Part shown: positions 1 to 64,000 of the stretch, in pieces | How positions within the stretch are numbered: the stretch's first letter is position 1 | How the letters are laid out: the number at the start of each line of letters is the position of its first letter | Assembly: GCA_944323335.1 (NCBI GenBank) | Contig: CALUSB010000004.1 | Coordinates: 1-64,000 of the forward strand | Reading direction: 5' to 3' | Length of the DNA stretch: 64,000 bases | From: Candidatus Gastranaerophilales bacterium | GTDB taxonomy: Bacteria > Cyanobacteriota > Vampirovibrionia > Gastranaerophilales > Gastranaerophilaceae | The notes under the pieces: generated by a model | Told to the model about the DNA's origin: nothing | Seen by the model: only the letters and a program-made list of their open reading frames with translations | Databases searched by the model: none | Program-made: the position numbers and the translations under genes

Positions 1-386
1 TTTGAAATTTCTTCGTTTAAAAACTCGCGTTCCTCATCTTTTGCAGTTTCGAGGAATTTTTTTATCTCTTCGATTTTATCTCTTTTTTCTCTTATTTTCT
101 TTTGAATGTTTAAACAAAGCTCATAGGGCTGCTCTTTTGAATATAGCATTTTTTCCATTTGAGATTTAAAGCCCAAAATATCTTCAAACTCGCTCTCGTC
201 ATAAAAGTTTTCCACTTCACGGGTGAAAATACAGTTGTAGACTATCTTTGTACCGTTGTCCGATTCATAGATAGAATACAAATCCCAGCCCTCTTTTGAC
301 ATGGAATTAAGCGTATTTTCAAGAAGAGTAATCTCATCACTCGGGCAAACTTTTATGCAAAATTCCTGACGTGTAGGTTTAAACAT
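1..386 (-). CDS. Unknown protein, N-terminal part (cut by window edge)
   Basis: An open frame starts at ATG 386 and runs off position 1, giving about 128 residues without a stop. The first 60 residues contain a stretch reading NSMSKEGWDLYSIYES, which resembles the small alpha/beta fold of DUF4177-type proteins (only a resemblance). Later residues are highly charged and probably helical. No Shine-Dalgarno site is visible; TAAAAT lies six bases before the ATG, as in several other genes here, so the message may be leaderless. It follows the SRP RNA gene on the same strand. Function unknown. Confidence 0.7.
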   Translation of the reverse strand, partial: MFKPTRQEFCIKVCPSDEITLLENTLNSMSKEGWDLYSIYESDNGTKIVYNCIFTREVENFYDESEFEDILGFKSQMEKMLYSKEQPYELCLNIQKKIREKRDKIEEIKKFLETAKDEEREFLNEEIS

Positions 387-422
387 ATTTTTATTTTAAC
401 ACACTATATAAAAAAATATAAT

Positions 423-678
423 GCCACGCCCTGCCTATCGTCACTCAAAATATAAACATCCATAAAAAACACCTCCCTTGCAAAGTTTCACACCCGTTAA
501 CCTCGACTTAGTGCTGCTATGTTTCCATCCTGACACGGTTCGCCGCATAATCGCCGCAAAAAATTGCACAATCAACAGTATTTTCGCTTTCAATTTACAT
601 CCAAAGCGCCTCATAGCAGGCTTTGCACCCGACATAAGCTTTCGGTCGAGGGCTTGCAACACCCCGTGAAGCGTGGCT
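423..678 (-). ncRNA. ffs: Signal recognition particle RNA, large (Alu-domain) bacterial type
   Basis: Reading the minus strand, positions 536-511 give the SRP apical domain: GTCAGG, a GGAA tetraloop and AGCAGC with the usual internal-loop bases. The ends close on each other: GCCACGC at 677-671 pairs with GCGTGGC at 429-423, and a U-rich run follows the 3' end. The 5' part (GGGTGCAAAGCCTGCTATG and neighbours) resembles the Alu region of the Bacillus-type RNA of about 270 nt. The length of about 256 nt therefore fits the long form rather than the 4.5S form. The RNA partners Ffh in targeting membrane proteins. Ends are uncertain by a few bases. Short frames inside it are chance. Confidence 0.93.
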
Positions 679-812
679 ATAAAATAATATCACAAATAAG
701 TGTATAAATACCATTATTAAATATTATTACAATATTTATATAAAAATAATATACATGCCAAAAATTCATAAAAAAACAATTTATAATATAAATAGAGAAT
801 AAAAGGAAGGCT

Positions 813-1151
813 ATGAGAGTTACTAGTGTAGAAGCAACTGCGCCCAACGGCAAAACATATCAAATGACCCGTCTTGGCAGAATAATCGGAACGGGCGGCT
901 TTGGCGCATATGGAATTTACCAGTCTTACAAATCTTTAACAAATGACGAGTATGTAAAAGAACTGACTGAAGCGGCAAAAGAGGCAACTAAGAATAAACT
1001 GCATACTTTTACCAAAACAAGAAAAGTTCTCTATGGTGCAAGTGCGGCAGCAATAACGGCACTTTGCGGATTTTTGTTTGGCGGTGTGGTTGATTTTTGT
1101 ATCAACAAGCATTCAAGAAACAAAGTAATGAAAGAAGATTCTAAAAATTAA
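813..1151 (+). CDS. Unknown small membrane protein
   Basis: 112 residues, preceded by AAGGAAGG at a good distance and a TATAAT at 782-787. There is a glycine-rich hydrophobic patch near residues 24-38 and a clear hydrophobic segment near residues 76-97 (ASAAAITALCGFLFGG), so it is probably membrane-attached, with a short lysine-rich tail. A charged helix separates the two. It converges on the glycosidase gene, whose stop lies directly adjacent. I do not recognise a family. Confidence 0.75.
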   Translation: MRVTSVEATAPNGKTYQMTRLGRIIGTGGFGAYGIYQSYKSLTNDEYVKELTEAAKEATKNKLHTFTKTRKVLYGASAAAITALCGFLFGGVVDFCINKHSRNKVMKEDSKN

Positions 1152-2984
1152 TTATTTTTTGTCTTCATCAGTGCAATCAACTGCAAAAACACATGCCCTA
1201 AGGACATCTGAGTATTTTTTGTCCATATGAGCCCAGTCAAAGAGCACCACGCCCTCAAGATTTTGGTTTCTTATTATATGGATTTGCTTAAGCAAATCTT
1301 CACTTTCACCTTCCATAAATCCTACAAAAAGCCCCGGATAAATTTTTGTTTTTGCTGAGGTTTTTCTTTTCAACTCTAAAAGCATATTATCTGCAAGATT
1401 GTAATCGGCAGTTAAAATAAGCGGAGTGAGCGCATCTACATAGTTATAAGAGCTCCATCTCTGCCAGTTTTGCTGTTTTGTTTCAAGACTTGTTTTATAA
1501 TCAGGGAAAACAACTGCCGAGAGCACCACACCGCGGTCTTTTAGAGCTTCTTTAATGCTGCCTACATATTTTGTAATTCTATCTTGCCTGTATGTGTCCC
1601 ACTTATTCCACATAGCAGTGTCAGGGTTAATATCAACAGGGTCAATACCGTAGATACTTTTAAACTCTTCTCTTGCATACGGCGTATAGCCCCAGTTTGA
1701 AGCGGCATAGTTTGATGAAGAGGCTTTTGCCGAGAGCGGATACCTTACATAGTCAAGATTTACGCCGTCAATATCGTATTTAGCACATATTTCAAGGATT
1801 AATTTTCTCAAAAACTCTGTTACCTCAGGGTTTGCAGGGTCAATAAAATATCCCCTGTGCTCGCTTATATGTGCTACAGGCTCATTTGAGCGGAAATTAT
1901 CCTTGTTTCTGTTGCCCCAAGCAGGTCTTACCGCAAGAATATTATATGCATCCTCCTGCGGGAGTCTGTTGCCTATATAAAACGACTCAAACCAAATGTG
2001 CAGTTCCATATTTCTCTTGTGTGCACCGCGAACCCAGCAAGAAAGCGGGTCAAAGCCTCTAAAGTTAGGGTTCTGCCCCTCAAAACCGTAGCTTTTCATA
2101 ACGTCTGAGGGGAAAATGGTTTTGCCGTGGAAATATGTTTCAAGAAATATTGTATTTATACCAAGCTGAGCCATTTCATTAAGCGTACGCTCAATTTCAG
2201 CCTCGCTTTTTTCTTTAGGTCGCACCCACACACCCTTTAGTTCGTTTTCAAGGTATGGAAGAGTATAGCTAAGTGCGCTTTGTGCCGAGACTATGGCATC
2301 TTTTGCGCATTGCAAAGATGCATTCGAATTTGAAGCATAAGAGCGTCTTAGTTCTTTTTTTGCTTTTTTAAGGTATTCTTTAACCTTTTTATCATCTCTG
2401 TTTTTGTACTGTTTTTTTGTTTTTTCTAAAATCTGCTCAACTTCTTCGATTTTAACTTTTGCACAGTAGCGATATGAGCTTATTGTTGTAAAAGAGTGTA
2501 AAATATTATTTTGCGGGTCAATTTTAACTTTTGTGCCTACTTTTAAATTGTCGCTAATCCATTTTTTTGCACTGCCATGGCCGCTTATTACAAAACCGTC
2601 ATGAGGAATTATAGAGTCAGCGCCCGTTAAGCGCACAACCGTATCGCCCACAACAACCGCTTCCTTACCAAACTCGTTTGTAAGAGTTCTTCTGCCGTAT
2701 TCTCTTTTATAAATTACAAGCTGGTTTGGGCCGCGATTTCCGGGGAAAGATATTCCAAGTTTGTTTGTTTTTGTACTGGGGTAAATAGCGTCGATTTTTC
2801 TTGAAGATTTTGCAATAATTCTGTCTTTTTTAGACAACTTAGCATACTCAACGCCTGATTCACTTTGTTCTTCAATTTTTAAAGGCACGGTGTCAGACAC
2901 CTGCAAAAGCGCGTCCTTAGCTGCAAGTGCAGGAATATTACTCATAAACACCGTAAATAAAACTGTTAAAAAAAGTTTTTTCAT
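1152..2984 (-). CDS. Secreted GHL10-type (DUF187 family) glycoside hydrolase
   Basis: About 610 residues. A signal peptide (KKLFLTVLFTVFMSNIPALAA) makes the second ATG, at 2984, the better start than 2990. An N-terminal region of about 230 residues is of unknown fold. Then comes a TIM-barrel domain typical of GHL10 proteins: LKGVWVRP, LGINTIFLETYFHGKT, HIWFESFYIGN, a run with DIDGVNLDYVRYP holding likely catalytic acids, and VVLSAVVFPD. The family acts on envelope or extracellular polysaccharide; the substrate here is unknown. TGTGTAAAAT lies just upstream and no ribosome site is evident. Confidence 0.85.
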   Translation of the reverse strand: MKKLFLTVLFTVFMSNIPALAAKDALLQVSDTVPLKIEEQSESGVEYAKLSKKDRIIAKSSRKIDAIYPSTKTNKLGISFPGNRGPNQLVIYKREYGRRTLTNEFGKEAVVVGDTVVRLTGADSIIPHDGFVISGHGSAKKWISDNLKVGTKVKIDPQNNILHSFTTISSYRYCAKVKIEEVEQILEKTKKQYKNRDDKKVKEYLKKAKKELRRSYASNSNASLQCAKDAIVSAQSALSYTLPYLENELKGVWVRPKEKSEAEIERTLNEMAQLGINTIFLETYFHGKTIFPSDVMKSYGFEGQNPNFRGFDPLSCWVRGAHKRNMELHIWFESFYIGNRLPQEDAYNILAVRPAWGNRNKDNFRSNEPVAHISEHRGYFIDPANPEVTEFLRKLILEICAKYDIDGVNLDYVRYPLSAKASSSNYAASNWGYTPYAREEFKSIYGIDPVDINPDTAMWNKWDTYRQDRITKYVGSIKEALKDRGVVLSAVVFPDYKTSLETKQQNWQRWSSYNYVDALTPLILTADYNLADNMLLELKRKTSAKTKIYPGLFVGFMEGESEDLLKQIHIIRNQNLEGVVLFDWAHMDKKYSDVLRACVFAVDCTDEDKK

Positions 2985-3069
2985 TACCATTTAATTTTAC
3001 ACAAAAATTTTACATAGTGCAAAAAATAATATATTATATATAATAATATTAAAAGGAGTTAAGCAAAAA

Positions 3070-3420
3070 ATGGCAAACGACAGCACACAAACAATGCCCA
3101 TAGAGGTCTGCATCTTAACAAAAGACCACGACATTAAAGGAACGGTTCACGTATCTAAACTTACAAAAGCTAACCGTGAATTAACCGAACTTTTAAACGA
3201 CAAAGACAGACGTTTCCTTGCCGTTACAAATGCTGAAATTATGGGTAAAAACTCATCAAGCGCTCCTCGAAGATATGACTTTCTTGAAGTTCATATGGAC
3301 GCTATTGTCATTATTCACCCTGCAACTCAAGTATTGTTTAAAGAAACTTCAAAAGCTCAGGAAGATATCGCAAGGTTTAGAGAATTAAGAAACAAACTCT
3401 CTCAAACAAAACCTTTTTAA
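3070..3420 (+). CDS. Unknown conserved-looking cytoplasmic protein
   Basis: 116 residues with AAAGGAG upstream. The sequence has a beta-rich pattern (IEVCILTKDHDIKGTVHV, RRFLAVTNAEIM, FLEVHMDAIVIIHPA) ending in a charged helix, with no signal peptide or membrane segment. The pattern recalls small single-domain proteins of the DUF6812 kind, but I hold that loosely. It is a single-gene unit closed by a strong terminator. Confidence 0.75.
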   Translation: MANDSTQTMPIEVCILTKDHDIKGTVHVSKLTKANRELTELLNDKDRRFLAVTNAEIMGKNSSSAPRRYDFLEVHMDAIVIIHPATQVLFKETSKAQEDIARFRELRNKLSQTKPF

Positions 3421-3427
3421 ATAATTT

Positions 3428-3455
3428 AAAAGCCCCTGTAAACGGGGCTTTTTTG
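3428..3455 (+). terminator. Rho-independent terminator
   Basis: AAGCCCC and GGGGCTT arms around a TGTAAAC loop are followed by a T run. It closes the 3070-3420 gene and also lies between two convergent genes. Confidence 0.9.
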
Positions 3456-3471
3456 TATGGTTAGGATATCT

Positions 3472-4536
3472 TTAATTCACCACTTTATTTAGCCCCTGAG
3501 GCTTATCGACATTTCTTTTTAACTTAAGTGCAATTTTAAGCGCAAGCATTTGCACAATAAAAACAACGCTTAAAACCCTCACAAGCATATCTTCACAATA
3601 GGGAAAAACCACACCAACAGCAGCCTCAAAGTCCTCTTGCGAATCGGTTATGACAACACTTTTGGGGTTATAATCTTTTCTTATTTTGGACAGTGTTTTT
3701 GTCTCAAATTCACAAAAATCACTTGTAATAATTTCAATTAGAGTATCAATTTTGTTCAAAATTGCCACATGCCCATGGACAAACTCACCCATAGAATAAG
3801 CATTTACATCTATGTAGGATGTCTCTTTTATCTTAAGCGCACACTCCCTTGCAAGAGCATAGTTTATACCCTGCCCTATAGCAGGAAACGCCTCATATTT
3901 TGAAAGAAAATTCGCCGCTTTATCTATATCAAGTGTCAAATCAAGCACACTTGAGATGTTTTTTTCTACATCTTTAATATTTTTCATATACTTTGCGACA
4001 TTTTTAAGCTTATTTTGGGCAATTTTTAGCGCGCACAAATAAAGAGCACACAAAGACACACTAAAGGATTTTGTTGCTGCAATTGAATTTTCAACCCCAG
4101 CGTCAATGTTTATTTTATAGTCGCACAAATCCCACAGGGTAGAGTTTTCATTGTTTACAATGACAAAAGCTCTGCCGCCCGCCCCTTTTACAATCTTTGC
4201 GGCAGATGTTGTATCATACGTTTCGCCTGATTGGCTTATGAAAAAATACAACGTGTCAGGGTCGACTTTTTTTGTTTCATCACACAAAAATTCTCCCGAA
4301 AACTCAACACTGGCGTCAATTCCCGATATAATTTCAAAAAATTTCTTACCGATAAAAGCGCAGTTGTAAGATGAACCGCTTGCAATTATTTTTATATTTT
4401 TAACATCAAGCGGCATATCAAGCACAACGGCGTAGTTTTTGACATATTTTTCTATCAAAGCACCCACAACCATTGACTGCTCGAGTATTTCAATTTCCAT
4501 TTGAGTTTTTTGTTTTTTTTGCTGCCAAAACACCAT
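3472..4536 (-). CDS. Double-SIS-domain sugar-phosphate isomerase/deaminase, GlmS C-terminal-like
   Basis: 354 residues with two SIS domains and no N-terminal glutaminase domain. Visible marks are GSSYNC, ISQSGETYDT, ENSIAATKSFSV and a GlmS-style tail DKPQGLNKVV carrying the lysine used in the isomerase site. The usual GlmS AAGELKHGP stretch is changed to YSMGEFVHGHVAIL. Without the Cys-type amidotransferase half it cannot use glutamine in the normal way, so a glucosamine-6-phosphate deaminase (NagB-II), fructosamine deglycase or related job is likely. Start 4536 has a weak GGCAGG; the ATG at 4500 is possible. Confidence 0.85.
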   Translation of the reverse strand: MVFWQQKKQKTQMEIEILEQSMVVGALIEKYVKNYAVVLDMPLDVKNIKIIASGSSYNCAFIGKKFFEIISGIDASVEFSGEFLCDETKKVDPDTLYFFISQSGETYDTTSAAKIVKGAGGRAFVIVNNENSTLWDLCDYKINIDAGVENSIAATKSFSVSLCALYLCALKIAQNKLKNVAKYMKNIKDVEKNISSVLDLTLDIDKAANFLSKYEAFPAIGQGINYALARECALKIKETSYIDVNAYSMGEFVHGHVAILNKIDTLIEIITSDFCEFETKTLSKIRKDYNPKSVVITDSQEDFEAAVGVVFPYCEDMLVRVLSVVFIVQMLALKIALKLKRNVDKPQGLNKVVN

Positions 4537-4580
4537 AGTATACCTGCCGTTAATATTTATATCTATATTATAATATTAAT

Positions 4581-5666
4581 ATGCCCAAAAGTGTCTATAT
4601 TCACATACCTTTTTGTTTAAAAAAATGCGCCTACTGCTCTTTTTTATCAGGCTTAAACCCTTGCAATGCAAGCGTTTACACAAAAGAGCTAGTTAAGGAG
4701 ATTAATTTTTTTTATAAAGGCGAAAAACTAAACACGATATACTTTGGAGGCGGAACTCCCTCATTACTTGAAATAAAAGACATAGAGAGGATTTTGGCCT
4801 GTTTTAATTTTGATAAAAAAACAGAAATTACACTTGAGGTTAATCCAAAAACAGTTGATTTAAAAAAACTAAAACAACTTCGCTCTTTGGGCATAAACCG
4901 TATAAGCCTCGGCGTGCAGTCGTTTGACGATAATTTACTAAAAATCATCAACCGTACCCACAGTTCAAAAGAAGCGCTCAAAACCATAGAAAATATAGCC
5001 CTTGCAGGTTTTGACAACTACAGTATAGATTTAATCTACGGTCTGCCCGAGCAAAACCTTGAAAACTGGAAAAAAACGCTAAAAATTGCAAAAGATATAA
5101 ACCCGCCTCACATCTCGCTATACGGGCTTAAAATCGAGCAGGGGTGCGGCTTTTATCTTAATCCGCCAAAAAATCTCCCCGATGATGACATGCAAGCTGA
5201 CATGTATGAAATGGCGCTTAATGAGTTTAAAAACTACTGCCACTATGAGTTTTCAAATTTTGCATACAAGCAAAAATATATTTCAAAACACAACATGACA
5301 TACTGGAACATCAAGCCCTACTGGGGTTTTGGGCTTGGAGCGTCGGGATTTGTCAGAAATAAACGCTACCAAAACGAAACGGATTTTGAAAAATATTTAA
5401 AAAACTCAACCGAAAAAAAGCACTATGAAAGCTCAAATCTGCTTGAAGAGCACATTTTCTTAGGGTTCAGAAAAACAAAAGGCATTAGAACAGATAAAAT
5501 AAACAGGCTTTTTAATATAGATTTTGATAAAAAATACAAGCAGCAGCTTGAAAAATATAAAAAATCAGGGTGTATTCAAAAAACTTTACATGGCTACAAA
5601 CTCACAAAAAAAGGCATAATGCTCTCTAATTACGTGCTTTGTGATTTTTTAGACGACACGATATAA
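4581..5666 (+). CDS. hemW: HemW-like radical SAM heme chaperone
   Basis: 361 residues, full length. The N-terminus has HIPFC with Cys12, Cys16 and Cys19 in CLKKCAYCSF, the radical-SAM [4Fe-4S] motif of HemW, lacking the extra Cys of true HemN. FGGGTPS (SAM binding) and LGVQSFDDNLLKIINRTHS follow, and a C-terminal winged-helix-like region completes it. The family was long annotated as oxygen-independent coproporphyrinogen oxidase but HemW binds and transfers heme. No Shine-Dalgarno site; TATAAT at 4569-4574 sits six bases before the ATG. Confidence 0.9.
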   Translation: MPKSVYIHIPFCLKKCAYCSFLSGLNPCNASVYTKELVKEINFFYKGEKLNTIYFGGGTPSLLEIKDIERILACFNFDKKTEITLEVNPKTVDLKKLKQLRSLGINRISLGVQSFDDNLLKIINRTHSSKEALKTIENIALAGFDNYSIDLIYGLPEQNLENWKKTLKIAKDINPPHISLYGLKIEQGCGFYLNPPKNLPDDDMQADMYEMALNEFKNYCHYEFSNFAYKQKYISKHNMTYWNIKPYWGFGLGASGFVRNKRYQNETDFEKYLKNSTEKKHYESSNLLEEHIFLGFRKTKGIRTDKINRLFNIDFDKKYKQQLEKYKKSGCIQKTLHGYKLTKKGIMLSNYVLCDFLDDTI

Positions 5667-5712
5667 CCACATTTAAGTTGCCAAAGAAGAAAAATAAGTC
5701 TAAGATTGTTGT

Positions 5713-6075
5713 ATGATGACAAATGCGCAAAATTACACGAAAAAACGCTGGTACGACAGCAAACCTTGGACGGATGAAGTCCTTGAAGTACTGCAAACGC
5801 TTTCTATACGCTCTCATTATGAAATTGCAAGAGAAGTTATAAAAGTAATTGACGTTATAAAGTCCAACAACCGCGAGCGCGATGAAGTCCCCTTGAGCCT
5901 TGGTTTAGACAGGGTTTTAGGACTTTATAAAGAAGAAAATAAGCGCAGATGGTATGATAAATCCATGCCTTTATCAAGAGTATTTAAAACCGCCTCCTGC
6001 CTGCCTGATGAAGATTTTCAAAATATCATGCAGGGGATATCAATGAGTTTAAGGAATGACACAAATGACAAGTAA
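5713..6075 (+). CDS. Unknown RWYD-repeat protein
   Basis: 120 residues of soluble, mostly helical sequence. RWYD occurs at residues 12-15 and again at 79-82, each followed by a Pro-containing turn and an amphipathic helix, so the protein looks like two copies of one unit. The same architecture occurs in the gene at 54076-54411. No known domain recognised. TAAGAT lies six bases before the ATG with no Shine-Dalgarno site. It is followed by an overlapping zinc-ribbon gene, so the two are probably co-expressed. Confidence 0.75.
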   Translation: MMTNAQNYTKKRWYDSKPWTDEVLEVLQTLSIRSHYEIAREVIKVIDVIKSNNRERDEVPLSLGLDRVLGLYKEENKRRWYDKSMPLSRVFKTASCLPDEDFQNIMQGISMSLRNDTNDK

Positions 6076-6379
6076 AGAAGAAATCGTTAAAAACATGCAG
6101 CAAGTCGTAGAGCAAATGTTTAAAGATGATGTTGATGAAAATCCCGACTCATTAAACGAATACTTTGACTGCAGCGCCTGCGGAAAAAACGCGCCTCTTG
6201 CAGGCTCCATTCAATACGGTAAGTATCGCTTGTGCAACTCTTGCGTGCTTTTGGCGGAAACCGGTTTTGCGCTTAAAAAGTTTGATGACATTCAAGCACT
6301 CATTGACGCTATGGAAGATAAGCGCCTCGAAGAGCTTTGCGACTTCATTAAAAAAGACGAGGCATCAGAGAATAATTGA
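6065..6379 (+). CDS. Small zinc-ribbon protein of unknown function
   Basis: 104 residues from ATG 6065 (107 from ATG 6056). AAGGA lies about nine bases before 6065 but touches 6056, so 6065 is preferred; either way it overlaps the stop of the RWYD gene. CSAC and CNSC pairs about 20 residues apart make a probable four-cysteine zinc site flanked by acidic helices. No membrane segment. Possibly a regulator or adaptor acting with its neighbour, but that is only inference from the overlap. Confidence 0.75.
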   Translation: MTSKEEIVKNMQQVVEQMFKDDVDENPDSLNEYFDCSACGKNAPLAGSIQYGKYRLCNSCVLLAETGFALKKFDDIQALIDAMEDKRLEELCDFIKKDEASENN

Positions 6380-6385
6380 TTTTGT

Positions 6386-6754
6386 ATGAAAATAAACAAT
6401 CTTAAAAACTATTTTTCACTGAATGTACTTGCTTTTTTCGGGTATTTGTTTTTTGCTTTCTGGGTCTATAAGACGATGTTTATAATCCCACGCACAGTTA
6501 GTACGGGAATGTTGAACAAAGAGTACAATGAGGGGATGTTTGTGGTTGTTTTAATGCTTGCATTCTTGCTTTTTCTTGCAATAATGTTTTGCGTTTTTTT
6601 ATTTGAACGCACTCTTGTAAAGCGTAAAGTTATAAAAAAACACGTGAGCAAATCTAAACTGCACGGTTTTTTATTTTATTTAGGACTTGTTTTATATTTT
6701 ATACCGTATTTTTATTTTATATTATTTTCAATACTGACACATTTTAAAATATAA
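6386..6754 (+). CDS. Unknown small membrane protein
   Basis: 122 residues with three strongly hydrophobic segments (about residues 11-31, 48-72 and 90-117) separated by short polar loops, one basic (KRKVIKKHVSKSKLHG). No family recognised. It begins six bases after the zinc-ribbon gene, so it probably belongs to the same transcription unit as 5713-6379. Confidence 0.7.
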   Translation: MKINNLKNYFSLNVLAFFGYLFFAFWVYKTMFIIPRTVSTGMLNKEYNEGMFVVVLMLAFLLFLAIMFCVFLFERTLVKRKVIKKHVSKSKLHGFLFYLGLVLYFIPYFYFILFSILTHFKI

Positions 6755-6779
6755 AATTTTTTCTTGTGTACAATAACAC

Positions 6780-7001
6780 TTAATTTTTGTAAAGTTTTTT
6801 TACCTCTATTTCGTAGCCTAAAATCTCGCACAGGGCAAGCATTTCATCGTATGTAAAAGCCCCGCGATTTATACGTTTTGAAAAAGTATCAGGATTGTAT
6901 TCTCTGCCCGTTTTCTCTTGCAAAAGGGGTATTATGTCTTTATATATTTTCTTTTCCTGCTTCAAAAGTAGCTTTACAATTGCGTAAGAGTTCATTTTCA
7001 T
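6780..7001 (-). CDS. Small HTH-type protein, XRE-like
   Basis: 73 residues from ATG 7001. The pattern KLLLKQEKKIYKDIIPLL ... TFSKRINRGAFTYDEMLALCEILGYEIEV resembles the short helix-turn-helix proteins that start MNSYAIVK and end with a YEI strand. A longer frame could be opened at TTG 7037, but that TTG is the -35 box of a good promoter and the extra 12 residues are translated promoter. It is divergent from the 58-residue gene at 7127. Confidence 0.7.
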   Translation of the reverse strand: MKMNSYAIVKLLLKQEKKIYKDIIPLLQEKTGREYNPDTFSKRINRGAFTYDEMLALCEILGYEIEVKKLYKN

Positions 7002-7037
7002 GGGTTTAATTATAAATATTTTGGCAATTGTTGACAA
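7002..7037 (-). promoter_or_regulatory. Sigma-70 promoter feeding a leaderless start
   Basis: On the minus strand TTGTCA (7037-7032), a 17-base spacer and TATAAT (7014-7009) are followed after only seven bases by ATG 7001. A transcript starting at the normal distance would begin at or within a base of the start codon. Confidence 0.75.
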
Positions 7038-7126
7038 ATATGTCGTATTTGAATATCATAATAAGAAATATATTTCTTATTTAGAAAATATTGGCGTATT
7101 TAAGTTATTTTTTGTAAAGGTTTTTT

Positions 7127-7303
7127 ATGACTTCAAAAGATTTGCAATCTCTGCAACAACTCCACTATGAAATCACTATGCTTTTTAGTGTACTATTTCA
7201 AAGCATAAAATTCCTCGAATTTGACCAATCAGCAAATTATGAACAGGCGTATTTGTGCAGTTTAATCGAAAAAAAATTAGATGAAATTTCTAATTTGTTT
7301 TAA
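7127..7303 (+). CDS. Unknown 58-residue protein
   Basis: ATG 7127 follows AAAGG at a good spacing and the frame is open for 58 residues to TAA 7301-7303. It is rich in Leu, Gln and Phe (a QSLQQLHYE run near the start, then MLFSVLFQSIKFLEF) and looks like a short helical hairpin. It lies between the divergent HTH gene and dxr; the dxr promoter would lie in its last codons. Family unknown; the codon pattern and ribosome site are the only support. Confidence 0.55.
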   Translation: MTSKDLQSLQQLHYEITMLFSVLFQSIKFLEFDQSANYEQAYLCSLIEKKLDEISNLF

Positions 7304-7328
7304 ACCCTGTTTTTAATATAATGCTTTT

Positions 7329-8456
7329 ATGAAAAAGATTACTCTGTTAGGTTCAACCGGTTCAATCGGCACACAAACTCTTGAAGTGCTTGATTACCTT
7401 GAAGATTATGAAGTTTTAGCGCTTGCTGCGGGCAGAAACGTCACGCTTTTGTCTAAACAAATCGAAAAATACCACCCTAAGCGCGTAAGTGTTCAAAAAG
7501 AAGAGGATGTTAAATTTATAAAATCTAAATTCCCTCAAGTTGAAGTCCTGTGCGGAATTGAGGGATTAATGGAGTTGTGCTCGGACACTCAAAACGACAT
7601 TATACTTGTTGCAACATCAGGTAAAATCGGGCTTGGGCCAACACTTTGCGCCATAGAAAACAAAATAAACATAGCTCTTGCAAACAAAGAAACCCTTGTT
7701 ATGGCAGGGGATATCGTGATGAAAAAAGCACGCGAAAATAACGTAAAAATCTTGCCCGTGGACTCTGAGCACTCTGCAATTTTACAGTGTTTGGGTGATA
7801 AAAACAATCAAGCCTACAAGCTTATTATAACAGCCTCAGGCGGGCCATTTTTATATAAAACACGAGAAGAAATGGGGCACACTAACGCACTTGAGGCGCT
7901 TAAGCACCCCAGATGGCATATGGGAAGAAAAATCACAATTGATAGCGCTACCCTTATGAATAAAGGCTTAGAGGTCATAGAGGCGCATCATCTTTTTAAT
8001 ATGGACTACAGTGACATTAAAGTTGTAATCCACCCGCAGAGCCTTGTACACTCGTTTGTAGAGTTTAAAGACGGCTCAATGCTTGCGCAAGTGGGCTTTC
8101 CCTCTATGCACATACCTATTCAATACGCTCTTACATACCCCACAAGGCAAAAAGGCATAAAAACAGACGGCTTTAGCCTCTACGGGCAGCAAATGAGTTT
8201 TGAAAAGCCTGATTTTAATAAGTTCCCATGTCTAAAAATGGCTTATGAAGCGGGCAAAACAGGCGGAAGCGCACCTGTAGTACTCAATGCCGCAAATGAA
8301 GTTGCCGTAAATAACTTCCTTGAAGGCAAAATAAGTTTTCTTGATATTGAAAAAACAGTTTACAAGGCACTTTGCGACCATACTCCGGTATCAAATCCGA
8401 CACTTGAAGAAATTTTTGAGATAGATATAGAAACAAGAAAAAAATACGGTAAATAG
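7329..8456 (+). CDS. dxr: 1-deoxy-D-xylulose 5-phosphate reductoisomerase
   Basis: 375 residues, normal length. It converts DXP to 2-C-methyl-D-erythritol 4-phosphate with NADPH, the committed step of the non-mevalonate isoprenoid pathway. GSTGSIGTQTLEV is the nucleotide-binding loop. LPVDSEHSAI, TASGGPFL and a PRWHMGRKITIDSATLMNKG run hold metal and substrate residues. TATAAT at 7317-7322 is six bases before the ATG and there is no Shine-Dalgarno site, so it may be leaderless. Confidence 0.97.
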   Translation: MKKITLLGSTGSIGTQTLEVLDYLEDYEVLALAAGRNVTLLSKQIEKYHPKRVSVQKEEDVKFIKSKFPQVEVLCGIEGLMELCSDTQNDIILVATSGKIGLGPTLCAIENKINIALANKETLVMAGDIVMKKARENNVKILPVDSEHSAILQCLGDKNNQAYKLIITASGGPFLYKTREEMGHTNALEALKHPRWHMGRKITIDSATLMNKGLEVIEAHHLFNMDYSDIKVVIHPQSLVHSFVEFKDGSMLAQVGFPSMHIPIQYALTYPTRQKGIKTDGFSLYGQQMSFEKPDFNKFPCLKMAYEAGKTGGSAPVVLNAANEVAVNNFLEGKISFLDIEKTVYKALCDHTPVSNPTLEEIFEIDIETRKKYGK

Positions 8457-8500
8457 AGCTTTTTTGGGTATTTTGTTAAGTTATGTTACAAGAAATATAC

Positions 8501-8542
8501 AAAATATATCTTTTTTAGTCAATTTTTAAATAGATATATTTT
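8501..8542. repeat. 11-bp inverted repeat between dxr and the RHH gene
   Basis: AAAATATATCT (8501-8511) and AGATATATTTT (8532-8542) are exact inverse copies with 20 bases between. It could be a weak terminator of dxr or an operator for the ribbon-helix-helix protein downstream; the sequence does not decide. Confidence 0.5.
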
Positions 8543-8626
8543 TTATATATGTACGAGACGACAATAGACAGTAAATCCCCATTACAGAGAAGAAATTAGA
8601 TAAACAGATAATTAAAGGAGAAAAAA

Positions 8627-8815
8627 ATGGCCAGAGTACTTATTTCAATGCCCGAAAAATTCTTAGATGAAATCGATCATGTAGCAGATACAGAAAACCG
8701 CTCACGCAGCGAACTTATCCGCGAGGCATTGAGAACTTACATCCAACGTACAAAAATCAGAGAAAATTCATTCGCAAGCAAAAATGCAGCAATCCTTGAA
8801 GCGCTACTGGACTAA
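8627..8815 (+). CDS. Ribbon-helix-helix (CopG-like) DNA-binding protein
   Basis: 62 residues with AAAGGAG upstream. MARVLISMPEKFLDEIDHVA forms the beta strand and first helix, and NRSRSELIREALRTYIQR the second helix of a classical RHH fold. Such proteins bind operators as dimers and often repress their own gene. No toxin gene follows: the next 400 bases hold a terminator and no convincing frame, so this is probably a free-standing regulator. Confidence 0.85.
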   Translation: MARVLISMPEKFLDEIDHVADTENRSRSELIREALRTYIQRTKIRENSFASKNAAILEALLD

Positions 8816-8843
8816 AAGATTAAAGTTTACGGAGTTTATGGAA

Positions 8844-8873
8844 AAAAGCAGACAAATAAAGTCTGCTTTTTTT
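8844..8873 (+). terminator. Rho-independent terminator after the RHH gene
   Basis: AAAAGCAGAC and GTCTGCTTTT arms with a seven-base loop are followed by more T. It ends the RHH transcript 30 bases after the stop. Confidence 0.88.
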
Positions 8874-8888
8874 ATTACAAATATAATT

Positions 8889-8908
8889 CCATGCCAAATT
8901 TGGCATGG
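8889..8908. repeat. Perfect 20-bp palindrome followed by T run
   Basis: CCATGCCAAA and TTTGGCATGG form a perfect palindrome followed by ATTTTTTT. It may be a second terminator or a protein site. The rest of 8909-9120 has further small CATG-centred palindromes (for example near 8978-8992) and no gene that I can support. Confidence 0.5.
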
Positions 8909-9120
8909 ATTTTTTTGCCGATTTGTCAAATGTTTACAGTTCTTAATAATTATTTTTACACTTAAAATCATGAAATCATGCGCCGCGCATGGGTTTTACA
9001 TGTGTTAAATCATGGAAACCATGTCACAGGGCATAAAAGAGGAGCTCAAGACTCGCCAAAGACGCACCATGCAAGCCATTGCAAGTTTGTAATAAAGCGT
9101 AATATTTACACCAAATTCGC

Positions 9121-9148
9121 TTGATAAAACCCTCTCAGGCGTTATAAT
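9121..9148 (+). promoter_or_regulatory. Sigma-70 promoter for the 9224 gene
   Basis: TTGATA, a 16-base spacer and TATAAT give one of the best promoters in the window. The leader of about 70 bases carries a small hairpin at 9170-9185 (AAGCCT/AGGCTT) and ends in a GGGGG ribosome site. Confidence 0.75.
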
Positions 9149-9223
9149 AATATTAAATTCAACAAAGACAAGCCTTTAGAGGCTTACGAGCTTATAGCGG
9201 ACAAACAGATTTGGGGGAAAAAC

Positions 9224-9448
9224 GTGCTGAAAAGTAGGGATTTTGGGCGTGCAGTTGCCGTGAGAAGATGGACAACTACGGCAATGGAATGTTACAAAAG
9301 AGGTTGTAATTGCGAAGGTTGTTTTTATACAGACTTTTTTAACAATTCTTCTCAAAAATGCCAGATGAAGGCATCAGTGTTGGAGTTAGTGAGAGTGTTG
9401 GGTAGACCCGACGTAGAAATGCAACAAATCATAGCGGATGAAATGTAG
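9224..9448 (+). CDS. Unknown small cysteine-rich protein
   Basis: 74 residues starting at GTG 9224 after a TTGGGGG site. The centre reads ECYKRGCNCEGCFYTDFF, followed by QKCQMKASVLELVRVLGRP; the five clustered cysteines suggest a metal site. The C-terminal half looks like a DNA-binding-type helix pair, but no family is certain. It has its own promoter and terminator and is therefore likely a real, well-expressed single gene. Confidence 0.75.
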   Translation: MLKSRDFGRAVAVRRWTTTAMECYKRGCNCEGCFYTDFFNNSSQKCQMKASVLELVRVLGRPDVEMQQIIADEM

Positions 9449-9471
9449 TTCGCTAGTTTAAAAATCTTTTT

Positions 9472-9498
9472 AAGAGGCATATTTTATGCCTCTTTTTT
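9472..9498. terminator. Terminator between convergent genes
   Basis: AAGAGGCAT and ATGCCTCTT arms with a run of T follow the 9224 gene. The hairpin ends at the stop codon of the XRE gene on the other strand, so it may serve both. Confidence 0.88.
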
Positions 9499-9712
9499 AT
9501 TGCTTTAAAAATAATTTATGAGGCTCAACACCAAGCGCATCGGCTATCATCAAAAGCCTTTTCAAAGACGGAGCGCGCTTTCCTCTTTCAATTTCCGATA
9601 AATATTCAGATGAAAGAGAACATTTCATGGCAAGCTGGACTTGGCTTAAATTCTTTTCGTTTCTATATTTTTTTATATTCTGTCTTATTATTTCAATCGT
9701 GCTATTTGCCAT
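9497..9712 (-). CDS. XRE-family HTH regulator
   Basis: 71 residues forming a complete Cro/C1 helix-turn-helix: IRQNIKKYRNEKNLSQVQLA, SLSSEYLSEIERGKRAPSL and LMIADALGVEPHKLF. There is nothing else in the protein, so it is a minimal DNA-binding regulator. No Shine-Dalgarno site; TAAAAT sits six bases before the ATG. It is divergent from the glycine-rich prepilin gene and might control it, which is inference from position. Confidence 0.88.
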   Translation of the reverse strand: MANSTIEIIRQNIKKYRNEKNLSQVQLAMKCSLSSEYLSEIERGKRAPSLKRLLMIADALGVEPHKLFLKQ

Positions 9713-9782
9713 AATTCAATTTTAGTGGTATTTTATTCATGTTACTCAGGCATATAGCCTGAAATCTGGAGCGAATAAAGAT

Positions 9783-12284
9783 ATGAAAACGAACTTTTTA
9801 AAGGGCCAAAAAGGCTTTACTTTGGCGGAGTTATTAACTGCAGTCCTTGTGATATCGGTTATTATGGTAGCGCTTGCTCCTGTTATAACAAAGAGGATGA
9901 AAGATAGCGTCAGCGTACAGACTGATAATAAAAAGGGGCTTGAAATTTTTGCTAACCCGGGGACTTATACTTTTGATGTTCCAATTGGTATAAATACGCT
10001 CTTCCTGCAAGGTGCAGGAGGCGGCGGGGGCGGAGGCGGCTCAAGCTATATAGATAAAACTCTTTCTTTTACGCAAAATCGCACTTGGACTGTTCCAAAG
10101 GGAGTATCTCAAATTACATTTACTCTTCAAGGCTCAGGCGGTGGAGGCGGAGCCGGGTATTACACGTCAAAGACAGATGAATATGGCGGATGCGGTGCAC
10201 ACACAAATAAAATTCCATACATGGCAGATAACGGTCAGGATTTATGTGTTACAAGGTATATTGATAATGATTATTTAGGTACTAGGGATGGTGTTACATT
10301 TGTTAAACACGGCGAACAATGCTCAGGCAGTAAATGCTGTTACCAAAACGGAGGACCGTCTTATTTTTCTAAGTGTGCAGCAAATATTGCAGGAGCAAGT
10401 GGTTGTGGGAAAACTTATTGTTCAAAAGGCGCACAAGATTCTATATGTTTACATATGTCAGACTATGTCAGTGCACCGCCTTTTGCTAGCGTTATATGGA
10501 CAGACAGAAAAATAACCGAGGGCCGGCTTATAACTTCTACCGAGTATAAAAGAATTGCAAAATATTCCGTTGATAACGGGATTGAGGGATATATGGGACC
10601 TAACGGTATTGATTTTTGTTGGGGCGGTTATGACCCTTTTGGCACAAGTCACCCGTCGTTCCCTTTGTCCAGATGCGATGGTATGACAGACACTTGCATA
10701 GGCACAGGCAACAACTATTGTTATAACTATGGAATATATTTCTTAGGTGGCAGCGGAGCTCATGCGCAAAGTTTTAATAACAGTAATTATAGCATGGGCA
10801 ACCCTTCGGGCGTCTATCGCTTACTTTGCGTAAGAAACTATGTATCAAGAGAGCTCTATCCCGCTGCAGGCGGATACTCGGGAGCTGCTATTGAAAAAAC
10901 AATAAATGTTCTGCCAAATGACAAGCTTGAAATAACAATAGGTCAAGGAGGAGAGGGAGGTAGTCCAAACGGCGGCACAGGCAGACAAGGTGAAACAACA
11001 CAACTTGTTCACAAAAGAGGCTCTGTTATCCTTGGCACATATTATGTAAAAGGAGGTCTTGGAGGCTCAGGAGCAAAAAGTAATGCCGCAGGAGCTAACT
11101 CAGGCACTTCAACACCAAGCGGTACATGTTATGCAGAATTTAAAAATAAAATTGATGATGAAAGTTATTCTGTAAATCAAACGTGCTCTATACAGTCTTT
11201 TGCCGGTAGTTCAGGTACTTCTGCAAACGAATACAACCAGTGGACAGCAACCGCCAAAGCAGGTGCAGGTGCAGCGTTTAAAAACTCAGGCACGGGAGCC
11301 GAGGGAGCAACACTTGACACGGGTGAAAAAAATGCATCGGGTACTATAGTTACAGGTCAAGGCTTTGACGCGACAGAACCAAGTATGGGCGGAGGCGGAG
11401 GCTTCTGCGGAAGGGGTAAAACTTCCTGTGCAAAAGGCGGCAAGGGCGGTAAAGGAAAAGTAGAGATAAGCTACAGAGTAATGCTCCCCGGCGGCGGAGG
11501 CGGTTCGGGAACACGTGTTGGCGGTGTGAATGAATCAGGTAAAATTTATGAAATAATATACAAAGTACAAGAAGGCTCACGTCTTGTTTTTGAAGTGGGA
11601 GCAGGAGGCTCGGGCGGTTCACAAGGACAAGACGGAGCAAACGGTACGCCAACCGTCATAGGTTCAAATGACTTAATATTTCTGGCTGGTCATGGCGGTT
11701 ATGCTATAACACAAAGCCAAAAAAACAGTCTTTCATCTTGTATCGGAACAAATGAAGATTCTAGCGTAATAGGTAACTGTATTGATAATACAAACTACAA
11801 AGCAAAAGGCGGAGAGGCCTCACAAGTCAGTGTCGATTATACAAACTACACAGGTACAAGCACACTGGGGCTTATCGTTAATACAACAAATGTAAGCCAT
11901 AGTGTAAACAATGCAAAATATAAAGGATATGACGGTAAAAACGCTTCTCAAAACAGAAATGTTGTACCCTTTACGTATGGCTTTGACGGAGGCGTTGGCG
12001 GAGCACCTTTTGGCATAAGAGCAAATAACATAATAGGTGCCGTTACATGCGGCGGTGGTCTTTCAGGTAATAACGGATTACAAACAGATGCAACACAATA
12101 CATCTGTACATCAGGTGCACCAAATGCAAACAATGCAAAGCCTCACGATAGTGCAAACAATGAATTTGGAGGCTCAGGCGGAGGCGGAGGCGGTGTTGTA
12201 GATACCTCTTTTGACCTTGGTTCAGGCGGCTCGGGTGCAAACGGTTACTTAAGGATAAGGTGGGATGCAAGTGAGCAGGAGTAA
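9783..12284 (+). CDS. Giant glycine-rich prepilin-like surface protein
   Basis: 833 residues. The N-terminus KGQKGFTLAELLTAVLVISVIM is a type IV prepilin signal: cleavage after Gly, Phe+1, Glu+5, then a hydrophobic helix. The rest is glycine-rich and cysteine-containing, built from repeated units of the form TWTVPKGVSQITFTLQGSGG plus Gly runs, seen near residues 57-85, 96-130, 380-410, 560-640 and 800-828. Such glycine-rich domains occur in adhesins and phage fibres. It is far larger than ordinary pilins or pseudopilins (100-250 residues). It probably sits on a pilus or type II-like fibre as an adhesin; the assembly genes are not in this window. Confidence 0.85.
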   Translation: MKTNFLKGQKGFTLAELLTAVLVISVIMVALAPVITKRMKDSVSVQTDNKKGLEIFANPGTYTFDVPIGINTLFLQGAGGGGGGGGSSYIDKTLSFTQNRTWTVPKGVSQITFTLQGSGGGGGAGYYTSKTDEYGGCGAHTNKIPYMADNGQDLCVTRYIDNDYLGTRDGVTFVKHGEQCSGSKCCYQNGGPSYFSKCAANIAGASGCGKTYCSKGAQDSICLHMSDYVSAPPFASVIWTDRKITEGRLITSTEYKRIAKYSVDNGIEGYMGPNGIDFCWGGYDPFGTSHPSFPLSRCDGMTDTCIGTGNNYCYNYGIYFLGGSGAHAQSFNNSNYSMGNPSGVYRLLCVRNYVSRELYPAAGGYSGAAIEKTINVLPNDKLEITIGQGGEGGSPNGGTGRQGETTQLVHKRGSVILGTYYVKGGLGGSGAKSNAAGANSGTSTPSGTCYAEFKNKIDDESYSVNQTCSIQSFAGSSGTSANEYNQWTATAKAGAGAAFKNSGTGAEGATLDTGEKNASGTIVTGQGFDATEPSMGGGGGFCGRGKTSCAKGGKGGKGKVEISYRVMLPGGGGGSGTRVGGVNESGKIYEIIYKVQEGSRLVFEVGAGGSGGSQGQDGANGTPTVIGSNDLIFLAGHGGYAITQSQKNSLSSCIGTNEDSSVIGNCIDNTNYKAKGGEASQVSVDYTNYTGTSTLGLIVNTTNVSHSVNNAKYKGYDGKNASQNRNVVPFTYGFDGGVGGAPFGIRANNIIGAVTCGGGLSGNNGLQTDATQYICTSGAPNANNAKPHDSANNEFGGSGGGGGGVVDTSFDLGSGGSGANGYLRIRWDASEQE

Positions 12285-12286
12285 AA

Positions 12287-12509
12287 AGCGTGAGCCGGAG
12301 TGAGCCTAAGGGCTTGCGAGGAGCAAGACCGCAGGCGCAACTGTCGATAGGCGACGTAGGATAATCGAGCGCAACGGCGCGAGATACCCACAGGAGCAAA
12401 GAGTACGGCAAACGATGAGTTTGGCGGGCATATGCAAACCGTTCCTGACCGCCGTTGCGAATGAAACGAAGTGCAATGAGCGAAGCAATCTTTGATTGCA
12501 CAGGCGGAA
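12287..12509. repeat. GC-rich dispersed repeat element, copy 1
   Basis: This block directly after the prepilin stop is much richer in GC than its surroundings. Its last 61 bases (12449-12509) match 51882-51941 except for one indel and one substitution, and the similarity continues weakly upstream. The shared core is bounded by CCGCC and GGCGG and contains the hairpin GCAATC-TTT-GATTGC. GGATGCAA occurs on both sides (12263 and 12531), a possible short target duplication. Frames on the minus strand here are chance. Confidence 0.75.
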
Positions 12510-12554
12510 TTGAACATTGAAAACATAATAGGATGCAAAACTAAGTCCAGTTAC

Positions 12555-12650
12555 GGGCTGTCAAAAAGGCTCCTCGCCTTTTTGCACGCCCTCACATCCT
12601 AAGGCTCGTTTGAAAATTTTAACGGGGCACAAGCCCCGTAGAAAATTTTC
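12555..12650. repeat. Two strong hairpins downstream of the repeat element
   Basis: Hairpin one (12555-12591) has stem CAAAAAGGC/GCCTTTTTG with an outer GGGC/GCCC. Hairpin two (12612-12650) has CGGGGC/GCCCCG inside GAAAATTTT/AAAATTTTC. No gene is seen in 12510-12677. Confidence 0.7.
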
Positions 12651-12677
12651 TACACTAAGTTCGTATCTTAATTCTAT

Positions 12678-12712
12678 GAGGCGTACTCAAATTTAAACAC
12701 GCCTCTTTTTTT
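12678..12712 (+). terminator. Rho-independent terminator
   Basis: GAGGCGT and ACGCCTC arms are followed by eight T. It is the likely end point of the prepilin transcript, some 400 bases after the stop. Confidence 0.8.
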
Positions 12713-12721
12713 AAAATTAAA

Positions 12722-12744
12722 AAAGGCGCTTATAAAGCGCCTTT
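12722..12744 (-). terminator. Terminator of the pyr-car operon
   Basis: On the minus strand AAAGGCGCTT-TAT-AAGCGCCTTT is followed by T-rich sequence, four bases beyond the carB stop. Confidence 0.9.
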
Positions 12745-12747
12745 AAC

Positions 12748-15700
12748 TTAAAACATTCCAAGGAATTTCTTTTTCCTGTAATTAGTTATAGTGTCAACTT
12801 CAAGATTAACTTTCTTATCAAAAGTGCGATACGCTCTTAGATAAGCTCTTGCAGTATCAATCGATGTAAAGCAGGGAACGCCGTACATTTCAGCAATTGT
12901 ACGAATTTGAAAACCGCTTGTCTGAGAGTTTTTACCCAATGTCGGGGTATTTAAAATAAAGCTCAAACGTCCGTTTTTCATACGCTTTTGCAGTTTATCA
13001 ATCATAAATTTCTCAATCATTTTAGAGGGTATACCGTTTTGCTCAAGAAATTTATGCGTGCCCCACGTTGCCATAATGAAAAAGCCTTGCGAGAACATTC
13101 TTTTGACAATTTTAAGGGCAGGTTTTTTGTAGTGGTCGTTAAGAGAAACAAGCACCCTTTGCTTTCTGCCGCCAAATTTGTATCCTGCTGCGATAAATGA
13201 TTTTAAAAGCGCTTTTTTAAAGTTGGTATCAACGCCTAAAACCTCGCCTGTAGACTTCATTTCAGGCGCAAGCGCAGGGTCTATTCTGTTTAATTTTTGG
13301 AAAGAGAACACGGGCATTTTGACACAAACAAGATTTGTCTTGCGGTATAACCCGACACCAAAGCCAAAGGAGCGAATAGACTTGCCTAAAGCTGCGTTAA
13401 TTGCCATTTTTACCATAGGCACGCCTGTTACTTTTGACATAATAGGCACGGTACGAGAGGCTCTGGGGTTAACTTCAATTACATAAACAACATCATCTTT
13501 TATGATAAATTGAATATTCATCAGCCCTTTAATATTAAGCTTGCGCGCGATTAGACGGGCGTATTTAACAAGTTTTTTCTCATTTTTGCGAGATATATTT
13601 CTTGAGGGGTAAATGCTCATTGAATCCCCGCTGTGAACTCCCGCACGCTCAATGTGCTCGCAAATACCGGGGACTAATATGTCTTTACCGTCTGAAACGG
13701 CATCCAGCTCAACCTCTAAGCCCTCAATGTATTGGTCAATTAAAACAGGGTGTTCGCTTGAAAATTGCAGCGCTTGGTTGATATATGTCAAAAGTTCATC
13801 ATCATTATAAACTACCTGCATGCCTCTTCCGCCAATGACATAAGACGGACGAACCAAAACAGGATACCCAAGCTCACGGGTTGTTTCAAGCGCCTCTTGA
13901 GCACTGTGAACGCCGCGCCCTTTGGGTTGAGGAATTTTCAGTTCTTTTAAAAGTTTTTCAAAAACTTTCCTGTCTTCAACCGCATCAATGCTCTCAAGAG
14001 AAGTACCTAAAATCTTTACCCCTCTTTGCGCTAATTTTGGCGCAAGGTTAATAGCTGTTTGTCCGCCAAATTGAACCATAACCCCTTTAGGATTTTCTTT
14101 TTTGATAATGTTCATAACATTTTCAATATTCATCGGCTCAAAATACAACCTTGTAGCCACATCAAAATCTGTTGATAAAGTTTCGGGGTTAGAGTTTATC
14201 ATAACTGATTCATAGCCGTTTTCATTCAATGCCCAGCTTGCATGCACCGAACAGTAGTCAAATTCAATACCCTGACCAATTCTGATAGGCCCCGAGCCGA
14301 GCACTACGACATTTTCTTTTTTAAGGGTATTACCTTTTTTGTCCGTTGTTTCTTTCTTGTACTCATCAAGCTCGCACTCTTCAGAATATGTTGAGTAAAA
14401 ATACGGAGTAGACGCGCTAAATTCACCCGCACAAGTATCAACAATTCTAAATGACGCCTCAAGGTTAAAATTCTCAAGAGTTTGTTCATCAACTTTTGCG
14501 TAAGCACATATTTCAGAATCTAAAAATCCGTATTCTTTGGCTTTTTTATAGAGTTCATAATTTAGCGGTTTTATCTCAAGCTCACGCTCAACATCGGTTA
14601 TATCTTTGATTTTGTTTATAAACCACTTGTCGATTTTTGTGATTTTATTTAATTCATCAACATCAACATTGCGAGATAGCGCCTCAGACAATCTGAAAAT
14701 TCTTCTGTCATCTTGAATATGAAGTTCTTCCAGCAATTGCTCAAGTGACATATTTTCAAACTTATGGTGCAAAAGCCCCGTATTTTTAGCCTCAAGGGAA
14801 GTTATGGCCTTTTTAAAACTTGAGCAAAAAGTTCTGCCTATTGCCATTACTTCGCCCGTGGCTTTCATTTTTGTACCTAAAATCCTGTCCCCTGTTGCAA
14901 ACTTGTCAAAAGGCCACTTTGGAATTTTAACTACAACATAGTCAAGTGCAGGCTCAAAAGCCGCAACGGTTTTCTTTGTGACAGAGTTTTTAATTTCATG
15001 CAAATTGTAACCTATAGCGATTTTTGTAGTTATTTTTGCAATAGGATAACCCGTCGCCTTGCTTGCAAGCGCCGATGAGCGGCTTACACGGGGATTAACC
15101 TCAATTACATAGTATTGATTTGACTTTGTATCAAGCGCAAACTGCACGTTGCATCCGCCCTCAATTTTTAAAGCGCGAATTATTTTTATTGCAGATGTTC
15201 TTAACATCTGATATTCATTGTTGGTAAGAGTTTGAGAGGGCGCAACAACAAAACTGTCGCCCGTGTGAATACCAATCGGGTCAATGTTTTCCATATTACA
15301 AATGATTATGCATGTATCGTTTGAATCGCGCATAACCTCATATTCAACCTCTTTAAACCCTGCGATTGATTTTTCTACAAGCACCTGATTTATGGGAGAT
15401 TGAGTAAGTCCCGAGTGCACAATTTCTTCATATTCCTTTTCATTATACGCTATACCGCCCCCTGCACCGCCTAAAGTAAAGGCAGGACGGATGATTATGG
15501 GAAAACCTATCCTGTTTGCAAATTCAAGTGCCTCATCGTAACTTGAAACTATTTCACTGTCAGGAATCGGCTCGCCTATTTCATTCATAAGGTTTTTAAA
15601 CATTTCTCTGTCTTCAGCCATTTTAATGGATGAAATGTTCGTACCTAAAACCTTGACACTATATTTTTCAAGCACGCCCGCGTCATTTAATTCACAAGCC

Positions 15701-15990
15701 AAGTTAAGTCCCGTTTGACCGCCAAGAGAAGCTATAAGCCCGTCGGGGCGCTCTTTTTTAATTATTTTTGTCAAAATATCAACAGTTAGGGGCTCAATGT
15801 AGACTTTGTCCGCTATGTGCTCATCTGTCATAATGGTTGCGGGGTTAGAGTTTACAAGAACAACCTCAATACCCTCTTCCTTGAGTGCACGGCATGCCTG
15901 TACACCGGCGTAGTCAAATTCTGCCGCCTGACCGATTACAATCGGGCCTGAGCCTATTACAAGAACTTTTTTTATAGAATTATCTTTCAT
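12748..15990 (-). CDS. carB: Carbamoyl-phosphate synthase large subunit
   Basis: 1080 residues from ATG 15990, the family's usual size. It makes carbamoyl phosphate from ammonia (supplied by CarA), bicarbonate and two ATP. Both halves carry a Rossmann-like GSGP(I)xIGQ motif (VLVIGSGPIVIGQAAEFDYA and VVLGSGPIRIGQGIEFDY) and ATP-grasp domains, and the C-terminal MGS-like allosteric domain ends the protein. The frame extends upstream to 16032, but ATG 15990 overlaps the carA stop as TAATG and has GAGGG before it, so the extension is not real. It is the last gene of the pyrimidine operon. Confidence 0.97.
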   Translation of the reverse strand: MKDNSIKKVLVIGSGPIVIGQAAEFDYAGVQACRALKEEGIEVVLVNSNPATIMTDEHIADKVYIEPLTVDILTKIIKKERPDGLIASLGGQTGLNLACELNDAGVLEKYSVKVLGTNISSIKMAEDREMFKNLMNEIGEPIPDSEIVSSYDEALEFANRIGFPIIIRPAFTLGGAGGGIAYNEKEYEEIVHSGLTQSPINQVLVEKSIAGFKEVEYEVMRDSNDTCIIICNMENIDPIGIHTGDSFVVAPSQTLTNNEYQMLRTSAIKIIRALKIEGGCNVQFALDTKSNQYYVIEVNPRVSRSSALASKATGYPIAKITTKIAIGYNLHEIKNSVTKKTVAAFEPALDYVVVKIPKWPFDKFATGDRILGTKMKATGEVMAIGRTFCSSFKKAITSLEAKNTGLLHHKFENMSLEQLLEELHIQDDRRIFRLSEALSRNVDVDELNKITKIDKWFINKIKDITDVERELEIKPLNYELYKKAKEYGFLDSEICAYAKVDEQTLENFNLEASFRIVDTCAGEFSASTPYFYSTYSEECELDEYKKETTDKKGNTLKKENVVVLGSGPIRIGQGIEFDYCSVHASWALNENGYESVMINSNPETLSTDFDVATRLYFEPMNIENVMNIIKKENPKGVMVQFGGQTAINLAPKLAQRGVKILGTSLESIDAVEDRKVFEKLLKELKIPQPKGRGVHSAQEALETTRELGYPVLVRPSYVIGGRGMQVVYNDDELLTYINQALQFSSEHPVLIDQYIEGLEVELDAVSDGKDILVPGICEHIERAGVHSGDSMSIYPSRNISRKNEKKLVKYARLIARKLNIKGLMNIQFIIKDDVVYVIEVNPRASRTVPIMSKVTGVPMVKMAINAALGKSIRSFGFGVGLYRKTNLVCVKMPVFSFQKLNRIDPALAPEMKSTGEVLGVDTNFKKALLKSFIAAGYKFGGRKQRVLVSLNDHYKKPALKIVKRMFSQGFFIMATWGTHKFLEQNGIPSKMIEKFMIDKLQKRMKNGRLSFILNTPTLGKNSQTSGFQIRTIAEMYGVPCFTSIDTARAYLRAYRTFDKKVNLEVDTITNYRKKKFLGMF

Positions 15991-17078
15991 TATGCCCTCA
16001 CTTTTTGGTATTTTTTCATTAATTCTATCCACTCATCAAAAATCACTGCCGCATCATCAGGCCCCGGAGCTGCCTCGGGGTGGAACTGCACGGCGTGAAC
16101 TTTTAGAGAATCGATTTTAAAACCTTCAAGCGTGTCATCGTTTAGGTTTTTATATGTCGGTGTCATAATTTCGCTCAATGACTCAACATCAACCGCATAA
16201 CCGTGGTTTTGAGATGACATCATTACTTTATTTGTTTCAAGATTTATTACAGGGTGGTTTCCGCCTCTATGACCGTATTTAAGCTTATATGTCTTTGCGC
16301 CCGATACTATGGCTAAAAGCTGATAGCCAAGGCATATTCCAAAAATCGGGATTTTGCCTATAAGCTCTTGTATGGTTGCTATTTCATTCTTGCAGTCTTT
16401 AGGGTCACCCGGGCCGTTAGATAAAAATACCGCATCAAAATCTTCCTTTAAAATTGAGTGGGCTCTAATATTTGCGGGGTAAACTTTGACCTCGCAGCCT
16501 CTTTTTACAAGACTTTTAACTATACCATATTTTGCACCGTAGTCAATAAAAGCAAGTTTTATAGGGTTTCCCTTGCCTTTTATGTACGACTCTTTTGTTG
16601 TAACATCAAAAACTATATCGGGATTTGGCTTATAGTTTTTTGTTTCTTCGATTTTTTGTTTTATTTCTTCGTCACTTAAATCCCTTGTTGTGATAAAACA
16701 GCTCATTGTACCTGCTTCACGGATTTTTTTGGTTAAGCTTCTTGTATCGACTCCCTCAATTCCTATGACATTTCTTTCTTTAAGGTAATCCCCGAGGGTA
16801 ATTTTGCTTTTGTAGTGAGATTCGTTTTTGCAGTATTCTTTTACAACAAGCGCATGAAGTGCGGGATTTAGAGATTCAAAGTCGTCGTTATTTACACCGT
16901 AGTTGCCTATTTCAGGGTATGTCATAACAATTACCTGACCTGCGTAACTTGGGTCGGTTATTATTTCTTGATATCCTGCCATTGAGGTGTTAAAAACAAT
17001 TTCTCCAAAAACATCTCCCTGTGCGCCAAATGACTTAGCGTACATAACGGTTGAGTCTTCAAGTATTAATGTAGCCAT
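15990..17078 (-). CDS. carA: Carbamoyl-phosphate synthase small (glutaminase) subunit
   Basis: 362 residues. The N-terminal CarA domain is followed by a class I glutamine amidotransferase: IPIFGICLGYQLLA holds the nucleophile Cys, and VHAVQFHPEAAPGP the His-Glu pair. It hydrolyses glutamine and passes ammonia to CarB. It is coupled by TAATG to pyrF upstream and to carB downstream. Confidence 0.97.
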   Translation of the reverse strand: MATLILEDSTVMYAKSFGAQGDVFGEIVFNTSMAGYQEIITDPSYAGQVIVMTYPEIGNYGVNNDDFESLNPALHALVVKEYCKNESHYKSKITLGDYLKERNVIGIEGVDTRSLTKKIREAGTMSCFITTRDLSDEEIKQKIEETKNYKPNPDIVFDVTTKESYIKGKGNPIKLAFIDYGAKYGIVKSLVKRGCEVKVYPANIRAHSILKEDFDAVFLSNGPGDPKDCKNEIATIQELIGKIPIFGICLGYQLLAIVSGAKTYKLKYGHRGGNHPVINLETNKVMMSSQNHGYAVDVESLSEIMTPTYKNLNDDTLEGFKIDSLKVHAVQFHPEAAPGPDDAAVIFDEWIELMKKYQKVRA

Positions 17079-17809
17079 TATATAACTCCCATTTCTTCAT
17101 AAATCTTTTTCATAGCTTCAACCCTATCAGGTGCTGATGTAACCGCTCTGCCTATTACAAGATAGTCTGCTCCGTCTTTAAGCGCTTGAGCAGGTGTTGC
17201 AATTCGCTTTTGATCATCTTTCAGCGACCAAAGGGGTCGAATACCGGGGCATAAGACTTTAAAGTCCTCACCGCAAGCCTCTTTTATTGCACGAAGTTCA
17301 TGCACTGAGGCTACAACGCCATCCAGTCCTGCCTGTTTTGCAAGTTTTGCAAGGTTAATTGCAAGACCTTTAACCTCAGCGTTTACCTTTAATTCATCAT
17401 CCAAAACCTCTTGAGAAATGCTTGTTAATACGGTAACCGCAAGGATTAAAGGAGGTTTTTTGCCAAGTTTTTGCGCAGCAGCACAAGCGCCCTCTTTTGA
17501 TTGTTTCATCATCTCTAAACCGCCTAGGGCGTGAACATTGTAGAAATTTGCACCCCTTAGGACTATATTTTCACTCGCTTTTTTTACGGTATTTGGAATA
17601 TCCATTAACTTTACATCAAGAAAGAAGTTTGAGTTTTTGCTTTTAATATAGTCTATAATTTCATTTCCAAAGCCTGTGTAGAGTTGCAGACCCACTTTGA
17701 AAGTCCCGACATAAGGACTTAGCTCATCAACAAGTTCTTTTGCCTGCTCAAATGTCTCAACATCAAGCGCAAGAACGATTTTTTCTTTTATTTTTTCATC
17801 AATCATCAA
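17078..17809 (-). CDS. pyrF: Orotidine 5'-phosphate decarboxylase
   Basis: 243 residues, class of the E. coli/B. subtilis type. Visible sites are VLALDVETFEQA, FLDVKLMDIPNTV (the catalytic Lys-Asp network) and CPGIRPLW with YLVIGRAVTSA near the phosphate loop. It makes UMP from OMP, the last step of the pathway. Its start overlaps the 3' end of pyrC by 11 bases and its stop overlaps carA. Confidence 0.96.
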   Translation of the reverse strand: MMIDEKIKEKIVLALDVETFEQAKELVDELSPYVGTFKVGLQLYTGFGNEIIDYIKSKNSNFFLDVKLMDIPNTVKKASENIVLRGANFYNVHALGGLEMMKQSKEGACAAAQKLGKKPPLILAVTVLTSISQEVLDDELKVNAEVKGLAINLAKLAKQAGLDGVVASVHELRAIKEACGEDFKVLCPGIRPLWSLKDDQKRIATPAQALKDGADYLVIGRAVTSAPDRVEAMKKIYEEMGVI

Positions 17810-18776
17810 TTCTTACTCCTTTTAGCTCCATTGCTTCATATGCCGTTACTTTACACTTGGATAATAGGTTTTCGCCTTTTACTATCCAAGTTTTATCAAG
17901 GTCAAATTTAACCTTTGTGTCATTTTTTATACCTAAAATTTTTCTTGGGTTATACGCCATAAGTTCAAGCGTTTTATCAAGACCGAATTTTTCATAAGTA
18001 AGAGAAAAAGCAAACTCAAGCCCTACAATGCCGTTTGGCGAGTCTTTGTATGGAAGGAGTTTTTCTTCCACACTGTGAGGCGCATGGTCTGTTGCTATAA
18101 CATCAATTGTCGAATCTAAAATCGCATCAATTACAGCCTCTCTATCCTCTTTAGTTCCCAACGGAGGATTCATTTTGTATATGCCGTTATCCGTAACATT
18201 TTCTTTTGTAAAAGTAAAATAATGCGGTGCGCTCTCGCAAGTGATTTTTAAACCGCGATTTTTTGCAGCTCTTATTAAATCAAGGCTTGCTTTTTTTGAT
18301 ATGTGACAAAAATGCAGACGAGGGGTTTTTCCCTCTCTTGTAAGCTCTTCAAAAATATCAATCTGCCATTTTACCTCTTTTGTTTCATCCTCGCAGTGAG
18401 AAAGTATTAGATTTTCGCTTTTAAGAGCATTATAAAATACACTGTGGTTTAATATGGGCAGACCGTCATTTGAAAAAGCTATCGCGCCTGAGTTTTTTAA
18501 AGTTTCAAAATCAACAAGCTCATCGGTGTTTAAGTTTTTTGTAACGGCGCAAACTTGATACAGGTGGCATTTATGACCTTTTGCTTTATCTAAAATAATA
18601 TTAAGAGTTTGAGGGTTATCGCAGATAGGGTTTGTATTTGGCATAGCGCAAACTGCACCAAAACCGCCTTTGTAGGCGCTATTTAGTCCTGTTTCAATTG
18701 TTTCTTTGTATTCATACCCAACTTCTCGCAAGTGTACGTGCATATCAACAAGCGAGGGTATTTCTACAATATTCAT
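17799..18776 (-). CDS. pyrC: Dihydroorotase
   Basis: 325 residues. DMHVHLRE (residues 11-18) gives the zinc His pair, then MPNTNP, SHCEDE, FCHISKK, SAPHYF and ATDHAPHS. These are class I motifs. Class I enzymes usually have about 50 residues before DxHxHxRE, forming half of a small beta domain; here the protein begins almost at the motif, so that part is reduced. It cyclises carbamoyl aspartate to dihydroorotate. Its ATG overlaps the pyrB stop as ATGA. Confidence 0.95.
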   Translation of the reverse strand: MNIVEIPSLVDMHVHLREVGYEYKETIETGLNSAYKGGFGAVCAMPNTNPICDNPQTLNIILDKAKGHKCHLYQVCAVTKNLNTDELVDFETLKNSGAIAFSNDGLPILNHSVFYNALKSENLILSHCEDETKEVKWQIDIFEELTREGKTPRLHFCHISKKASLDLIRAAKNRGLKITCESAPHYFTFTKENVTDNGIYKMNPPLGTKEDREAVIDAILDSTIDVIATDHAPHSVEEKLLPYKDSPNGIVGLEFAFSLTYEKFGLDKTLELMAYNPRKILGIKNDTKVKFDLDKTWIVKGENLLSKCKVTAYEAMELKGVRIDD

Positions 18777-19672
18777 CTTTTTACTCCCTCATAAATAAGG
18801 TCTAAAACCGCCATTCTGACAAATACGCCGTTTCTTGCCTGCTCTATAATAACTTTTCCCTTATCTGAATCCAAAAGCGTACCTGAAATTTCAACATCTC
18901 GATTAACAGGCCCCGGATGCATTAAAATAGCACTTTGAGGCAGGTTTGTTTCGTTTATTTGATAATCTTCAATATATTGAGCATAGGGGACACGGGTTTC
19001 TATGCGTTCTTTTTGTATTCTTAAACCCATAACCGCATCGGCATCTTTTAGAGCTGTTTTTAAATTAGGCTCATACTTAGCGCTTGTAAGTGTCCAGTCT
19101 TCAAAGTAACTGGGTGAGCAGCACACAACATGCGCTCCAAAGCGATTTAGCAGCTCTATGTTTGACTTTGCCACACGAGAGTGAATAATATCACCTACGA
19201 TTACAATTTTTTTATTCTCTACGGTTTTTAAGTGCTTTTTAAGTGTATAAAAATCCAAAAGCGCCTGTGTCGGGTGAGATGCCTTGCCCTCTCCAGCGTT
19301 TACCAGAGAAAGCCCGTATGCGTACTCATTTTTTGCAAGCTCTTCAATAAAACCCTCTTTAGAGTGCCTTATAACCGCTATATCGCAGCCTATGGCATTT
19401 AGATTGTTCAGTGTGTCAAAAAACCCCTCACCTTTTAGGATTGAAGATTTTTGAGCGTCAAAGTTAAAAGCGCTAAAGCCGAGTTTTTTTGATGCCATTT
19501 CAAAAGAAAATCTCGTGCGGGTGGAGTTTTCAAAAAACAAAAGCGCAACTGAGCCTGCCTGCTTTTTCTTTTGTGTGCCACAGGGTACATGTTCTTCATA
19601 ATATGAGGCAAGCTCTGTTATCTGAAGAATTTCATCGTTTGTAAGGTGTTTAATGTCAATAAGGTGTTTCAT
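18773..19672 (-). CDS. pyrB: Aspartate carbamoyltransferase catalytic subunit
   Basis: 299 residues from ATG 19672, which has GGAAAG at good distance; a GTG frame to 19690 would overlap pyrE. ENSTRTRFSFEMA binds carbamoyl phosphate, HPTQALLDFYTL and MHPGPVNRDVEI complete the active site. It joins carbamoyl phosphate to aspartate. No pyrI regulatory subunit is in the window. Confidence 0.96.
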   Translation of the reverse strand: MKHLIDIKHLTNDEILQITELASYYEEHVPCGTQKKKQAGSVALLFFENSTRTRFSFEMASKKLGFSAFNFDAQKSSILKGEGFFDTLNNLNAIGCDIAVIRHSKEGFIEELAKNEYAYGLSLVNAGEGKASHPTQALLDFYTLKKHLKTVENKKIVIVGDIIHSRVAKSNIELLNRFGAHVVCCSPSYFEDWTLTSAKYEPNLKTALKDADAVMGLRIQKERIETRVPYAQYIEDYQINETNLPQSAILMHPGPVNRDVEISGTLLDSDKGKVIIEQARNGVFVRMAVLDLIYEGVKR

Positions 19673-19676
19673 TTTA

Positions 19677-20252
19677 CTACTTTCCGACACGGCTACCGGG
19701 TTTTGTAAGTTCTATGCCCAATTTACATAGCGGACATTCTTCAGGCGTGTATGTTACGGGGTCAACCTGAAGTAAAGATGTGATATTAAGCTTGTCTTTG
19801 AGTTTTCCTGCTGACCTGTCTACAATACAAGCCACACCTGCTACTTCAACTTCAAACTCTTTTAGAGCGTCCATTGTTTCAAAAATTGTTCTTGCAGTTG
19901 TGATAACATCTTCAACAATTAAAACCCTTTCGCCTTTTTTTAGGATATAACCGCGTCTTAGCTGCATTTGACCGTCTTTTCTCTCAACGAAAAGATTTCT
20001 CTTGTCCGCTGCAGCTGCAACTTCATAACCAAAAATTATTGCCCCTATTGCAGGTGAAACAACAGTATCGAACTCAAGTCCTTTGAGTTTTTTTGCAAGT
20101 TCTTGAGCAAGAGTCTTTACAACAGGCGGGTATTGGTATAATTTTGCACATTGAAAATAAGTATCCGAGTGCAGCCCCGAAGTTAAGCAAAAATGCCCGT
20201 TTAAAAGACCATCAAAGTCTATAAGAAGCTGTTTTACGTCTGTTTGCTCCAT
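19677..20252 (-). CDS. pyrE: Orotate phosphoribosyltransferase
   Basis: 191 residues. The PRPP motif VLIVEDVITTARTI and VERKDGQMQLRRGYILKKGE mark a type I phosphoribosyltransferase; the usual TTGGS of the PRPP loop is TTART here. A C-terminal CPLCKLG pair is seen in the short PyrE subfamily. It converts orotate to OMP. Coupled to pyrD by TAATG. Confidence 0.95.
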   Translation of the reverse strand: MEQTDVKQLLIDFDGLLNGHFCLTSGLHSDTYFQCAKLYQYPPVVKTLAQELAKKLKGLEFDTVVSPAIGAIIFGYEVAAAADKRNLFVERKDGQMQLRRGYILKKGERVLIVEDVITTARTIFETMDALKEFEVEVAGVACIVDRSAGKLKDKLNITSLLQVDPVTYTPEECPLCKLGIELTKPGSRVGK

Positions 20253-21163
20253 TAGTTTATCTCCTTTATTGCCATTTTTAAATCTTCGAAAGTACTGAAT
20301 TTATTTTCCCTCATAAATTCTTCAAGCTCCAAGGCTAAAGACACACAGGCGTCACACTGAGTAAAGTTGTGTGTGCCCACTTCAAAAGCGTCAGCACCTG
20401 CGCTTATAAATTCAAATAAATCAGAAAGCCGAGAAATGCCGCCCATACCTATAATAGGCAATTTTACAACGGAGCGAATTCTCTTAACCATTGCAAGGGC
20501 AACGGGTTTAATGCACTTACCCGAGAGTCCGCCCTGAACTTCTTTTTTATAAAATTTTCCGTTTATATAATCTATTTTTATACCGAGTCCTTTTAGGGTA
20601 TTTATGGCGCTTATAGCGTCAGCACCTGCTTTTTCAACCGCTAAAGCTAAAGATTCAATGCTTGTGACATTAGGGGTCAATTTTACTATCAGACATCCGT
20701 CATAATTTTTTCTTACCTTTAAAACAAGCTCATGGAGGGAATTTGAATCTACTCCAAATTCCAAGCAGCCTGATTTTACGTTGGGACAGGAAACATTAAG
20801 TTCAATTGCCTCAATTCCCGCTTTATTTGCAATAGAAGCAAGTTGAGCATAGTCTTCTATTGTACTTCCTGCGGCATTTAGAATGTATGTGATATTTTTC
20901 TTTTTAAGAATAGGGATTTTTTCTTCTATAAATCGCTCTATACCGATATTTTCAAGCCCTATACGGTTTATCATGCCGCAATCCGTTTCAAAAATCCTGT
21001 CGCCCTCATTACCCAATCTCGGTTCAAGAGTAATGCCTTTTGTTGCTATAGCGCCTATTTGAGATACGTCACAAAAATCCTCATACTCGTCTGCGTAGCC
21101 AAAAGTCCCTGAGGCTGCAATTATCGGGTTTTTCATTTCAAAATCAGCTATTTTTATTCCCAT
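20252..21163 (-). CDS. pyrD: Dihydroorotate dehydrogenase, class 1B catalytic subunit
   Basis: 303 residues. ASGTFGY, LNVSCPNVKSG (class 1 cysteine base) and GMGGISRLSDLFEFISAGAD (FMN phosphate site) are clear. The pyrK gene beside it shows that this is the NAD-dependent class 1B heterotetramer, common in anaerobes. The start overlaps pyrK and has GAGGT before it. Confidence 0.96.
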   Translation of the reverse strand: MGIKIADFEMKNPIIAASGTFGYADEYEDFCDVSQIGAIATKGITLEPRLGNEGDRIFETDCGMINRIGLENIGIERFIEEKIPILKKKNITYILNAAGSTIEDYAQLASIANKAGIEAIELNVSCPNVKSGCLEFGVDSNSLHELVLKVRKNYDGCLIVKLTPNVTSIESLALAVEKAGADAISAINTLKGLGIKIDYINGKFYKKEVQGGLSGKCIKPVALAMVKRIRSVVKLPIIGMGGISRLSDLFEFISAGADAFEVGTHNFTQCDACVSLALELEEFMRENKFSTFEDLKMAIKEIN

Positions 21164-21870
21164 ACTACCTCGCTTGACTTAAACACGGGCCCATCGTGGC
21201 AAATGGTCGCATTTTGAACTTTGCCGTCTTTTTTCACCTTAATTACACAACCCCTGCAAACACCGACCTGACAGGCAAAAACCTTTTCCATAGCTACAAA
21301 AGCGTCTATATTATGCTCAAGCGCTTTTTGATTAACGAGTTTTAAAACAATCTCAGGCCCGCAAGAGTATATCACCTGAGGTTTAAACTCTTTTATTATT
21401 TCATCCAGATAATCAATCACAGAGCCGCCTACGACTGTTTTATCAGAGCCCTGTATAACTTCATTTTGCGCTTTAAAACCTGTAATTAAAAAGTTTTCAA
21501 TACCTTTTGAATTCAGTTCGTCTTTTAAAAACAACATAGGCGCTATACCAATACCTGCGCCCACAAGGAGGGATTTTTTATTTTCAATATTAAAACCCGT
21601 GCCTAAAGCGCCCATAAAATCTACACTATCGCCGACTTTAAGAGATTTTATGTAATTTGTTCCCTCGCCTTTCAATTTAAAGAAAACTTGGATTTTCCCG
21701 TCTTTAAAACCTTTAATGCTAAAGGGGCGTCTTAGGGTCTTTGGAGGACATAAAATCGAGATAAACTGCCCTGCGTGAGCCTCTTTTATATCTGATGAAA
21801 TCTCAAGAGCGTATGTGTCTTGAGCTATTTTTTCAATTTTTTCTACTGTACCTTTTTTAATCTTTTTCAT
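21154..21870 (-). CDS. pyrK: Dihydroorotate dehydrogenase electron-transfer subunit
   Basis: 238 residues of ferredoxin-reductase type. RRPFSIKGF binds FAD, LVGAGIGIAPMLFL binds the nucleotide, and FACQVGVCRGCVIKV with a later ICHDG provides the [2Fe-2S] cysteines. It passes electrons from PyrD to NAD+. First gene of the pyr operon; the leader upstream holds a short peptide and a terminator. Confidence 0.95.
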   Translation of the reverse strand: MKKIKKGTVEKIEKIAQDTYALEISSDIKEAHAGQFISILCPPKTLRRPFSIKGFKDGKIQVFFKLKGEGTNYIKSLKVGDSVDFMGALGTGFNIENKKSLLVGAGIGIAPMLFLKDELNSKGIENFLITGFKAQNEVIQGSDKTVVGGSVIDYLDEIIKEFKPQVIYSCGPEIVLKLVNQKALEHNIDAFVAMEKVFACQVGVCRGCVIKVKKDGKVQNATICHDGPVFKSSEVVWE

Positions 21871-21881
21871 TTTTTACCCAT

Positions 21882-21911
21882 AAAAAAAGAAAGGCAAAAC
21901 CTTTCTTTTTT
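21882..21911 (-). terminator. Terminator in the pyr leader (candidate attenuator)
   Basis: On the minus strand a perfect 12-bp stem (AAAAAAGAAAGG/CCTTTCTTTTTT) with a TTTTG loop and a T run lies just 11 bases before the pyrK ATG and after the likely promoter. A terminator in this place would stop the operon unless it is prevented. Confidence 0.75.
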
Positions 21912-21948
21912 AAGCTATATATTTAATTTTTGACGTCTTTAAATTCAT
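21910..21948 (-). CDS. Possible leader peptide of the pyr operon
   Basis: ATG 21948 opens a 12-residue frame (MNLKTSKIKYIA) whose stop codon overlaps the base of the leader terminator. AAAGG lies rather far upstream (about 13 bases). A ribosome reaching this stop would cover the 5' arm of the hairpin, as in coupled attenuation. The frame could also be chance. Confidence 0.35.
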   Translation of the reverse strand: MNLKTSKIKYIA

Positions 21949-21972
21949 CTGAATTAAATTCCTTTTGAGATA

Positions 21973-21978
21973 ATTATA
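21973..21978 (-). promoter_or_regulatory. Probable -10 box of the pyr operon
   Basis: TATAAT on the minus strand, in GGTTATAATTATC, would start a leader of about 95 bases. No good -35 box is seen 16-18 bases upstream. Confidence 0.5.
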
Positions 21979-22103
21979 ACCTAAATAAAATTAATTTGTG
22001 TCATTTATGTAAACATATGTAACAAATAAAGTCTAAAACCTAAATGTTGAAAAAAATCAGCCGATAAGTAAAACATAAGAACAATGGAGTAGAAAGAACT
22101 CAA

Positions 22104-22607
22104 ATGAGTGTAACAGGACTTGGATTAAATCAGAATTTATTTGCAGGCATCGATAGCGTTAATGCTGCAAAAGTATCAGGCGAAATTTTCTCACGTGCTG
22201 CAGAAAAAACAATCGACCTTTCAAAAGCTGATTTATCTCAATTCAAACGCCCCACATTAGGTGTTGACCTTTACAATCCTAAAACAAGCGTTGAATTACA
22301 AAGACAAATTGCTATCGCTCAATCAGGTCTAAACACTCAAAACATCAACACATCATACTTAAACTCTCAAGCAGCAAGCGCACTTTACGGCGGAAACAAT
22401 GTTGCAAAAAATGTTGAAGGAAAACTTTTTGTACCTGCTAACTCAGAAGTTGAAGCTATCAACATCGTTGAACCTCAAGCTCAAAGAGTTGACTTGTATC
22501 AAATAGCTAACCTTAACAAAGACGCAAAAGGCTCTAACCCGTTTGCATACAAACCTCAACAATCAAGCGAAAAAGAAGAAAAAGAACCTCTTAACATTTT
22601 CGCTTAA
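22104..22607 (+). CDS. Unknown soluble protein
   Basis: 167 residues, no signal peptide or membrane segment. The sequence is rich in Asn, Gln, Ser and Ala with low-complexity stretches (NTQNINTSYLNSQAASALYGG) and an acidic-basic tail (SSEKEEKEPLNIFA). No family recognised. Good codon regularity and its own terminator support a real gene. It is divergent from the pyr operon. Confidence 0.7.
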   Translation: MSVTGLGLNQNLFAGIDSVNAAKVSGEIFSRAAEKTIDLSKADLSQFKRPTLGVDLYNPKTSVELQRQIAIAQSGLNTQNINTSYLNSQAASALYGGNNVAKNVEGKLFVPANSEVEAINIVEPQAQRVDLYQIANLNKDAKGSNPFAYKPQQSSEKEEKEPLNIFA

Positions 22608-22655
22608 TTAAAGAAGCATTACTCTATTATTCTCCTCCTCTATTGTTCTAATTTT

Positions 22656-22679
22656 AGCAGCCAATTTGGCTGCTTTTTA
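22656..22679 (+). terminator. Rho-independent terminator
   Basis: AGCAGCCA and TGGCTGCT arms with an ATT loop are followed by a T-rich stretch, ending the 22104 transcript. Confidence 0.87.
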
Positions 22680-22684
22680 TTTTT

Positions 22685-22713
22685 AAAAAGCCCCTCTTTT
22701 TTTGAGGGGCTTA
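22685..22713 (-). terminator. Terminator of the alpha-amylase-like gene
   Basis: On the minus strand AAGCCCCTC-(A)7-GAGGGGCTT runs into TTT a few bases past the stop at 22719. Confidence 0.9.
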
Positions 22714-22718
22714 AATAA

Positions 22719-24914
22719 TTATTTAACCATTTTATAGATTTTAAATTCAGCAGGCTGGAGAATATCAAAAGTTATTGAGCCTGTAATTTCTTCCTGCATA
22801 GGAATTTCAGTTAATGTGCATTTTTGCATTTCATCTAACCTAAAATCATAAAAGGCGCTTAGTTTTTTGTTATCTTTAAGCTTAATTGTTTTATTTAAAA
22901 CCGCTTTTCCTTTTTTTGTCATTCTTCTTGTGTGACCGTTCACATCAATTACATTGACTTTTTCTGTCGGAGAAAAATAATTTGCAACAACAAAAAGGCT
23001 TTCTTTAGGGTTTTTATCGCTTATTACTTCCCAGCAGCAAAAACCGTCATCGCTTTGAACATGCAAAATCGCCTTACCGCGCGATAAGATTTCACTGTGT
23101 TGAGCAAAGTAGTTTATAGCGTTGAATTTTTCCCAGAAGCTCCAGTTTTTGTTTCTATCCATTGAAACTTCTTTACCTATAATGCGCTCTATACCGGTCT
23201 TTGTAAAGCTTTCATCCCCGTCAACATATAGTGTAGAGCGTTGAGCAAATTTGCCGCCGGGGAGGAATTTATATTTAAACCATTTAAACAATGCCCCTGA
23301 TTCGCCCAGTTGACCGGGGTATTGGTCAATTTCTCTAAATTCGCCGTCTTGGTTGTTATAAGCTTTTAAAATAGAGAGCGGATTAGTTTTTGAACCTTTT
23401 GTATTGTATATTTCAAGGCGCATGTTATCGTTTATTATCTGCTCGGGAGTTTTACTGTATTGGCTTACAATATCATCACCCCATAAAAGGTCAAAGTGCA
23501 TATCGCTGTGATATTCTTTAAAATACCCGTCCCAGAGCATATATTCTGCAAGGGTTGCAAAGTATGGAATGTGTCTTTTTATTTTCGCATTCATTTTTGC
23601 AAGTACTTTATAAGGAGCTCTGTAGCTTATTGGCATGTTATTTTTCTGCGAAACTTCATCTACCACATGGTCTATATGGTCGACTCTAAAGCCGTCAAAG
23701 TTGTATTCTTTTTGAAGATTTTCCATATAATCCACAAAAAAGTCCACAACCTTCTTGTTAAATTTGTGTTTTTCAAAGAAAACAAAGTAATAAGGCGTTT
23801 GACAGTCAAGATTTGCAAAGTGAGTTACATCTTCGCCTTTGTAATTGTAGTGTTTAAAGGTGGGATATTCGCCTGATTTGTGCATTTTATCATACACGGG
23901 AACTCCTGCCGAACACCAAGCGCCGCCGGGGGAGGGCCAAAGACCTTCTTTTGTAAGAGCTTTTATTATTTCATCCTGACAAACTATGTCTTCTTCGCAC
24001 TTCGGTTTTTTACCGTTAACACGCTCAATTATCTCTTGCGCGCGCGCTGAGAGTTCTTCCTGTTTATCTTTAAAAGACATTTTATAAGATATTAAAATCT
24101 TATACTCTCTTAAATCATCCTCAGGGGTTTTTGTTTTATTTGCTTTAAGTGCTTTTTTAAAGTTTGCGATATTTTCGTCAAGCTCTTTAATATCAAACCA
24201 TCTTGCGACATATGGGTTTGTAAGGACAATTTTTGAAAATCTGCCTGTTTGAGGCAAAACATCATATATCACGGGGTGTCCTGCAAGTTGAGCAAGAATG
24301 ATGAAGAATTTTACCTGCTCTTTAGCGTTTAGTCCCAAGAACTTAGCCGCTTTTTCATCTTCAAGATTTTTTGATACGTCGGATGACTTTGGCAAATACG
24401 CACATTCAAATTCGCGAGGGTGAAAAGGTATTAAATACAAAGTCGCAGGCATGATGTTTAAGTCTTTATTACCGCAATCAAGACTTAAAACTGCTGCCAG
24501 CCAGTCGATAAATTTTCCCGCACAGTTTGGGTCAGAGCCAAGACCTGCAAGGGATAGAAGTTTTATATTGTGTCCTTCTTTTTTAAACCAGTTAGAGTGT
24601 TTTACTTTTCTTCTTGCAAGGGGCGAAGGGGTAGAAAAGTGTATAAATTTTTCCCCGTCATATGTGCCTTCAAGTTTTAATTTTTCACAAAGTGCAAAAA
24701 TTATCTCTCCCGCGCTTAACTCTTCAAGAGTTTTAAAATGAGGGTAGGGAAGATATCCGTATTTTTGAATTGTTTTTGAAAGATATTCCTTTCTCTCGGG
24801 TGAAATATCGTTTATGCCGTATATTTCTTTTAACTTTGCAAATTGCAGATTAATGTCAAAATTATGCAAAAAATCGCACTCGTTGTTTTTTTTGGGGTTG
24901 ATTAAATTTAGCAC
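22719..24914 (-). CDS. Divergent alpha-amylase-family (GH13-like) enzyme
   Basis: 731 residues from GTG 24914 (GGTGG before it). The C-terminal half has a GH13-type barrel: FDGFRVDHIDHV (nucleophile Asp region), FATLAEYMLW (acid/base Glu) and MHFDLLWGDD. The N-terminal 300 residues, with WPSPGGAWCSAGVPVYDKM just after, do not match the usual amylase layout. No signal peptide, so it acts in the cytoplasm, perhaps on glycogen or maltodextrin. Substrate and reaction are not certain. A single-gene unit. Confidence 0.75.
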   Translation of the reverse strand: MLNLINPKKNNECDFLHNFDINLQFAKLKEIYGINDISPERKEYLSKTIQKYGYLPYPHFKTLEELSAGEIIFALCEKLKLEGTYDGEKFIHFSTPSPLARRKVKHSNWFKKEGHNIKLLSLAGLGSDPNCAGKFIDWLAAVLSLDCGNKDLNIMPATLYLIPFHPREFECAYLPKSSDVSKNLEDEKAAKFLGLNAKEQVKFFIILAQLAGHPVIYDVLPQTGRFSKIVLTNPYVARWFDIKELDENIANFKKALKANKTKTPEDDLREYKILISYKMSFKDKQEELSARAQEIIERVNGKKPKCEEDIVCQDEIIKALTKEGLWPSPGGAWCSAGVPVYDKMHKSGEYPTFKHYNYKGEDVTHFANLDCQTPYYFVFFEKHKFNKKVVDFFVDYMENLQKEYNFDGFRVDHIDHVVDEVSQKNNMPISYRAPYKVLAKMNAKIKRHIPYFATLAEYMLWDGYFKEYHSDMHFDLLWGDDIVSQYSKTPEQIINDNMRLEIYNTKGSKTNPLSILKAYNNQDGEFREIDQYPGQLGESGALFKWFKYKFLPGGKFAQRSTLYVDGDESFTKTGIERIIGKEVSMDRNKNWSFWEKFNAINYFAQHSEILSRGKAILHVQSDDGFCCWEVISDKNPKESLFVVANYFSPTEKVNVIDVNGHTRRMTKKGKAVLNKTIKLKDNKKLSAFYDFRLDEMQKCTLTEIPMQEEITGSITFDILQPAEFKIYKMVK

Positions 24915-25060
24915 TTGTCCACCATCACTTATCTTTATTCTATCCTACAAAAATATACTAGCAAAAAACCCTTATTTTTTTAACGTGAAGTAAAGAATTG
25001 TAACGGAGCGGGGGGGTAATATGATTACATAGTGGCAAAATTTAGTACTTTTGTATTAAA

Positions 25061-28000
25061 ATGTCGAATAAAAAAGGTATTTTTGAAGAGGATTTTTTAG
25101 GGTTTATGGCGGAGAATGTGGAATTAAAACTGGAACAGCTTACAGATGCTATAAGAAGCTTGTATTCAAAACCTGTACTTTCAAACAGTGAAATAAGCAA
25201 CATGATGACAAGTCTTGCTCAAAAGTTTGAAAACTCGACAGAAACAAATTCCCAAAAATTCATCGGCATAGTTATTAACGAAACAAAAAAAGTTCTTGAA
25301 GAAAAACAATACGAAATCCGCCAGCAGTTAACAAGTTTTGAAAATGCATTAAAACAAATGTCACAAAGCATCTCTAACCCTAAGATGTCTATGGAAGTAT
25401 CTAAAATACTGTCCGATGTGACGGATATGTACGCTAAGTTAGGCAATCAGGAAATCGCACTTCAAAAAATCAATCAAACCCTTATAACTTCAAAAAATTC
25501 TAACCCCTTTAATGAAATAATTAGACTAAGCAACGAGTTTGCAGCATTCAGCAGAGGTTTTGAAAACATCACTCATACGCTGAACAAAAACTTTGCGGAT
25601 TTTCTAAATCAGGTAAGGTCTTTTAATTCTAAAGAAGAATTAACAGATATCCAGCTTGAACTTGATACAATAAACGGCAATGTAAACTCTATAATTTCAG
25701 CCCTTGCAATTATTGACCACAAATACAAAGACTTAACAGGTCTTATTGACGCTTTTCATACCAAAGAAACAGCTTTTAACGACAGTATCGCAAGAGTTAA
25801 TGAAATAAATGATAAATTTGACAATCTAAGCAATGAAATAGCTAAAGCAAATTCAAAAGAAGACATAAATGAAATTAAAGAGCGCATAAATCATTTAGGC
25901 GACAATTTAAAGACTTTTACAACATCTGTTGACGATTCCATAAATCAAAATTCACAAAAAATTTCAAGTGTATTGAGTTCAATAGAAAATAAAGTAGAGC
26001 AGACTCCCTCTATACAGGATATAAACAACGCAAAAGGAGAGCTGAAAACCCTCCTTGATAAACTAAGCCAGCAAAGCACAAACAACAAAGACGAACTTAT
26101 AGGCAAAATTCAAGAAAATATCTCTAAACTAAAAGCCCAAAGTGATGACGGTATAAGAAGTCAGATTTTTGAACAAACTAACGGGCTTAATCAGGGAATT
26201 AATTTTATCAGTTCTCAAATGAACAAAATTCAAGACAATATTGAAACATCACTAGCTCAAAGAGCCCAAAAAATGAGCGAAGATGTTGTTATGTTAAAAG
26301 AAAAACTGGATATGCTCGGACAAAACATGGGCAAAATATCCGGAGAAAACGTATTAAACGAAATTAAAACGGTAGAAGATAACATAAGAACAATAACGAA
26401 AGATTCTCTATCAAGTGTAGCTACTCTTATTGCAAGTGAATTTTCAAATCTTGATAAAGTTCTTGAAAATAAAGATGCAAAATACAACCAAAATCTTGAT
26501 TTTGCACTAAATAATCTAAGAGAGGATTTAAAAGGCTACACACAAAAAATAATTACCCTAAAAGAAGAAATAGCAGAAATTAACCAAGGCAGCATAAAAC
26601 TCTTCCAAGAACCTATTGAAAGAGCACTAAGGGAACTTGGTGAAGTAACAATTAAACAACAGCTAAATACTATAAATGAAAATGTAAAAGACACAACTGA
26701 AAGCATTTCAGGCTCTTTTGAACAAATAAGAGAAAATCTTGAGAGGGCAGTTTCAGGTACAAACATTGAAATCCTCTCGCAACTAAAAGACACCATACCT
26801 CTAATTTCTGAAAAATTTGAACTTCTAAGAAGCCAACTAACGGATACTAATGTACAAAATGTTAACTCGCTTAAAGAAAGTTTTAAAGAATCATCAGAAA
26901 CTATTAAAGCCTACATCGAAGATATAAACTTTAAAATAAAAGAAGAGATAAGAAGCTCATACATTGCACCCTTAAATGAAGTAAAAGTTGACATGCAGAC
27001 ACTTTCAAATCACTTAATTGAAAGTGTTGAAAATATAAACTCTAACATTTCAAAAGAATTTGAGGCACATAAAGAAAACCTTGAAGAATTTCTTAACGAC
27101 TTTAAAAATATAAGTGCAGATAATTCTCAATCGCAAGAAAATCTAAACTCCCTTAAAAACGACCTTATAGAAGGCATTTTAGGAGTAAATAAAAACAACA
27201 AAGCAAACTTTACAATTATAGAAGAAAAAATCAACAAAATATTATCTTCAAATTCAAATGACGTTGTGCTTGAAATTATAAACAACGTATTAGAAAAAAT
27301 TGAACACACAAACCAACAGCAAATACATAATGCAAAAGAACTTTTAGAAGAAATTCAGGCAACTTCATCTCAAGTTTTGCAAAAAATTGAAACTGAGGGC
27401 AAAAAGAACAACCAGTACTCTTCGCTAAATGACGAAGTAAGCTTCAGATTTGAAGCGCTTGAAGAAAAACTCTCCTCTCTTAATCCCGACAGAGAAGAAG
27501 AAGTTAAAGAATCAATTGAGCTTTTAAAAGAACATATAGAAAAACTAAACTCCGATTTAGTTGAACAATTAGGGGATAAAATAAATGAAATTTCAAACAC
27601 CACGGATGATTTTTCTGCAGATAAAAATCCTCAATTGAACAATTATCTCTCTAAAATAGATGAATATTTAACAAATGTAGAATATCTGAAAAATAACCTG
27701 AGTGAAGATTTAAGAGAATGTATTGAAGCTCAGATTATGGACTTACAGGATAAGTTTGAAGCTCTGCTTAACGCTAAAAATGATGAAACAAGAGTTGATA
27801 CATTTAACATTGTTCAAAAAGTTTCAAATGTAGAAAGCAATATTAATAAAATAACAACAAACATCTCAAAAATGATTAGCTCGGGAGATGACACAAGTTA
27901 TGCTTATTCTCTGCAAGATGTTGAATCAGACATTGCAAAATTAAGATTAACAATTGAGAGAAACTTAAAAGGCGACAATTACAAAGAATTTATCAACAGA

Positions 28001-28438
28001 CTTATTGAACTTAAAAACATAAATATAGAAAACAACAAGCTAAATCACACTCTTGAAGGGCAGATGAGCCACCTTAACGGTTGGTTTAAATCAACTTCTC
28101 AAAAGCTTGAAACTCTCACTCAACAAATTGAAAACGCCGAGCGTATGAGCATGGAAGAGATAAAAACCCGCCTTATCCGCTCTGAAAAATCTCCTGACGG
28201 AGCAAAAATCGAAGAAGTAAGCAAAAGACAATTCTCATATCTTGAAGATTTAGATGAAAAGTTAAACGTACTTTTACAAAGACAAACGAGCGAATTTGAC
28301 CCGACATCTTTTATAGATGTAACTTATGAAAATATGAAACAAACAAAAGAGTTGTCTTCTCGTATGGACGAACTTGAAGTAAAAATCGATAAAATCCAAG
28401 GATATATGGAAAAAATAATCGCCTACATTGAAGAATAG
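25061..28438 (+). CDS. Very long coiled-coil protein of unknown function
   Basis: 1125 residues, almost entirely heptad-like helix rich in Glu, Lys, Asn, Leu and Ile, with no signal peptide, membrane segment or cysteine cluster. It resembles methyl-accepting-protein or apolipoprotein-like coiled coils only by composition. A short non-coiled head (FEEDFLGFMAENVELKLEQL) and a helical tail bracket the rod. A cytoskeletal, filament or chromosome-related role is possible, with no direct support. Its 3' end overlaps the convergent mnmC-like gene by 16 bases. Confidence 0.8.
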   Translation: MSNKKGIFEEDFLGFMAENVELKLEQLTDAIRSLYSKPVLSNSEISNMMTSLAQKFENSTETNSQKFIGIVINETKKVLEEKQYEIRQQLTSFENALKQMSQSISNPKMSMEVSKILSDVTDMYAKLGNQEIALQKINQTLITSKNSNPFNEIIRLSNEFAAFSRGFENITHTLNKNFADFLNQVRSFNSKEELTDIQLELDTINGNVNSIISALAIIDHKYKDLTGLIDAFHTKETAFNDSIARVNEINDKFDNLSNEIAKANSKEDINEIKERINHLGDNLKTFTTSVDDSINQNSQKISSVLSSIENKVEQTPSIQDINNAKGELKTLLDKLSQQSTNNKDELIGKIQENISKLKAQSDDGIRSQIFEQTNGLNQGINFISSQMNKIQDNIETSLAQRAQKMSEDVVMLKEKLDMLGQNMGKISGENVLNEIKTVEDNIRTITKDSLSSVATLIASEFSNLDKVLENKDAKYNQNLDFALNNLREDLKGYTQKIITLKEEIAEINQGSIKLFQEPIERALRELGEVTIKQQLNTINENVKDTTESISGSFEQIRENLERAVSGTNIEILSQLKDTIPLISEKFELLRSQLTDTNVQNVNSLKESFKESSETIKAYIEDINFKIKEEIRSSYIAPLNEVKVDMQTLSNHLIESVENINSNISKEFEAHKENLEEFLNDFKNISADNSQSQENLNSLKNDLIEGILGVNKNNKANFTIIEEKINKILSSNSNDVVLEIINNVLEKIEHTNQQQIHNAKELLEEIQATSSQVLQKIETEGKKNNQYSSLNDEVSFRFEALEEKLSSLNPDREEEVKESIELLKEHIEKLNSDLVEQLGDKINEISNTTDDFSADKNPQLNNYLSKIDEYLTNVEYLKNNLSEDLRECIEAQIMDLQDKFEALLNAKNDETRVDTFNIVQKVSNVESNINKITTNISKMISSGDDTSYAYSLQDVESDIAKLRLTIERNLKGDNYKEFINRLIELKNINIENNKLNHTLEGQMSHLNGWFKSTSQKLETLTQQIENAERMSMEEIKTRLIRSEKSPDGAKIEEVSKRQFSYLEDLDEKLNVLLQRQTSEFDPTSFIDVTYENMKQTKELSSRMDELEVKIDKIQGYMEKIIAYIEE

Positions 28439-29244
28439 TTCTTAATAAATGAACTTGCGCCCATAAGGTTAGAGTTTTCCACTTCAGTTTGTCTTGCTTT
28501 AAGCATTTCATCGGCAGTTGAGTTTAGGTTTTTGTCCCTGTAGGGGATAGCTGCTTTTGTATTTAGCATACCTAAATCAAAATCATCAAGCAGGAGTTTT
28601 ATGTATTTTTTATCAAGCGCACAAACCGTGGCACAGGAGTGGTTTTTTTCATCTAAAACTTTACCGAGATAAAACCCCGCTATCTGCATAGCCTTTCTTA
28701 CAGGCTGGGCGGAACAATAGGTCACAAGAACGCCCGTGTCTTTTAAAAGTCTTTTTAATTCATAAAAAAACTCCACACTCCAAAGCGTAGGGAGTTTATT
28801 TGGTGCAAAAGCATCAAGAAATATGACATCATAGGGTTCTGTCAGTTTTTTTATGCTTTTTCTGGCGTCATCAATATAAAAATTTATTTTTGAATTACCG
28901 AGTTTTCTCTCACCTCTTAAAAACTCGTTAATCTCAGGGTTATAAAAATCACACGTTTTTGAATACTCAACAAGTTCATCGTCCCACTCAAGCGCATCGA
29001 TTATAATATCGCAATTTTTATAAAAAGAAAGAGCGTTTTTTGAATTGTAGCCTATACCGTAGCAAACGTCTAAAACTCTTATACAAGAGGAGTTTTTTGT
29101 TCTTTGTTCAAAATCACTCGGGATAATGAATTTTTCTATGCTTTCTTTTTGCGCGCCCTCTCTTGAGTGATAAATTTCATTTAATTCTTTGTTAAAAAGC
29201 CCCACTGAGCCGTCTTTGGTCGTAAAAATTTCTATATTTTTCAT
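28423..29244 (-). CDS. MnmC/MnmD-like tRNA wobble-uridine methyltransferase
   Basis: 273 residues from ATG 29244; the frame extends to TTG 29259, but that TTG lies against a terminator T run and TATAAT. VLDVCYGIGYNSKNAL is the SAM loop, and IFLDAFAPNKLPTLWS with LVTYCSAQPVRKAMQ matches the methyltransferase half of MnmC (DUF752). That enzyme finishes mnm5s2U34 in tRNA. The FAD oxidase half is absent, as in MnmD. mnmG at the end of the window acts in the same pathway. Confidence 0.85.
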   Translation of the reverse strand: MKNIEIFTTKDGSVGLFNKELNEIYHSREGAQKESIEKFIIPSDFEQRTKNSSCIRVLDVCYGIGYNSKNALSFYKNCDIIIDALEWDDELVEYSKTCDFYNPEINEFLRGERKLGNSKINFYIDDARKSIKKLTEPYDVIFLDAFAPNKLPTLWSVEFFYELKRLLKDTGVLVTYCSAQPVRKAMQIAGFYLGKVLDEKNHSCATVCALDKKYIKLLLDDFDLGMLNTKAAIPYRDKNLNSTADEMLKARQTEVENSNLMGASSFIKNYSSM

Positions 29245-29256
29245 AAAAATATTATA

Positions 29257-29281
29257 CAAAAAAACGGGGCATAAAGCCCCT
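29257..29281 (-). terminator. Terminator upstream of the mnmC-like gene
   Basis: On the minus strand GGGGC-TTTAT-GCCCC runs into seven T, ending the transporter transcript. The T run directly adjoins the -10 of the next gene. Confidence 0.87.
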
Positions 29282-29317
29282 TTAAAAAATTTATATGTTG
29301 ATATTATGAGTAAATTT

Positions 29318-29419
29318 TTATACCAACAAATGAGCTAAAATAGCCATAAATATAACCATTACAACAAACATGACACATCCTATTATCACGTCTTTGTTGT
29401 TGTGTTTAAATTCATTCAT
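29318..29419 (-). CDS. Small single-span membrane protein (33 residues)
   Basis: ATG 29419 follows AAAGG at good spacing and opens 33 codons. After a polar head (MNEFKHNNKD) there is one hydrophobic segment (VIIGCVMFVVMVIFMAILAH). It lies between the transporter gene and its terminator, 11 bases after the transporter stop, so it may be an accessory subunit. Confidence 0.6.
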   Translation of the reverse strand: MNEFKHNNKDVIIGCVMFVVMVIFMAILAHLLV

Positions 29420-29430
29420 TTTTAACCTTT

Positions 29431-30756
29431 CTACCTTAAAAATCTAAGGTATACATAAACACTGCTCAGTATTAATGAAATAGCGACGCAAATCACGCCG
29501 TATTTCATAAAATACAAAAATCCTATGGGATAGCCTTTATTTGCAGAGTTTTCCGATACGTAAACATTTGCTGCAGCGCCTATTATGGTTAAGTTGCCGC
29601 CAAGGCAAGCGCCTAAGGATAAGCACCACCAAATAGGATAAGCATATGCCGCACCGAGTTCACGCTGAATTTCCGCAATCAAAGGCGCCATAGTTGCAGT
29701 GTACGGAATGTTATCTATAATACCTGAAGCTATGCCTGATATCCAAAGCACAAGAGCGCATGTCATAGCTTTTGAACCTTGTGTTACATCAATCAGCCAC
29801 TGCGCCATAAGTTTAATACCGCCTGAAGCTTCAAGAGCACCTATTATTACAAATAAGCCGATGAAGAAAAATATAGTGTTCCACTCAACATCGCGCAAAA
29901 TTTGGTCAGGTTTTTCAAAAAGCAAAAGAATGCTCGCGCCAAGCATAGCTACTATACTTGTTTCAAGATGAATTTTATCATGCAGTACAAAACCTAAAAT
30001 TACAAAGAATAATACAGTCATTGAGCGAAGCATCAAAGGCATATCTTCGATGGTTTTTGAGTTATCTATTTGCATTACCGATTTCATTTTCTCTTCACTT
30101 GTTACAAGTTTTTTTCTGAAAATAAAATACATAGCGCCGATTACCGCAAGCAAAATTAGCGCAACAATGCCTGTTAATTCTTTTATAAAGTCCATAAAAG
30201 AAAAACCTGCAGCAGAGCCTATAATAATGTTTGGCGGGTCACCGATAAGAGTTGCCGTTCCGCCTATATTTGAAGCAAAAATTTCAACTATCAAATAAGG
30301 AAGAGGATTTATGTCCAATTTTTTTGCAATAGCAAAAGTTACGGGCAAAATCAAAATAACCGTTGTAACATTATCCAAAAGCGCACTTACAGCAGCTGTG
30401 AATATGCCGAGCATAAAAAGTATTTTAACAGGATGACCTTTTGTAAATTTCAAAAGTTCATTTGCTATCCAGCTAAATACACCGCTCCTTGTAGTAATAG
30501 CAACGATAATCATCATTGACACAAGCAAAAATATTACGTTGAAATCTACAAAATTGATAAAATAATGCGGATTTATCATGCCGTCTGATATTTTTGTCTG
30601 ACTTACAAGACCGAGCAAAATAACCGCCGTAGCGCCAATTAGCGCTATTGTAACTTTGGGAATTTTCTCAAGTGCAATAAAAATATACGCCAAAATCAAA
30701 ATGGCAGCACTCAGCGCAACCGCATGGGTTGAAACAAAAGTTTGAATCATCTCCAT
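29431..30756 (-). CDS. ArsB/NhaD-type (ion transporter superfamily) permease
   Basis: 441 residues, about 11-12 membrane segments. Typical marks of the SLC13/ArsB/NhaD fold are NVTTVILILPV, IGGTATLIGDPPNIIIGS and its inverted partner IDNIPYTATMAPL with GGNLTIIGAAANV. It could exchange Na+/H+ or transport anions. The OadG-type subunit directly upstream points to sodium handling, which is inference. Confidence 0.85.
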   Translation of the reverse strand: MEMIQTFVSTHAVALSAAILILAYIFIALEKIPKVTIALIGATAVILLGLVSQTKISDGMINPHYFINFVDFNVIFLLVSMMIIVAITTRSGVFSWIANELLKFTKGHPVKILFMLGIFTAAVSALLDNVTTVILILPVTFAIAKKLDINPLPYLIVEIFASNIGGTATLIGDPPNIIIGSAAGFSFMDFIKELTGIVALILLAVIGAMYFIFRKKLVTSEEKMKSVMQIDNSKTIEDMPLMLRSMTVLFFVILGFVLHDKIHLETSIVAMLGASILLLFEKPDQILRDVEWNTIFFFIGLFVIIGALEASGGIKLMAQWLIDVTQGSKAMTCALVLWISGIASGIIDNIPYTATMAPLIAEIQRELGAAYAYPIWWCLSLGACLGGNLTIIGAAANVYVSENSANKGYPIGFLYFMKYGVICVAISLILSSVYVYLRFLR

Positions 30757-30759
30757 ATT

Positions 30760-31014
30760 CTATCTCCCCGTTCTTTGCAGGTTAAGTATAGACGCTATTG
30801 CAACAGCCACCATTTCTTCTTCGCCTGTTTGTGTTTTCTTTTTGGCAGGAGCTGTTTCAATAACTTTTGGAGGGAATTTTTTATTCAAATAAGCTACAAT
30901 GCTTGATGTTATATTCATTGCAAAAACCATAATAGTTAAGAATGCAAATACGACAAGCATGCCTACAATAGTGATAATAACGCCGTCAGATATGGCGCTT
31001 ACAAAATTTTCCAT
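30760..31014 (-). CDS. OadG-like sodium-pump decarboxylase gamma subunit
   Basis: 84 residues: one membrane helix (IITIVGMLVVFAFLTIMVFA) then a short tail ending EEEMVAVAIASILNLQRTGR, the OadG signature EExVAAI. In known pumps OadG joins OadA and OadB; neither is in the window. The next gene, three bases on, is an NhaD-type permease. A hairpin covering the ribosome site lies just before it. Confidence 0.85.
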   Translation of the reverse strand: MENFVSAISDGVIITIVGMLVVFAFLTIMVFAMNITSSIVAYLNKKFPPKVIETAPAKKKTQTGEEEMVAVAIASILNLQRTGR

Positions 31015-31022
31015 TACTAATC

Positions 31023-31057
31023 TCCTTTATTTTTAACTAACTTTTAAAAATAAAGGA
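31023..31057 (-). promoter_or_regulatory. Hairpin hiding the oadG ribosome-binding site
   Basis: On the minus strand TCCTTTATTTTT and AAAAATAAAGGA form a perfect 12-bp stem around 11 bases. The second arm contains the AAAGGA of the oadG Shine-Dalgarno site. Folding would block initiation. Confidence 0.55.
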
Positions 31058-31061
31058 AAAA

Positions 31062-31433
31062 CTAAGGCGCTCGCCTGTTTACTTCGGTTGAGTATGCGAG
31101 TTTAGTGCAATTTATTTTGAGAAATGAATTATCGTAAATGTATTTTATAAGCGCTTGAAACTGGCTGTATTTAAACTCAAGCGCATAATTTGAAACATAT
31201 TGATTGTTTGATTCTCTCTGAGATGAAACCGATTTTGTAGAAATATTCTGACATACAAAATGAGAATCATTTTGAGATTTATTTAACATACCGTTTTGAG
31301 AATTATTTAAAACAAAATCCTTATGCGAAATTTTTGCGCTATGATAATACTGGGCATTATCGGCACAAAGCGCGGTATATGCAAAAAGCTGCACGCACAG
31401 GAATATGAAAGTAAATAAAATCCTCAAATTCAT
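31062..31433 (-). CDS. Unknown secreted protein
   Basis: 123 residues with a signal peptide (ILFTFIFLCVQLFAYTALCA). The mature part is Asn/Ser/Gln-rich and has two cysteines (in HFVCQNIS and FLKINCTK), suggesting a small exported protein with one disulfide. No family recognised. TAAAAT lies six bases before ATG with no Shine-Dalgarno site. Confidence 0.65.
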   Translation of the reverse strand: MNLRILFTFIFLCVQLFAYTALCADNAQYYHSAKISHKDFVLNNSQNGMLNKSQNDSHFVCQNISTKSVSSQRESNNQYVSNYALEFKYSQFQALIKYIYDNSFLKINCTKLAYSTEVNRRAP

Positions 31434-31456
31434 AATTGTATTTTATACACAAAATA

Positions 31457-32119
31457 TCACTCTTGCAAGGCAAGACCGTCAACAAGGACAAAACGCCCTA
31501 AAGGCAAGACTTCGCAGTATTTTTTAAGCGAATCGATAAAACATTTATTCTCGCAAAAACCGCCTGAAATACAGATTTTATCAGGATTTTTTGTAAAATT
31601 ATAAGCGTTGTACGCTATTCCATGGATAAATTTTGAAATCGCAACAGAGGGGTCAAGCCCTTTTGAAACATCATCCATAATTTTTTCTAAACCAAAAATA
31701 CCGCAGGTTACTGGGTATTTTTCATCAGTATATTTAAGAGATTTAACATCGACATCATAAAATTTTAAAAGCATTTCAATAGTTGCGCCCGTTGCGGCTG
31801 CACAACTTGAATTCCAGTCCATATCACAAAATTTGGCGTTTTTGTACTTTACCCATTTTATATCTCTTGAACCTAAATCAAGCGCTATAAAATTATTTTC
31901 AAGATGAATTTTTGCCCCTTTTGCAAGCGCTACAACTTCATTTTCGTAGTTTTTTGCAGTTTTATCTGTTGTATGGCCCGTTATTTTTTCATACTCCAAA
32001 TTAAACTTTCTTGCCTCGCAAGTCGGATAGACACTGTATTTTCTCTCACCCAAAGGTGTTATCTCAAGTATTTTTGACCAGGTAGTGCCTGCATCTATAT
32101 AAAATTTTGACTTATTCAT
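31457..32119 (-). CDS. BadF/HgdC-type ASKHA ATPase (Fe-S activase)
   Basis: 220 residues. FYIDAGTTWSKI and IALDLGSRDIKWV are the ASKHA phosphate loops. SSCAAATGATIEM and VTCGIFGLEKI keep the two cysteines that hold the shared [4Fe-4S] cluster of HgdC-type activators, and ICISGGFCENKCF completes the adenosine region. These ATPases inject a low-potential electron into 2-hydroxyacyl-CoA dehydratases, double-cubane proteins or related enzymes. No such partner is recognised; the overlapping gene upstream (ATGA) is the best candidate. Last gene of the one-carbon operon. Confidence 0.8.
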   Translation of the reverse strand: MNKSKFYIDAGTTWSKILEITPLGERKYSVYPTCEARKFNLEYEKITGHTTDKTAKNYENEVVALAKGAKIHLENNFIALDLGSRDIKWVKYKNAKFCDMDWNSSCAAATGATIEMLLKFYDVDVKSLKYTDEKYPVTCGIFGLEKIMDDVSKGLDPSVAISKFIHGIAYNAYNFTKNPDKICISGGFCENKCFIDSLKKYCEVLPLGRFVLVDGLALQE

Positions 32120-32850
32120 CTTAACCTCAGAAATGCCTCTATCTTAGCATAAGCGGAGTTTGAGGGTATAGCGTCTATATCAATGTATAATCCGTTGTAT
32201 TTATCTGCAAGATACTTTGCAAGAAGAGTCTTTGAACAAAAAGTCTGCGCAAAAAAGACCGTCGGAACATCGGGCTCAACATACATTTCAAGCTCAATGT
32301 TTGCAGGGTTTTTAGCCTCAACACATCTGCTCCAGCCAAAAACGTGGGTATTGTCGGGGAATAATTTTAAAATATTTAAGTCGTTAGGAGGCACTCCCCA
32401 AAAGCCAAAAGCAGCTTTTGATGTTTCAAGGTGCGAGTAGTCTTTTTTCTCGACAATATTTGCCGTAATGAGCTCTATTTTTTCTTTTAAGGGCAAATTG
32501 CTTTTTGAAATGGGCACATCAGGCAGTTTATCAAATGGCAGAGTCTGCTCAAAATATGACATCTCAACATCAAAACCCTCTTTTTTTAGAAGATTAGCCG
32601 CAAAAAAACCGCTGTCACACTTGTCTTTGCCGACCCCTGCAAGAATTTTTATAATTCTTTCTTTAAGATAAAAAGAATTGTCAAAAATATTTTTTATAAT
32701 CCCGCAATACGCATCAGGAGTGAATTTTGAGGGAGGATAATTAAAACATATATCTAAATCCACCCACTTGGCGTCAGGGTAGAGATTTTTTGTTTTATTA
32801 ATTAAATCAGGGTGAGGATAGCCCCAAAAGGCAATTATATCTTTTGTCAT
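32116..32850 (-). CDS. Unknown protein paired with the Fe-S activase
   Basis: 244 residues, soluble. Two similar segments, IIAFWGYPHPDLINKTKNLY near the start and AFGFWGVPPNDLNILKLFP near residue 150, suggest an internal duplication. Cysteines are scattered (DLDICFN, AYCGI, DKCDSG, SRCVEA, TFCSKT). It overlaps gcvPA (ATGA) and the activase (ATGA). Not recognised as a known dehydratase subunit; it might be the target of the activase. Confidence 0.75.
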   Translation of the reverse strand: MTKDIIAFWGYPHPDLINKTKNLYPDAKWVDLDICFNYPPSKFTPDAYCGIIKNIFDNSFYLKERIIKILAGVGKDKCDSGFFAANLLKKEGFDVEMSYFEQTLPFDKLPDVPISKSNLPLKEKIELITANIVEKKDYSHLETSKAAFGFWGVPPNDLNILKLFPDNTHVFGWSRCVEAKNPANIELEMYVEPDVPTVFFAQTFCSKTLLAKYLADKYNGLYIDIDAIPSNSAYAKIEAFLRLR

Positions 32851-34088
32851 AAGCTTAAATAGAGATTTATTTCATCTGTGTCGTTAAGTTCGGTTACTGC
32901 GGTTAAAATTCTTTTATCATCAAGCGCAACACCGCCCAAAATGCCGTTTTGCTTGAGATATTGCAAGTATTCTATTGCGTTTTGAGAACTGTTTAGTTCA
33001 TAAACAAACTCGTTAAAGAAGTTTTTGGTTAAAATTTTATGTCCTTTTTTCTCTAAACCTTGCGCAAGCAGGTGAGCGTTTTTGTAGGAGAGGTAATTTA
33101 CCTCTCTAAAGCCTTTTTGACCTAAAAGACTTAAATATAAAACGGCGCAAAGCGCACAGTGAGCCTGATTTGAGCAGATATTACTCGTAGCCTTTTCTCT
33201 TCTTATATGCTGCTCGCGCGCCTGAAGAGTTAAAACATAAGCGTCACGACCGTCTTTATCTACCGTCTTTCCCGCTATTCTTCCTGCCAGCTGGCGCTTG
33301 TATGCGTCTTTACAAGCTATAAAACCGCCATATGGCCCGCCAAAATTAAGCGCTAAGCCCAAAGTCTGAAAGTCGCCGACTGTTATATCGCACTTTGGCG
33401 GCTCAATAAGCGCAAGAGAAGAAATATCAACAATAGCTATAGTAAGCTCTTTTGAATTTTTCTTTGGCGCATTTACTATCTCGCCAAAGTAATCAGGCGT
33501 TTGATAAACCTTGCAGGATAAATCCATATCATCCGAATCAATACCTACAATAAGCTCTATATCAGCTGCAAAAAGGTAGGTTTTAATTACTTCAAGGTAA
33601 TTAGGGTTAATGTTTTCACTTACAAAAGCTTTGTTGTTTTTAGTGATTCTGCAAGCCATTAAAATTGCCTCAGCTGCAGCACTTGCGCCGTCATACACAG
33701 AGGCGTTTGCAACGTCTTGAGCGCAAAGCGAGCAAATCATTGTTTGAAATTCGTACATAATTTGCAGCGAACCTTGCGATATTTCAGCCTGATAAGGCGT
33801 GTATGCGGATAAAAATTCATACCTTGAAGCAGTGTCAAAAAGCGCTGCGGGGATGAATTTTTTATATGCGCCGGCACCCATAAAACAGGCAAAGTCGGTT
33901 TTGTTTTTTTTGGCTATGCTTTTTAATTTTTTTTGAGCTTCAAGTTCTGATAAAGGTTCTTTGAAGTTAAAATCCTTAATTTTTGCACTCTGCGGTATGA
34001 CATCAAAAAGCTCATCGGGGCTTTTTATGCCTATGTCGTCGCACATTTGAGTGCGTTCTTTATCACTTAAAGCTTCAAAATTGTACAT
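32847..34088 (-). CDS. gcvPA: Glycine dehydrogenase (decarboxylating), subunit 1
   Basis: 413 residues. It has the first-half P-protein features: FACFMGAGAYKKFIPAALF, TPYQAEISQGSLQIMYEFQT, VYDGASAAAEAI and FGGPYGGFIACK. It forms the decarboxylase with GcvPB, which carries the PLP lysine and is encoded at 57494-58915. Coupled by TAATG to gcvH. Confidence 0.95.
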   Translation of the reverse strand: MYNFEALSDKERTQMCDDIGIKSPDELFDVIPQSAKIKDFNFKEPLSELEAQKKLKSIAKKNKTDFACFMGAGAYKKFIPAALFDTASRYEFLSAYTPYQAEISQGSLQIMYEFQTMICSLCAQDVANASVYDGASAAAEAILMACRITKNNKAFVSENINPNYLEVIKTYLFAADIELIVGIDSDDMDLSCKVYQTPDYFGEIVNAPKKNSKELTIAIVDISSLALIEPPKCDITVGDFQTLGLALNFGGPYGGFIACKDAYKRQLAGRIAGKTVDKDGRDAYVLTLQAREQHIRREKATSNICSNQAHCALCAVLYLSLLGQKGFREVNYLSYKNAHLLAQGLEKKGHKILTKNFFNEFVYELNSSQNAIEYLQYLKQNGILGGVALDDKRILTAVTELNDTDEINLYLSL

Positions 34089-34477
34089 TATGCAACTTCT
34101 TCTCTATAGTCTTCATATTCCATAAGACCAAGTGTATCTTCGCTTAAAGTGTCACATTTAACTTTAATCAGCCAGCCTTTTTCCCAAACATTTTCGTTAA
34201 TGAGTTCAGGGGCGTTGATTAGCTCTTCATTGATTTCTACAACCTTGCCGCCAACAGGCATATAAATTTCACTTGCTGCTTTGACCGATTCAATCGTTGC
34301 AAAAACTTCTCCCTTAGCAAATTCGCTGTCAATTTCGGGAAGTTCAACAAAAACTATATCGCCTAATTGTTCTACCGCATAGTCAGTTAAACCAATCGTG
34401 CATAACTCTCCATCATCTAAAACCCATTCGTGGCTTTTAGAACAAAGGATTCCTTCCGGTGGTCTTTGAGTACTCAT
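34088..34477 (-). CDS. gcvH: Glycine cleavage system H protein
   Basis: 129 residues. SHEWVLDDGELCTIGLTDYA and ESVKAASEIYMPVGG, whose Lys takes the lipoyl group, are clear. It shuttles the aminomethyl group between P, T and L proteins. Confidence 0.96.
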   Translation of the reverse strand: MSTQRPPEGILCSKSHEWVLDDGELCTIGLTDYAVEQLGDIVFVELPEIDSEFAKGEVFATIESVKAASEIYMPVGGKVVEINEELINAPELINENVWEKGWLIKVKCDTLSEDTLGLMEYEDYREEVA

Positions 34478-34485
34478 TTTATCTC

Positions 34486-35625
34486 CTATTTAACATATTT
34501 CTTTTCAACAAAAGGTTTTTTAACAATTTTGGCATTGTACAATTTATTTCTTACCATAATTTCTATATCCGTGCCAATACTTTTTTCCTTTGTGTTAAGC
34601 GATGTTACCAGATTTGCGTTTTCTCCCTCAAAAGAAATAACGCACAAACCTATACTTTTTCCTAAAATCGGCGATATAGAGCCCGATGTAACCACACCGC
34701 ACTCAATTCCCTGAAAATATACCTTAGCGCCGTGTCTGGCGATTACTCTGTCATTAATTTCAAAAGCAAAAAGTTTTTTCCTTAAAGGTGTATTTTTAAG
34801 GCGTTGGTTGAGAATTACCTCTCTGCCGTTATAGTCTTCTTTTTTATCCTTTGGCACAGACCAGGCTAAATCAGCCTCTATGGGGGTAATATCTTCATTA
34901 ATATCAGAACCGTACAAACATAAACCTGCCTCAAGTCTTAGAGTATCCCTTGCGCCAAGTCCTACGGGCAGAATATTAAATTCTTTTCCTAAATTTAAAA
35001 ATTCTTGCCAGAGTTTTGTTGCATTTTCATTTTTTACAATTACTTCAAAACCGTCTTCACCGGTGTAGCCCGTGCGGCAAAGATAAACATCAAAGTTCAA
35101 AAGTTCTTGCTCACAAATGGTAAAAAACTTAGGCAGGTTTTTATTTTCTACACCTGCTTTTTCAATGATTTTATAAGCATTAGGGCCTTGAAGAGCTATC
35201 ATTGAATATTCATCTGATTTATTTTCAAGGTTAATATTAAAACCCGGTTTATTCATTTCAAACCATTCAAAATCAGCCTCAATCCTTGAAGCATTAGCGA
35301 TTATAAGGTATTTATCTTTTAGTCTGTAAACTATTAAATCATCAACCATACCGCCGCTGGGGTAGGTAAGCTGGCAGTAGTGAGCATGATTTTCACTGAA
35401 TTTTGAAACATCTTGAGGAAGAATTTTTTGCAAAAAATTAAGCGCATCATCCCCGCTTACAAAAATCTGCCCCATATGAGAAACGTCAAAAATCCCGACG
35501 CTGTTTCTTACGGCTTTGTGCTCTTCTATAATTGAACTGTAGCTTACAGGCATATGCCAACCGCCAAATTCAACCATTTTGGCATTGAGTTTAATATGCT
35601 CATCATGTAGTGTTGTCTGCTTCAT
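34486..35625 (-). CDS. gcvT: Glycine cleavage system T protein (aminomethyltransferase)
   Basis: 379 residues, full length. It releases ammonia and passes the one-carbon unit to tetrahydrofolate. GIFDVSHMGQIFVSG, VDDLIVYRL, CRTGYTGEDGFEV and LPVGLGARDTLRLEAGLCLY match GcvT. Upstream of gcvH by eight bases. Confidence 0.96.
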   Translation of the reverse strand: MKQTTLHDEHIKLNAKMVEFGGWHMPVSYSSIIEEHKAVRNSVGIFDVSHMGQIFVSGDDALNFLQKILPQDVSKFSENHAHYCQLTYPSGGMVDDLIVYRLKDKYLIIANASRIEADFEWFEMNKPGFNINLENKSDEYSMIALQGPNAYKIIEKAGVENKNLPKFFTICEQELLNFDVYLCRTGYTGEDGFEVIVKNENATKLWQEFLNLGKEFNILPVGLGARDTLRLEAGLCLYGSDINEDITPIEADLAWSVPKDKKEDYNGREVILNQRLKNTPLRKKLFAFEINDRVIARHGAKVYFQGIECGVVTSGSISPILGKSIGLCVISFEGENANLVTSLNTKEKSIGTDIEIMVRNKLYNAKIVKKPFVEKKYVK

Positions 35626-35637
35626 TTTAAATACCCC

Positions 35638-36792
35638 TTATCTGACATAAATCCTTGGCAGACGAACCTTTAGACGGCAAGTAAGTTCATAGTTTATTGT
35701 ATCTAACTCTTTTGCCCAAGTGTCGATAGAAAAAAAGTTCCCCGCCTCATCATCTCCTAAAAGCGTTATTATATCACCGTTTGAAGCTTGAATATCTCCT
35801 ATATCAAACATCATCTGGTCCATGGTTATTCTGCCTATTTGTTTAATAATTTTACCGTTTAAAGAAGCTTTTATTTTGCCCGATAAACTCCTTGAAACAC
35901 CGTCAGCGTAACCTATCGGAATGGTTGCGATATTTGTTTCTCTATCTGCAACAAAAATATGCCCGTAGCTTACGCCATCGCCTTTTTTAACCTTGTGAAT
36001 GTTTGTAATTCTGCCTTTTAAACCTATTACCTGCGCTAAATCCGGCAATTTAAACTTTGGCTCTCTATCGTAACTCAAGGGAGTTAAGCCGTATAAAATA
36101 ATTCCAAGGCGCACCATGCTAAATTTTAGCTCGGGATGACAAAGCGCTGCGGAGGAATTTGAGCAGTGGATAACAAGGTCTTTAGTGTCAATTGAGTTGA
36201 TTACTTTTTTAAAATTATCAATCTGCTTATTTGTAATTTCATCTGACTCAACATCTGCAAAATGGGTAAAAATACCGCCTAAATCAAGATATTTAGCATC
36301 TTTTGCTTTTTTTACAAACTCAATTGCATCGTTTGGATTTATCCCGATTCTGTTCATGCCTGTATCTATTTTTATATGAGCCTTTAGCTTTTTGCCGCCA
36401 AGTCTTTCGCTTATTAGGCGGGCAGCCTCCAAGTGCTCGTCAGAGAAAATTGAAACGGTAATGTCGTTTTTTATAGCCGTTTCATAAGCCCAAATAGGAA
36501 CTGAGCCTAAGACCAAAATGGGCGCGGTTATTTTGTTTTGCCTTAACTCCAGCGCCTCATCCACACTTGCCACACCAAAAGCATCAATACCGCATGCAAG
36601 CAAAGTAGGAGCACACATAACGCTTCCATGCCCGTAAGCGTCAGCTTTTATGACCGCCAAGAGTTTGGGGCAAATGCCGTCTTTTAGAATTTCTTTTTTT
36701 ATTTCACAAATATTGTGTTCAAGATTTCCTAAATTTACTTCAACCCAAGCGTCACGGTGCTTATTTACAAATGTTCCCCTAAAATTTTGCAT
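35638..36792 (-). CDS. alr: Alanine racemase
   Basis: 384 residues. AVIKADAYGHG holds the PLP lysine, and GYADGVSRSLSG and RITMDQMMFDIG match family positions near the second catalytic base and the active site. It supplies D-alanine for peptidoglycan. Its ATG overlaps the end of folD by 14 bases. Placement inside a one-carbon operon is unusual. Confidence 0.95.
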   Translation of the reverse strand: MQNFRGTFVNKHRDAWVEVNLGNLEHNICEIKKEILKDGICPKLLAVIKADAYGHGSVMCAPTLLACGIDAFGVASVDEALELRQNKITAPILVLGSVPIWAYETAIKNDITVSIFSDEHLEAARLISERLGGKKLKAHIKIDTGMNRIGINPNDAIEFVKKAKDAKYLDLGGIFTHFADVESDEITNKQIDNFKKVINSIDTKDLVIHCSNSSAALCHPELKFSMVRLGIILYGLTPLSYDREPKFKLPDLAQVIGLKGRITNIHKVKKGDGVSYGHIFVADRETNIATIPIGYADGVSRSLSGKIKASLNGKIIKQIGRITMDQMMFDIGDIQASNGDIITLLGDDEAGNFFSIDTWAKELDTINYELTCRLKVRLPRIYVR

Positions 36793-37624
36793 TTTTTAAA
36801 CACAACTCCAAAGTATTTTCCATAAGCATTGCTATTGTCATAGGCCCGACACCGCCGGGGACAGGGGTAATATGCGAGGCAACTTTTGATACTTCTAAAA
36901 AATCAACATCTCCTTTGATTTTTCCCTCACTGTCGCGTGAAATACCCACGTCAACCACAACTGCGCCCTCTTTTACAAAGTCTTTTTTTACAAGATTGCT
37001 CACACCTGTGGCACTTATTAAAATATCGGCGGTTTTAGCTGTTTGAGAAAGATTTTTTGTCTTTGAATGAGCCATGGTGACCGTTGCGTTTTTATTTAAT
37101 AAAAGAATTGATAAGGGCTTGCCTACCATATTTGAGCGCCCTATAACAACACAGTGCTTGCCTGATATTTCTATGTTATTTTTCTCTAAAAGTTTTATAA
37201 CACCCTTTGGAGTGCAAGAAATTGCATAAGGATTTGTGTTTGTTAAAAGTTTCCCGCAATTAATGGGATGAAAACCGTCCACGTCTTTTTTGGGGTCAAT
37301 TAATTCAATAAACTCTTGCGCTTTTAGGTGTTTTGGCAGGGGCAGCTGCAAAAGTATGGCATCTGTGTCCACATCAAGATTTAAGTTTAAAATTAAATCC
37401 TTTAATTCTTGAGCGGTTGTGTTTTTTTCCAATCTGTAAGTCTTAGATACAAAGCCAAGCTCGAGGGCGGTTTTTTCTTTATTTTTTACATATATTTTTG
37501 AAGCCTCGTCATCTCCGACTAAAATAACCGCAAGCGAGGGCTTTCTTGTCATTTTTTCTACTTGAGCTTTAATATCTGATAAAATTTCTTTAGCGCACGC
37601 TTTACCGTCTAAAATCTCTGCCAT
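36779..37624 (-). CDS. folD: Methylenetetrahydrofolate dehydrogenase/cyclohydrolase
   Basis: 281 residues. ILVGDDEASKIYVKNKEKTA has the catalytic Lys, and VVIGRSNMVGKPLSILLL and TPVPGGVGPMTIAML are the dehydrogenase signatures. It interconverts methylene- and formyl-THF, using the product of the glycine cleavage system encoded next door. Coupled by TAATG to the ATPase gene. Confidence 0.97.
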   Translation of the reverse strand: MAEILDGKACAKEILSDIKAQVEKMTRKPSLAVILVGDDEASKIYVKNKEKTALELGFVSKTYRLEKNTTAQELKDLILNLNLDVDTDAILLQLPLPKHLKAQEFIELIDPKKDVDGFHPINCGKLLTNTNPYAISCTPKGVIKLLEKNNIEISGKHCVVIGRSNMVGKPLSILLLNKNATVTMAHSKTKNLSQTAKTADILISATGVSNLVKKDFVKEGAVVVDVGISRDSEGKIKGDVDFLEVSKVASHITPVPGGVGPMTIAMLMENTLELCLKNAKF

Positions 37625-38361
37625 TAAAAACTTCCCTCCTGAGGGAGATTTAAGCGCGGATAAAAGTCTTTTATTTTTTCTTTTACTTCGTTATAATCGG
37701 CCTCTTCGCCTAAGTCCTCAATTATTCCCAATAAATTTAAGTTATTTAGATTTATCTGCTCCACAAATTTATTAAGATTTTCTTTTTTAGCTTTGTTTAA
37801 AATAACGCCAAACTGCCCGTCGGCTGCGTATTTTTTAGAAAATTCATAAATCTCGCCTGCAAGATGAACGGATTTTTGTGTAGGATTAGCAACGATAATT
37901 GCCGTATCAATCGGATAATCAACAAGTAAATTAAGGTATTTTAAATCAAACTCCGAATCAAAAATCACAAAGTCATATCTGTCTACAAGTTTTACAAGCG
38001 CATCATTCATCTGCTTTGTAATAGGGCAGCGACAGTCTTTTGACGCTACAAACCAAGAAACAATTATGTCGGTATTTTCTTCCACTTCTTCAAGAATATC
38101 CTCAAGCGCCCACTCAATGTATTCTTGTTTTGTCATACCTTTTGGAATACCTGTTTTATACTCGTGTTTGCCCGAGCGAATACCGTAGATTGTATTTCTT
38201 GATTTTAAACCGAAACTCCCTGCAAGCTCACAAGTTAAGTCATTGTCCACAAGAAGAATGGAAGCGTGGGGAAAATATTCTCTAATTAGAGCGCAAAATG
38301 CCCTTGTAAGAGTGGTTTTGCCGCTGCCGCCTTTGCCAAGTAGTGCTAAAGTATGTGTCAT
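37624..38361 (-). CDS. CooC-like P-loop ATPase (MinD/ParA superfamily)
   Basis: 245 residues from ATG 38361, which overlaps the previous stop (ATGA) and has AGGTGG; the frame to 38376 is an extension. LALLGKGGSGKTTLTRAF is a deviant Walker A loop as in CooC/MinD, LLVDNDLTCELAGSFGL follows, and VSWFVASKDCRCPITKQ has a CRC pair resembling the dimer metal site of CooC. CooC proteins help load nickel or activate corrinoid/CODH-ACS proteins. The substrate here is unknown; association with a MetE-core-like gene is suggestive. Confidence 0.75.
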   Translation of the reverse strand: MTHTLALLGKGGSGKTTLTRAFCALIREYFPHASILLVDNDLTCELAGSFGLKSRNTIYGIRSGKHEYKTGIPKGMTKQEYIEWALEDILEEVEENTDIIVSWFVASKDCRCPITKQMNDALVKLVDRYDFVIFDSEFDLKYLNLLVDYPIDTAIIVANPTQKSVHLAGEIYEFSKKYAADGQFGVILNKAKKENLNKFVEQINLNNLNLLGIIEDLGEEADYNEVKEKIKDFYPRLNLPQEGSF

Positions 38362-39455
38362 AGAGCCACCTGACATCTTTCTTTAAGGCGATTTGACAAG
38401 TCTTTTGTAAGTTTAAGAGCTTTTAGCGCATTTTTCTCATCCAATGAACCGCATCCGCAGCTTGGAGTAAGGAAAATATGCTCGTATAAAAGGCTCTCAT
38501 TCATTCCTTTTTTTAAGAAACATTTAAGCGCTTCATCAAATTTTTTCACAAGGTCATCTGTGCTTAGATTTTCTAAAATTTCCCTATCAAGCGTAGGCAC
38601 TATACCAAAAGCCAGATAACCGCCTTGCTCTACAAACTTTTGAGCAGTTGAGGCAAAATTTGCCACGCTTTGAGCATAAAAATAAGCGTCAAAATTGACA
38701 ATATCAGCCCCGCAGGAAAGAGCTATTTCCCAGTCTGTTTTTCCGCAGCAGTGAATACCTGACAATGCGCCAAATTTAGCTAAATCGCCAGTTATTACTT
38801 TTAGCATTTCTATAACGTCTTTGCTCTCAACGGATAAAAACGCACAAGAGCCTACTTGAGAAATGGACGGTTCATCCATAAAAATAACCGCGCGGGCTTT
38901 GGGGGAGGCTTTTTTAAACTCTAAAACCTGCCATAGCGCCTTTAGAGAAAGGGTTTTTGTGCAAACATCCCTTAAAACATCATTGTAGTAAGCACATTTA
39001 CCCTCATTATCAACTATTGAAGTCGAAAAGGTAAACGGGCCTGTTATTGAACCTTTTACAAAATCGGGGTTGTGATTTTTAAGCTCGTTTAAAAATGGTC
39101 TGAGTGAGTTTGAATTAGGAGCTAAAATAGCGTATTTTTCAAGTATTTGCTCACACTCTTCAAGAGAATTTGAGGCAATAACCGTTTCATAGTCAAAAAA
39201 CAGCTCCTCAAGCTTTACAAAAAATTCTTCACTGTCCGAAGATAAATAGTACTTATCTCCCTCAACAACAAGCCCGGCGAGGTTTTGAGTGTATTGAAAA
39301 ACCATATCCTCTTCGCGCGCAAAGTGCGGCAGCTGAGGCCAAAAGGGCATGCTTTTAAATTCGCTAAAAATAAAGTCCAGTGATTTTTTAACGGCGTCAC
39401 TTCCGCAAAGCGGTAATGAGCCTATTCCCGTGTAATTTAAAGTCAACTCGCTCAT
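38358..39455 (-). CDS. MetE-core-like (cobalamin-independent methionine synthase fold) methyltransferase
   Basis: 365 residues, about half of full MetE. It matches the catalytic barrel only: TGIGSLPLCG, FVKGSITGPFTFS, VIFMDEPSISQVG, SGIHCCGKTDWEIAL and TPSCGCGSLDEKNA. The His-x-Cys and later Cys agree with the MetE zinc ligands. The folate-binding N-terminal half is missing, as in core-MetE enzymes that take methyl groups from corrinoid proteins. Head of the one-carbon operon; TAAAAT six bases before ATG, no Shine-Dalgarno site. Confidence 0.75.
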   Translation of the reverse strand: MSELTLNYTGIGSLPLCGSDAVKKSLDFIFSEFKSMPFWPQLPHFAREEDMVFQYTQNLAGLVVEGDKYYLSSDSEEFFVKLEELFFDYETVIASNSLEECEQILEKYAILAPNSNSLRPFLNELKNHNPDFVKGSITGPFTFSTSIVDNEGKCAYYNDVLRDVCTKTLSLKALWQVLEFKKASPKARAVIFMDEPSISQVGSCAFLSVESKDVIEMLKVITGDLAKFGALSGIHCCGKTDWEIALSCGADIVNFDAYFYAQSVANFASTAQKFVEQGGYLAFGIVPTLDREILENLSTDDLVKKFDEALKCFLKKGMNESLLYEHIFLTPSCGCGSLDEKNALKALKLTKDLSNRLKERCQVAL

Positions 39456-39510
39456 AGAATTATTTTATTATAAAATTAAAAAGAAGTAAAATTTATAAAC
39501 GAGGTAAAAA

Positions 39511-40527
39511 GTGCAAAAAGACTATAAAAACATACTTTTAGTAAACTGGGGCGGCATAGGGGATGAAATACTTTTTATGCCGGTTATTGAAAGTCTTAAA
39601 AAAGAATTTAAAAACGCAAAAATCACCCTTGCGCTTGAACCTCGAAGTGCAAGCATTATCGAGCTTTGCCCCGATATAGATGATATTATTAAAACGGATA
39701 TAAAAGCCAAAGGCATTAAAAAATACCTTAATATGGCAGGTTTTCTTTTAAGCGTTTGGAAGAAAAATTTTGATATCGTAATCTCAAGCGGAAAGTCGCC
39801 CCTTGTAGCGATTTTGCTGTTTTTAACAGGCATAAAAGAGCGCATAGGCTTTAAGTCAAAAACTTCGTTTCTTTTAACAAAAAATGTGGAACTGAGAGAA
39901 AATCAATATGCCTCAAATATGTATCATGACTTGATTTCTCCAATATCAAATCTTAAATGCGAACTGCCTAAAATAGCCACTGACCCTAACTACACGCTGC
40001 CTTTGGGACTTGAAAAAAATAACTTTATCGCCCTGCACCCCGGGGTGAGCAAAATGAGTATAAGAAAAAATATCCTAAAGTGTCCCGATTTAGCCTTTTG
40101 GGAAAATTTGATACTTGATTTAGTTAAAAACAATCAAAAAGTAGTGCTCTTTGGCACGGGAGATGATGAAGAGCTTATTTCAAAAATAATTGAAAACAAA
40201 GAAATAAAAGAAAATGAGAACTTTATAAATTACTTTAAAAAAACAAAAAGCCTGCTTGATATGGCAAATATGTTCGCAGCCGCAAAATGCGTAATCTGCG
40301 CCGATTCTGCCCCTATGCATGTGGCAGTTGGTACAAATGTAAAGACTTTTGCTATTTTTGGGCCGACAAATGAAGAAAAACTTTTACCTAAAGATGAAAA
40401 ATTTGTCGCAATAAAAAACAACGTCCCCTGCCGCCCCTGTTTGTGGCACAAAAGAGCTTATAACTGCGAGCAGAGCGATTGTCTTAAAATAGATTATAAA
40501 GAAATTATAAGCAAAATCCCGAGCTAA
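39511..40527 (+). CDS. Glycosyltransferase family 9 (heptosyltransferase-like)
   Basis: 338 residues from GTG 39511 with GAGGT before it. LLVNWGGIGDEILFMPVIES is the GT9 N-terminal loop; IALHPGVSKMS and CADSAPMHVAVGTNVKTFAIF (split here as ADSAPMHVAVG, FAIFGPTNEE) give the nucleotide-sugar site. GT9 enzymes add heptoses or other sugars to LPS cores. No other LPS sugar genes are near. Confidence 0.85.
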   Translation: MQKDYKNILLVNWGGIGDEILFMPVIESLKKEFKNAKITLALEPRSASIIELCPDIDDIIKTDIKAKGIKKYLNMAGFLLSVWKKNFDIVISSGKSPLVAILLFLTGIKERIGFKSKTSFLLTKNVELRENQYASNMYHDLISPISNLKCELPKIATDPNYTLPLGLEKNNFIALHPGVSKMSIRKNILKCPDLAFWENLILDLVKNNQKVVLFGTGDDEELISKIIENKEIKENENFINYFKKTKSLLDMANMFAAAKCVICADSAPMHVAVGTNVKTFAIFGPTNEEKLLPKDEKFVAIKNNVPCRPCLWHKRAYNCEQSDCLKIDYKEIISKIPS

Positions 40528-40594
40528 TTTGCCTAAAGAAGTATTTTTAGTGTAATATTTTCATAGGTTTTGAGTAATATGAGGCTTAAAATAT

Positions 40595-41884
40595 ATGAAA
40601 AAGATATTTTGTTTGTTGGTTTTAGGTTTGTTGATATTCTTCTCATCAAGCGCTAAAGCTCTTGAAGTAACAGATGTACAAAACGACCACTGGGCGGCAG
40701 CTCAAATTGCAAATGCGCTAAACAAAGGCTATATGGGCTTTAAAAGCGGATACAGTTTTGCACCTGATGAAAAACTTACAAGGGCAGAGTTCGTTCATTC
40801 TCTCCTTAAAGTTATAAGAAGCGAGGACATCCTAACAGGTGCTCAAACAAAGTTTAAAGACGTAGACTCTCAAACTCCTTATGATGAGAGCATTTTAACA
40901 TCAGAACAGCTAAGGCTTATCTTTGGCTATCCCGATTACACTTTTAAACCCGAGCAACCAATTTTACGCTCTGAGGCTAACTCAGTGATTGCCAATGTTA
41001 CAAAAGGCTTTTACGGTGATATTAACGTGCTTGATTCTTTCACCGACAAAAATGAAATCCCTAACTGGGCACTTTATTCATACATTAAAAACGTAGTTAA
41101 CAAACTCTACATTAACTACCCCGACCCCAACAAATTCAGACCAAATGACTACTTAACACGTGCTGAGGCAGCGGTTTTATTTACTTCTGTTGAAAAACAA
41201 TTAAACCTTGTTGAAGATAAATTTAAAAGAACTGCAAATAAAATCCCTACAGAGTTTCTCGGAACAAACACGCTAAAACTTGTTGAAGGCGCACCGAGAA
41301 ATACCGTAAGTCTTTATAACACTAAAAACGTGATTGAAGCAGGTAATATAATCCTTGTTAAGCCTGACCAACCAATCCAAAGCAAAAAACTTGAAGTGGG
41401 CGATCAGGTAGTATTTAGCGCAATAAATGATGTTTACACTCAAGAGGGAACATTCCTCTACCCTGCGGGAACAAAGTTTGTTGCTGATGTACAAAAAATT
41501 AAATACACTCCTTTCAGACACAAAAAACAAAAAAATCTTATAGTTATAAGAAAATTCTATATGCCAAACGGCATAAGCCACCAAATGGCAGCTGTAGCTT
41601 ACACTACAGACAAGGGTAAAATCGTTACAACAAAAACGGTAGATAAAAAAGACCCTGTTAAAGAAGATTATTTTGAAGGAGCTAAAACTATCACAAAAGC
41701 AGAATTCAGAATTAAATACACCGATAAATTATCCCCCGTTGTTAAATACGACCTAAAGGGTGATGAAATTATCTATGCTCTTTTAACGGGTGATATGGTT
41801 ATCCCTAACGAAAATTATTGGGAATTTGAAGTTGAAGACGAAAGCACCGGTGACGATTCAATCCCGACACATGAAAATATGTAG
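40595..41884 (+). CDS. S-layer homology (SLH) domain envelope protein
   Basis: 429 residues. A signal peptide (IFCLLVLGLLIFFSSSAKA) is followed by three SLH repeats: DVQNDHWAAAQIANALNKGY with LTRAEFVHSLL, a middle copy around FGYPDYTFKPEQPILRSEA, and FTDKNEIPNWALYSYI with LTRAEAAVLF. The C-terminal 200 residues are a separate beta-rich region. SLH domains anchor proteins to cell-wall polymers, and in cyanobacterial lineages they hold outer-membrane proteins to peptidoglycan. Confidence 0.9.
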   Translation: MKKIFCLLVLGLLIFFSSSAKALEVTDVQNDHWAAAQIANALNKGYMGFKSGYSFAPDEKLTRAEFVHSLLKVIRSEDILTGAQTKFKDVDSQTPYDESILTSEQLRLIFGYPDYTFKPEQPILRSEANSVIANVTKGFYGDINVLDSFTDKNEIPNWALYSYIKNVVNKLYINYPDPNKFRPNDYLTRAEAAVLFTSVEKQLNLVEDKFKRTANKIPTEFLGTNTLKLVEGAPRNTVSLYNTKNVIEAGNIILVKPDQPIQSKKLEVGDQVVFSAINDVYTQEGTFLYPAGTKFVADVQKIKYTPFRHKKQKNLIVIRKFYMPNGISHQMAAVAYTTDKGKIVTTKTVDKKDPVKEDYFEGAKTITKAEFRIKYTDKLSPVVKYDLKGDEIIYALLTGDMVIPNENYWEFEVEDESTGDDSIPTHENM

Positions 41885-41900
41885 GAATACAAAATAAATT

Positions 41901-41930
41901 AAACGGCTCTTACAAAAGAGCCGTTTTTTT
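41901..41930. terminator. Terminator overlapping the end of the uracil-DNA glycosylase gene
   Basis: AAACGGCTCTT and AAGAGCCGTTT arms are followed by T. It ends the SLH transcript, while its right arm contains the last codons and stop of the opposite-strand gene. Confidence 0.9.
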
Positions 41931-42482
41931 AATCATTTTTAAATCTTTTAGGGTTAAATCCCTCGGCGAACCCTCATCTTGCGAGTGCTTGCGAAGGAGA
42001 TATGACGGGTGCAAAATAGGGACAAATTTTATACCCTCATAGCCTTTAACATTGTCAAAAATCTCACCTCTGATTTTTGTTATTTGAAATTTTTTATCAA
42101 AAAAGCTCTCTGCAGCGGTCGCACCGCATAAGATAATTACTTTTGGATTAATTGCTTTTATCTGCTCCTTTAAAAAATGCTCGCAGGCTGCTTTTTCAGC
42201 AGGCTCAGGCTTTCTGTTTTTTGGCGGGCGGCATTTAATCGTATTTGTAATATAGAGGTCTTTTTGCCTGTCTATATCCGCCATTTTTAAAAACTCATTT
42301 AAAAGTTTTCCCGCACGTCCGACAAAAGGCTTGCCCAAAGCGTCCTCATCAGCGCCGGGGGCTTCTCCTATGAGCATAATTTTTGCATTACTTGAACCGT
42401 CAAAAAAGACAGTATTTGTCCTTGTTGCGCAAAGCGGACACTTTGTGCAGCTTTGTGCTTGTTTTTCAAGTTTTTCAAGCAT
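41910..42482 (-). CDS. Uracil-DNA glycosylase, family 4 (Fe-S)
   Basis: 190 residues. CTKCPLCATRT gives the first cluster cysteines, GEAPGADEDALGKPFVGRAG the active-site loop, NTIKCRPPKNRKP and the following CEHFL the other ligands, and HPSYLL the final motif. It removes uracil from DNA. It overlaps prs by TAATG. Confidence 0.93.
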   Translation of the reverse strand: MLEKLEKQAQSCTKCPLCATRTNTVFFDGSSNAKIMLIGEAPGADEDALGKPFVGRAGKLLNEFLKMADIDRQKDLYITNTIKCRPPKNRKPEPAEKAACEHFLKEQIKAINPKVIILCGATAAESFFDKKFQITKIRGEIFDNVKGYEGIKFVPILHPSYLLRKHSQDEGSPRDLTLKDLKMIKKTALL

Positions 42483-43495
42483 TAGTTTTTATATTCCTTT
42501 TCAAAACCGAACAGAGACGATACACTTTGGTCATCGTGAATTCTTGAAATTGCCTCACCTAAAAGCGGAGCAATGCTCAATTGAGTAATTTTTGTAGGAA
42601 TAAATTCGTTTTTCAAAGGAATTGTATTTGTAACTATAACTTCTTTAATTGGTGCTTCATCAAGTCTTTGAAGTGCAGGGCCTGAGAACACAGGGTGGCA
42701 AGCGCAAACATAGACTTCTTTTGCACCTTCTCTAATAAGTAATTTTGCAGCCTCGCAAATCGTTCCTGCGGTATCTATCATATCGTCAAACATAACGCAG
42801 ACTTTGCCTCTTACATCGCCTATAACATGGTCAGCGATAGCGACATTGTGCTTATCACGGCGTTTATCGATAATAGATAAAGGACAATTAAGCGCTTTTG
42901 CAAAAGAACGAGTTCTTTGTACACCGCCTGTATCGGGAGATACCGCCATAAGAACATCTGAGGGGATATTTAGATTTTTAATATAATCAACAAGAACAGG
43001 AGTAGAGTAAATATGGTCAACAAGGATATTAAAGAAACCTTGAATTTGACCTGTGTGTAAATCCATTGCAAGGACTCTGTTTGCACCTGCAGTTGTTAAC
43101 AAATCAGCAACTAACTTAGCGGTAATTGCCTCTCTGCCTGAAGTTTTTCTGTCCTGACGGGCGTATCCGTAGTATGGAATAACCGCAGTAATTGTTTTTG
43201 CGCTTGCACGTTTAAATGCGTCAATTATTATTAAAAGCTCCATAAGGCTTTCATTTACGGGGTTACACACCGGCTGCACCACAAAAACGTCATCGCCCCT
43301 TATAGAGTCTTGAATTTGTACATAAATTTCACCGTCGGAAAAGTTTTTTATAATCATAGGCTCTACCGTTGTGCCAAGATATTGTGCTATTTCTTGAGCC
43401 AAAACAGGATTTGAACGACCTGAAAAAAGTTTAATATCATGCGTGGGCAAAACCGTAGTTTGCGGTTGTTCCATTACTTCAAGCCCTAGTTTCAT
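42482..43495 (-). CDS. prs: Ribose-phosphate pyrophosphokinase
   Basis: 337 residues from ATG 43495, which follows AAGGAG and the glmU stop by one base; the upstream frame to 43582 lies inside glmU. MDLHTGQIQGFFNI, SPDTGGVQRTRSFAKAL and MFDDMIDTAGTI are the ATP, metal and PRPP loops. It makes PRPP for pyrE in this window and for purines. Confidence 0.96.
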   Translation of the reverse strand: MKLGLEVMEQPQTTVLPTHDIKLFSGRSNPVLAQEIAQYLGTTVEPMIIKNFSDGEIYVQIQDSIRGDDVFVVQPVCNPVNESLMELLIIIDAFKRASAKTITAVIPYYGYARQDRKTSGREAITAKLVADLLTTAGANRVLAMDLHTGQIQGFFNILVDHIYSTPVLVDYIKNLNIPSDVLMAVSPDTGGVQRTRSFAKALNCPLSIIDKRRDKHNVAIADHVIGDVRGKVCVMFDDMIDTAGTICEAAKLLIREGAKEVYVCACHPVFSGPALQRLDEAPIKEVIVTNTIPLKNEFIPTKITQLSIAPLLGEAISRIHDDQSVSSLFGFEKEYKN

Positions 43496-43496
43496 T

Positions 43497-44825
43497 TTAT
43501 TCTTCTCCTTTTTTGTTAAGTAAATTTTTCTGTTTTTCAACCCAGTTGGGGTACTCTTTTTGCGCTGACCTGGAGAGCGCAAGGGAATTTTTTTCTACAT
43601 TTTTTGTAATAACACTGCCTGCGCCTACAAAAACATTTTCTCCAAGCTCTACAGGTGCTACTATAACGGCGTTTGAACCTATTGATACACCGTCTTTCAG
43701 GTGTGATTTTTTCTTTTCTTTTGTTATAGAGTTATAATTTGCAAAAATCGTACCTGCGCCTATGTTTACATTTGAGCCAAGAGTAGCGTCACCAACATAG
43801 CTCAGATGTGAAACATTTGTATGAGAACCGATTGAGGCGTTTTTCAACTCTACAAAATTGCCGATTTTAGAGTAATCGCCGACACTGACATTGCCTCTAA
43901 AGTGAGTAAAGGGCCCGATTTTACAATTTTCGCCTATTGTATTTTCGCCGTTTATATAAGTATTTGGGTAAATAACGGTATCAGCGCCTATTTTTGTTTC
44001 AGGGGAAATTGATACAGTTAAAGGGTCGACAATTGTCACCCCTTCGTCCATAAGCTCGTCGAGCTTTTGCATTTTCATTATTTGTGTAGCTTGCGCAAGT
44101 TGTTTTCTTGAATTTATACCAAGAGTCTCATCAGGATTATCAATCACAAAAGACAAAGCTTTTTTCTTTTTCTGACGAGCCCAGTCAATGATATCCGTCA
44201 GGTAATACTCGCCTTGCGAGTTATTGTTTTTAAGCTCTCTAAAGCAGTCCTTAACAGATTCCCACTTGAGGCAGTACACACCTGTGTTAACTTCTTTTAT
44301 TGCTTTTTGTTCTTCATCAGCGTCTTTTTGCTCGACGATTTTTTCTATCGAGCCGTCTTGAGCGCGAACAATTCTGCCGTAGCCAAAAGGATTTTCAAAA
44401 ATCGCACTCATAACCGTAACATCTGATGAGTGTTCAATATGATACTCACACATTTTTCTTAAAGTAGACGATTTTAAAAGCGGAGTATCACCACAAGCGA
44501 TAATCACCGTGCCTTTAAAGTTTTTAAGCTCATCAAGCGCCATAGAAACCGCATGGCCCGTGCCTAGTTGTTCTTTTTGCAGTACACAGGTGACGTTTTT
44601 GTATTTTGTAAGGTATTTTTCAACCTCATGCGCACCATGGCCTACTACAACCACGCTTTTTATATTTTTGTCGGGGCAAATATTATCAATTGCCTCTACA
44701 ACTCTTCCTACAAGGGGCTTTGAAAAAATCTCATGCAGAACCTTTGGTTTTTTAGACTTCATTCTCGTGCCTTTACCTGCAGCGAGGATAATTGCACTTA
44801 ATTCGGTTTTGCTATCAAAGCTCAT
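43497..44825 (-). CDS. glmU: Bifunctional GlcNAc-1-P uridylyltransferase/GlcN-1-P acetyltransferase
   Basis: 442 residues. LAAGKGTRMKSKKPKVLHEI starts the nucleotidyltransferase domain, and from about residue 250 a left-handed hexapeptide helix (IGADTVIYPNTYINGENTIG and others) forms the acetyltransferase. It makes UDP-GlcNAc for peptidoglycan and LPS. First gene of glmU-prs-udg. Confidence 0.96.
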   Translation of the reverse strand: MSFDSKTELSAIILAAGKGTRMKSKKPKVLHEIFSKPLVGRVVEAIDNICPDKNIKSVVVVGHGAHEVEKYLTKYKNVTCVLQKEQLGTGHAVSMALDELKNFKGTVIIACGDTPLLKSSTLRKMCEYHIEHSSDVTVMSAIFENPFGYGRIVRAQDGSIEKIVEQKDADEEQKAIKEVNTGVYCLKWESVKDCFRELKNNNSQGEYYLTDIIDWARQKKKKALSFVIDNPDETLGINSRKQLAQATQIMKMQKLDELMDEGVTIVDPLTVSISPETKIGADTVIYPNTYINGENTIGENCKIGPFTHFRGNVSVGDYSKIGNFVELKNASIGSHTNVSHLSYVGDATLGSNVNIGAGTIFANYNSITKEKKKSHLKDGVSIGSNAVIVAPVELGENVFVGAGSVITKNVEKNSLALSRSAQKEYPNWVEKQKNLLNKKGEE

Positions 44826-44918
44826 TGGGGCGCCTTATATTTCATACTTTCCTTACCGTGAATTTTCTCATGAAGTTATGTAAATTTAAAGATTTAAAAT
44901 TAAGTTTATAAACATTTT

Positions 44919-44946
44919 TTTACAAAAGGATATTTAATTGTATAAT
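44919..44946 (+). promoter_or_regulatory. Promoter of ilvD
   Basis: TTTACA, a 16-base spacer and an extended -10 TGTATAAT lie about 25 bases before the ilvD ATG, which has its own AAGGAG. Confidence 0.7.
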
Positions 44947-44971
44947 ATTTAAAAAATAAGGAGAAAATTAT

Positions 44972-46630
44972 ATGAAATCTGACGCTATTAAAGAAGGAAC
45001 AGCTCACGCGCCGCACAGAGCGCTATTATATGCAGGAGGCTTGAGCGACAAGAACATTAAAAAGCCTTTTATAGGTATTGCAAGTTCTTTTTCTGACTTA
45101 GTACCCGGACATGCCGGCATGAGAGACTTAGAGCGCCAGATAGAAAAAGGTATACACTCTAACGGCGGTCAGGCATATATTTTTGGTACACCTGCAATAT
45201 GTGACGGTATAGCAATGGGCCACTCAGGTATGAGATATTCTCTACCAAGCCGTGATTTAATCGCGGACTGCGTTGAGGCGGTCGCTGCAGCGCATCAGTT
45301 GGACGGGCTTGTGCTTTTGACAAACTGCGATAAAATCACTCCGGGGATGCTAATTGCTGCACTTCGTCTGAATATACCCGCCATTGTAGTAACAGCGGGC
45401 CCATCCCTTGAGGGACAGTGCAAGGGTGAGACTTTAACATTTATAAGAGGCTCATCTGAAGCAGTGGGACGCTATAGAGCAGGAGAAATAAGCGCTGAAA
45501 AACTATGCGAAATGGAACACTTCGCTTGCCCTACAATAGGCGCATGCCAAGGGCTATACACCGCAAACACCCTTGCCTGCTTAACTGAAGTTATGGGTAT
45601 GAGTTTAGAGGGTTGCGCAACGGCTTCTGCGGTAAGTTCCAAAAAAAGACGTATAGCTTTTGATTCGGGCTATACGGTTGTAGACCTTGTAAGAGAAAAT
45701 ATTAAACCCAAAGACATAATAACAAGAGAGTCACTAAGAAACGGTATAATTGTCGACTTAGCTCTTGGCGGCTCGACAAACTCTATTTTGCACCTGCTTG
45801 CAATAGCTAACAGCGCAGGTATTGACCTTAGCTTAGATGACTTTGAAGAGTTGAGTTTTAAAATTCCTCAGATAATAAAACTTGACCCCTCATCAACTCT
45901 TACAATGACCGATTTAGACAACGCCGGCGGTATTTCAGGGGCGCTAAAAACCATCTGGGGTCACACCGATGAACTTAAAAATACCGTTAACTTGGTTGGT
46001 CAAACGGTTGAACAGCGTGCAAAAGGTGCCTGGGTAAACAGTGAAGTAATTAAACCCTTTAACAATCCTATTACCTCAAACCCCGGTCTTGCAATACTTC
46101 ACGGTAACTTAGCGCCGTTAGGTGCGGTTGTTAAAATCTCGGGCGTTGATGAAAGCGTGTTTGAATTTGAAGGAACAGCAAGAGTTTATGAGCGCGAAGA
46201 AGACGCTATGCGCGGCATTGAAACAGATGAAGTAGTAGCGGGAGATGTTGTAGTTATAAGAAATGAAGGTCCAAAAGGCGGCCCCGGCATGAGAGAAATG
46301 CTTGCCCCTACATCGTTGCTTGTAGGTAAAGGGCTTGGCAAATCCTGTGCGCTTATTACGGATGGCAGATTTTCAGGCGGCACAAGAGGCCTATGCATTG
46401 GTCACATTTGCCCTGAAGCTCCTGAGGGCGGTATTATAGGGCTTATTAAAAACGGCGATAAAATTAAAATAGACATCAACAAAAGAACTATCGACCTTCT
46501 TGTAGATGAAAAAGAACTTGAAGAAAGAAGAAAATCTTTTGTACCCGTTAAGAAAGATGTGCCCGCAGGATTTTTGACAAAATACGCAAAAACCGTTCAG
46601 GGCGCAAATGTAGGTGCTATAACGGGCTAA
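44972..46630 (+). CDS. ilvD: Dihydroxy-acid dehydratase
   Basis: 552 residues, full length. [11 protein letters not shown] and [16 protein letters not shown] hold the cluster cysteines, and [20 protein letters not shown] is the C-terminal signature. It makes the 2-oxo acids of valine and isoleucine. A single gene here, without the other ilv genes. Confidence 0.97.
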
Positions 46631-46632
46631 AA

Positions 46633-47253
46633 TTATTTTTTAAGAGATATGCTGTGGCGTTTTTTGTACAAAATAACAAAGAACGCCACTATTATTAGCG
46701 TTGCGCCTAAAATAATAAGCTCCAAGTGGTCTTTAATGCTCTCTCCAAAGAGCATAAGAACTATACTTACGATAAAAAACCTCATTCCGCGCCCTACAAT
46801 AGATGCCAAAGTAAAAGAATAAGGATTCATATTTAAAATACCGCTTGCAATAGTAAAAACCTTATAAGGTATGGGCGTAAAAGCCGCAAAAAACACCGCA
46901 TGCACACCCCATTTGTTATATAGAGCCTCAACTTCATTAAACTTTTGCAGAGCATCTTTTAGTTGTTTTCTTTTTTGTACGCCCTCTTTTTTTGATAAAG
47001 AAGTTAAAATCCATATAAAAACAGGCCTGCCGCCGAATTTTCCTATTAAATACCCTACAACCCCGCCAAAAGCTGAGGCTATGGTGCAAACAAAGGCATA
47101 ATAAAGAGCCTTTTGAGGGTTAGCCAAATCCATTGCTATAAGCAAAAAATCAGGAGGCGGAACAAGAAAAAAGCTCTCTATAAAAGAATTTAGGGCAAGA
47201 CCTATTGTCCCTAAGCTTGAAAAATACTCGTTCATTGCTCCAAATATTTGCAT
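46633..47253 (-). CDS. DedA/YqaA-like VTT-domain membrane protein
   Basis: 206 residues. FIESFFLVPPPDFLLIAM, ASAFGGVVGYLIGKFGGRP and FFAAFTPIPYKVFTIASG are the VTT/DedA signature, including the re-entrant loops. The family moves lipids such as undecaprenyl phosphate or supports membrane homeostasis. It starts three bases after the thioesterase gene and is the last gene of this minus-strand group. Confidence 0.87.
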   Translation of the reverse strand: MQIFGAMNEYFSSLGTIGLALNSFIESFFLVPPPDFLLIAMDLANPQKALYYAFVCTIASAFGGVVGYLIGKFGGRPVFIWILTSLSKKEGVQKRKQLKDALQKFNEVEALYNKWGVHAVFFAAFTPIPYKVFTIASGILNMNPYSFTLASIVGRGMRFFIVSIVLMLFGESIKDHLELIILGATLIIVAFFVILYKKRHSISLKK

Positions 47254-47256
47254 ATT

Positions 47257-47649
47257 CTATACCTTCTCTTTAAAAAATTCATCCACGCTTCGCATAACTC
47301 TGCCGCCCTTAAGCGCCGTTGCCTTTACTATAGCACTAACAGAGAGTTTATTTGTTTCTTTTATAAAAATTTCTTGCAAAAATGTCACTGTTGTTTTTGT
47401 AAGTTCGATAATTTTTGTTTTTAAAACTATCTCATCCATAAGTTTTGCGCTGTATTTGTATTTGATATCAAGCTCAATTACAGGCATAATGACATCTTGC
47501 TCTTTTTGCAGTTTATCAATTTTGAGTCCATAGTCCTCTAAAAGTTCAACTCTGCCCTCTTCCATCCACCTTAAATAAGAACCGTGCCAAACAACGCCAT
47601 AGGCGTCAGTGTCGGCGTATTGGACTTTAAAATTTAAAACATTTTCCAT
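47257..47649 (-). CDS. Acyl-CoA thioesterase, 4HBT/YbgC type
   Basis: 130 residues of hot-dog fold. YADTDAYGVVWHGSYLRWME contains the catalytic Asp. YbgC-type enzymes hydrolyse acyl thioesters and are linked with the Tol-Pal envelope system in some bacteria. Starts at ATG beside the TAA of the preceding gene (TAAATG). Confidence 0.88.
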   Translation of the reverse strand: MENVLNFKVQYADTDAYGVVWHGSYLRWMEEGRVELLEDYGLKIDKLQKEQDVIMPVIELDIKYKYSAKLMDEIVLKTKIIELTKTTVTFLQEIFIKETNKLSVSAIVKATALKGGRVMRSVDEFFKEKV

Positions 47650-48075
47650 TTATTTTTTGTCCTCATATTTTTTATAAGTAACAAATGACGGGGGTTTTAT
47701 TACCGTTCTTACAAGAACTACGTTATCTTTACCGTATCCTGTTATGGTTATTGTTTGCAATTTATCATCAGAATCTATTGAAATAGAACCGCAAAAAACA
47801 TTTCCGCTTACATAGGCGGGGAGCTTTTTATCATAGGGGTTTTTACTTAAAGTGTTCAGTTCATCCATGGTTTTTCTTGCAACATCTGAAGCTTTTGCAT
47901 CTTTATCGGCAGAAAAAACACTAAGCGCTTTTGATGTAAAAACGGCGGCGTTAGCGTTAATTTTTGCCATTCTTCTTTCATCAACTTTTTTTGTGAAAAA
48001 AGGCGACATATAAAGCCCTATACAAAGGACTAAAATTATCACAACCGCTATTTCAAGTTTTGCAATTCTGTTCAT
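47650..48075 (-). CDS. Unknown membrane-anchored protein
   Basis: 141 residues with one N-terminal membrane helix (EIAVVIILVLCIGLYMSPFF) and a periplasmic beta-rich part with one cysteine (NVFCGSIS). The layout recalls pilin-like proteins, but there is no prepilin cleavage motif. It lies in an envelope operon between the phosphodiester glycosidase and the thioesterase. Function unknown. Confidence 0.72.
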   Translation of the reverse strand: MNRIAKLEIAVVIILVLCIGLYMSPFFTKKVDERRMAKINANAAVFTSKALSVFSADKDAKASDVARKTMDELNTLSKNPYDKKLPAYVSGNVFCGSISIDSDDKLQTITITGYGKDNVVLVRTVIKPPSFVTYKKYEDKK

Positions 48076-48083
48076 TTATACCT

Positions 48084-48893
48084 CTATTTTTGAATAATTA
48101 AAAACGATTTTACTTCTCTTTGCCCGTTACTTGCACTTGAGATTTCATTATCCCCATAGTTTAGAGATGTTGAAGGGCCACCGTCAAATGCCATTATCTT
48201 ATCAAAGCGATATCTTTTAAGCTTTTGTCTTGCCTCACCTAAAGTAACGGGGGCAAAGTTTGAAAATATTATGACATAAAGATTTTCATCTTTAAGAGCC
48301 ACAAGTGTACGAGCTCTTTTTTTCAACACATGGGCGCTTTGAATAACAGGAGTCTGAGTTTCGTCATATTTTACAAAACCCTCCTGCTCAAGGTTAAAAT
48401 CAGGATAAATCATCGGCCCGCCGCCTAAAGAGTGCAAAATATCATAATACTTTGGCACAGGGTCAAAATGCCTTGCAATGTCAAATTTTAGAGCACCCGT
48501 CAGATGATGTTTATAAATTCTAAATTCGCTCCTGTTTAGAACATTATCAATCCTATCTTCCTTGTAGAGATTTTCTATCATCTCCATCCCCTCAAAAGGA
48601 GAGCCGACAACTTTTGAATCTATTACTACATAAGAAACCGACTTTGCACTGTTGGGGTCAAAAAATCCGCCGTTTACAACAAAATCAAAATCATTTTCCT
48701 TAAAGACTTCTCTTGCGGTTTTTAAACCGTCTTTAACAACATAGGGTCTAATTCTTTCTCCAACAGATTCAAGGTCAATTTTATAAATATAAAATTTTTC
48801 TTTTTTATTGTAATCAGCCTCAATTGCCTCTTTTGCAAACACGGGAGCGCTTATTAGAAAAATGAAAAGTAAAAGAATTATTTTTTTAAACAT
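48084..48893 (-). CDS. Secreted phosphodiester glycosidase family protein
   Basis: 269 residues with a signal peptide (ILLLFIFLISAPVFA). VVNGGFFDPNSAKS and IMAFDGGPSTSLNYG are the NAGPA-type catalytic motifs, with LVALKDENLYVIIFS between. The family cleaves sugar-phosphodiester bonds in glycans. Its start overlaps the end of lptF by TAATG, which ties it to envelope building. Confidence 0.87.
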   Translation of the reverse strand: MFKKIILLLFIFLISAPVFAKEAIEADYNKKEKFYIYKIDLESVGERIRPYVVKDGLKTAREVFKENDFDFVVNGGFFDPNSAKSVSYVVIDSKVVGSPFEGMEMIENLYKEDRIDNVLNRSEFRIYKHHLTGALKFDIARHFDPVPKYYDILHSLGGGPMIYPDFNLEQEGFVKYDETQTPVIQSAHVLKKRARTLVALKDENLYVIIFSNFAPVTLGEARQKLKRYRFDKIMAFDGGPSTSLNYGDNEISSASNGQREVKSFLIIQK

Positions 48894-49999
48894 TATAAAT
48901 CCCTCGCTTTTTTAATTACAAATATCGCCGCAATAAAGACTATTATAGGAAAAGCCGCAGCAATAAAAGGCGGCAGAACTCCTTTTTGCGCAAGCAGGTC
49001 AAAAAACGGCAGGGTGATGTAGTAGGCAAAAATCATACCTACGCCTATTGTAAAGCCGACAAGTCTTTGTGAGCGCGGAGGAGAAAACCCGAGCAAGCAG
49101 CCTATTGCAGCAAATATTACACAGGTTAGAGGGTGCAAAAATCTCTGATAGTATTTTGTAAGCATAAAGTTGTGCTCGTCTGTGTATTCTTGCTTTTTAA
49201 GGAGTTTTACATAATCCCCGAGCTGCTTATTTGTATAAGACCTGTCTCTTCTTGTGGCGTTTTTCATCAGCTGAAATACTTCATCGGAGAGTTTTTCGTT
49301 TAATATGGGGTAATCCCCTACTTCTTTTATTTCAGTGTATATGCCGTTTCTGTTTATTCTGTATTCCTTAGATTCTTTCATAAGCCACATATCGTCTTTT
49401 TTAAGAGCATAGGGGGCAAAAATTATACTGTTAAACATCTGCGCATCCGCGTATCTGTTAGGCGAAAAATTAAGCAGTATAAGGTTTTTAATGGTTTTAA
49501 CACTAAAGTTTGAAACAATTAACGCCTGTTTTGGTGTTTCATTTTTATCTTTAATAATATAGACAAAATGCACGTCAAATCCGCCTGATTCACCTGCTTT
49601 AGCAGATGCGTAGGGGATAAATTTGTCATTAACAACATAGCAGCAATAAGCCAAAATTACGCCGAGAACTATGACAGGCGCCATAATTCTGTTAAAAGAC
49701 AGGCCTACACCTCTGAATATACTGAGTTCGGAGTTTTTTGAAAGTGTATCAAAAGTAAACAGTGAACCAAGCAAAATACCTACAGGAATAGCTTTAGCCA
49801 AGACTTTTGGTATCTCATACAAAAGCATTTTCATACCTTGAACAAAAGGCATATGCTCGATTAAAATCCTTTTAATTGTTCTTACAAGCGTTTCGGGGGC
49901 AATCCAAACAATGATAAACAAAAACAAGCACACAAAAGTAGCGCCGAGCACTTGTTTAAAAACGTATTTATCAAAAATTGTAAGTCTTAATTTATTCAT
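48893..49999 (-). CDS. LptF/LptG family LPS export permease
   Basis: 368 residues from ATG 49999 (TGATG with the lptB stop; a TTG frame adds one residue). Three membrane helices on each side of a periplasmic domain: FDKYVFKQVLGATFVCLFLF, ILLGSLFTFDTLSKNSEL and C-terminal helices from FLHPLTCVIFAAIGCLLGFS onward. It moves LPS toward the outer membrane. Only one such permease gene is present beside lptB. Confidence 0.9.
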   Translation of the reverse strand: MNKLRLTIFDKYVFKQVLGATFVCLFLFIIVWIAPETLVRTIKRILIEHMPFVQGMKMLLYEIPKVLAKAIPVGILLGSLFTFDTLSKNSELSIFRGVGLSFNRIMAPVIVLGVILAYCCYVVNDKFIPYASAKAGESGGFDVHFVYIIKDKNETPKQALIVSNFSVKTIKNLILLNFSPNRYADAQMFNSIIFAPYALKKDDMWLMKESKEYRINRNGIYTEIKEVGDYPILNEKLSDEVFQLMKNATRRDRSYTNKQLGDYVKLLKKQEYTDEHNFMLTKYYQRFLHPLTCVIFAAIGCLLGFSPPRSQRLVGFTIGVGMIFAYYITLPFFDLLAQKGVLPPFIAAAFPIIVFIAAIFVIKKARDL

Positions 50000-50769
50000 C
50001 AAAGCGTAAAGTCTTTTCCTAAGTAGAATTCTTTTGCGACAGGGTCAACTGCGACGTCTTTTGATTTACCTGAGATTTTTATTTTTCCGTCAAAAATTAC
50101 ATATGCTCTATCTGTAATAGATAATGTCGCCTTTGGGTTGTGGTCGGTAATAAGCACACCTATGCCTTTTTCTTGAGCAAGTTTATAGATATTGTCTTTA
50201 ATCTCGCCTATTGCAATAGGGTCAATACCGGTAAAAGGTTCATCAAGAAGAATAAAGTGAGGCGTAGCAGCAAGCGCACGGGCTATTTCCACCCTTCTTC
50301 TCTCACCGCCCGAAAGTGACACGGCGGAGGCTGTTCTAAGTTTTTTTACGCCAAATTCTTCAAGCAAGTCCTCGAGTTTTTGAGCTTTTTCTTCTTCATT
50401 TAAAGACTCATTCATCTCTAAAACAAGCTTTAAATTGTCCTCAACGGATAATTTTCTAAAAATTGACGCCTCTTGAGGAAGATAACCTATGCCTATTTTT
50501 GCCCTTTCGTTCATGGGCATATTGGTTATTTCAAGCGATTTAGCATAATTTCCGCCCTTTGGCAAACCGTCTTTATCATCAACATTAAGATAAATATGAC
50601 CCTTATTTGCCTTAACAAGTCCTACAATCATATAAAAGGTAGTGGTTTTGCCCGCACCGTTAGGGCCTAATAAACCTACAACCTCGCCTTTGTTGACCTC
50701 AAAAGAAACATCATTTACGACAGAGCGGTCACCGTATATTTTTACAAGGTTATTTGCAACTATTTTCAT
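49999..50769 (-). CDS. lptB: LPS export ABC transporter ATPase
   Basis: 256 residues. GPNGAGKTTTFYMIVGL (Walker A), IGYLPQEASIFRKLSVEDNL (Q loop, LptB-like) and SLSGGERRRVEIARALA with FILLDEPFTGIDPIA are clear. It powers the LptF permease encoded next to it. Confidence 0.95.
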   Translation of the reverse strand: MKIVANNLVKIYGDRSVVNDVSFEVNKGEVVGLLGPNGAGKTTTFYMIVGLVKANKGHIYLNVDDKDGLPKGGNYAKSLEITNMPMNERAKIGIGYLPQEASIFRKLSVEDNLKLVLEMNESLNEEEKAQKLEDLLEEFGVKKLRTASAVSLSGGERRRVEIARALAATPHFILLDEPFTGIDPIAIGEIKDNIYKLAQEKGIGVLITDHNPKATLSITDRAYVIFDGKIKISGKSKDVAVDPVAKEFYLGKDFTL

Positions 50770-50890
50770 CTTGGTACTTTCTGTTATATTCCAGTTAATT
50801 ATATTATAAAAATTAGCTTTAGTGCATAAAATTTATTTTTATGGTAATTTTAATTTATAAATTTTGATTTTAGATTTAAGGAGAAATTTT

Positions 50891-51706
50891 ATGGGTATTA
50901 TGGATGGCAAAAAGGGTATTATCTTCGGTGTTTCAAACAAACACGGGATTGCAAATGCCATAGCTGAACAAATCTACGCGGCAGGCGGAGAAATTGCTTT
51001 TACATATGCTAATGAAGCAATGGAAAAACGCGTAAAACCGATAGCTGAAGAAATGAATGCTAAAATGTGCATAGAATGCGACGTTACAAAAGAAGAAGAC
51101 GTTGAAAAAGTTTTTAAAGAATATGAAAAAATCTATGACAGACTTGACTTTGTCATCCACGCAGTTGCTTTTGCAAACAGAGAAGACCTTTTGGGCGATT
51201 TTTATACAACAAGCAGAGAAGGTTGGGATTTAGCAATGCATGTAAGCGCTTATTCTCTTTTAACTCTTACAAAGTATGCTAAACCTCAAATGGAAAAAAC
51301 AGGCGGCGGCTCAATTTTGGCCCTTACATATTTAGGTTCAACACACGCCGTTGCAAATTACAATATTATGGGTGTGGCAAAAGCTGCGCTTGAATCTTCA
51401 ATGAGATTCATCGCTGCAGATTTGGGCAAATTTAACATTCGCTGCAACTGCTTATCCGCAGGCCCTGTTAAAACACTTGCAGCAAAAGGTATCGGCGGAT
51501 TTGACAAAATGCTTAAATTCAACGCTCTTAAAGCTCCGCTTAATCGCACACCGTCTTTAGAGGACGTTGGTAAAGCAGGTTTATACTTGGCTTCTGACTT
51601 ATCTTCAGGCGTAACCGGACAAGTTCAATTTGTTGACTGCGGCGCATCAAGCGTATTTGCATCAATCGACGAAATGGAATGCGTAAGTCAAGCAAGCTTA
51701 GCGTAA
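50891..51706 (+). CDS. fabI: Enoyl-ACP reductase (NADH), FabI type
   Basis: 271 residues from ATG 50891, which follows AAGGAG; the frame to TTG 50864 is an extension. GIIFGVSNKHGIANAIA is the NADH loop of FabI and YNIMGVAKAALESSMRFIA the Tyr-Lys catalytic pair. It does the last step of each fatty-acid elongation round. The C-terminus (VDCGASSVFASIDEMECVSQ) departs from the usual VDGGY ending, and its last nine codons are part of a 37-bp direct repeat. Confidence 0.93.
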   Translation: MGIMDGKKGIIFGVSNKHGIANAIAEQIYAAGGEIAFTYANEAMEKRVKPIAEEMNAKMCIECDVTKEEDVEKVFKEYEKIYDRLDFVIHAVAFANREDLLGDFYTTSREGWDLAMHVSAYSLLTLTKYAKPQMEKTGGGSILALTYLGSTHAVANYNIMGVAKAALESSMRFIAADLGKFNIRCNCLSAGPVKTLAAKGIGGFDKMLKFNALKAPLNRTPSLEDVGKAGLYLASDLSSGVTGQVQFVDCGASSVFASIDEMECVSQASLA

Positions 51707-51978
51707 GCTTAGCAAGCGAAGACGAGCGCTTGGGTGTGCGAAGCCCGAACGGGAAGGCGAAGAGCCTTGCCGACAGGGCGTAGCCGTACCAAATGCGTGA
51801 GCCGAAGCGAAGCGTAGAGGTGTGCGAAGTGCGATAGCGGCAAGCGGGGAGCTTGGCGCTAAGCACGTAGTCCGTTCCAAGCCGCCGTTGCGAATGAAAC
51901 GAAGTGAATGAGCGGAGCAATCTTTGATTGCACAGGCGGAAAATGCGTAAGTCAAGCAAGCTTAGCGTAAGCTTAGCA
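51678..51978. repeat. 227-bp GC-rich repeat element (copy 2) between 37-bp direct repeats
   Basis: The 37-bp sequence at 51678-51714, spanning the last codons and stop of fabI, is repeated exactly at 51942-51978. Between them lie 227 bp richer in GC. The final 60 bases (51882-51941) match the element at 12449-12509. This looks like an insertion with target duplication, or a recombination product. No transposase is encoded; minus-strand frames here are chance. Confidence 0.85.
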
Positions 51979-51999
51979 TAAATTAAATATTCAAATACT

Positions 52000-52033
52000 A
52001 AAATATCGCCAAGGATTTCCAAGGCGATATTTT
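52000..52033 (+). terminator. Terminator of fabI
   Basis: AAAATATCGCC and GGCGATATTTT form an 11-bp stem beyond the repeat element. It was probably next to the fabI stop before the element entered. Confidence 0.75.
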
Positions 52034-52070
52034 AGAACAATAGTGAGAAGAACAAATAAGGGGGTAGTTT

Positions 52071-52463
52071 TTATTCTGCTACCTGCATTTTTGCAGCCAT
52101 AGCAAGTTTTTGCGCTTCAGATAGATTTTCATAAGCGCTTATTCCTTTAAACTCCGTATCCATCGCAGCTTTAGCGCTTTCCGTTGCACCTGCAAAAGTG
52201 CCCATCGAAGCTTCTATATCTTTTATTCTATCCTCAGATAAATATTCTCTGGGGTTAATAAATTTACCAAATGCGATTGCTTTGTTTTGAATTGCGCTCA
52301 TTTGCATAGCGTCAAAAATCGCATCCGGGTCTTTAGTCTCAGTTTGAGGTTGAAGAGTATCAGGCTGTTTCTCTTCAGCTTTCTTTTCATCATTCCCTTT
52401 TTTAACCGCACCGTTTTGGACGTAAAAGTTAGCATTTGCAGCTATTTTTGAAATGTTGTCCAT
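52071..52463 (-). CDS. Unknown soluble protein
   Basis: 130 residues, with AAGGAGAAG before the ATG. The first half is Asn/Lys/Gln-rich and disordered-looking (KKGNDEKKAEEKQPDTLQPQ); the second is helical with many Ala and Met. Its composition recalls the unknown gene at 22104. No family recognised. Confidence 0.65.
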   Translation of the reverse strand: MDNISKIAANANFYVQNGAVKKGNDEKKAEEKQPDTLQPQTETKDPDAIFDAMQMSAIQNKAIAFGKFINPREYLSEDRIKDIEASMGTFAGATESAKAAMDTEFKGISAYENLSEAQKLAMAAKMQVAE

Positions 52464-52561
52464 ATCTTCTCCTTATTGTCCTTATTGTCATTGCTTACAA
52501 TAGGTATTTCGGATAGATTTTAATGAACTTTATATTTTGGACAACTAATTGTTACAAAAGT

Positions 52562-52795
52562 TTATATATCCTTAAACAAAGTTTCAAGATTTGTGTCTAG
52601 GGCATTTGCAATATCATAAATTTTACCTAATGCAGGAAACTTCTCCGCGCGCTCTATACAACCAAGATAATTTCTCGCAGTAGGCACTTTAAAAGCAAGC
52701 TCTTCTTGAGAAATTCCGCGCATTTCTCTGGCTTTCCTAATATTTTGTCCAAGTTTTTTATAAACAGGCAAATACTTATTGCTCTTTTTAGACAT
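52562..52795 (-). CDS. XRE-family HTH regulator B
   Basis: 77 residues from ATG 52795, one base past the stop of the previous gene; the frame to 52852 is an extension. LGQNIRKAREMRGISQEELA, VPTARNYLGCIERAEKFPAL and IYDIANALDTNLETLF form one HTH domain. Tandem with regulator A. Confidence 0.8.
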   Translation of the reverse strand: MSKKSNKYLPVYKKLGQNIRKAREMRGISQEELAFKVPTARNYLGCIERAEKFPALGKIYDIANALDTNLETLFKDI

Positions 52796-52796
52796 A

Positions 52797-53015
52797 TTAT
52801 TTAAAATCCAATAAATTATGAATATCTGTACCCAAGAACTCTGATAAAACAAGTATTTTACCTAAAGACATATTTGCTCTGCCGTTTTCAATATTGGCAA
52901 TATAGTTTTGAGAAACAGACATAATTTCTGCAAGCTTTTCCTGTGTTAAATCTTTCTTAATACGTTCTATTTTGACGTTTTTGCCAAACCTTTTTAAAAG
53001 ACTTGTTTTGTTCAT
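52797..53015 (-). CDS. XRE-family HTH regulator A
   Basis: 72 residues. FGKNVKIERIKKDLTQEKLA, MSVSQNYIANIENGRANMSL and ILVLSEFLGTDIHNLL form one Cro/C1-type domain. No Shine-Dalgarno site: TATACT lies eight bases before the ATG. An 11-bp inverted repeat covers this start, so self-regulation is likely. Confidence 0.85.
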   Translation of the reverse strand: MNKTSLLKRFGKNVKIERIKKDLTQEKLAEIMSVSQNYIANIENGRANMSLGKILVLSEFLGTDIHNLLDFK

Positions 53016-53049
53016 AATTTATAAGTATATAAATATTGACTTATAAATT
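53016..53049. promoter_or_regulatory. Candidate operator between divergent genes
   Basis: AATTTATAAGT (53016-53026) and ACTTATAAATT (53039-53049) are exact inverse copies with 12 bases between, about two helical turns centre to centre. The site overlaps the start of regulator A and a TTGACT (53036-53041) that may be the -35 box for the gene to the right. Confidence 0.55.
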
Positions 53050-53101
53050 TAACTATGTTATTTATTATAATATAAAACTTATTAGTTATATAACAGACCA
53101 A

Positions 53102-53299
53102 ATGAACAAACAAAAAGTACTACAAAAAGCCATCAAACTGGCTGAAGAATTGGAAGAATTGCAGGAAGAAATGTCCGTCGCGCTTGAAAACAAAGACGAC
53201 GGACAAATTATTGAAATTTTAAAAAAGATGCAAATTAATTCTGATAAAAGCTGCGAAGTACTTAAAGATTTTGTTAAATTAAATAAAAAAATTAATTAA
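53102..53299 (+). CDS. Short coiled-coil protein
   Basis: 65 residues from ATG 53102; an earlier TTG start at 53036 is more likely the -35 box. The sequence is one helix with heptads (KLAEELEELQEEMSVALENK). Divergent from the XRE pair and overlapping the end of folE2. Function unknown. Confidence 0.6.
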   Translation: MNKQKVLQKAIKLAEELEELQEEMSVALENKDDGQIIEILKKMQINSDKSCEVLKDFVKLNKKIN

Positions 53300-54083
53300 T
53301 ATCACTTACCTGTCTTGCCCAGGCGCTATGGTTATGAATACTCTCAAATGCCTCTATTTCAACTTCATAATTGCTAATAACGGGGTGATTTTCAAGCTTA
53401 ATGACCACATCTCGAATAACATCTTCAACAAACTTAGGGTTATTATACGCCTGCTCGGTTACGAATTTTTCATCCTCTCTTTTTAAAAGCGAATAAAGCT
53501 GAGATGAGCCGCAGGACTCAATTTCTTCTATCAAATCTTCAAGCCAGATGTGCTTATCTTCATCGTATGAAACTTTAAGCGATACAATTGCTCTTTGATT
53601 ATGCGCTCCGCAGTCAGAGATTTCTTTTGAGCAGGGGCAAAGGGTTGTAAGAGGGATTTTTATACCCAGATAAAATTTATAATTGTCACTCTCATCAAGC
53701 GTACCCTCAAAGTAGCAATCATAGCACATAAGCGCTTCTAGAGCGGATTTTGGGGCTTTCTTTTTAACAAAATATTTAAAATCAAACTTCAGATACGCGC
53801 TTTTTGACTCGAGGCGGATTTTCATGTCCTCAAGCATTTTTTTAATATCGACACCGATGAGATTTTTCTTTCTGTAATCTTCCAATATCTCAATAAAGCG
53901 CGACATGTGAGTGCCTTTGTAGTTTGATGGCAAATAAACACTCATTTTTGCCTTTGCATATACTTTCTGAGATGTTTTAGAACTCTTTCTTTCAATATTT
54001 AAAAGGGTTTCTACGTTTTTAACACCGACTTTTTGCAAAGGAATATTTCTTTTATCTATGCTGTTTTGTACGTCTTTAATCAT
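53292..54083 (-). CDS. folE2: GTP cyclohydrolase FolE2 (type IB)
   Basis: 263 residues from ATG 54083, which overlaps the RWYD gene stop by eight bases; the frame to 54110 is an extension. LTTLCPCSKEISDCGAHNQR holds the metal-binding Cys and FESIHNHSAWA ends the protein, both FolE2 signatures. It begins folate and queuosine synthesis and replaces FolE when zinc is scarce in some species. queA is also in the window. Confidence 0.92.
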   Translation of the reverse strand: MIKDVQNSIDKRNIPLQKVGVKNVETLLNIERKSSKTSQKVYAKAKMSVYLPSNYKGTHMSRFIEILEDYRKKNLIGVDIKKMLEDMKIRLESKSAYLKFDFKYFVKKKAPKSALEALMCYDCYFEGTLDESDNYKFYLGIKIPLTTLCPCSKEISDCGAHNQRAIVSLKVSYDEDKHIWLEDLIEEIESCGSSQLYSLLKREDEKFVTEQAYNNPKFVEDVIRDVVIKLENHPVISNYEVEIEAFESIHNHSAWARQVSDIN

Positions 54084-54411
54084 TATCCTGAGGGAAACTC
54101 TTTTCTTCAAGCGCTAAAAGCAGTTTAAGCGCTGCTTTTCTTTGAGTTTTTGGGTCAGCATTTCTTAAAACTTCTATTGCTTTTATCATAACAGGGTCAT
54201 TATCATACCAACGATTACCTTTGCCCTGATATTTTGTAACTATTTCATAAATGCGCTCAATAACATCTTTTGCTACATCTTCCTGCAATTTAAGTATAAA
54301 GCTCTTTGCAGCTTCTTTTTCATCATCCGACGACAATCTTAAAAGCTCAAGCGCCTCTTTTAAGATAGGGTCTCTGTCATACCAGCGTTTATGTTCAAAA
54401 GATTCTTCCAT
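54076..54411 (-). CDS. Unknown RWYD-repeat protein, second paralogue
   Basis: 111 residues with AGGTGAG before the ATG. RWYD at residues 9-12 and 67-70 each begin a unit RWYDxDPxxxxAxExLR, so this copy shows the repeat more clearly than the gene at 5713. Amphipathic helices follow each motif. It is coupled to folE2 by an overlap. Function unknown. Confidence 0.78.
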   Translation of the reverse strand: MEESFEHKRWYDRDPILKEALELLRLSSDDEKEAAKSFILKLQEDVAKDVIERIYEIVTKYQGKGNRWYDNDPVMIKAIEVLRNADPKTQRKAALKLLLALEEKSFPQDND

Positions 54412-54519
54412 TACTCACCTGCTAAAAATATCAAAAAAAGTATATCATACGCACGATAGACAAACAAGCACTATAATAGTAAGATATAATTGCAATAATG
54501 TGTACACTTTGGAGGATGA

Positions 54520-55524
54520 GTGCAAAATCAACCTGATACAAATCCTATAGAAAATAATCCTGCCATAAATCAGGGTGATTTTAATGCGCTTGAAAATGAT
54601 ATAGATTTAATTGAAGATATATCAGAAGAGTTTAAAAAAGGCTACAAACTCTACAACTTCAGGCGTCCGGATAAATTTTCAAAAGAACACTTAAGAGCAC
54701 TTCAAGATATTCACAGGGACTTTGTAAGGCAGTTGGCGCTTACTTTGACTACTTATCTTCGTATGGATGTCGAGATGGATATAATCTCTGTCGACCAGCT
54801 CACATACGATGAGTTTGTCTGCTCTATGCCTCCACATTTTCAAAACGGCATTTTTAAACTAAATCCGCTATCGGGTGAAATTTCTCTTGGTTTAAGCAGT
54901 GAAGTTTTAACCGTAATACTTGACAGAATGCTTGGCGGGGATGGCTCAAACCACGACTTTAACCGTGATTTGACACAAATTGAAGAAGCTCTTACAAAAA
55001 AAATTATTGAAAAAATAATAAAAACGCTTGAAAACTCCTGGTGTTCCGTTTTACCCGTAAAAGCTGAATTTACAAGTCTTGATAACGGATATCACGTTGT
55101 GCCTATTACAACATCAGGTGAAATTGTTGCACTTATTTCTTTTGAAATAAGACTGGGTTCAAAAAACTTCGGACTTATAAATCTGTGTTTCCCTTACCCT
55201 GTCTTAGAAACAGTACTGCAAAAACTCACTCCGCAATACATTTTCCAACATACAAATGTTGTTTCAAATGAAATAGGAAGAAATGAAATTTTGAACAAAA
55301 TCTACCCTGCAAACCTTGATTTAAGCGTTGTTTTAGGAACTGCAAAAGTTCTTATAAACGATGTACTCGAGCTTAAAGAAGGCGATGTAATTAAGCTTGA
55401 CCAAAAAATTGATGAAAAACTGTATGTTTTAATAGATAACAAGAAAAAATTCGAAGCAATGCCCGGCAGAAAAGACGGCAGAATATGTGTAAAAATTGCT
55501 GACAGATATGTACCAAAGGATTAA
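54520..55524 (+). CDS. fliM: Flagellar motor switch protein FliM
   Basis: 334 residues from GTG 54520 with GGAGG before it. [39 protein letters not shown] and a C-terminal SpoA domain ([20 protein letters not shown]) match FliM. The conserved N-terminal CheY-binding peptide is not clearly present, though [17 protein letters not shown] is in that place. It forms the switch ring with FliN encoded two bases on. Confidence 0.9.
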
Positions 55525-55526
55525 AA

Positions 55527-55868
55527 ATGTCTGAAAAAGAGCCCAAAGACCTTGATTTAAGTAAATTTGAAAATGTTGAGCGTCCTGTTGAAACACAGCA
55601 GGATAATACTTCAGGCAGCACTTTAGGGCTTTTGATGGATGTTGAGCTTGAGTTAAGCGCGATTTTAGGCTCAACCGATATGAACATAAAAAAAATTCTT
55701 GAACTCACAAAAGGTTCAATAATAGAACTTGAAAACAAAACCGCAGAGCCCATTGACCTGCTTGTAAACGGTAAATTAATCGGCAAGGGTGAAGTTGTAA
55801 TTATCGAAGATAATTTCGGGCTTAGAATAACAGATACCGTTGATGAGGGCTTAAAAATCCATGAGTGA
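55527..55868 (+). CDS. fliN: Flagellar motor switch protein FliN
   Basis: 113 residues. A SpoA domain ([40 protein letters not shown]) fills residues 35-110 after a disordered head. It forms the C-ring base. It overlaps the response regulator gene by eight bases. Confidence 0.9.
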
Positions 55869-56460
55869 GCAAGTTGTAATCCAAAAAGAGACAATTGATT
55901 TAATCTATAAAATCGCACAAATCGATAAACCCGAAACTCTTAGCGATGAAACCATTAAACTTGCACTTTGTGTAATTCAAAAAAAATTAAGCGACGCCGA
56001 GTCTTTAGATATTATTCCTCAAGAAACTAAAGAGGGTGAATACTCAGAAGCTGATTGGCAAAGAGACTTAGCTATGGCAGGCTTTGGCGAAAAGAAAAAA
56101 ATTCTTGTAGTAGACGATATTGGAGTTGTAACTTATCAACTAAAAGTACTGTTCCAAAAAATCGGTTTTGAAGTTGATACGGCAAAAGATATTTATTCTG
56201 CAGCGCAGCTTGTAAGAAAAAATGTCTATGACTTTGTTGTAATGGATTTATTTGTTTCAACGGAAAGAGAAGGGTTTTTGCTCCTTGATGAGACAAAGAA
56301 AATAATTGTTGCAAACAACCTAAAAACAAAAATTATTGTGATAACAGCATCTACCAAGGGCGAGCACAAGGTAAAATGTCTAAATCGCGGTGCAAATATG
56401 TTCTTGGAAAAAGACGCCGGCTGGCAAGATGAGCTTGTTAAATTTGTAACAACGGCTTAA
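55861..56460 (+). CDS. CheY-like response regulator with an extra N-terminal helix region
   Basis: 199 residues. Residues 1-78 are helical and unrecognised; then a receiver domain: [13 protein letters not shown] (phosphorylated Asp), VITAS and FLEKDAG (Lys). There is no output domain, so it should act by binding a protein. It lies in fliM-fliN, which suggests the flagellar switch as target (inference). Confidence 0.87.
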
Positions 56461-57510
56461 CTACTCAATTAACATACAATCGCCATAGCTGAAAAATCTG
56501 TATTTTTCTTTTATTGCTTCCCTATATGCTTCAAGCACAAATTCTCTTGACGCAAATGCGCTTACAAGCATTATAAGAGTTGATTTTGGCAGGTGAAAAT
56601 TTGTGATGAGTTTATCTATTGATTTTATTTTATAAGGCGGATAAATAAAAATATCCGTTTCATCTTGTGTCGGAATAATTTTACCGTGTTTTAAATAAGT
56701 AGCCTCAAGCGTTCTTAAAACCGTTGTTCCAACGGCTACAACAGAGCCTTTGGCTGAGTTTATTGTATCTGCTGTTTCTTTTGGTATTACAAAGCTTTCA
56801 TGGTGCATTTTGTGCTTTGTTATATCATTTGTTTTAACGGGCAAAAACGTCCCTAAACCTACATTTAGCGTAACATAGGCTATTTTTACACCTTTTTTTT
56901 CAATTTCTTTGAGGATTTCTCTGCTAAAGTGCAGTCCCGCAGTCGGCGCTGCGGCAGAGCCTGTTACTTTTGCAAAAACGGTCTGATAATCTTCCTTATC
57001 ATCCGCCGTTGCCTCTCTTTGAATGTAAGGAGGCAGAGGGATTGAGCCGTATTGATTTAGAGCTTCATAAACATCATTTGCGCTAAATATAAGCTCTACA
57101 AGGTTTTTTGGCAGGTCGCCCTCTTTAGAGTTTTCTATATCTTTTTTAATTACTTTAATTTTAAAATCATCGCTGACACTTAGTGTTTCATCTTCTTTGA
57201 CCCTTTTTGAGCGCTTCATAAGACAAAACCACCTGTTATCTTTTCCCTCGGGATTAAGCAAAAATACCTCAACCTCGCCGCCTGTAGCTCTTTTTGCTAT
57301 TATTCTTGCGGGAAAAACCTTTGTGTTATTTAAAACAAGTACATCATCTTTTTTTAAATAATCAACAATATCAAAAAAGTGCTTGTGCTCAAGGGTTTTG
57401 CTGTTTTTGTGCAAAACCATCATTCTTGCATTTTCACGCTTTTTTAAAGGATAATTTGCAATAAGTTCATCGGGTAAATTGTAGTTAAAATCTTCAGTTG
57501 TTAAATTCAT
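56461..57510 (-). CDS. queA: tRNA preQ1(34) S-adenosylmethionine ribosyltransferase-isomerase
   Basis: 349 residues. DFNYNLPDELIANYPLKKRE, VLVLNNTKVFPARI, GSAAAPTAGLHFS and TNFHLPKSTLIMLVSAFA are the QueA signatures. It adds the cyclopentene unit in queuosine synthesis. Overlaps the end of gcvPB by 17 bases. Confidence 0.96.
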   Translation of the reverse strand: MNLTTEDFNYNLPDELIANYPLKKRENARMMVLHKNSKTLEHKHFFDIVDYLKKDDVLVLNNTKVFPARIIAKRATGGEVEVFLLNPEGKDNRWFCLMKRSKRVKEDETLSVSDDFKIKVIKKDIENSKEGDLPKNLVELIFSANDVYEALNQYGSIPLPPYIQREATADDKEDYQTVFAKVTGSAAAPTAGLHFSREILKEIEKKGVKIAYVTLNVGLGTFLPVKTNDITKHKMHHESFVIPKETADTINSAKGSVVAVGTTVLRTLEATYLKHGKIIPTQDETDIFIYPPYKIKSIDKLITNFHLPKSTLIMLVSAFASREFVLEAYREAIKEKYRFFSYGDCMLIE

Positions 57511-58915
57511 ATTTTATATTCAAATGTCTTGCCGCAAGAGTTTCATCAGCCTTTGAAACAGGTGTTTTTGAGGGATAGTTTTCAAAACTCTTTGGGTCTG
57601 AGTCAACTTCTTTTGCAATTTCAATCATAATATTTATAAAGTTATCCAAAACTTCCTTGGATTCGCTTTCTGTAGGTTCAATCATCATTGCCTCATGGAC
57701 AATTAAAGGGAAATAAACCGTTGGCGGGTGGCAGTTTGAATCCATTAGCCTCTTTGCAATTTGAAGTGTTGATACACCTTTTTCTTTTTGTAAATCTCCC
57801 GATAAAACAAACTCATGCATACAAGCTCTGTCATATGGAAGTTTATAGTATTTTTTTAGTTTTTCTTTTATATAATTAGCGCACAAAACAGCATCTGTAC
57901 TTGCATTTTTTAAGTCTTTTGCCATCATTAAAATATAAGTATAGGCTTTTACAAGTACTGAAAAATTACCGTAATATGTGCTTACCTTGCCTATAGAATA
58001 AGGCTTATCATAATTTCTGAAATATTTTTCCCCGTCAAATTCAATTGTAGGAGTCGGCAGATAATCTTTTAATTTTTCAACAACCCCAACAGGGCCTGCC
58101 CCGGGGCCTCCGCCGCCGTGCGGAGTAGAGAAAGTCTTGTGTAAGTTAAGGTGAACTATATCAAAACCCATTAAGCGGGGGTTTGTATGACCCATAACTG
58201 CGTTAAGATTTGCCCCGTCATAATAAAGTAATGAGCCGTTTTTATGCATTAAATCAGATATTTTTAAAATATTTTCATCATAAAGCCCTAAAGTATTAGG
58301 GTTTGTCATCATAATGGCTGCAATCTCATCCCCACAGGTATTTATAATGTTTTCAAGCTCTTTTATATCAACCCCGCCTGATACATCGGACTTTACTTCA
58401 ATACAGTCAAAACCGTTCATCTTAGCGCTCATCGGGTTTGTACCGTGGGCGTTATCAGGGATTATAACTTTTTTTCTTTTAATGTCGTTTTTTTGTAAAA
58501 AATATTTTTTTACTATACTCATTGCACAAAACTCGCCATGAGCTCCTGCGCACGGCTGAAGAGTAATAGCATCCATTCCTGTAATGATTTTTAGCATTTG
58601 CTCTAAATCATACATAATCTCAAGAGCACCCTGAGAGTCAATATCAGACTGCATAGGATGCAGATTTAGAAAATTTTCATCTCTTGCAACTTGCTCGTTT
58701 ACCCTTGGATTATATTTCATAGTGCAAGAGCCGAGAGGATAAAAGCCTTTTTCTACACAAAAATTTCTATCAGAAAGTTCTTTAAAGTGCCTCATCACCT
58801 CAAGTTCTGACATATCAGGCAAATTAAGAGGGGATGTTCTTTTGTTAAACTCAATTTCACCTTTAAATAAAGGTTTAGAGTGCAGAGATTTATCCTTTTC
58901 AAATATCGTTTTCAT
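57494..58915 (-). CDS. gcvPB: Glycine dehydrogenase (decarboxylating), subunit 2
   Basis: 473 residues. FYPLGSCTMKYNPRVNEQ, ALITLQPCAGAHGEF (seen as ITLQPCAGAHGEF), DNAHGTNPMSA and HLNLHKTFSTPHGGGGPGAG, whose Lys binds PLP. It forms the P protein with GcvPA, encoded 23 kb away. TAGTAT lies six bases before ATG with no Shine-Dalgarno site. Head of gcvPB-queA. Confidence 0.96.
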   Translation of the reverse strand: MKTIFEKDKSLHSKPLFKGEIEFNKRTSPLNLPDMSELEVMRHFKELSDRNFCVEKGFYPLGSCTMKYNPRVNEQVARDENFLNLHPMQSDIDSQGALEIMYDLEQMLKIITGMDAITLQPCAGAHGEFCAMSIVKKYFLQKNDIKRKKVIIPDNAHGTNPMSAKMNGFDCIEVKSDVSGGVDIKELENIINTCGDEIAAIMMTNPNTLGLYDENILKISDLMHKNGSLLYYDGANLNAVMGHTNPRLMGFDIVHLNLHKTFSTPHGGGGPGAGPVGVVEKLKDYLPTPTIEFDGEKYFRNYDKPYSIGKVSTYYGNFSVLVKAYTYILMMAKDLKNASTDAVLCANYIKEKLKKYYKLPYDRACMHEFVLSGDLQKEKGVSTLQIAKRLMDSNCHPPTVYFPLIVHEAMMIEPTESESKEVLDNFINIMIEIAKEVDSDPKSFENYPSKTPVSKADETLAARHLNIKYEFNN

Positions 58916-58977
58916 ACTTTAATACTACTACAAAATTTTATTTTTGGCTTAAAATTAAGACGGGAGGGTTTTAAAAA

Positions 58978-59751
58978 ATGGAAAAAATAAAAATTGGCGA
59001 TAGAGAATTTACTTCCCGCCTTATGGTCGGCACGGGTAAGTTTGATGATTTTGAAACTATGCAAAAAGCTCACAGTGCCTCGGGAGCTGAGATTGTAACC
59101 GTTGCAATAAGAAGAGTTAACGACAACGCTCAAGGGCACGTCGGCTTAATGGATTATATTGATACAAATAAATACTGGCTTTTGCCTAACACTGCAGGGT
59201 GTGCAACGGTTGATGAAGCTCTTAGAGTTGCAAGATTATCAAGAGCAATGGGTATAAATAACTGGATAAAACTTGAAGTTATACCCGACCCTAAATTTTT
59301 GCTGCCTGACCCCATTGCAACACTTGAAGCAGCAAAACAACTTGTTGAAGAAGGTTTTTGTGTTCTTCCCTACATTAACGCAGACCCGATTTTAGCAAAA
59401 AGACTTGAAGAGGTAGGTTGTGCTACTGTTATGCCTTTAGCAAGCCCTATCGGAACAGGTCAGGGTGTAAAAACTTTAGAAAATATAAAAATAATAATCG
59501 AGCAGGCAAATATTCCTGTTGTAGTTGACGCAGGAATCGGTGTCCCCTCTGATGCTTCTCTTGTAATGGAAGCGGGAGCTGATTTTTGTTTAATTAATAC
59601 CGCAATAGCTAAAGCTGATGACCCTGTGAAAATGGCTGAAGCTTTTAAATACGGAGTTATGGCAGGAAGATGTGCTTATGAAGCAGGCAGAATACCAAAA
59701 AAAGCCTATGCAAGTGCTTCTTCTCCGCTTGATGGTATTGTGGGTAAATAA
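58978..59751 (+). CDS. thiG: Thiazole synthase
   Basis: 257 residues, with GGGAGG before the [33 protein letters not shown] (catalytic Lys) and [15 protein letters not shown] match ThiG. It makes the thiazole of thiamine from DXP, the substrate shared with Dxr in this window. No other thi genes are near. Confidence 0.96.
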
Positions 59752-60413
59752 TGCTAAAAGATTTTTTTGAACAGTTCGCAGATTTAATATATAAACAAAA
59801 ATGTGTTGTCTGCGGCTGTTCAAAAACAAATCAAATTCTGTGCAAAAACTGTTTAAAATCTGTTCAAAAACTATCACCTTTTGCACAGAGAAAAGTTCAG
59901 GGTGTTAATATTTTTTGTGCTTTTCGATATGAAGACACCATAAAAAATTTAATCAGAAATTTTAAATTCAATAAAAGAAAAAGTGCTGCAAAACCAGCTG
60001 CATCTCTGCTTTTTGAGTACTTTAAACAGGTGTGCAAGGAAAATGATTTAAATCTAAATCCTAAAAACTCAATATTAGTGTGCATTCCAAGCCACCCATT
60101 CAGAATTTTTCAGCGCGGTTATTGTCATACAGAGCTTATATTAAAAGAATTTTCCTATCTGACGGGCATTAAGGCTGATTTTAATGTTATTAAAAAAACA
60201 AAAAATACTACTCCGCAGTATAAAATAAGAGCGGATAAAAAGGCCCAAAACGTACGTGGCGCCTTTAAAGTCAGGTTAAATAAAAAATACAAAAATAAAA
60301 CCATAATACTTATAGACGACCTTACAACCACCGGTGCAACCTTAAATGAGGCAGTTTGTGAGCTTAAAAAAGCCTCTTATGATAACATTATTTGCTTTAC
60401 TCTTGCCTGTTAA
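59751..60413 (+). CDS. ComF-family phosphoribosyltransferase-like protein
   Basis: 220 residues. CVVCGCSKTNQILCKNC is the N-terminal zinc finger and IILIDDLTTTGATLNEA the PRPP-type loop. ComF helps DNA uptake in competent bacteria, but many homologues have unknown roles. Coupled to thiG by TAATG. Confidence 0.9.
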   Translation: MLKDFFEQFADLIYKQKCVVCGCSKTNQILCKNCLKSVQKLSPFAQRKVQGVNIFCAFRYEDTIKNLIRNFKFNKRKSAAKPAASLLFEYFKQVCKENDLNLNPKNSILVCIPSHPFRIFQRGYCHTELILKEFSYLTGIKADFNVIKKTKNTTPQYKIRADKKAQNVRGAFKVRLNKKYKNKTIILIDDLTTTGATLNEAVCELKKASYDNIICFTLAC

Positions 60414-60559
60414 AAACTGTGCAAAAATATCAAGAGTTTTGAACAGGTAAAATATCAGTATTTATAAGGGTTTTTGGAGTTTTGCACAAAAGTTATTGTA
60501 TTATTATGTATTATTATTTTTTTATAATATAATTAATATAAAATATAAAAGGGAAGAGT

Positions 60560-61696
60560 ATGGAAATTATCTTAAGTAAAGAAGAGCTTTTAAACGGGAT
60601 TAAAGTTGTTGAAAAAATTACCGCTCAAAAAGGTACGCAACCCGTTCTTTCAAATATATTAATTGAAACGGTATCAAACGACAGAGTAAAATTTTGTGCA
60701 ACAGATTTAAACTTATCAATAAGTCATAAAATAAAAGCTCAAGTTGCAAAAGAAGGTAAAATAACTCTTAGTGCAAAAAGACTTGGAGAAATTACCACAA
60801 AACTTGACAATAAACCTATTACTCTTTCTCTAAATCCTGATAACAACATAGTTACAATAAGCTGCGGCAAGGCAAAATTTGAACTTATAGGAATAAGTGC
60901 AAACGAATTTCCAAAAGTTTTTGACGAAGAAGTTTCGGAAGAAAACCAAAAATCTTTTGAAATAAACAAAAACACTCTTATAAAAGGGGTTAAACAGGTA
61001 GTATTTTCTGCAGCGTTGCATGAAAGCGCAAGTGTTTTATCGGGTGTGTGTTTTAATATTGACTCCAATACTCTTGAAATTGTTGCAACGGATGGTAATC
61101 GCTTAACCCGCGCATCAAAAGAAATTAATTCAAAAGATGACAGTGCTATTTTTATTGTTCCTTCAAGAACACTGCAAGAGCTTATCAGAATTTCATCTAT
61201 CATAGAAGATGAAAAAGTAACAATAAAGCTTGAAAAAGCAAAAATCCAGTTTAACTTTGAAGATGTAGTTTTTCAATCAAAACTCATAAACGGAACATAT
61301 CCTAAATATCAGCAGTTAATCCCTACAAATAACGATAAAATTGTCTACATTGACAGAGAAGAACTTATAGGGGTTATCGAGAGAGTTTGTGTTATGGTTA
61401 ACGAGCGCACAAACATTATAAAATTTTCTTTCAATCAAAATTCTCTTGAACTAAGTACAGATTCTCCTGACGCCGGTTCAGGTAAAGACTTTATCGATGT
61501 TGACAGTAATTTTGATGAAATAATTATAGCTTTTAACTATAAATATGTTTTAGACAGTTTAAAAAATATGGACACTAAAAAAGTAAAAATAGAAATCGCT
61601 ACAAGCCTTAGCGCTACTTTGTTTAAACCATCTAATGAAGATGAAACAAAAAATGATTCTTATGTTTGCTTGATTATGCCTGTTCAAGTGAGGTAA
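60560..61696 (+). CDS. dnaN: DNA polymerase III beta subunit (sliding clamp)
   Basis: 378 residues. Three clamp domains are visible; KGTQPVLSNILIE, TDGNRLTRAS and the C-terminal VCLIMPVQVR are typical. It encircles DNA and tethers the polymerase. No dnaA or clear DnaA boxes are near, so this is not evidently the origin. The 146 bases before it are very AT-rich and hold no gene. Confidence 0.97.
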   Translation: MEIILSKEELLNGIKVVEKITAQKGTQPVLSNILIETVSNDRVKFCATDLNLSISHKIKAQVAKEGKITLSAKRLGEITTKLDNKPITLSLNPDNNIVTISCGKAKFELIGISANEFPKVFDEEVSEENQKSFEINKNTLIKGVKQVVFSAALHESASVLSGVCFNIDSNTLEIVATDGNRLTRASKEINSKDDSAIFIVPSRTLQELIRISSIIEDEKVTIKLEKAKIQFNFEDVVFQSKLINGTYPKYQQLIPTNNDKIVYIDREELIGVIERVCVMVNERTNIIKFSFNQNSLELSTDSPDAGSGKDFIDVDSNFDEIIIAFNYKYVLDSLKNMDTKKVKIEIATSLSATLFKPSNEDETKNDSYVCLIMPVQVR

Positions 61697-61698
61697 AA

Positions 61699-62628
61699 AT
61701 GAAAGTAGGTATTCAAGTTCCGGCTACAATGGCAAATCTTGGCTGCGGCTTTGACTGTCTTGGTTTGGCGCTTCCTATATATAATACGGTTATTGTGGAA
61801 GAAACCGTTTTGCCCGGTTCCGGAGTTGAAATTAATATAATAGATGAAAAAAATCAGGAAAAAGTTTTAAATATACCGACAGATAAAAATAACATAGTGT
61901 ATAAAGCAATTGAGCTTTTATACAGTTACATCGGTCAAAGTCCTGATGAGATGAAAATAACAATAAAAACTCAAATCCCCGTAGCGCGCGGGCTTGGCTC
62001 ATCTGCTTCGGTTATTGTAGGCGGCTTGATGGCGGCAAATGAACTCTTGAGAAATCCGGCTGATGAAGCTGTATTATTATCTATTGCAACAGAAATAGAA
62101 GGACATCCTGATAATATCACTCCTGCTATTAAAGGCGGTGTAACATTATCCAGCTGGGAAGAAGACGGAAGTGTGATTTATAGAAAACTCCCTTGGTATG
62201 ATGATTGGAAAATAACTGTTTGTATTCCCGATTATGAACTTGCAACGGAAATTTCCCGCTCCGTACTCCCAAATGAAGTAGCTCTTAAAGATGCAGCGTA
62301 TAATCTGAGACATTCTGCTATGTTTATAGAAGCACTGCACACCCATGATGCTGAACTTTTAAAAATGGCAATGAGGGATAAACTTCATCAACCTTACAGA
62401 AAAAAACTCGTTCCCGGATTAAGCTCTATTATGGATAATCTAAGACATACAAAAGGTGTTATAGGCTGCTTTTTAAGCGGTGCAGGGCCTGCAATAGGTG
62501 TTGTATCTTGCGGAGCAAATATAGGTGAAGTTAAAGAAATAGTATCGTCTACCTGGAATGATATAAACGTAAATACACAGTTTTATTCACTGCCTCTTGA
62601 CAATGAGGGTGCAAAAAGAATACTCTAA
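61699..62628 (+). CDS. thrB: Homoserine kinase
   Basis: 309 residues from ATG 61699 (GAGGT before it); the frame to 61666 lies in dnaN. ATMANLGCGFDCLGLAL, the GHMP loop PVARGLGSSASVIVGGL and FLSGAGPAIGV are clear. It phosphorylates homoserine for threonine synthesis. Two bases after dnaN, so probably co-transcribed. Confidence 0.95.
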   Translation: MKVGIQVPATMANLGCGFDCLGLALPIYNTVIVEETVLPGSGVEINIIDEKNQEKVLNIPTDKNNIVYKAIELLYSYIGQSPDEMKITIKTQIPVARGLGSSASVIVGGLMAANELLRNPADEAVLLSIATEIEGHPDNITPAIKGGVTLSSWEEDGSVIYRKLPWYDDWKITVCIPDYELATEISRSVLPNEVALKDAAYNLRHSAMFIEALHTHDAELLKMAMRDKLHQPYRKKLVPGLSSIMDNLRHTKGVIGCFLSGAGPAIGVVSCGANIGEVKEIVSSTWNDINVNTQFYSLPLDNEGAKRIL

Positions 62629-62646
62629 AAATAAAAGGAGAAAATA

Positions 62647-63078
62647 ATGAAAAAAGTAATTCTTTCAATTATGAGTTTTATGTTTTTAACACTTGCTTCA
62701 AATGCTGCAGGCATCGGCTATGTTAACTACGACACAATTTCAAAAACTTACCCTCTTGCAAAAAAATATACAACTGATTTAAATAACAAAGTAAAAAATA
62801 TCAAAACTTATACAACTCAAAAAGATAAGGAAGTAGCAAACGCAAAAACACCTGCTCAAAAAGCCAATATCAGAAAAGCAGCTTTGGCTGAAATTGAAAA
62901 AAGGCAAAAAGACTACCTTGCTACAAGAAGCAGATATGAAATTGATTTAACTAAAAAAATCAGCGTAGCAGTTGAAAAAGTGAGAGTTCAAAAGAAACTT
63001 GATGTTGTTTTAAACAAAGATTCTGTTGTAGCAGGCGGAGTTGATGTAACTCAAGCTGTTCTTGCAATATTAAAGTAA
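62647..63078 (+). CDS. Skp/OmpH-family periplasmic chaperone
   Basis: 143 residues with a signal peptide (KKVILSIMSFMFLTLASNAA). The mature part starts IGYVNYDTISKTYPLAKKY, continues as a long coiled coil and ends KKLDVVLNKDSVVAGGVDVT, as in OmpH/Skp. It holds outer-membrane proteins in the periplasm. Between thrB and mnmG. Confidence 0.9.
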   Translation: MKKVILSIMSFMFLTLASNAAGIGYVNYDTISKTYPLAKKYTTDLNNKVKNIKTYTTQKDKEVANAKTPAQKANIRKAALAEIEKRQKDYLATRSRYEIDLTKKISVAVEKVRVQKKLDVVLNKDSVVAGGVDVTQAVLAILK

Positions 63079-63079
63079 A

Positions 63080-64000
63080 ATGTTTAAATTCGACACAATT
63101 GTAGTTGGTGCAGGCCATGCGGGAATTGAGGCAGCAGTTAGTGCTGCCCGTCTTGGCGCAAAAGTTTTATTTTGTACGCTAAACCTTGATAATATTGGTC
63201 TTATGCCATGTAATCCCGCTATAGGCGGCCCTGCAAAGTCAAACCTTGTAAGAGAAATTGACGCACTTGGCGGTGTTATGGCGGATGCTGCAGATAATAC
63301 ATATGTGCAGCTAAAAATGTTAAACTCTTCGCGCGGCCCTGCGGTGCGTGCGCTGCGTGCTCAATCCGATAAAAAAGAGTATATGAGATATTTTAGAAAC
63401 CTTTTAGAGAGTGAAGAAAATATCTCTCTTAAACAAACTCAAATAACTGAAATTATTGTAGAAAACAACTCTATAAAAGGTGTAAAAGATGAGCTTGGAC
63501 TTGAGTACTTTGCACCGACGGTAATTTTAACAACAGGAACAAGCTTAGAGGGAAAAATTTACATCGGTCTAAAATCCTTTAGTGCAGGAAGACTAGGTGA
63601 AAGAGCAGCTATAGGATTATCTAAAAGTCTTAAAGAGCACGGCCTTAAAATAAAAAAACTAAAAACAGGCACACCTGCTCGAGTTGATGGCAGAACAATA
63701 GACTATTCAAAATTAATAATTCAGCCGCCTGATAAAGTAATAAATAACATGCCAAACTTTTTCTCTTTTAAACCAAACAGACCCATAAGAGAGCAGCTGC
63801 CTTGTTATTTAACAAAAACAACTCAAAAAACTCATGAAATTATTCGCTCTAATCTTGATAAATCACCTCTTTATCAGGGCTTAATTCACGGCAGAGGCCC
63901 GAGATACTGCCCAAGTATTGAAGATAAAGTAGTTCGCTTTGCGCAAAACCCCTCGCACCATATTTTTATTGAACCTGAGGGAAAAGACACATATGAAGTT
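63080..64000 (+). CDS. mnmG: tRNA uridine-5-carboxymethylaminomethyl enzyme MnmG (N-terminal part)
   Basis: 307 codons open to the window end. FDTIVVGAGHAGIEAAVSAA is the FAD loop, GLMPCNPAIGGPAKSNLVRE the MnmG signature and LKTGTPARVDGRTID another. With MnmE it makes the cmnm5 group at U34, upstream of the MnmC-like enzyme encoded at 28423. Starts one base after the skp stop. Confidence 0.96.
   Translation, partial: MFKFDTIVVGAGHAGIEAAVSAARLGAKVLFCTLNLDNIGLMPCNPAIGGPAKSNLVREIDALGGVMADAADNTYVQLKMLNSSRGPAVRALRAQSDKKEYMRYFRNLLESEENISLKQTQITEIIVENNSIKGVKDELGLEYFAPTVILTTGTSLEGKIYIGLKSFSAGRLGERAAIGLSKSLKEHGLKIKKLKTGTPARVDGRTIDYSKLIIQPPDKVINNMPNFFSFKPNRPIREQLPCYLTKTTQKTHEIIRSNLDKSPLYQGLIHGRGPRYCPSIEDKVVRFAQNPSHHIFIEPEGKDTYEV

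Follow-up and report, generated by a model that had tools for sequence, protein, structure and literature searches.

The stretch of DNA examined here, 64,000 nucleotides of a Candidatus Gastranaerophilales genome (the window; G000:C4 of a 1.67-Mb assembly in 49 contigs), raises the question of how translation begins at genes whose ATG is preceded, at a distance of exactly six bases, by a hexamer resembling a -10 promoter element. Gastranaerophilales are gut bacteria, non-photosynthetic relatives of cyanobacteria, and the dxr protein encoded in the window shares up to 98% identity with Candidatus Gastranaerophilales loci. Transcription usually starts just 3' of a six-base discriminator. Our analysis indicates that Shine-Dalgarno (SD)-led and leaderless initiation very probably coexist in this genome, with extended -10 promoters set so that the mRNA would begin at AUG. 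In the proposed mechanism, a housekeeping-sigma promoter of the extended -10 type (TTnTGn-TATAAT) would be positioned with its transcription start site (TSS) at the A of the ATG, yielding an mRNA without a leader, and the ribosome would initiate on the 5'-terminal AUG without SD pairing, in a 70S or IF2-assisted manner. This leaderless mode would serve ~10% of operon heads and ~5% of genes, the remainder being mostly SD-led with leaders of ~15-35 nt.

An earlier note on this DNA had listed nine operon-head genes with TANNNT six bases before the ATG and no SD site. All nine hexamers were recovered at exactly that spacing, and an SD site was absent at every one of these starts (Table 1). The variant spacings that it described, seven bases at start 7001 behind a TTGTCA-17-TATAAT pair and eight bases between TATACT and start 53015, were likewise found. 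The label of operon head is less clear for two of the nine genes: 31433 follows a gene on its own strand at 23 nt, and 386 runs off the contig edge. The hexamer of start 386 lies directly downstream of an SRP RNA gene. The product of the gene starting at 4581 carries the Pfam domains Radical_SAM and HemN_C.

Table 1. Positions of the promoter-like elements in the window and the start codons that they precede.
Element	Positions	Strand	Context
TAAAAT	393-398	-	six bases before ATG 386; weak case, motif alone
TATAAT -10 box	4569-4574	+	six bases before ATG 4581, radical SAM / HemN-like gene
TTGCCA	5678-5683	+	17 bp upstream of TAAGAT of start 5713
TAAGAT -10 box	5701-5706	+	six bases before ATG 5713
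TATAAT -10 box	7009-7014	-	seven bases before ATG 7001
TTGTCA	7032-7037	-	17 bp from TATAAT of start 7001
TATAAT -10 box	7317-7322	+	six bases before ATG 7329, dxr (DXP reductoisomerase)
TAAAAT -10-like box	9719-9724	-	six bases before ATG 9712, HTH_3 regulator
TATAAT -10 box	29251-29256	-	six bases before ATG 29244, MnmD-like methyltransferase
TAAAAT	31440-31445	-	six bases before ATG 31433; weak case, motif alone
TAAAAT -10 box	39462-39467	-	six bases before ATG 39455
TTTACT, candidate -35	39485-39490	-	17 bp from -10 of 39455; sequence conserved, putative -35 role
TAGTAT -10-like box	58922-58927	-	six bases before ATG 58915, glycine cleavage P-protein subunit 2

Nine such sites compare with ~2.4 expected among ~34 heads in the window (P ~9e-4); by our own home-made head calls, TANNNT at offset six was found five times against 2.1 expected, a modest excess when taken alone. 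TAA or TAG opens six of the nine hexamers and places a stop at -12. Since this position shares the reading frame of the ATG, such hexamers would be favoured by longest-ORF start choice, and TATAAT-like hexamers were therefore counted too. Non-stop TA[CT]NNT and exact TATAAT likewise peak at offset six.

Our claims rest on a rule-based held-out sample of the same genome, consisting of the first 20 kb of each of 26 contigs (520 kb, all outside the window) and containing 507 genes, among them 277 ATG operon heads. Genes were called by a home-made simple codon-pair score that is blind to upstream motifs, and the background for offset six was taken both as the mean per offset at 12-40 bases upstream and from dinucleotide shuffling. 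An earlier own-genome sample, picked with knowledge of the TATAAT-N6-ATG positions, covered 27% of the bases yet contained 34 of the genome's 62 hits; this inflated its counts, and it was set aside.

The earlier note had proposed counting motif offsets across the genome, and this independent sample reproduces the excess. Near-consensus TATAAT stands at offset six before 28 of the 277 heads, against 5.3 per offset upstream and 3.1 in shuffled sequence (P ~4e-12), and exact TATAAT before 11, against 0.9 and 0.65. The looser TANNNT occurs at six before 32 heads, with 14.6 per offset in the background; this fixed-offset rate, 5% of operon-head ATGs, comes close to the rough estimate of one in 25 made at the outset. 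Offset seven is raised as well (near-consensus, 9 versus 5.3), and the combined excess at six and seven gives ~26 leaderless candidates among the 277 heads, equal to ~5% of all 507 genes. Before any ATG in the whole genome, TATAAT-N6-ATG occurs 62 times, the N5 and N7 spacings together 82 times, and N10-N12 together 119 times, so that each of these other spacings averages ~40. GTG and TTG starts, few in number in the first own-genome sample, showed no peak at six there.

To characterize the promoter context, we pooled 53 offset-six sites from this genome and four further genomes of the family. TGn, the mark of an extended -10 element, directly precedes the hexamer at 25 of the 53 sites versus 29 of 461 other heads (P = 1e-13), although these bases were not selected for. 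A pyrimidine occupies -1 at 85% of the offset-six sites versus 58% (P = 9e-5), a T tract lies at -19 to -17, but -35 elements are only weakly enriched at 16-18 bp spacing. As a gauge of leader length, strong extended -10 elements (TGn-TATAAT with at most one mismatch) were located upstream of 513 heads: 24 lie six bases from the ATG, three at seven, none at 0-5 and seven in total at 8-20, followed by a broad distribution at 21-40. Such boxes thus fall at 6-7 bases or beyond ~20 and seldom in between, so that leaders would be either missing or of a length that accommodates an SD site. SD 4-mers were found in front of 47% of heads overall and of 64% of genes internal to operons, versus 7-14% in upstream control stretches, indicating that SD initiation is the main mode; the leaderless one would coexist with it, as the earlier note had surmised. 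Only one of the 37 heads that bear the offset-six motif has an SD 4-mer, although part of this scarcity is mechanical, the -10 box taking up the place of an SD motif. (A candidate 16S 3' end with an anti-SD match, at C27:9321, proved not to be rRNA.) The assignment of the hexamers to extended -10 promoters is supported at the sequence level, their activity being predicted from the TGn, the bimodal spacing and the conservation of individual sites.

This conservation is evident at several of the window starts. The 4581 element, CTATATTATAATATTAATATG, is exact or near-identical in seven relatives despite a diverged farther flank. At 5713 the ATG is shifted in L003-L005, L007 and L008, yet the TANNNT-N6-ATG spacing is retained. 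The TATAAT of start 7001 is kept in L002 and L005, TTTACT-17-TAAAAT-N6-ATG at 39455 is found throughout the same-genus relatives, and the comparison for 9712 covers two near-identical relatives. Upstream of 58915, TAGTAT or TAATAT stands at six in most same-genus relatives, the exceptions being L199 and L207, and the L203 orthologue has TATAAT-N6-ATG inside an otherwise changed flank. For dxr, the -10 lies at six in L001-L006 and at nine in L007-L009. Among 38 scored dxr loci, 16, nearly all from Gastranaerophilales, have a near-consensus -10 at 6-7, and the others have SD sites or longer spacing; this split implies that the initiation mode has been switched within the family.

The most serious rival accepts the promoters as real and holds either that they produce leaders of 1-4 nt or that they act beside an upstream promoter that supplies a leadered message. 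The raised count at offset seven fits a short leader, as do the dxr orthologues whose -10 lies nine or ten bases from the ATG, a distance suggesting tolerance of very short leaders, a few bases in length; a further -10-like hexamer 18-41 bases upstream of 16 of the 37 motif-bearing heads fits a second promoter. However, six is the dominant offset, and the pyrimidine at -1 followed by A at +1 is what transcription beginning on the first base of the start codon would predict, which leaves this reading unlikely.

A second rival places the hexamer inside the leader of the mRNA, as an AT-rich translation signal near the ATG that lacks structure and binds ribosomal protein S1, a mechanism suggested for SD-poor Bacteroidetes. 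The AT-rich flank and the 112 of 277 heads with neither an SD motif nor an offset-six motif would suit an S1-binding element. Against it, the motif has the complete make-up of an extended -10 promoter and stands at a single fixed distance, operon heads carry it more often than operon-internal genes (28/277 versus 7/199, P = 0.007), and the 14-bp spacer of the rarA pair described below contains it in both orientations. We consider this alternative very improbable.

Chance aided by AT-richness, whereby TANNNT would be frequent in AT-rich intergenic DNA and longest-ORF starts would favour TAA/TAG at -12, could draw on the in-frame stops and modest counts in the window but is refuted by the held-out peak of non-stop exact TATAAT, by TGn enrichment outside the selected bases and by the conservation of the sites, and is barely credible. 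The leaderless reading advanced in the earlier note is supported by the sharp and reproducible offset of six, the extended -10 context, the bimodal leader lengths and the conservation, all of them sequence features from which transcript ends are predicted.

In some divergent gene pairs both members carry a -10 at six and hardly any spacer lies between them. Only 14 bp separate the ATGs of rarA and a solute-binding protein (SBP) gene, and within them lie two -10 boxes that overlap, one for each gene and at a distance of six bases from that gene's ATG. The same arrangement, with a -10 at six on both sides, occurs in the 20-bp spacer between an Fe-S CCG-domain protein gene and a 56-aa ORF and in the 22-bp spacer between bioB and a TPR gene, which puts the A's of the two ATGs 15 bp apart at rarA/SBP and 21 and 23 bp apart at the other two, respectively. 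In the held-out sample, 71 pairs are divergent and 4 of them have a -10 at 5-8 before both genes, versus ~1.2 expected under independence as estimated from the offset rates.

We searched for the rarA spacer with a pattern that fixed only the first rarA codons and an ATG within 8-38 bases. A spacer of exactly 14 bp was found in 15 genomes, which represent the five genera g1, g22, g24, g27 and g134. The 14-mer exists in eight variants, all of which retain TA-N-N-AT boxes on both strands, six bases from the respective ATG. C precedes the second ATG in all 15 genomes, and this invariant C creates a CATG that, on the opposite strand, provides the TGn before the rarA -10. We infer that the start codon of one gene may serve as the extended -10 of the other. 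Because the ATGs are 14 bp apart, there is no space for an SD leader beginning inside this spacer. For the bioB/TPR spacer of 22 bp, only the own genome matched among 146. These observations lead us to propose, with evenly balanced confidence, that some divergent pairs in the family are served by a single minimal promoter, where each start codon would double as a TSS and the CATG of one gene would supply the TGn of the other; at rarA/SBP, 14 bp conserved over five genera would comprise both -10 elements and both translation start regions. This spacer offers a compact natural test of two-way leaderless initiation. In Escherichia coli, bidirectional promoters with symmetric -10 elements have overlapping, opposed boxes and start-to-start distances of usually 10, 18 or 23 bp (PMC12825309). 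The boxes of the three tightest pairs here with both at six likewise overlap, and their ATG A's fit this symmetric spacing if small departures from 10/18/23 bp are allowed; unlike in E. coli, both products would be leaderless, with the start codons themselves as TSSs (PMC12825309).

Comparison with known systems places the phenomenon in context. A TANNNT ~12 bp before the start codon is the mark of leaderless (TA-led) genes as defined by Zheng et al. 2011, who found more than 20% of genes to be of this kind in Actinobacteria and Deinococcus-Thermus and reported many Cyanobacteria with neither SD-led nor leaderless genes (PMC3160421). The genes described here resemble TA-led genes in their -10 at ~12 bp and in occurring side by side with SD-led genes, but they make up ~5% of genes, versus more than 20% in those two phyla, and belong to a non-photosynthetic sister lineage (PMC3160421). 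In a 2025 Deinococcus paper, which includes a bacteria-wide scan, TANNNT directly 5' of the ATG is experimentally shown to be the promoter of leaderless mRNA, covering ~30% of ORFs in Deinococcus-Thermus (PMC12340547). The motif position is the same in both, whereas the share here is lower and the sites are AT-rich, with near-consensus TATAAT and extended TGn (PMC12340547). In Mycobacterium tuberculosis, a quarter of the genes with a primary TSS are leaderless, TANNNT lacks a conserved -35, and closely set divergent promoters are common (PMC3898074). TGn accompanies 7% of its TANNNT promoters, compared with about half of the offset-six sites here (PMC3898074). The predicted leaderless share in this genome (~10% of heads, ~5% of genes) is thus below that of Deinococcus or Mycobacterium.

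A literature search outside of which most subscription journals lay yielded no earlier report of leaderless genes in Gastranaerophilales or Melainabacteria, nor, within the same scope, a description of a leaderless bidirectional promoter. The mechanism is known; the clade is newly documented, together with one unusually compact conserved promoter. This places a sizeable putative leaderless mode in a major gut lineage that is sister to the photosynthetic cyanobacteria, and the rule TGn-TATAAT-N6-ATG can be used to correct gene starts in uncultured Gastranaerophilales genomes. Since certain stresses and inhibitors of initiation affect leaderless mRNAs differently, this mode would bear on regulation in Gastranaerophilales.

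The distribution of the signal across lineages was surveyed in samples of ~100 kb per relative's genome. Four more genomes of the family, each from a different genus and one from the window's own, gave a pooled count at offset six of 25 versus 5.6 (P = 2e-9), although G157 taken by itself shows only a weak excess. In genomes of the same class (f3) the rise is diffuse and spans 6-9. G142, G071 and G104, presumed from their size and composition to be photosynthetic cyanobacteria, have no offset-six peak (1 versus 1.9), and strong extended -10 boxes are almost absent from them. In lineages f4, f6, f10, f13 and f14, sites per sample are few, and whole-genome counts lean toward offset six.

The 14-bp ATG-to-ATG distance between the divergent rarA and solute-binding protein genes is conserved across 15 genomes from five genera. 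At window 58915-58978, the spacer between a P-protein subunit gene and a divergent thiG-like gene, the latter so called by sequence alone, is strongly conserved within the genus. The two genes of this pair appear to differ in initiation mode, one start being of putative leaderless type and the other carrying a Shine-Dalgarno (SD) site.

Close divergent gene pairs and other features
Feature	Location	Strand	Distance	Signal or motif
rarA/solute-binding protein gene	L071:4537-4552 (G000:C6)		14 bp, ATG to ATG	two overlapping -10 boxes
bioB/TPR gene	L184:5185-5208		22 bp, ATG to ATG	opposed -10 boxes
Fe-S CCG-domain protein gene/56-aa ORF	L069:17467-17488		20 bp, ATG to ATG	opposed -10 boxes
P-protein subunit gene	window 58915-58978, one side			putative leaderless-type start
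thiG-like gene	window 58915-58978, opposite side			SD GGGAGG
Signal recognition particle RNA gene, large bacterial type	window 424-676	-	38 nt upstream of 386(-) start	
Glycine-rich protein, 833 aa	window 9783-12284			N-terminal prepilin-type methylation motif

In the unbiased sample of the window's own genome (G000), 112 of the 277 operon heads possessed neither an SD 4-mer nor a -10 box at an offset of 6-7 bases from the ATG. Part of these heads will be wrong start calls, and the remainder may rely on another initiation mode. Within the same class, three genomes of family f3 (G093, G233 and G237) exhibited -10-like hexamers elevated across offsets 6-9 rather than at exactly six, a distribution hinting at very short leaders in this family.

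Follow-up and report, generated by a model that had tools for sequence, protein, structure and literature searches.

Several kinds of short repeats come close to the sequences described here. Small dispersed repeats of cyanobacteria contain hairpins with compensatory changes and show nesting, and the GC clusters of yeast mitochondrial DNA are GC-rich hairpin inserts in an AT-rich genome. Rickettsia palindromic elements (RPEs) measure ~150 bp and lie in frame in protein genes (PMC10969869). REPINs are dispersed hairpins with compensatory changes (PMC3116915). We compared these systems with a GC-rich insert at the 3' end of fabI in a Gastranaerophilales metagenome-assembled genome (G000; Candidatus Galligastranaerophilus-like, 1.67 Mb in 49 contigs), one member of whose genus bears the name Candidatus Galligastranaerophilus intestinavium. 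The window analysed is a whole stretch of 64,000 nucleotides of this genome. We found that the fabI insert belongs to a new family of folded, dispersed non-coding repeats in Gastranaerophilaceae, set apart from RPEs and from the STRR of cyanobacteria by comparison with their descriptions.

Like the STRR and small dispersed repeats of cyanobacteria, a sister lineage, the full unit of the family (U) is small and gene-free, and in congeners of G000 family modules are likewise located inside the RNase P RNA gene. However, U is a 130–150 bp unit with a long hairpin and a three-way junction, and the likeness is drawn from description. RPEs share with U a length of ~150 bp and in-frame insertion into open reading frames (rmlD and leuS in our case), but U has a multi-domain fold, forms tandem arrays, lies mostly behind stop codons and occurs in a different phylum; this comparison, too, is by description. 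The REPIN/RAYT system also combines dispersed hairpins with compensatory changes, whereas U resides in a genome without a Y1 transposase and has no inverted pair of REP sequences; a REPIN/RAYT assignment was rejected after the Y1 search found none in G000. MITEs are non-autonomous, gene-free and ~150 bp long, as U is, but U has neither terminal inverted repeats nor a constant target duplication (absent in most copies, 10 to ~60 bp otherwise). In contrast to group II introns and IStrons, U contains no Rfam-recognised intron core, and G000 encodes no reverse transcriptase. With the yeast GC clusters U shares the character of a GC-rich hairpin insert, by description, while being longer and multi-domain. 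Hammerhead-like and attC-like resemblances, judged by eye, were dropped for want of support. Overall, the family is related in behaviour to RPEs, REPINs and the cyanobacterial STRR, with no descent implied. It offers a gene-free repeat whose two-domain fold is kept by compensatory change, whose stems are swapped in fixed frames, and which is tolerated in RNase P RNA and in essential enzymes: a rare natural experiment on the spread and persistence of short structured repeats without an obvious transposase.

Layout of the fabI insert and a second locus

The direct repeat that flanks the insert is exact over 37 bp, with 264 bp from start to start and 227 bp between the copies (Table 1). Both this repeat and the placement of the last fabI codons and stop within its first copy had been recognised correctly in the original prediction. 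GC content of the insert is ~60%, versus roughly 38% in the surroundings. No terminal inverted repeats of at least 12 nt were found at the insert, the sole inverted pair of that length being located downstream of it. Based on the best match of the hairpin model R2 (see below), the order of the insert is read as an H1 unit, a full H1-E unit and the repeated module end; that is, the insert is a two-unit array. The earlier view of the 37-mer as a plain target sequence has to be corrected, since at other loci its TAAGCTTAGCA end opens a repeat module.

Table 1. Positions of the features within the 64,000-nt window
Feature	Position	Strand	Remarks
fabI, enoyl-ACP reductase, 271 aa	50891..51706	+	last codons and stop inside the first 37-mer
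Left copy of the 37-bp direct repeat	51678..51714	+	fabI tail and 5' part of module B
H1-type hairpin unit without E	51733..51790	+	GGTGTG...CCGTACC; R2 match 51738-51784
Full unit U	51795..51941	+	GCGTGAGCC start; H1 hairpin 51819-51878; three-way junction E 51880-51941
Module E, three-way junction	51880..51941	+	P1 CCGCC/GGCGG, variable P2, P3 GCAATC/GATTGC
Right copy of the 37-bp direct repeat	51942..51978	+	joined to the host 3' flank
Terminator-like hairpin behind the insert	51998..52035	.	loop reverse-complemented relative to G003 and G009
Second family locus	12288..12515	+	H1-type hairpin 12295-12350, module D, E 12447-12509
Module F	12544..12599	-	stem framed by GGATGTGAG and ACTGGACT; G003 has the same frame and a wholly different stem (L002, L097)

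Parts of the 301-bp fabI stretch were matched at nine places in the G000 genome. The 60-base core predicted to recur at a distant site does so: the last 60 bp of the insert return at 12447-12509, and identity to the insert is 93% over the 71 bp of 12439-12509. As for the suspicion that this core might lie inside a longer conserved RNA or gene, a longer folded and conserved unit does contain it, although what is conserved is a dispersed repeat that corresponds to no gene or known RNA. The GC-rich repeat sequences are mosaics of short hairpin modules, and whole stems are swapped within fixed frames, for example within the frame of module F between G000 and G003. At the terminator-like hairpin behind the insert, the loop AAGGATTTCCAAGG reads as the exact reverse complement of its counterpart in G003 and G009 (L033, L034), as expected for template switching in a palindrome.

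Fold and distribution of the family

The full unit of ~130–150 bp is composed of a small GNRA-type start hairpin, the long hairpin H1 and, directly after it, the three-way junction E, a module of 64 nt. H1 has a basal helix, a symmetric internal loop and a GNRA or GNNGA tip, with compensatory changes at 10 of its 14 consensus pairs. Within the genus, 12 copies of E show compensatory changes at 7 of 19 pairs. Across many genera, an alignment of 61 distinct copies has 98.1% of its 1133 cells paired, with 156 both-side changes versus 39.8 in shuffles. This alignment was fitted to the model and therefore leans towards structure, but pairing in slid controls is below 40%. Moreover, the R2 model, built from H1 copies of other genera only, found its top match in the 64-kb window within the fabI insert (E-value 3.5e-5). 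The fold of H1-E is kept while the letters of its sequence change. In some genera the P3 loop of E bears an extra nested hairpin (L206, L207, L208, L190 of G039; L188, L201).

Of 117 near relatives, 32 contain E. In a phylum-wide sample of 386 genomes it occurs in 84, of which all but one belong to a single family; the exception is from another family of the same order. The E model had no match outside Gastranaerophilales among these 386 genomes. Searches of Rfam at gathering and relaxed thresholds returned chance matches only, besides RNase P. The exact core is absent from the viral contigs searched, and no similar DNA was found in the plasmids or phages searched. No name for the family was found in literature searches on repeats and RNA motifs in Gastranaerophilales, supplementary tables of RNA-motif surveys aside. 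Copies dispersed within one genome are on average only 0.66–0.96 identical, so recent long-range movement was not caught, while tandem copies at one locus hardly differ. Since many contigs of these bins break off inside modules (L093-L095, L102, L147, L153, L154), copy numbers are underestimates; in turn, the module repeats account for many contig breaks in Gastranaerophilales bins.

Polymorphism and proposed gain and loss at the fabI site

We compared the 3' ends of fabI across all 15 genomes of the genus. G003, the nearest relative of G000 (fabI DNA 97.8% identical), has a single copy of the 37-mer (35/37) and no insert, followed by the same downstream DNA, and joining the two flanks of G000 reproduces this arrangement. 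An empty site of this kind had been proposed as the proof of insertion, and the empty sites do support it. In G009 the site is empty as well, and the 11-bp TAAGCTTAGCA-like part is missing too; there is no insert at fabI in G004, G006 and G008. Other GC-rich module arrays, with the same start point behind GAAATGGAA, are found in G001, G002, G005, G007, G010, G011, G012, G013 and G014. The arrangement of G000 is thus not common to all relatives, the site being empty or differently filled among congeners. Together, the empty sites of G003 and G009 and the different arrays of nine congeners indicate that the fabI site is polymorphic and a hotspot. A second repeat type, arrays of CCCTGAAACAAGTTCAGGGTGACGG palindromes, adjoins the GC-rich modules in G005 and G014 (L037, L040, L101, L105).

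The fabI tree groups G000 with G003 (98/93), and these are joined by G009 and then by G001, with the states filled, empty, empty and filled, respectively. This pattern means either one gain and two losses or more than one gain. Since the inserts of G001 and G000 share 97% identity over 239 bp, the empty state of G003 and G009 may be due to loss and not to absence before insertion; the extra 11 bp of G003 look like the footprint of such a loss. More generally, close relatives differ in whether a given site holds a copy, and units form head-to-tail stacks.

Of 111 E copies, 34 are directly followed by a repeat of the unit's own 5' end, over 10 to ~60 bp; in a mismatched-pair control, counted without a position limit, 9 of 333 reach the same score. 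The 37-bp repeat conforms to this pattern. Because the flanking repeats vary in length, and because they begin at the unit's own 5' end, the suggestion that the 37 bp represent a target-site duplication is not supported. Rather, the 37-bp repeat is probably a shared module end that takes part in repeat-mediated gain and loss. The reading we favour, with a probability of about 0.6, is a non-autonomous repeat array whose units are gained and lost via shared module ends, and both guesses of the original prediction, a novel non-autonomous element and a recombination relic, hold in part. We infer that arrays grow and shrink through these ends as follows. A new unit would enter an occupied or look-alike site via short homology to its own 5' end, by template switching or ectopic recombination, so that a direct repeat of this 5' end would flank it on either side; recombination between the two repeat copies could then remove units again. 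The compact fold would make the insert tolerable in RNA and may also protect the upstream mRNA. About two thirds of E copies have no clear flanking repeat, so homology-seeded insertion cannot account for all of them.

Landing sites and alternative readings

Where the gene on the 5' side of a unit lies within 150 bp, the unit has the same orientation as that gene in 35 cases and the opposite one in 8. The start of the unit is often within a few bases of the stop codon, for example behind rplC and rplB (gene names read from protein ends), and the same intergenic sites behind these two genes are occupied in several genera or genomes. At the rplC-rplD gap in the genus of G304, 9 out of 30 loci carry the strict motif and one more has it with a single-base difference, the remainder being empty or otherwise filled. 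Units also occur within protein genes. In rmlD, a gene whose identity was confirmed and where 15 congeners of G304 have a plain ISLADKPEL, G431 carries one in-frame unit of 45 codons and G304 two in tandem (L234, L261, L262). In leuS, an in-frame unit is located near the anticodon-binding domain in G175, with matching sequence at the same site of G304 (L233, L244).

The RNase P RNA gene is a further landing site. Modules fill the tip of P12 in several congeners, the remaining RNA aligning end to end, and large P12 module arrays are found in at least two genera (L142-L151, L174), while the rnpB gene of G000 is free of inserts. In cyanobacteria P12 is dispensable (PMC2858038), and the occurrence of STRR in the cyanobacterial RNase P RNA gene is cited there from Vioque 1997. 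The parallel between the family and the cyanobacterial rnpB repeats may be of ancient date or the product of convergence, and this can now be tested.

Could an enzyme acting in trans explain these observations? A site-specific recombinase or transposase might insert U at targets similar to its own 5' end, in the manner of attachment sites, and each insertion would rebuild the target and give rise to tandem arrays. The right-hand host copies at fabI and rmlD do resemble the unit start, and heterogeneous arrays do grow at one point. However, a repeat length of 10 to ~60 bp argues against such an enzyme, as does the lack of a Y1 transposase in G000 and 13 of 14 congeners; no recombinase was found tied to the unit in a search that covered Y1 transposases, and we consider this route unlikely. 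Strong covariation of E, the sense bias and the recurrent sites behind rplC and rplB are what one could expect of a cis-acting regulatory RNA under selection in ribosomal protein operons, its spread being secondary. Yet the patchy occupancy of the rplC-rplD gap within one genus, the in-frame units of rmlD and leuS, the modules in RNase P RNA and the varying numbers at fabI make such a role quite improbable.

RNA could also be the vehicle of spread. Insertion by reverse transcription, of either a retroposon or a group II intron relative without an ORF, would fit the RNA-like GNRA loops and covarying stems as well as the sense bias and the position behind stop codons, but there is no match to an intron or anything else in Rfam, and flanking repeats are unexpected for an intron. 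This route is further weakened by the lack of a reverse transcriptase in G000; none was found in G001, G003, G007, G008 and G012 either, 9 of the 15 congeners having one, and we regard it as very unlikely. Another idea is that U is a self-contained mobile structured RNA that spreads as a transcript: it would insert into RNAs, directly after stop codons and at the tips of helices, and then be copied into DNA again. We hold this to be quite improbable; if true, it would make U a gene-free retroelement of a kind not described before. Finally, several copies are located at contig ends, as an artefact of assembling metagenome bins might be, but the fabI and rmlD inserts are internal to long contigs, connect with the host flanks one would expect and are found again in independent bins, which leaves an artefact scarcely credible.

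In G023 (L188, L198, L199) and G083 (L201, L202), E copies also lie shortly before prepilin-like genes (...AFTMAEILLSLTIIGVVAAITLP) or within their leader part. A run of ~12 G adjoins the unit in L188 and L202 and is possibly a phase-variation tract.
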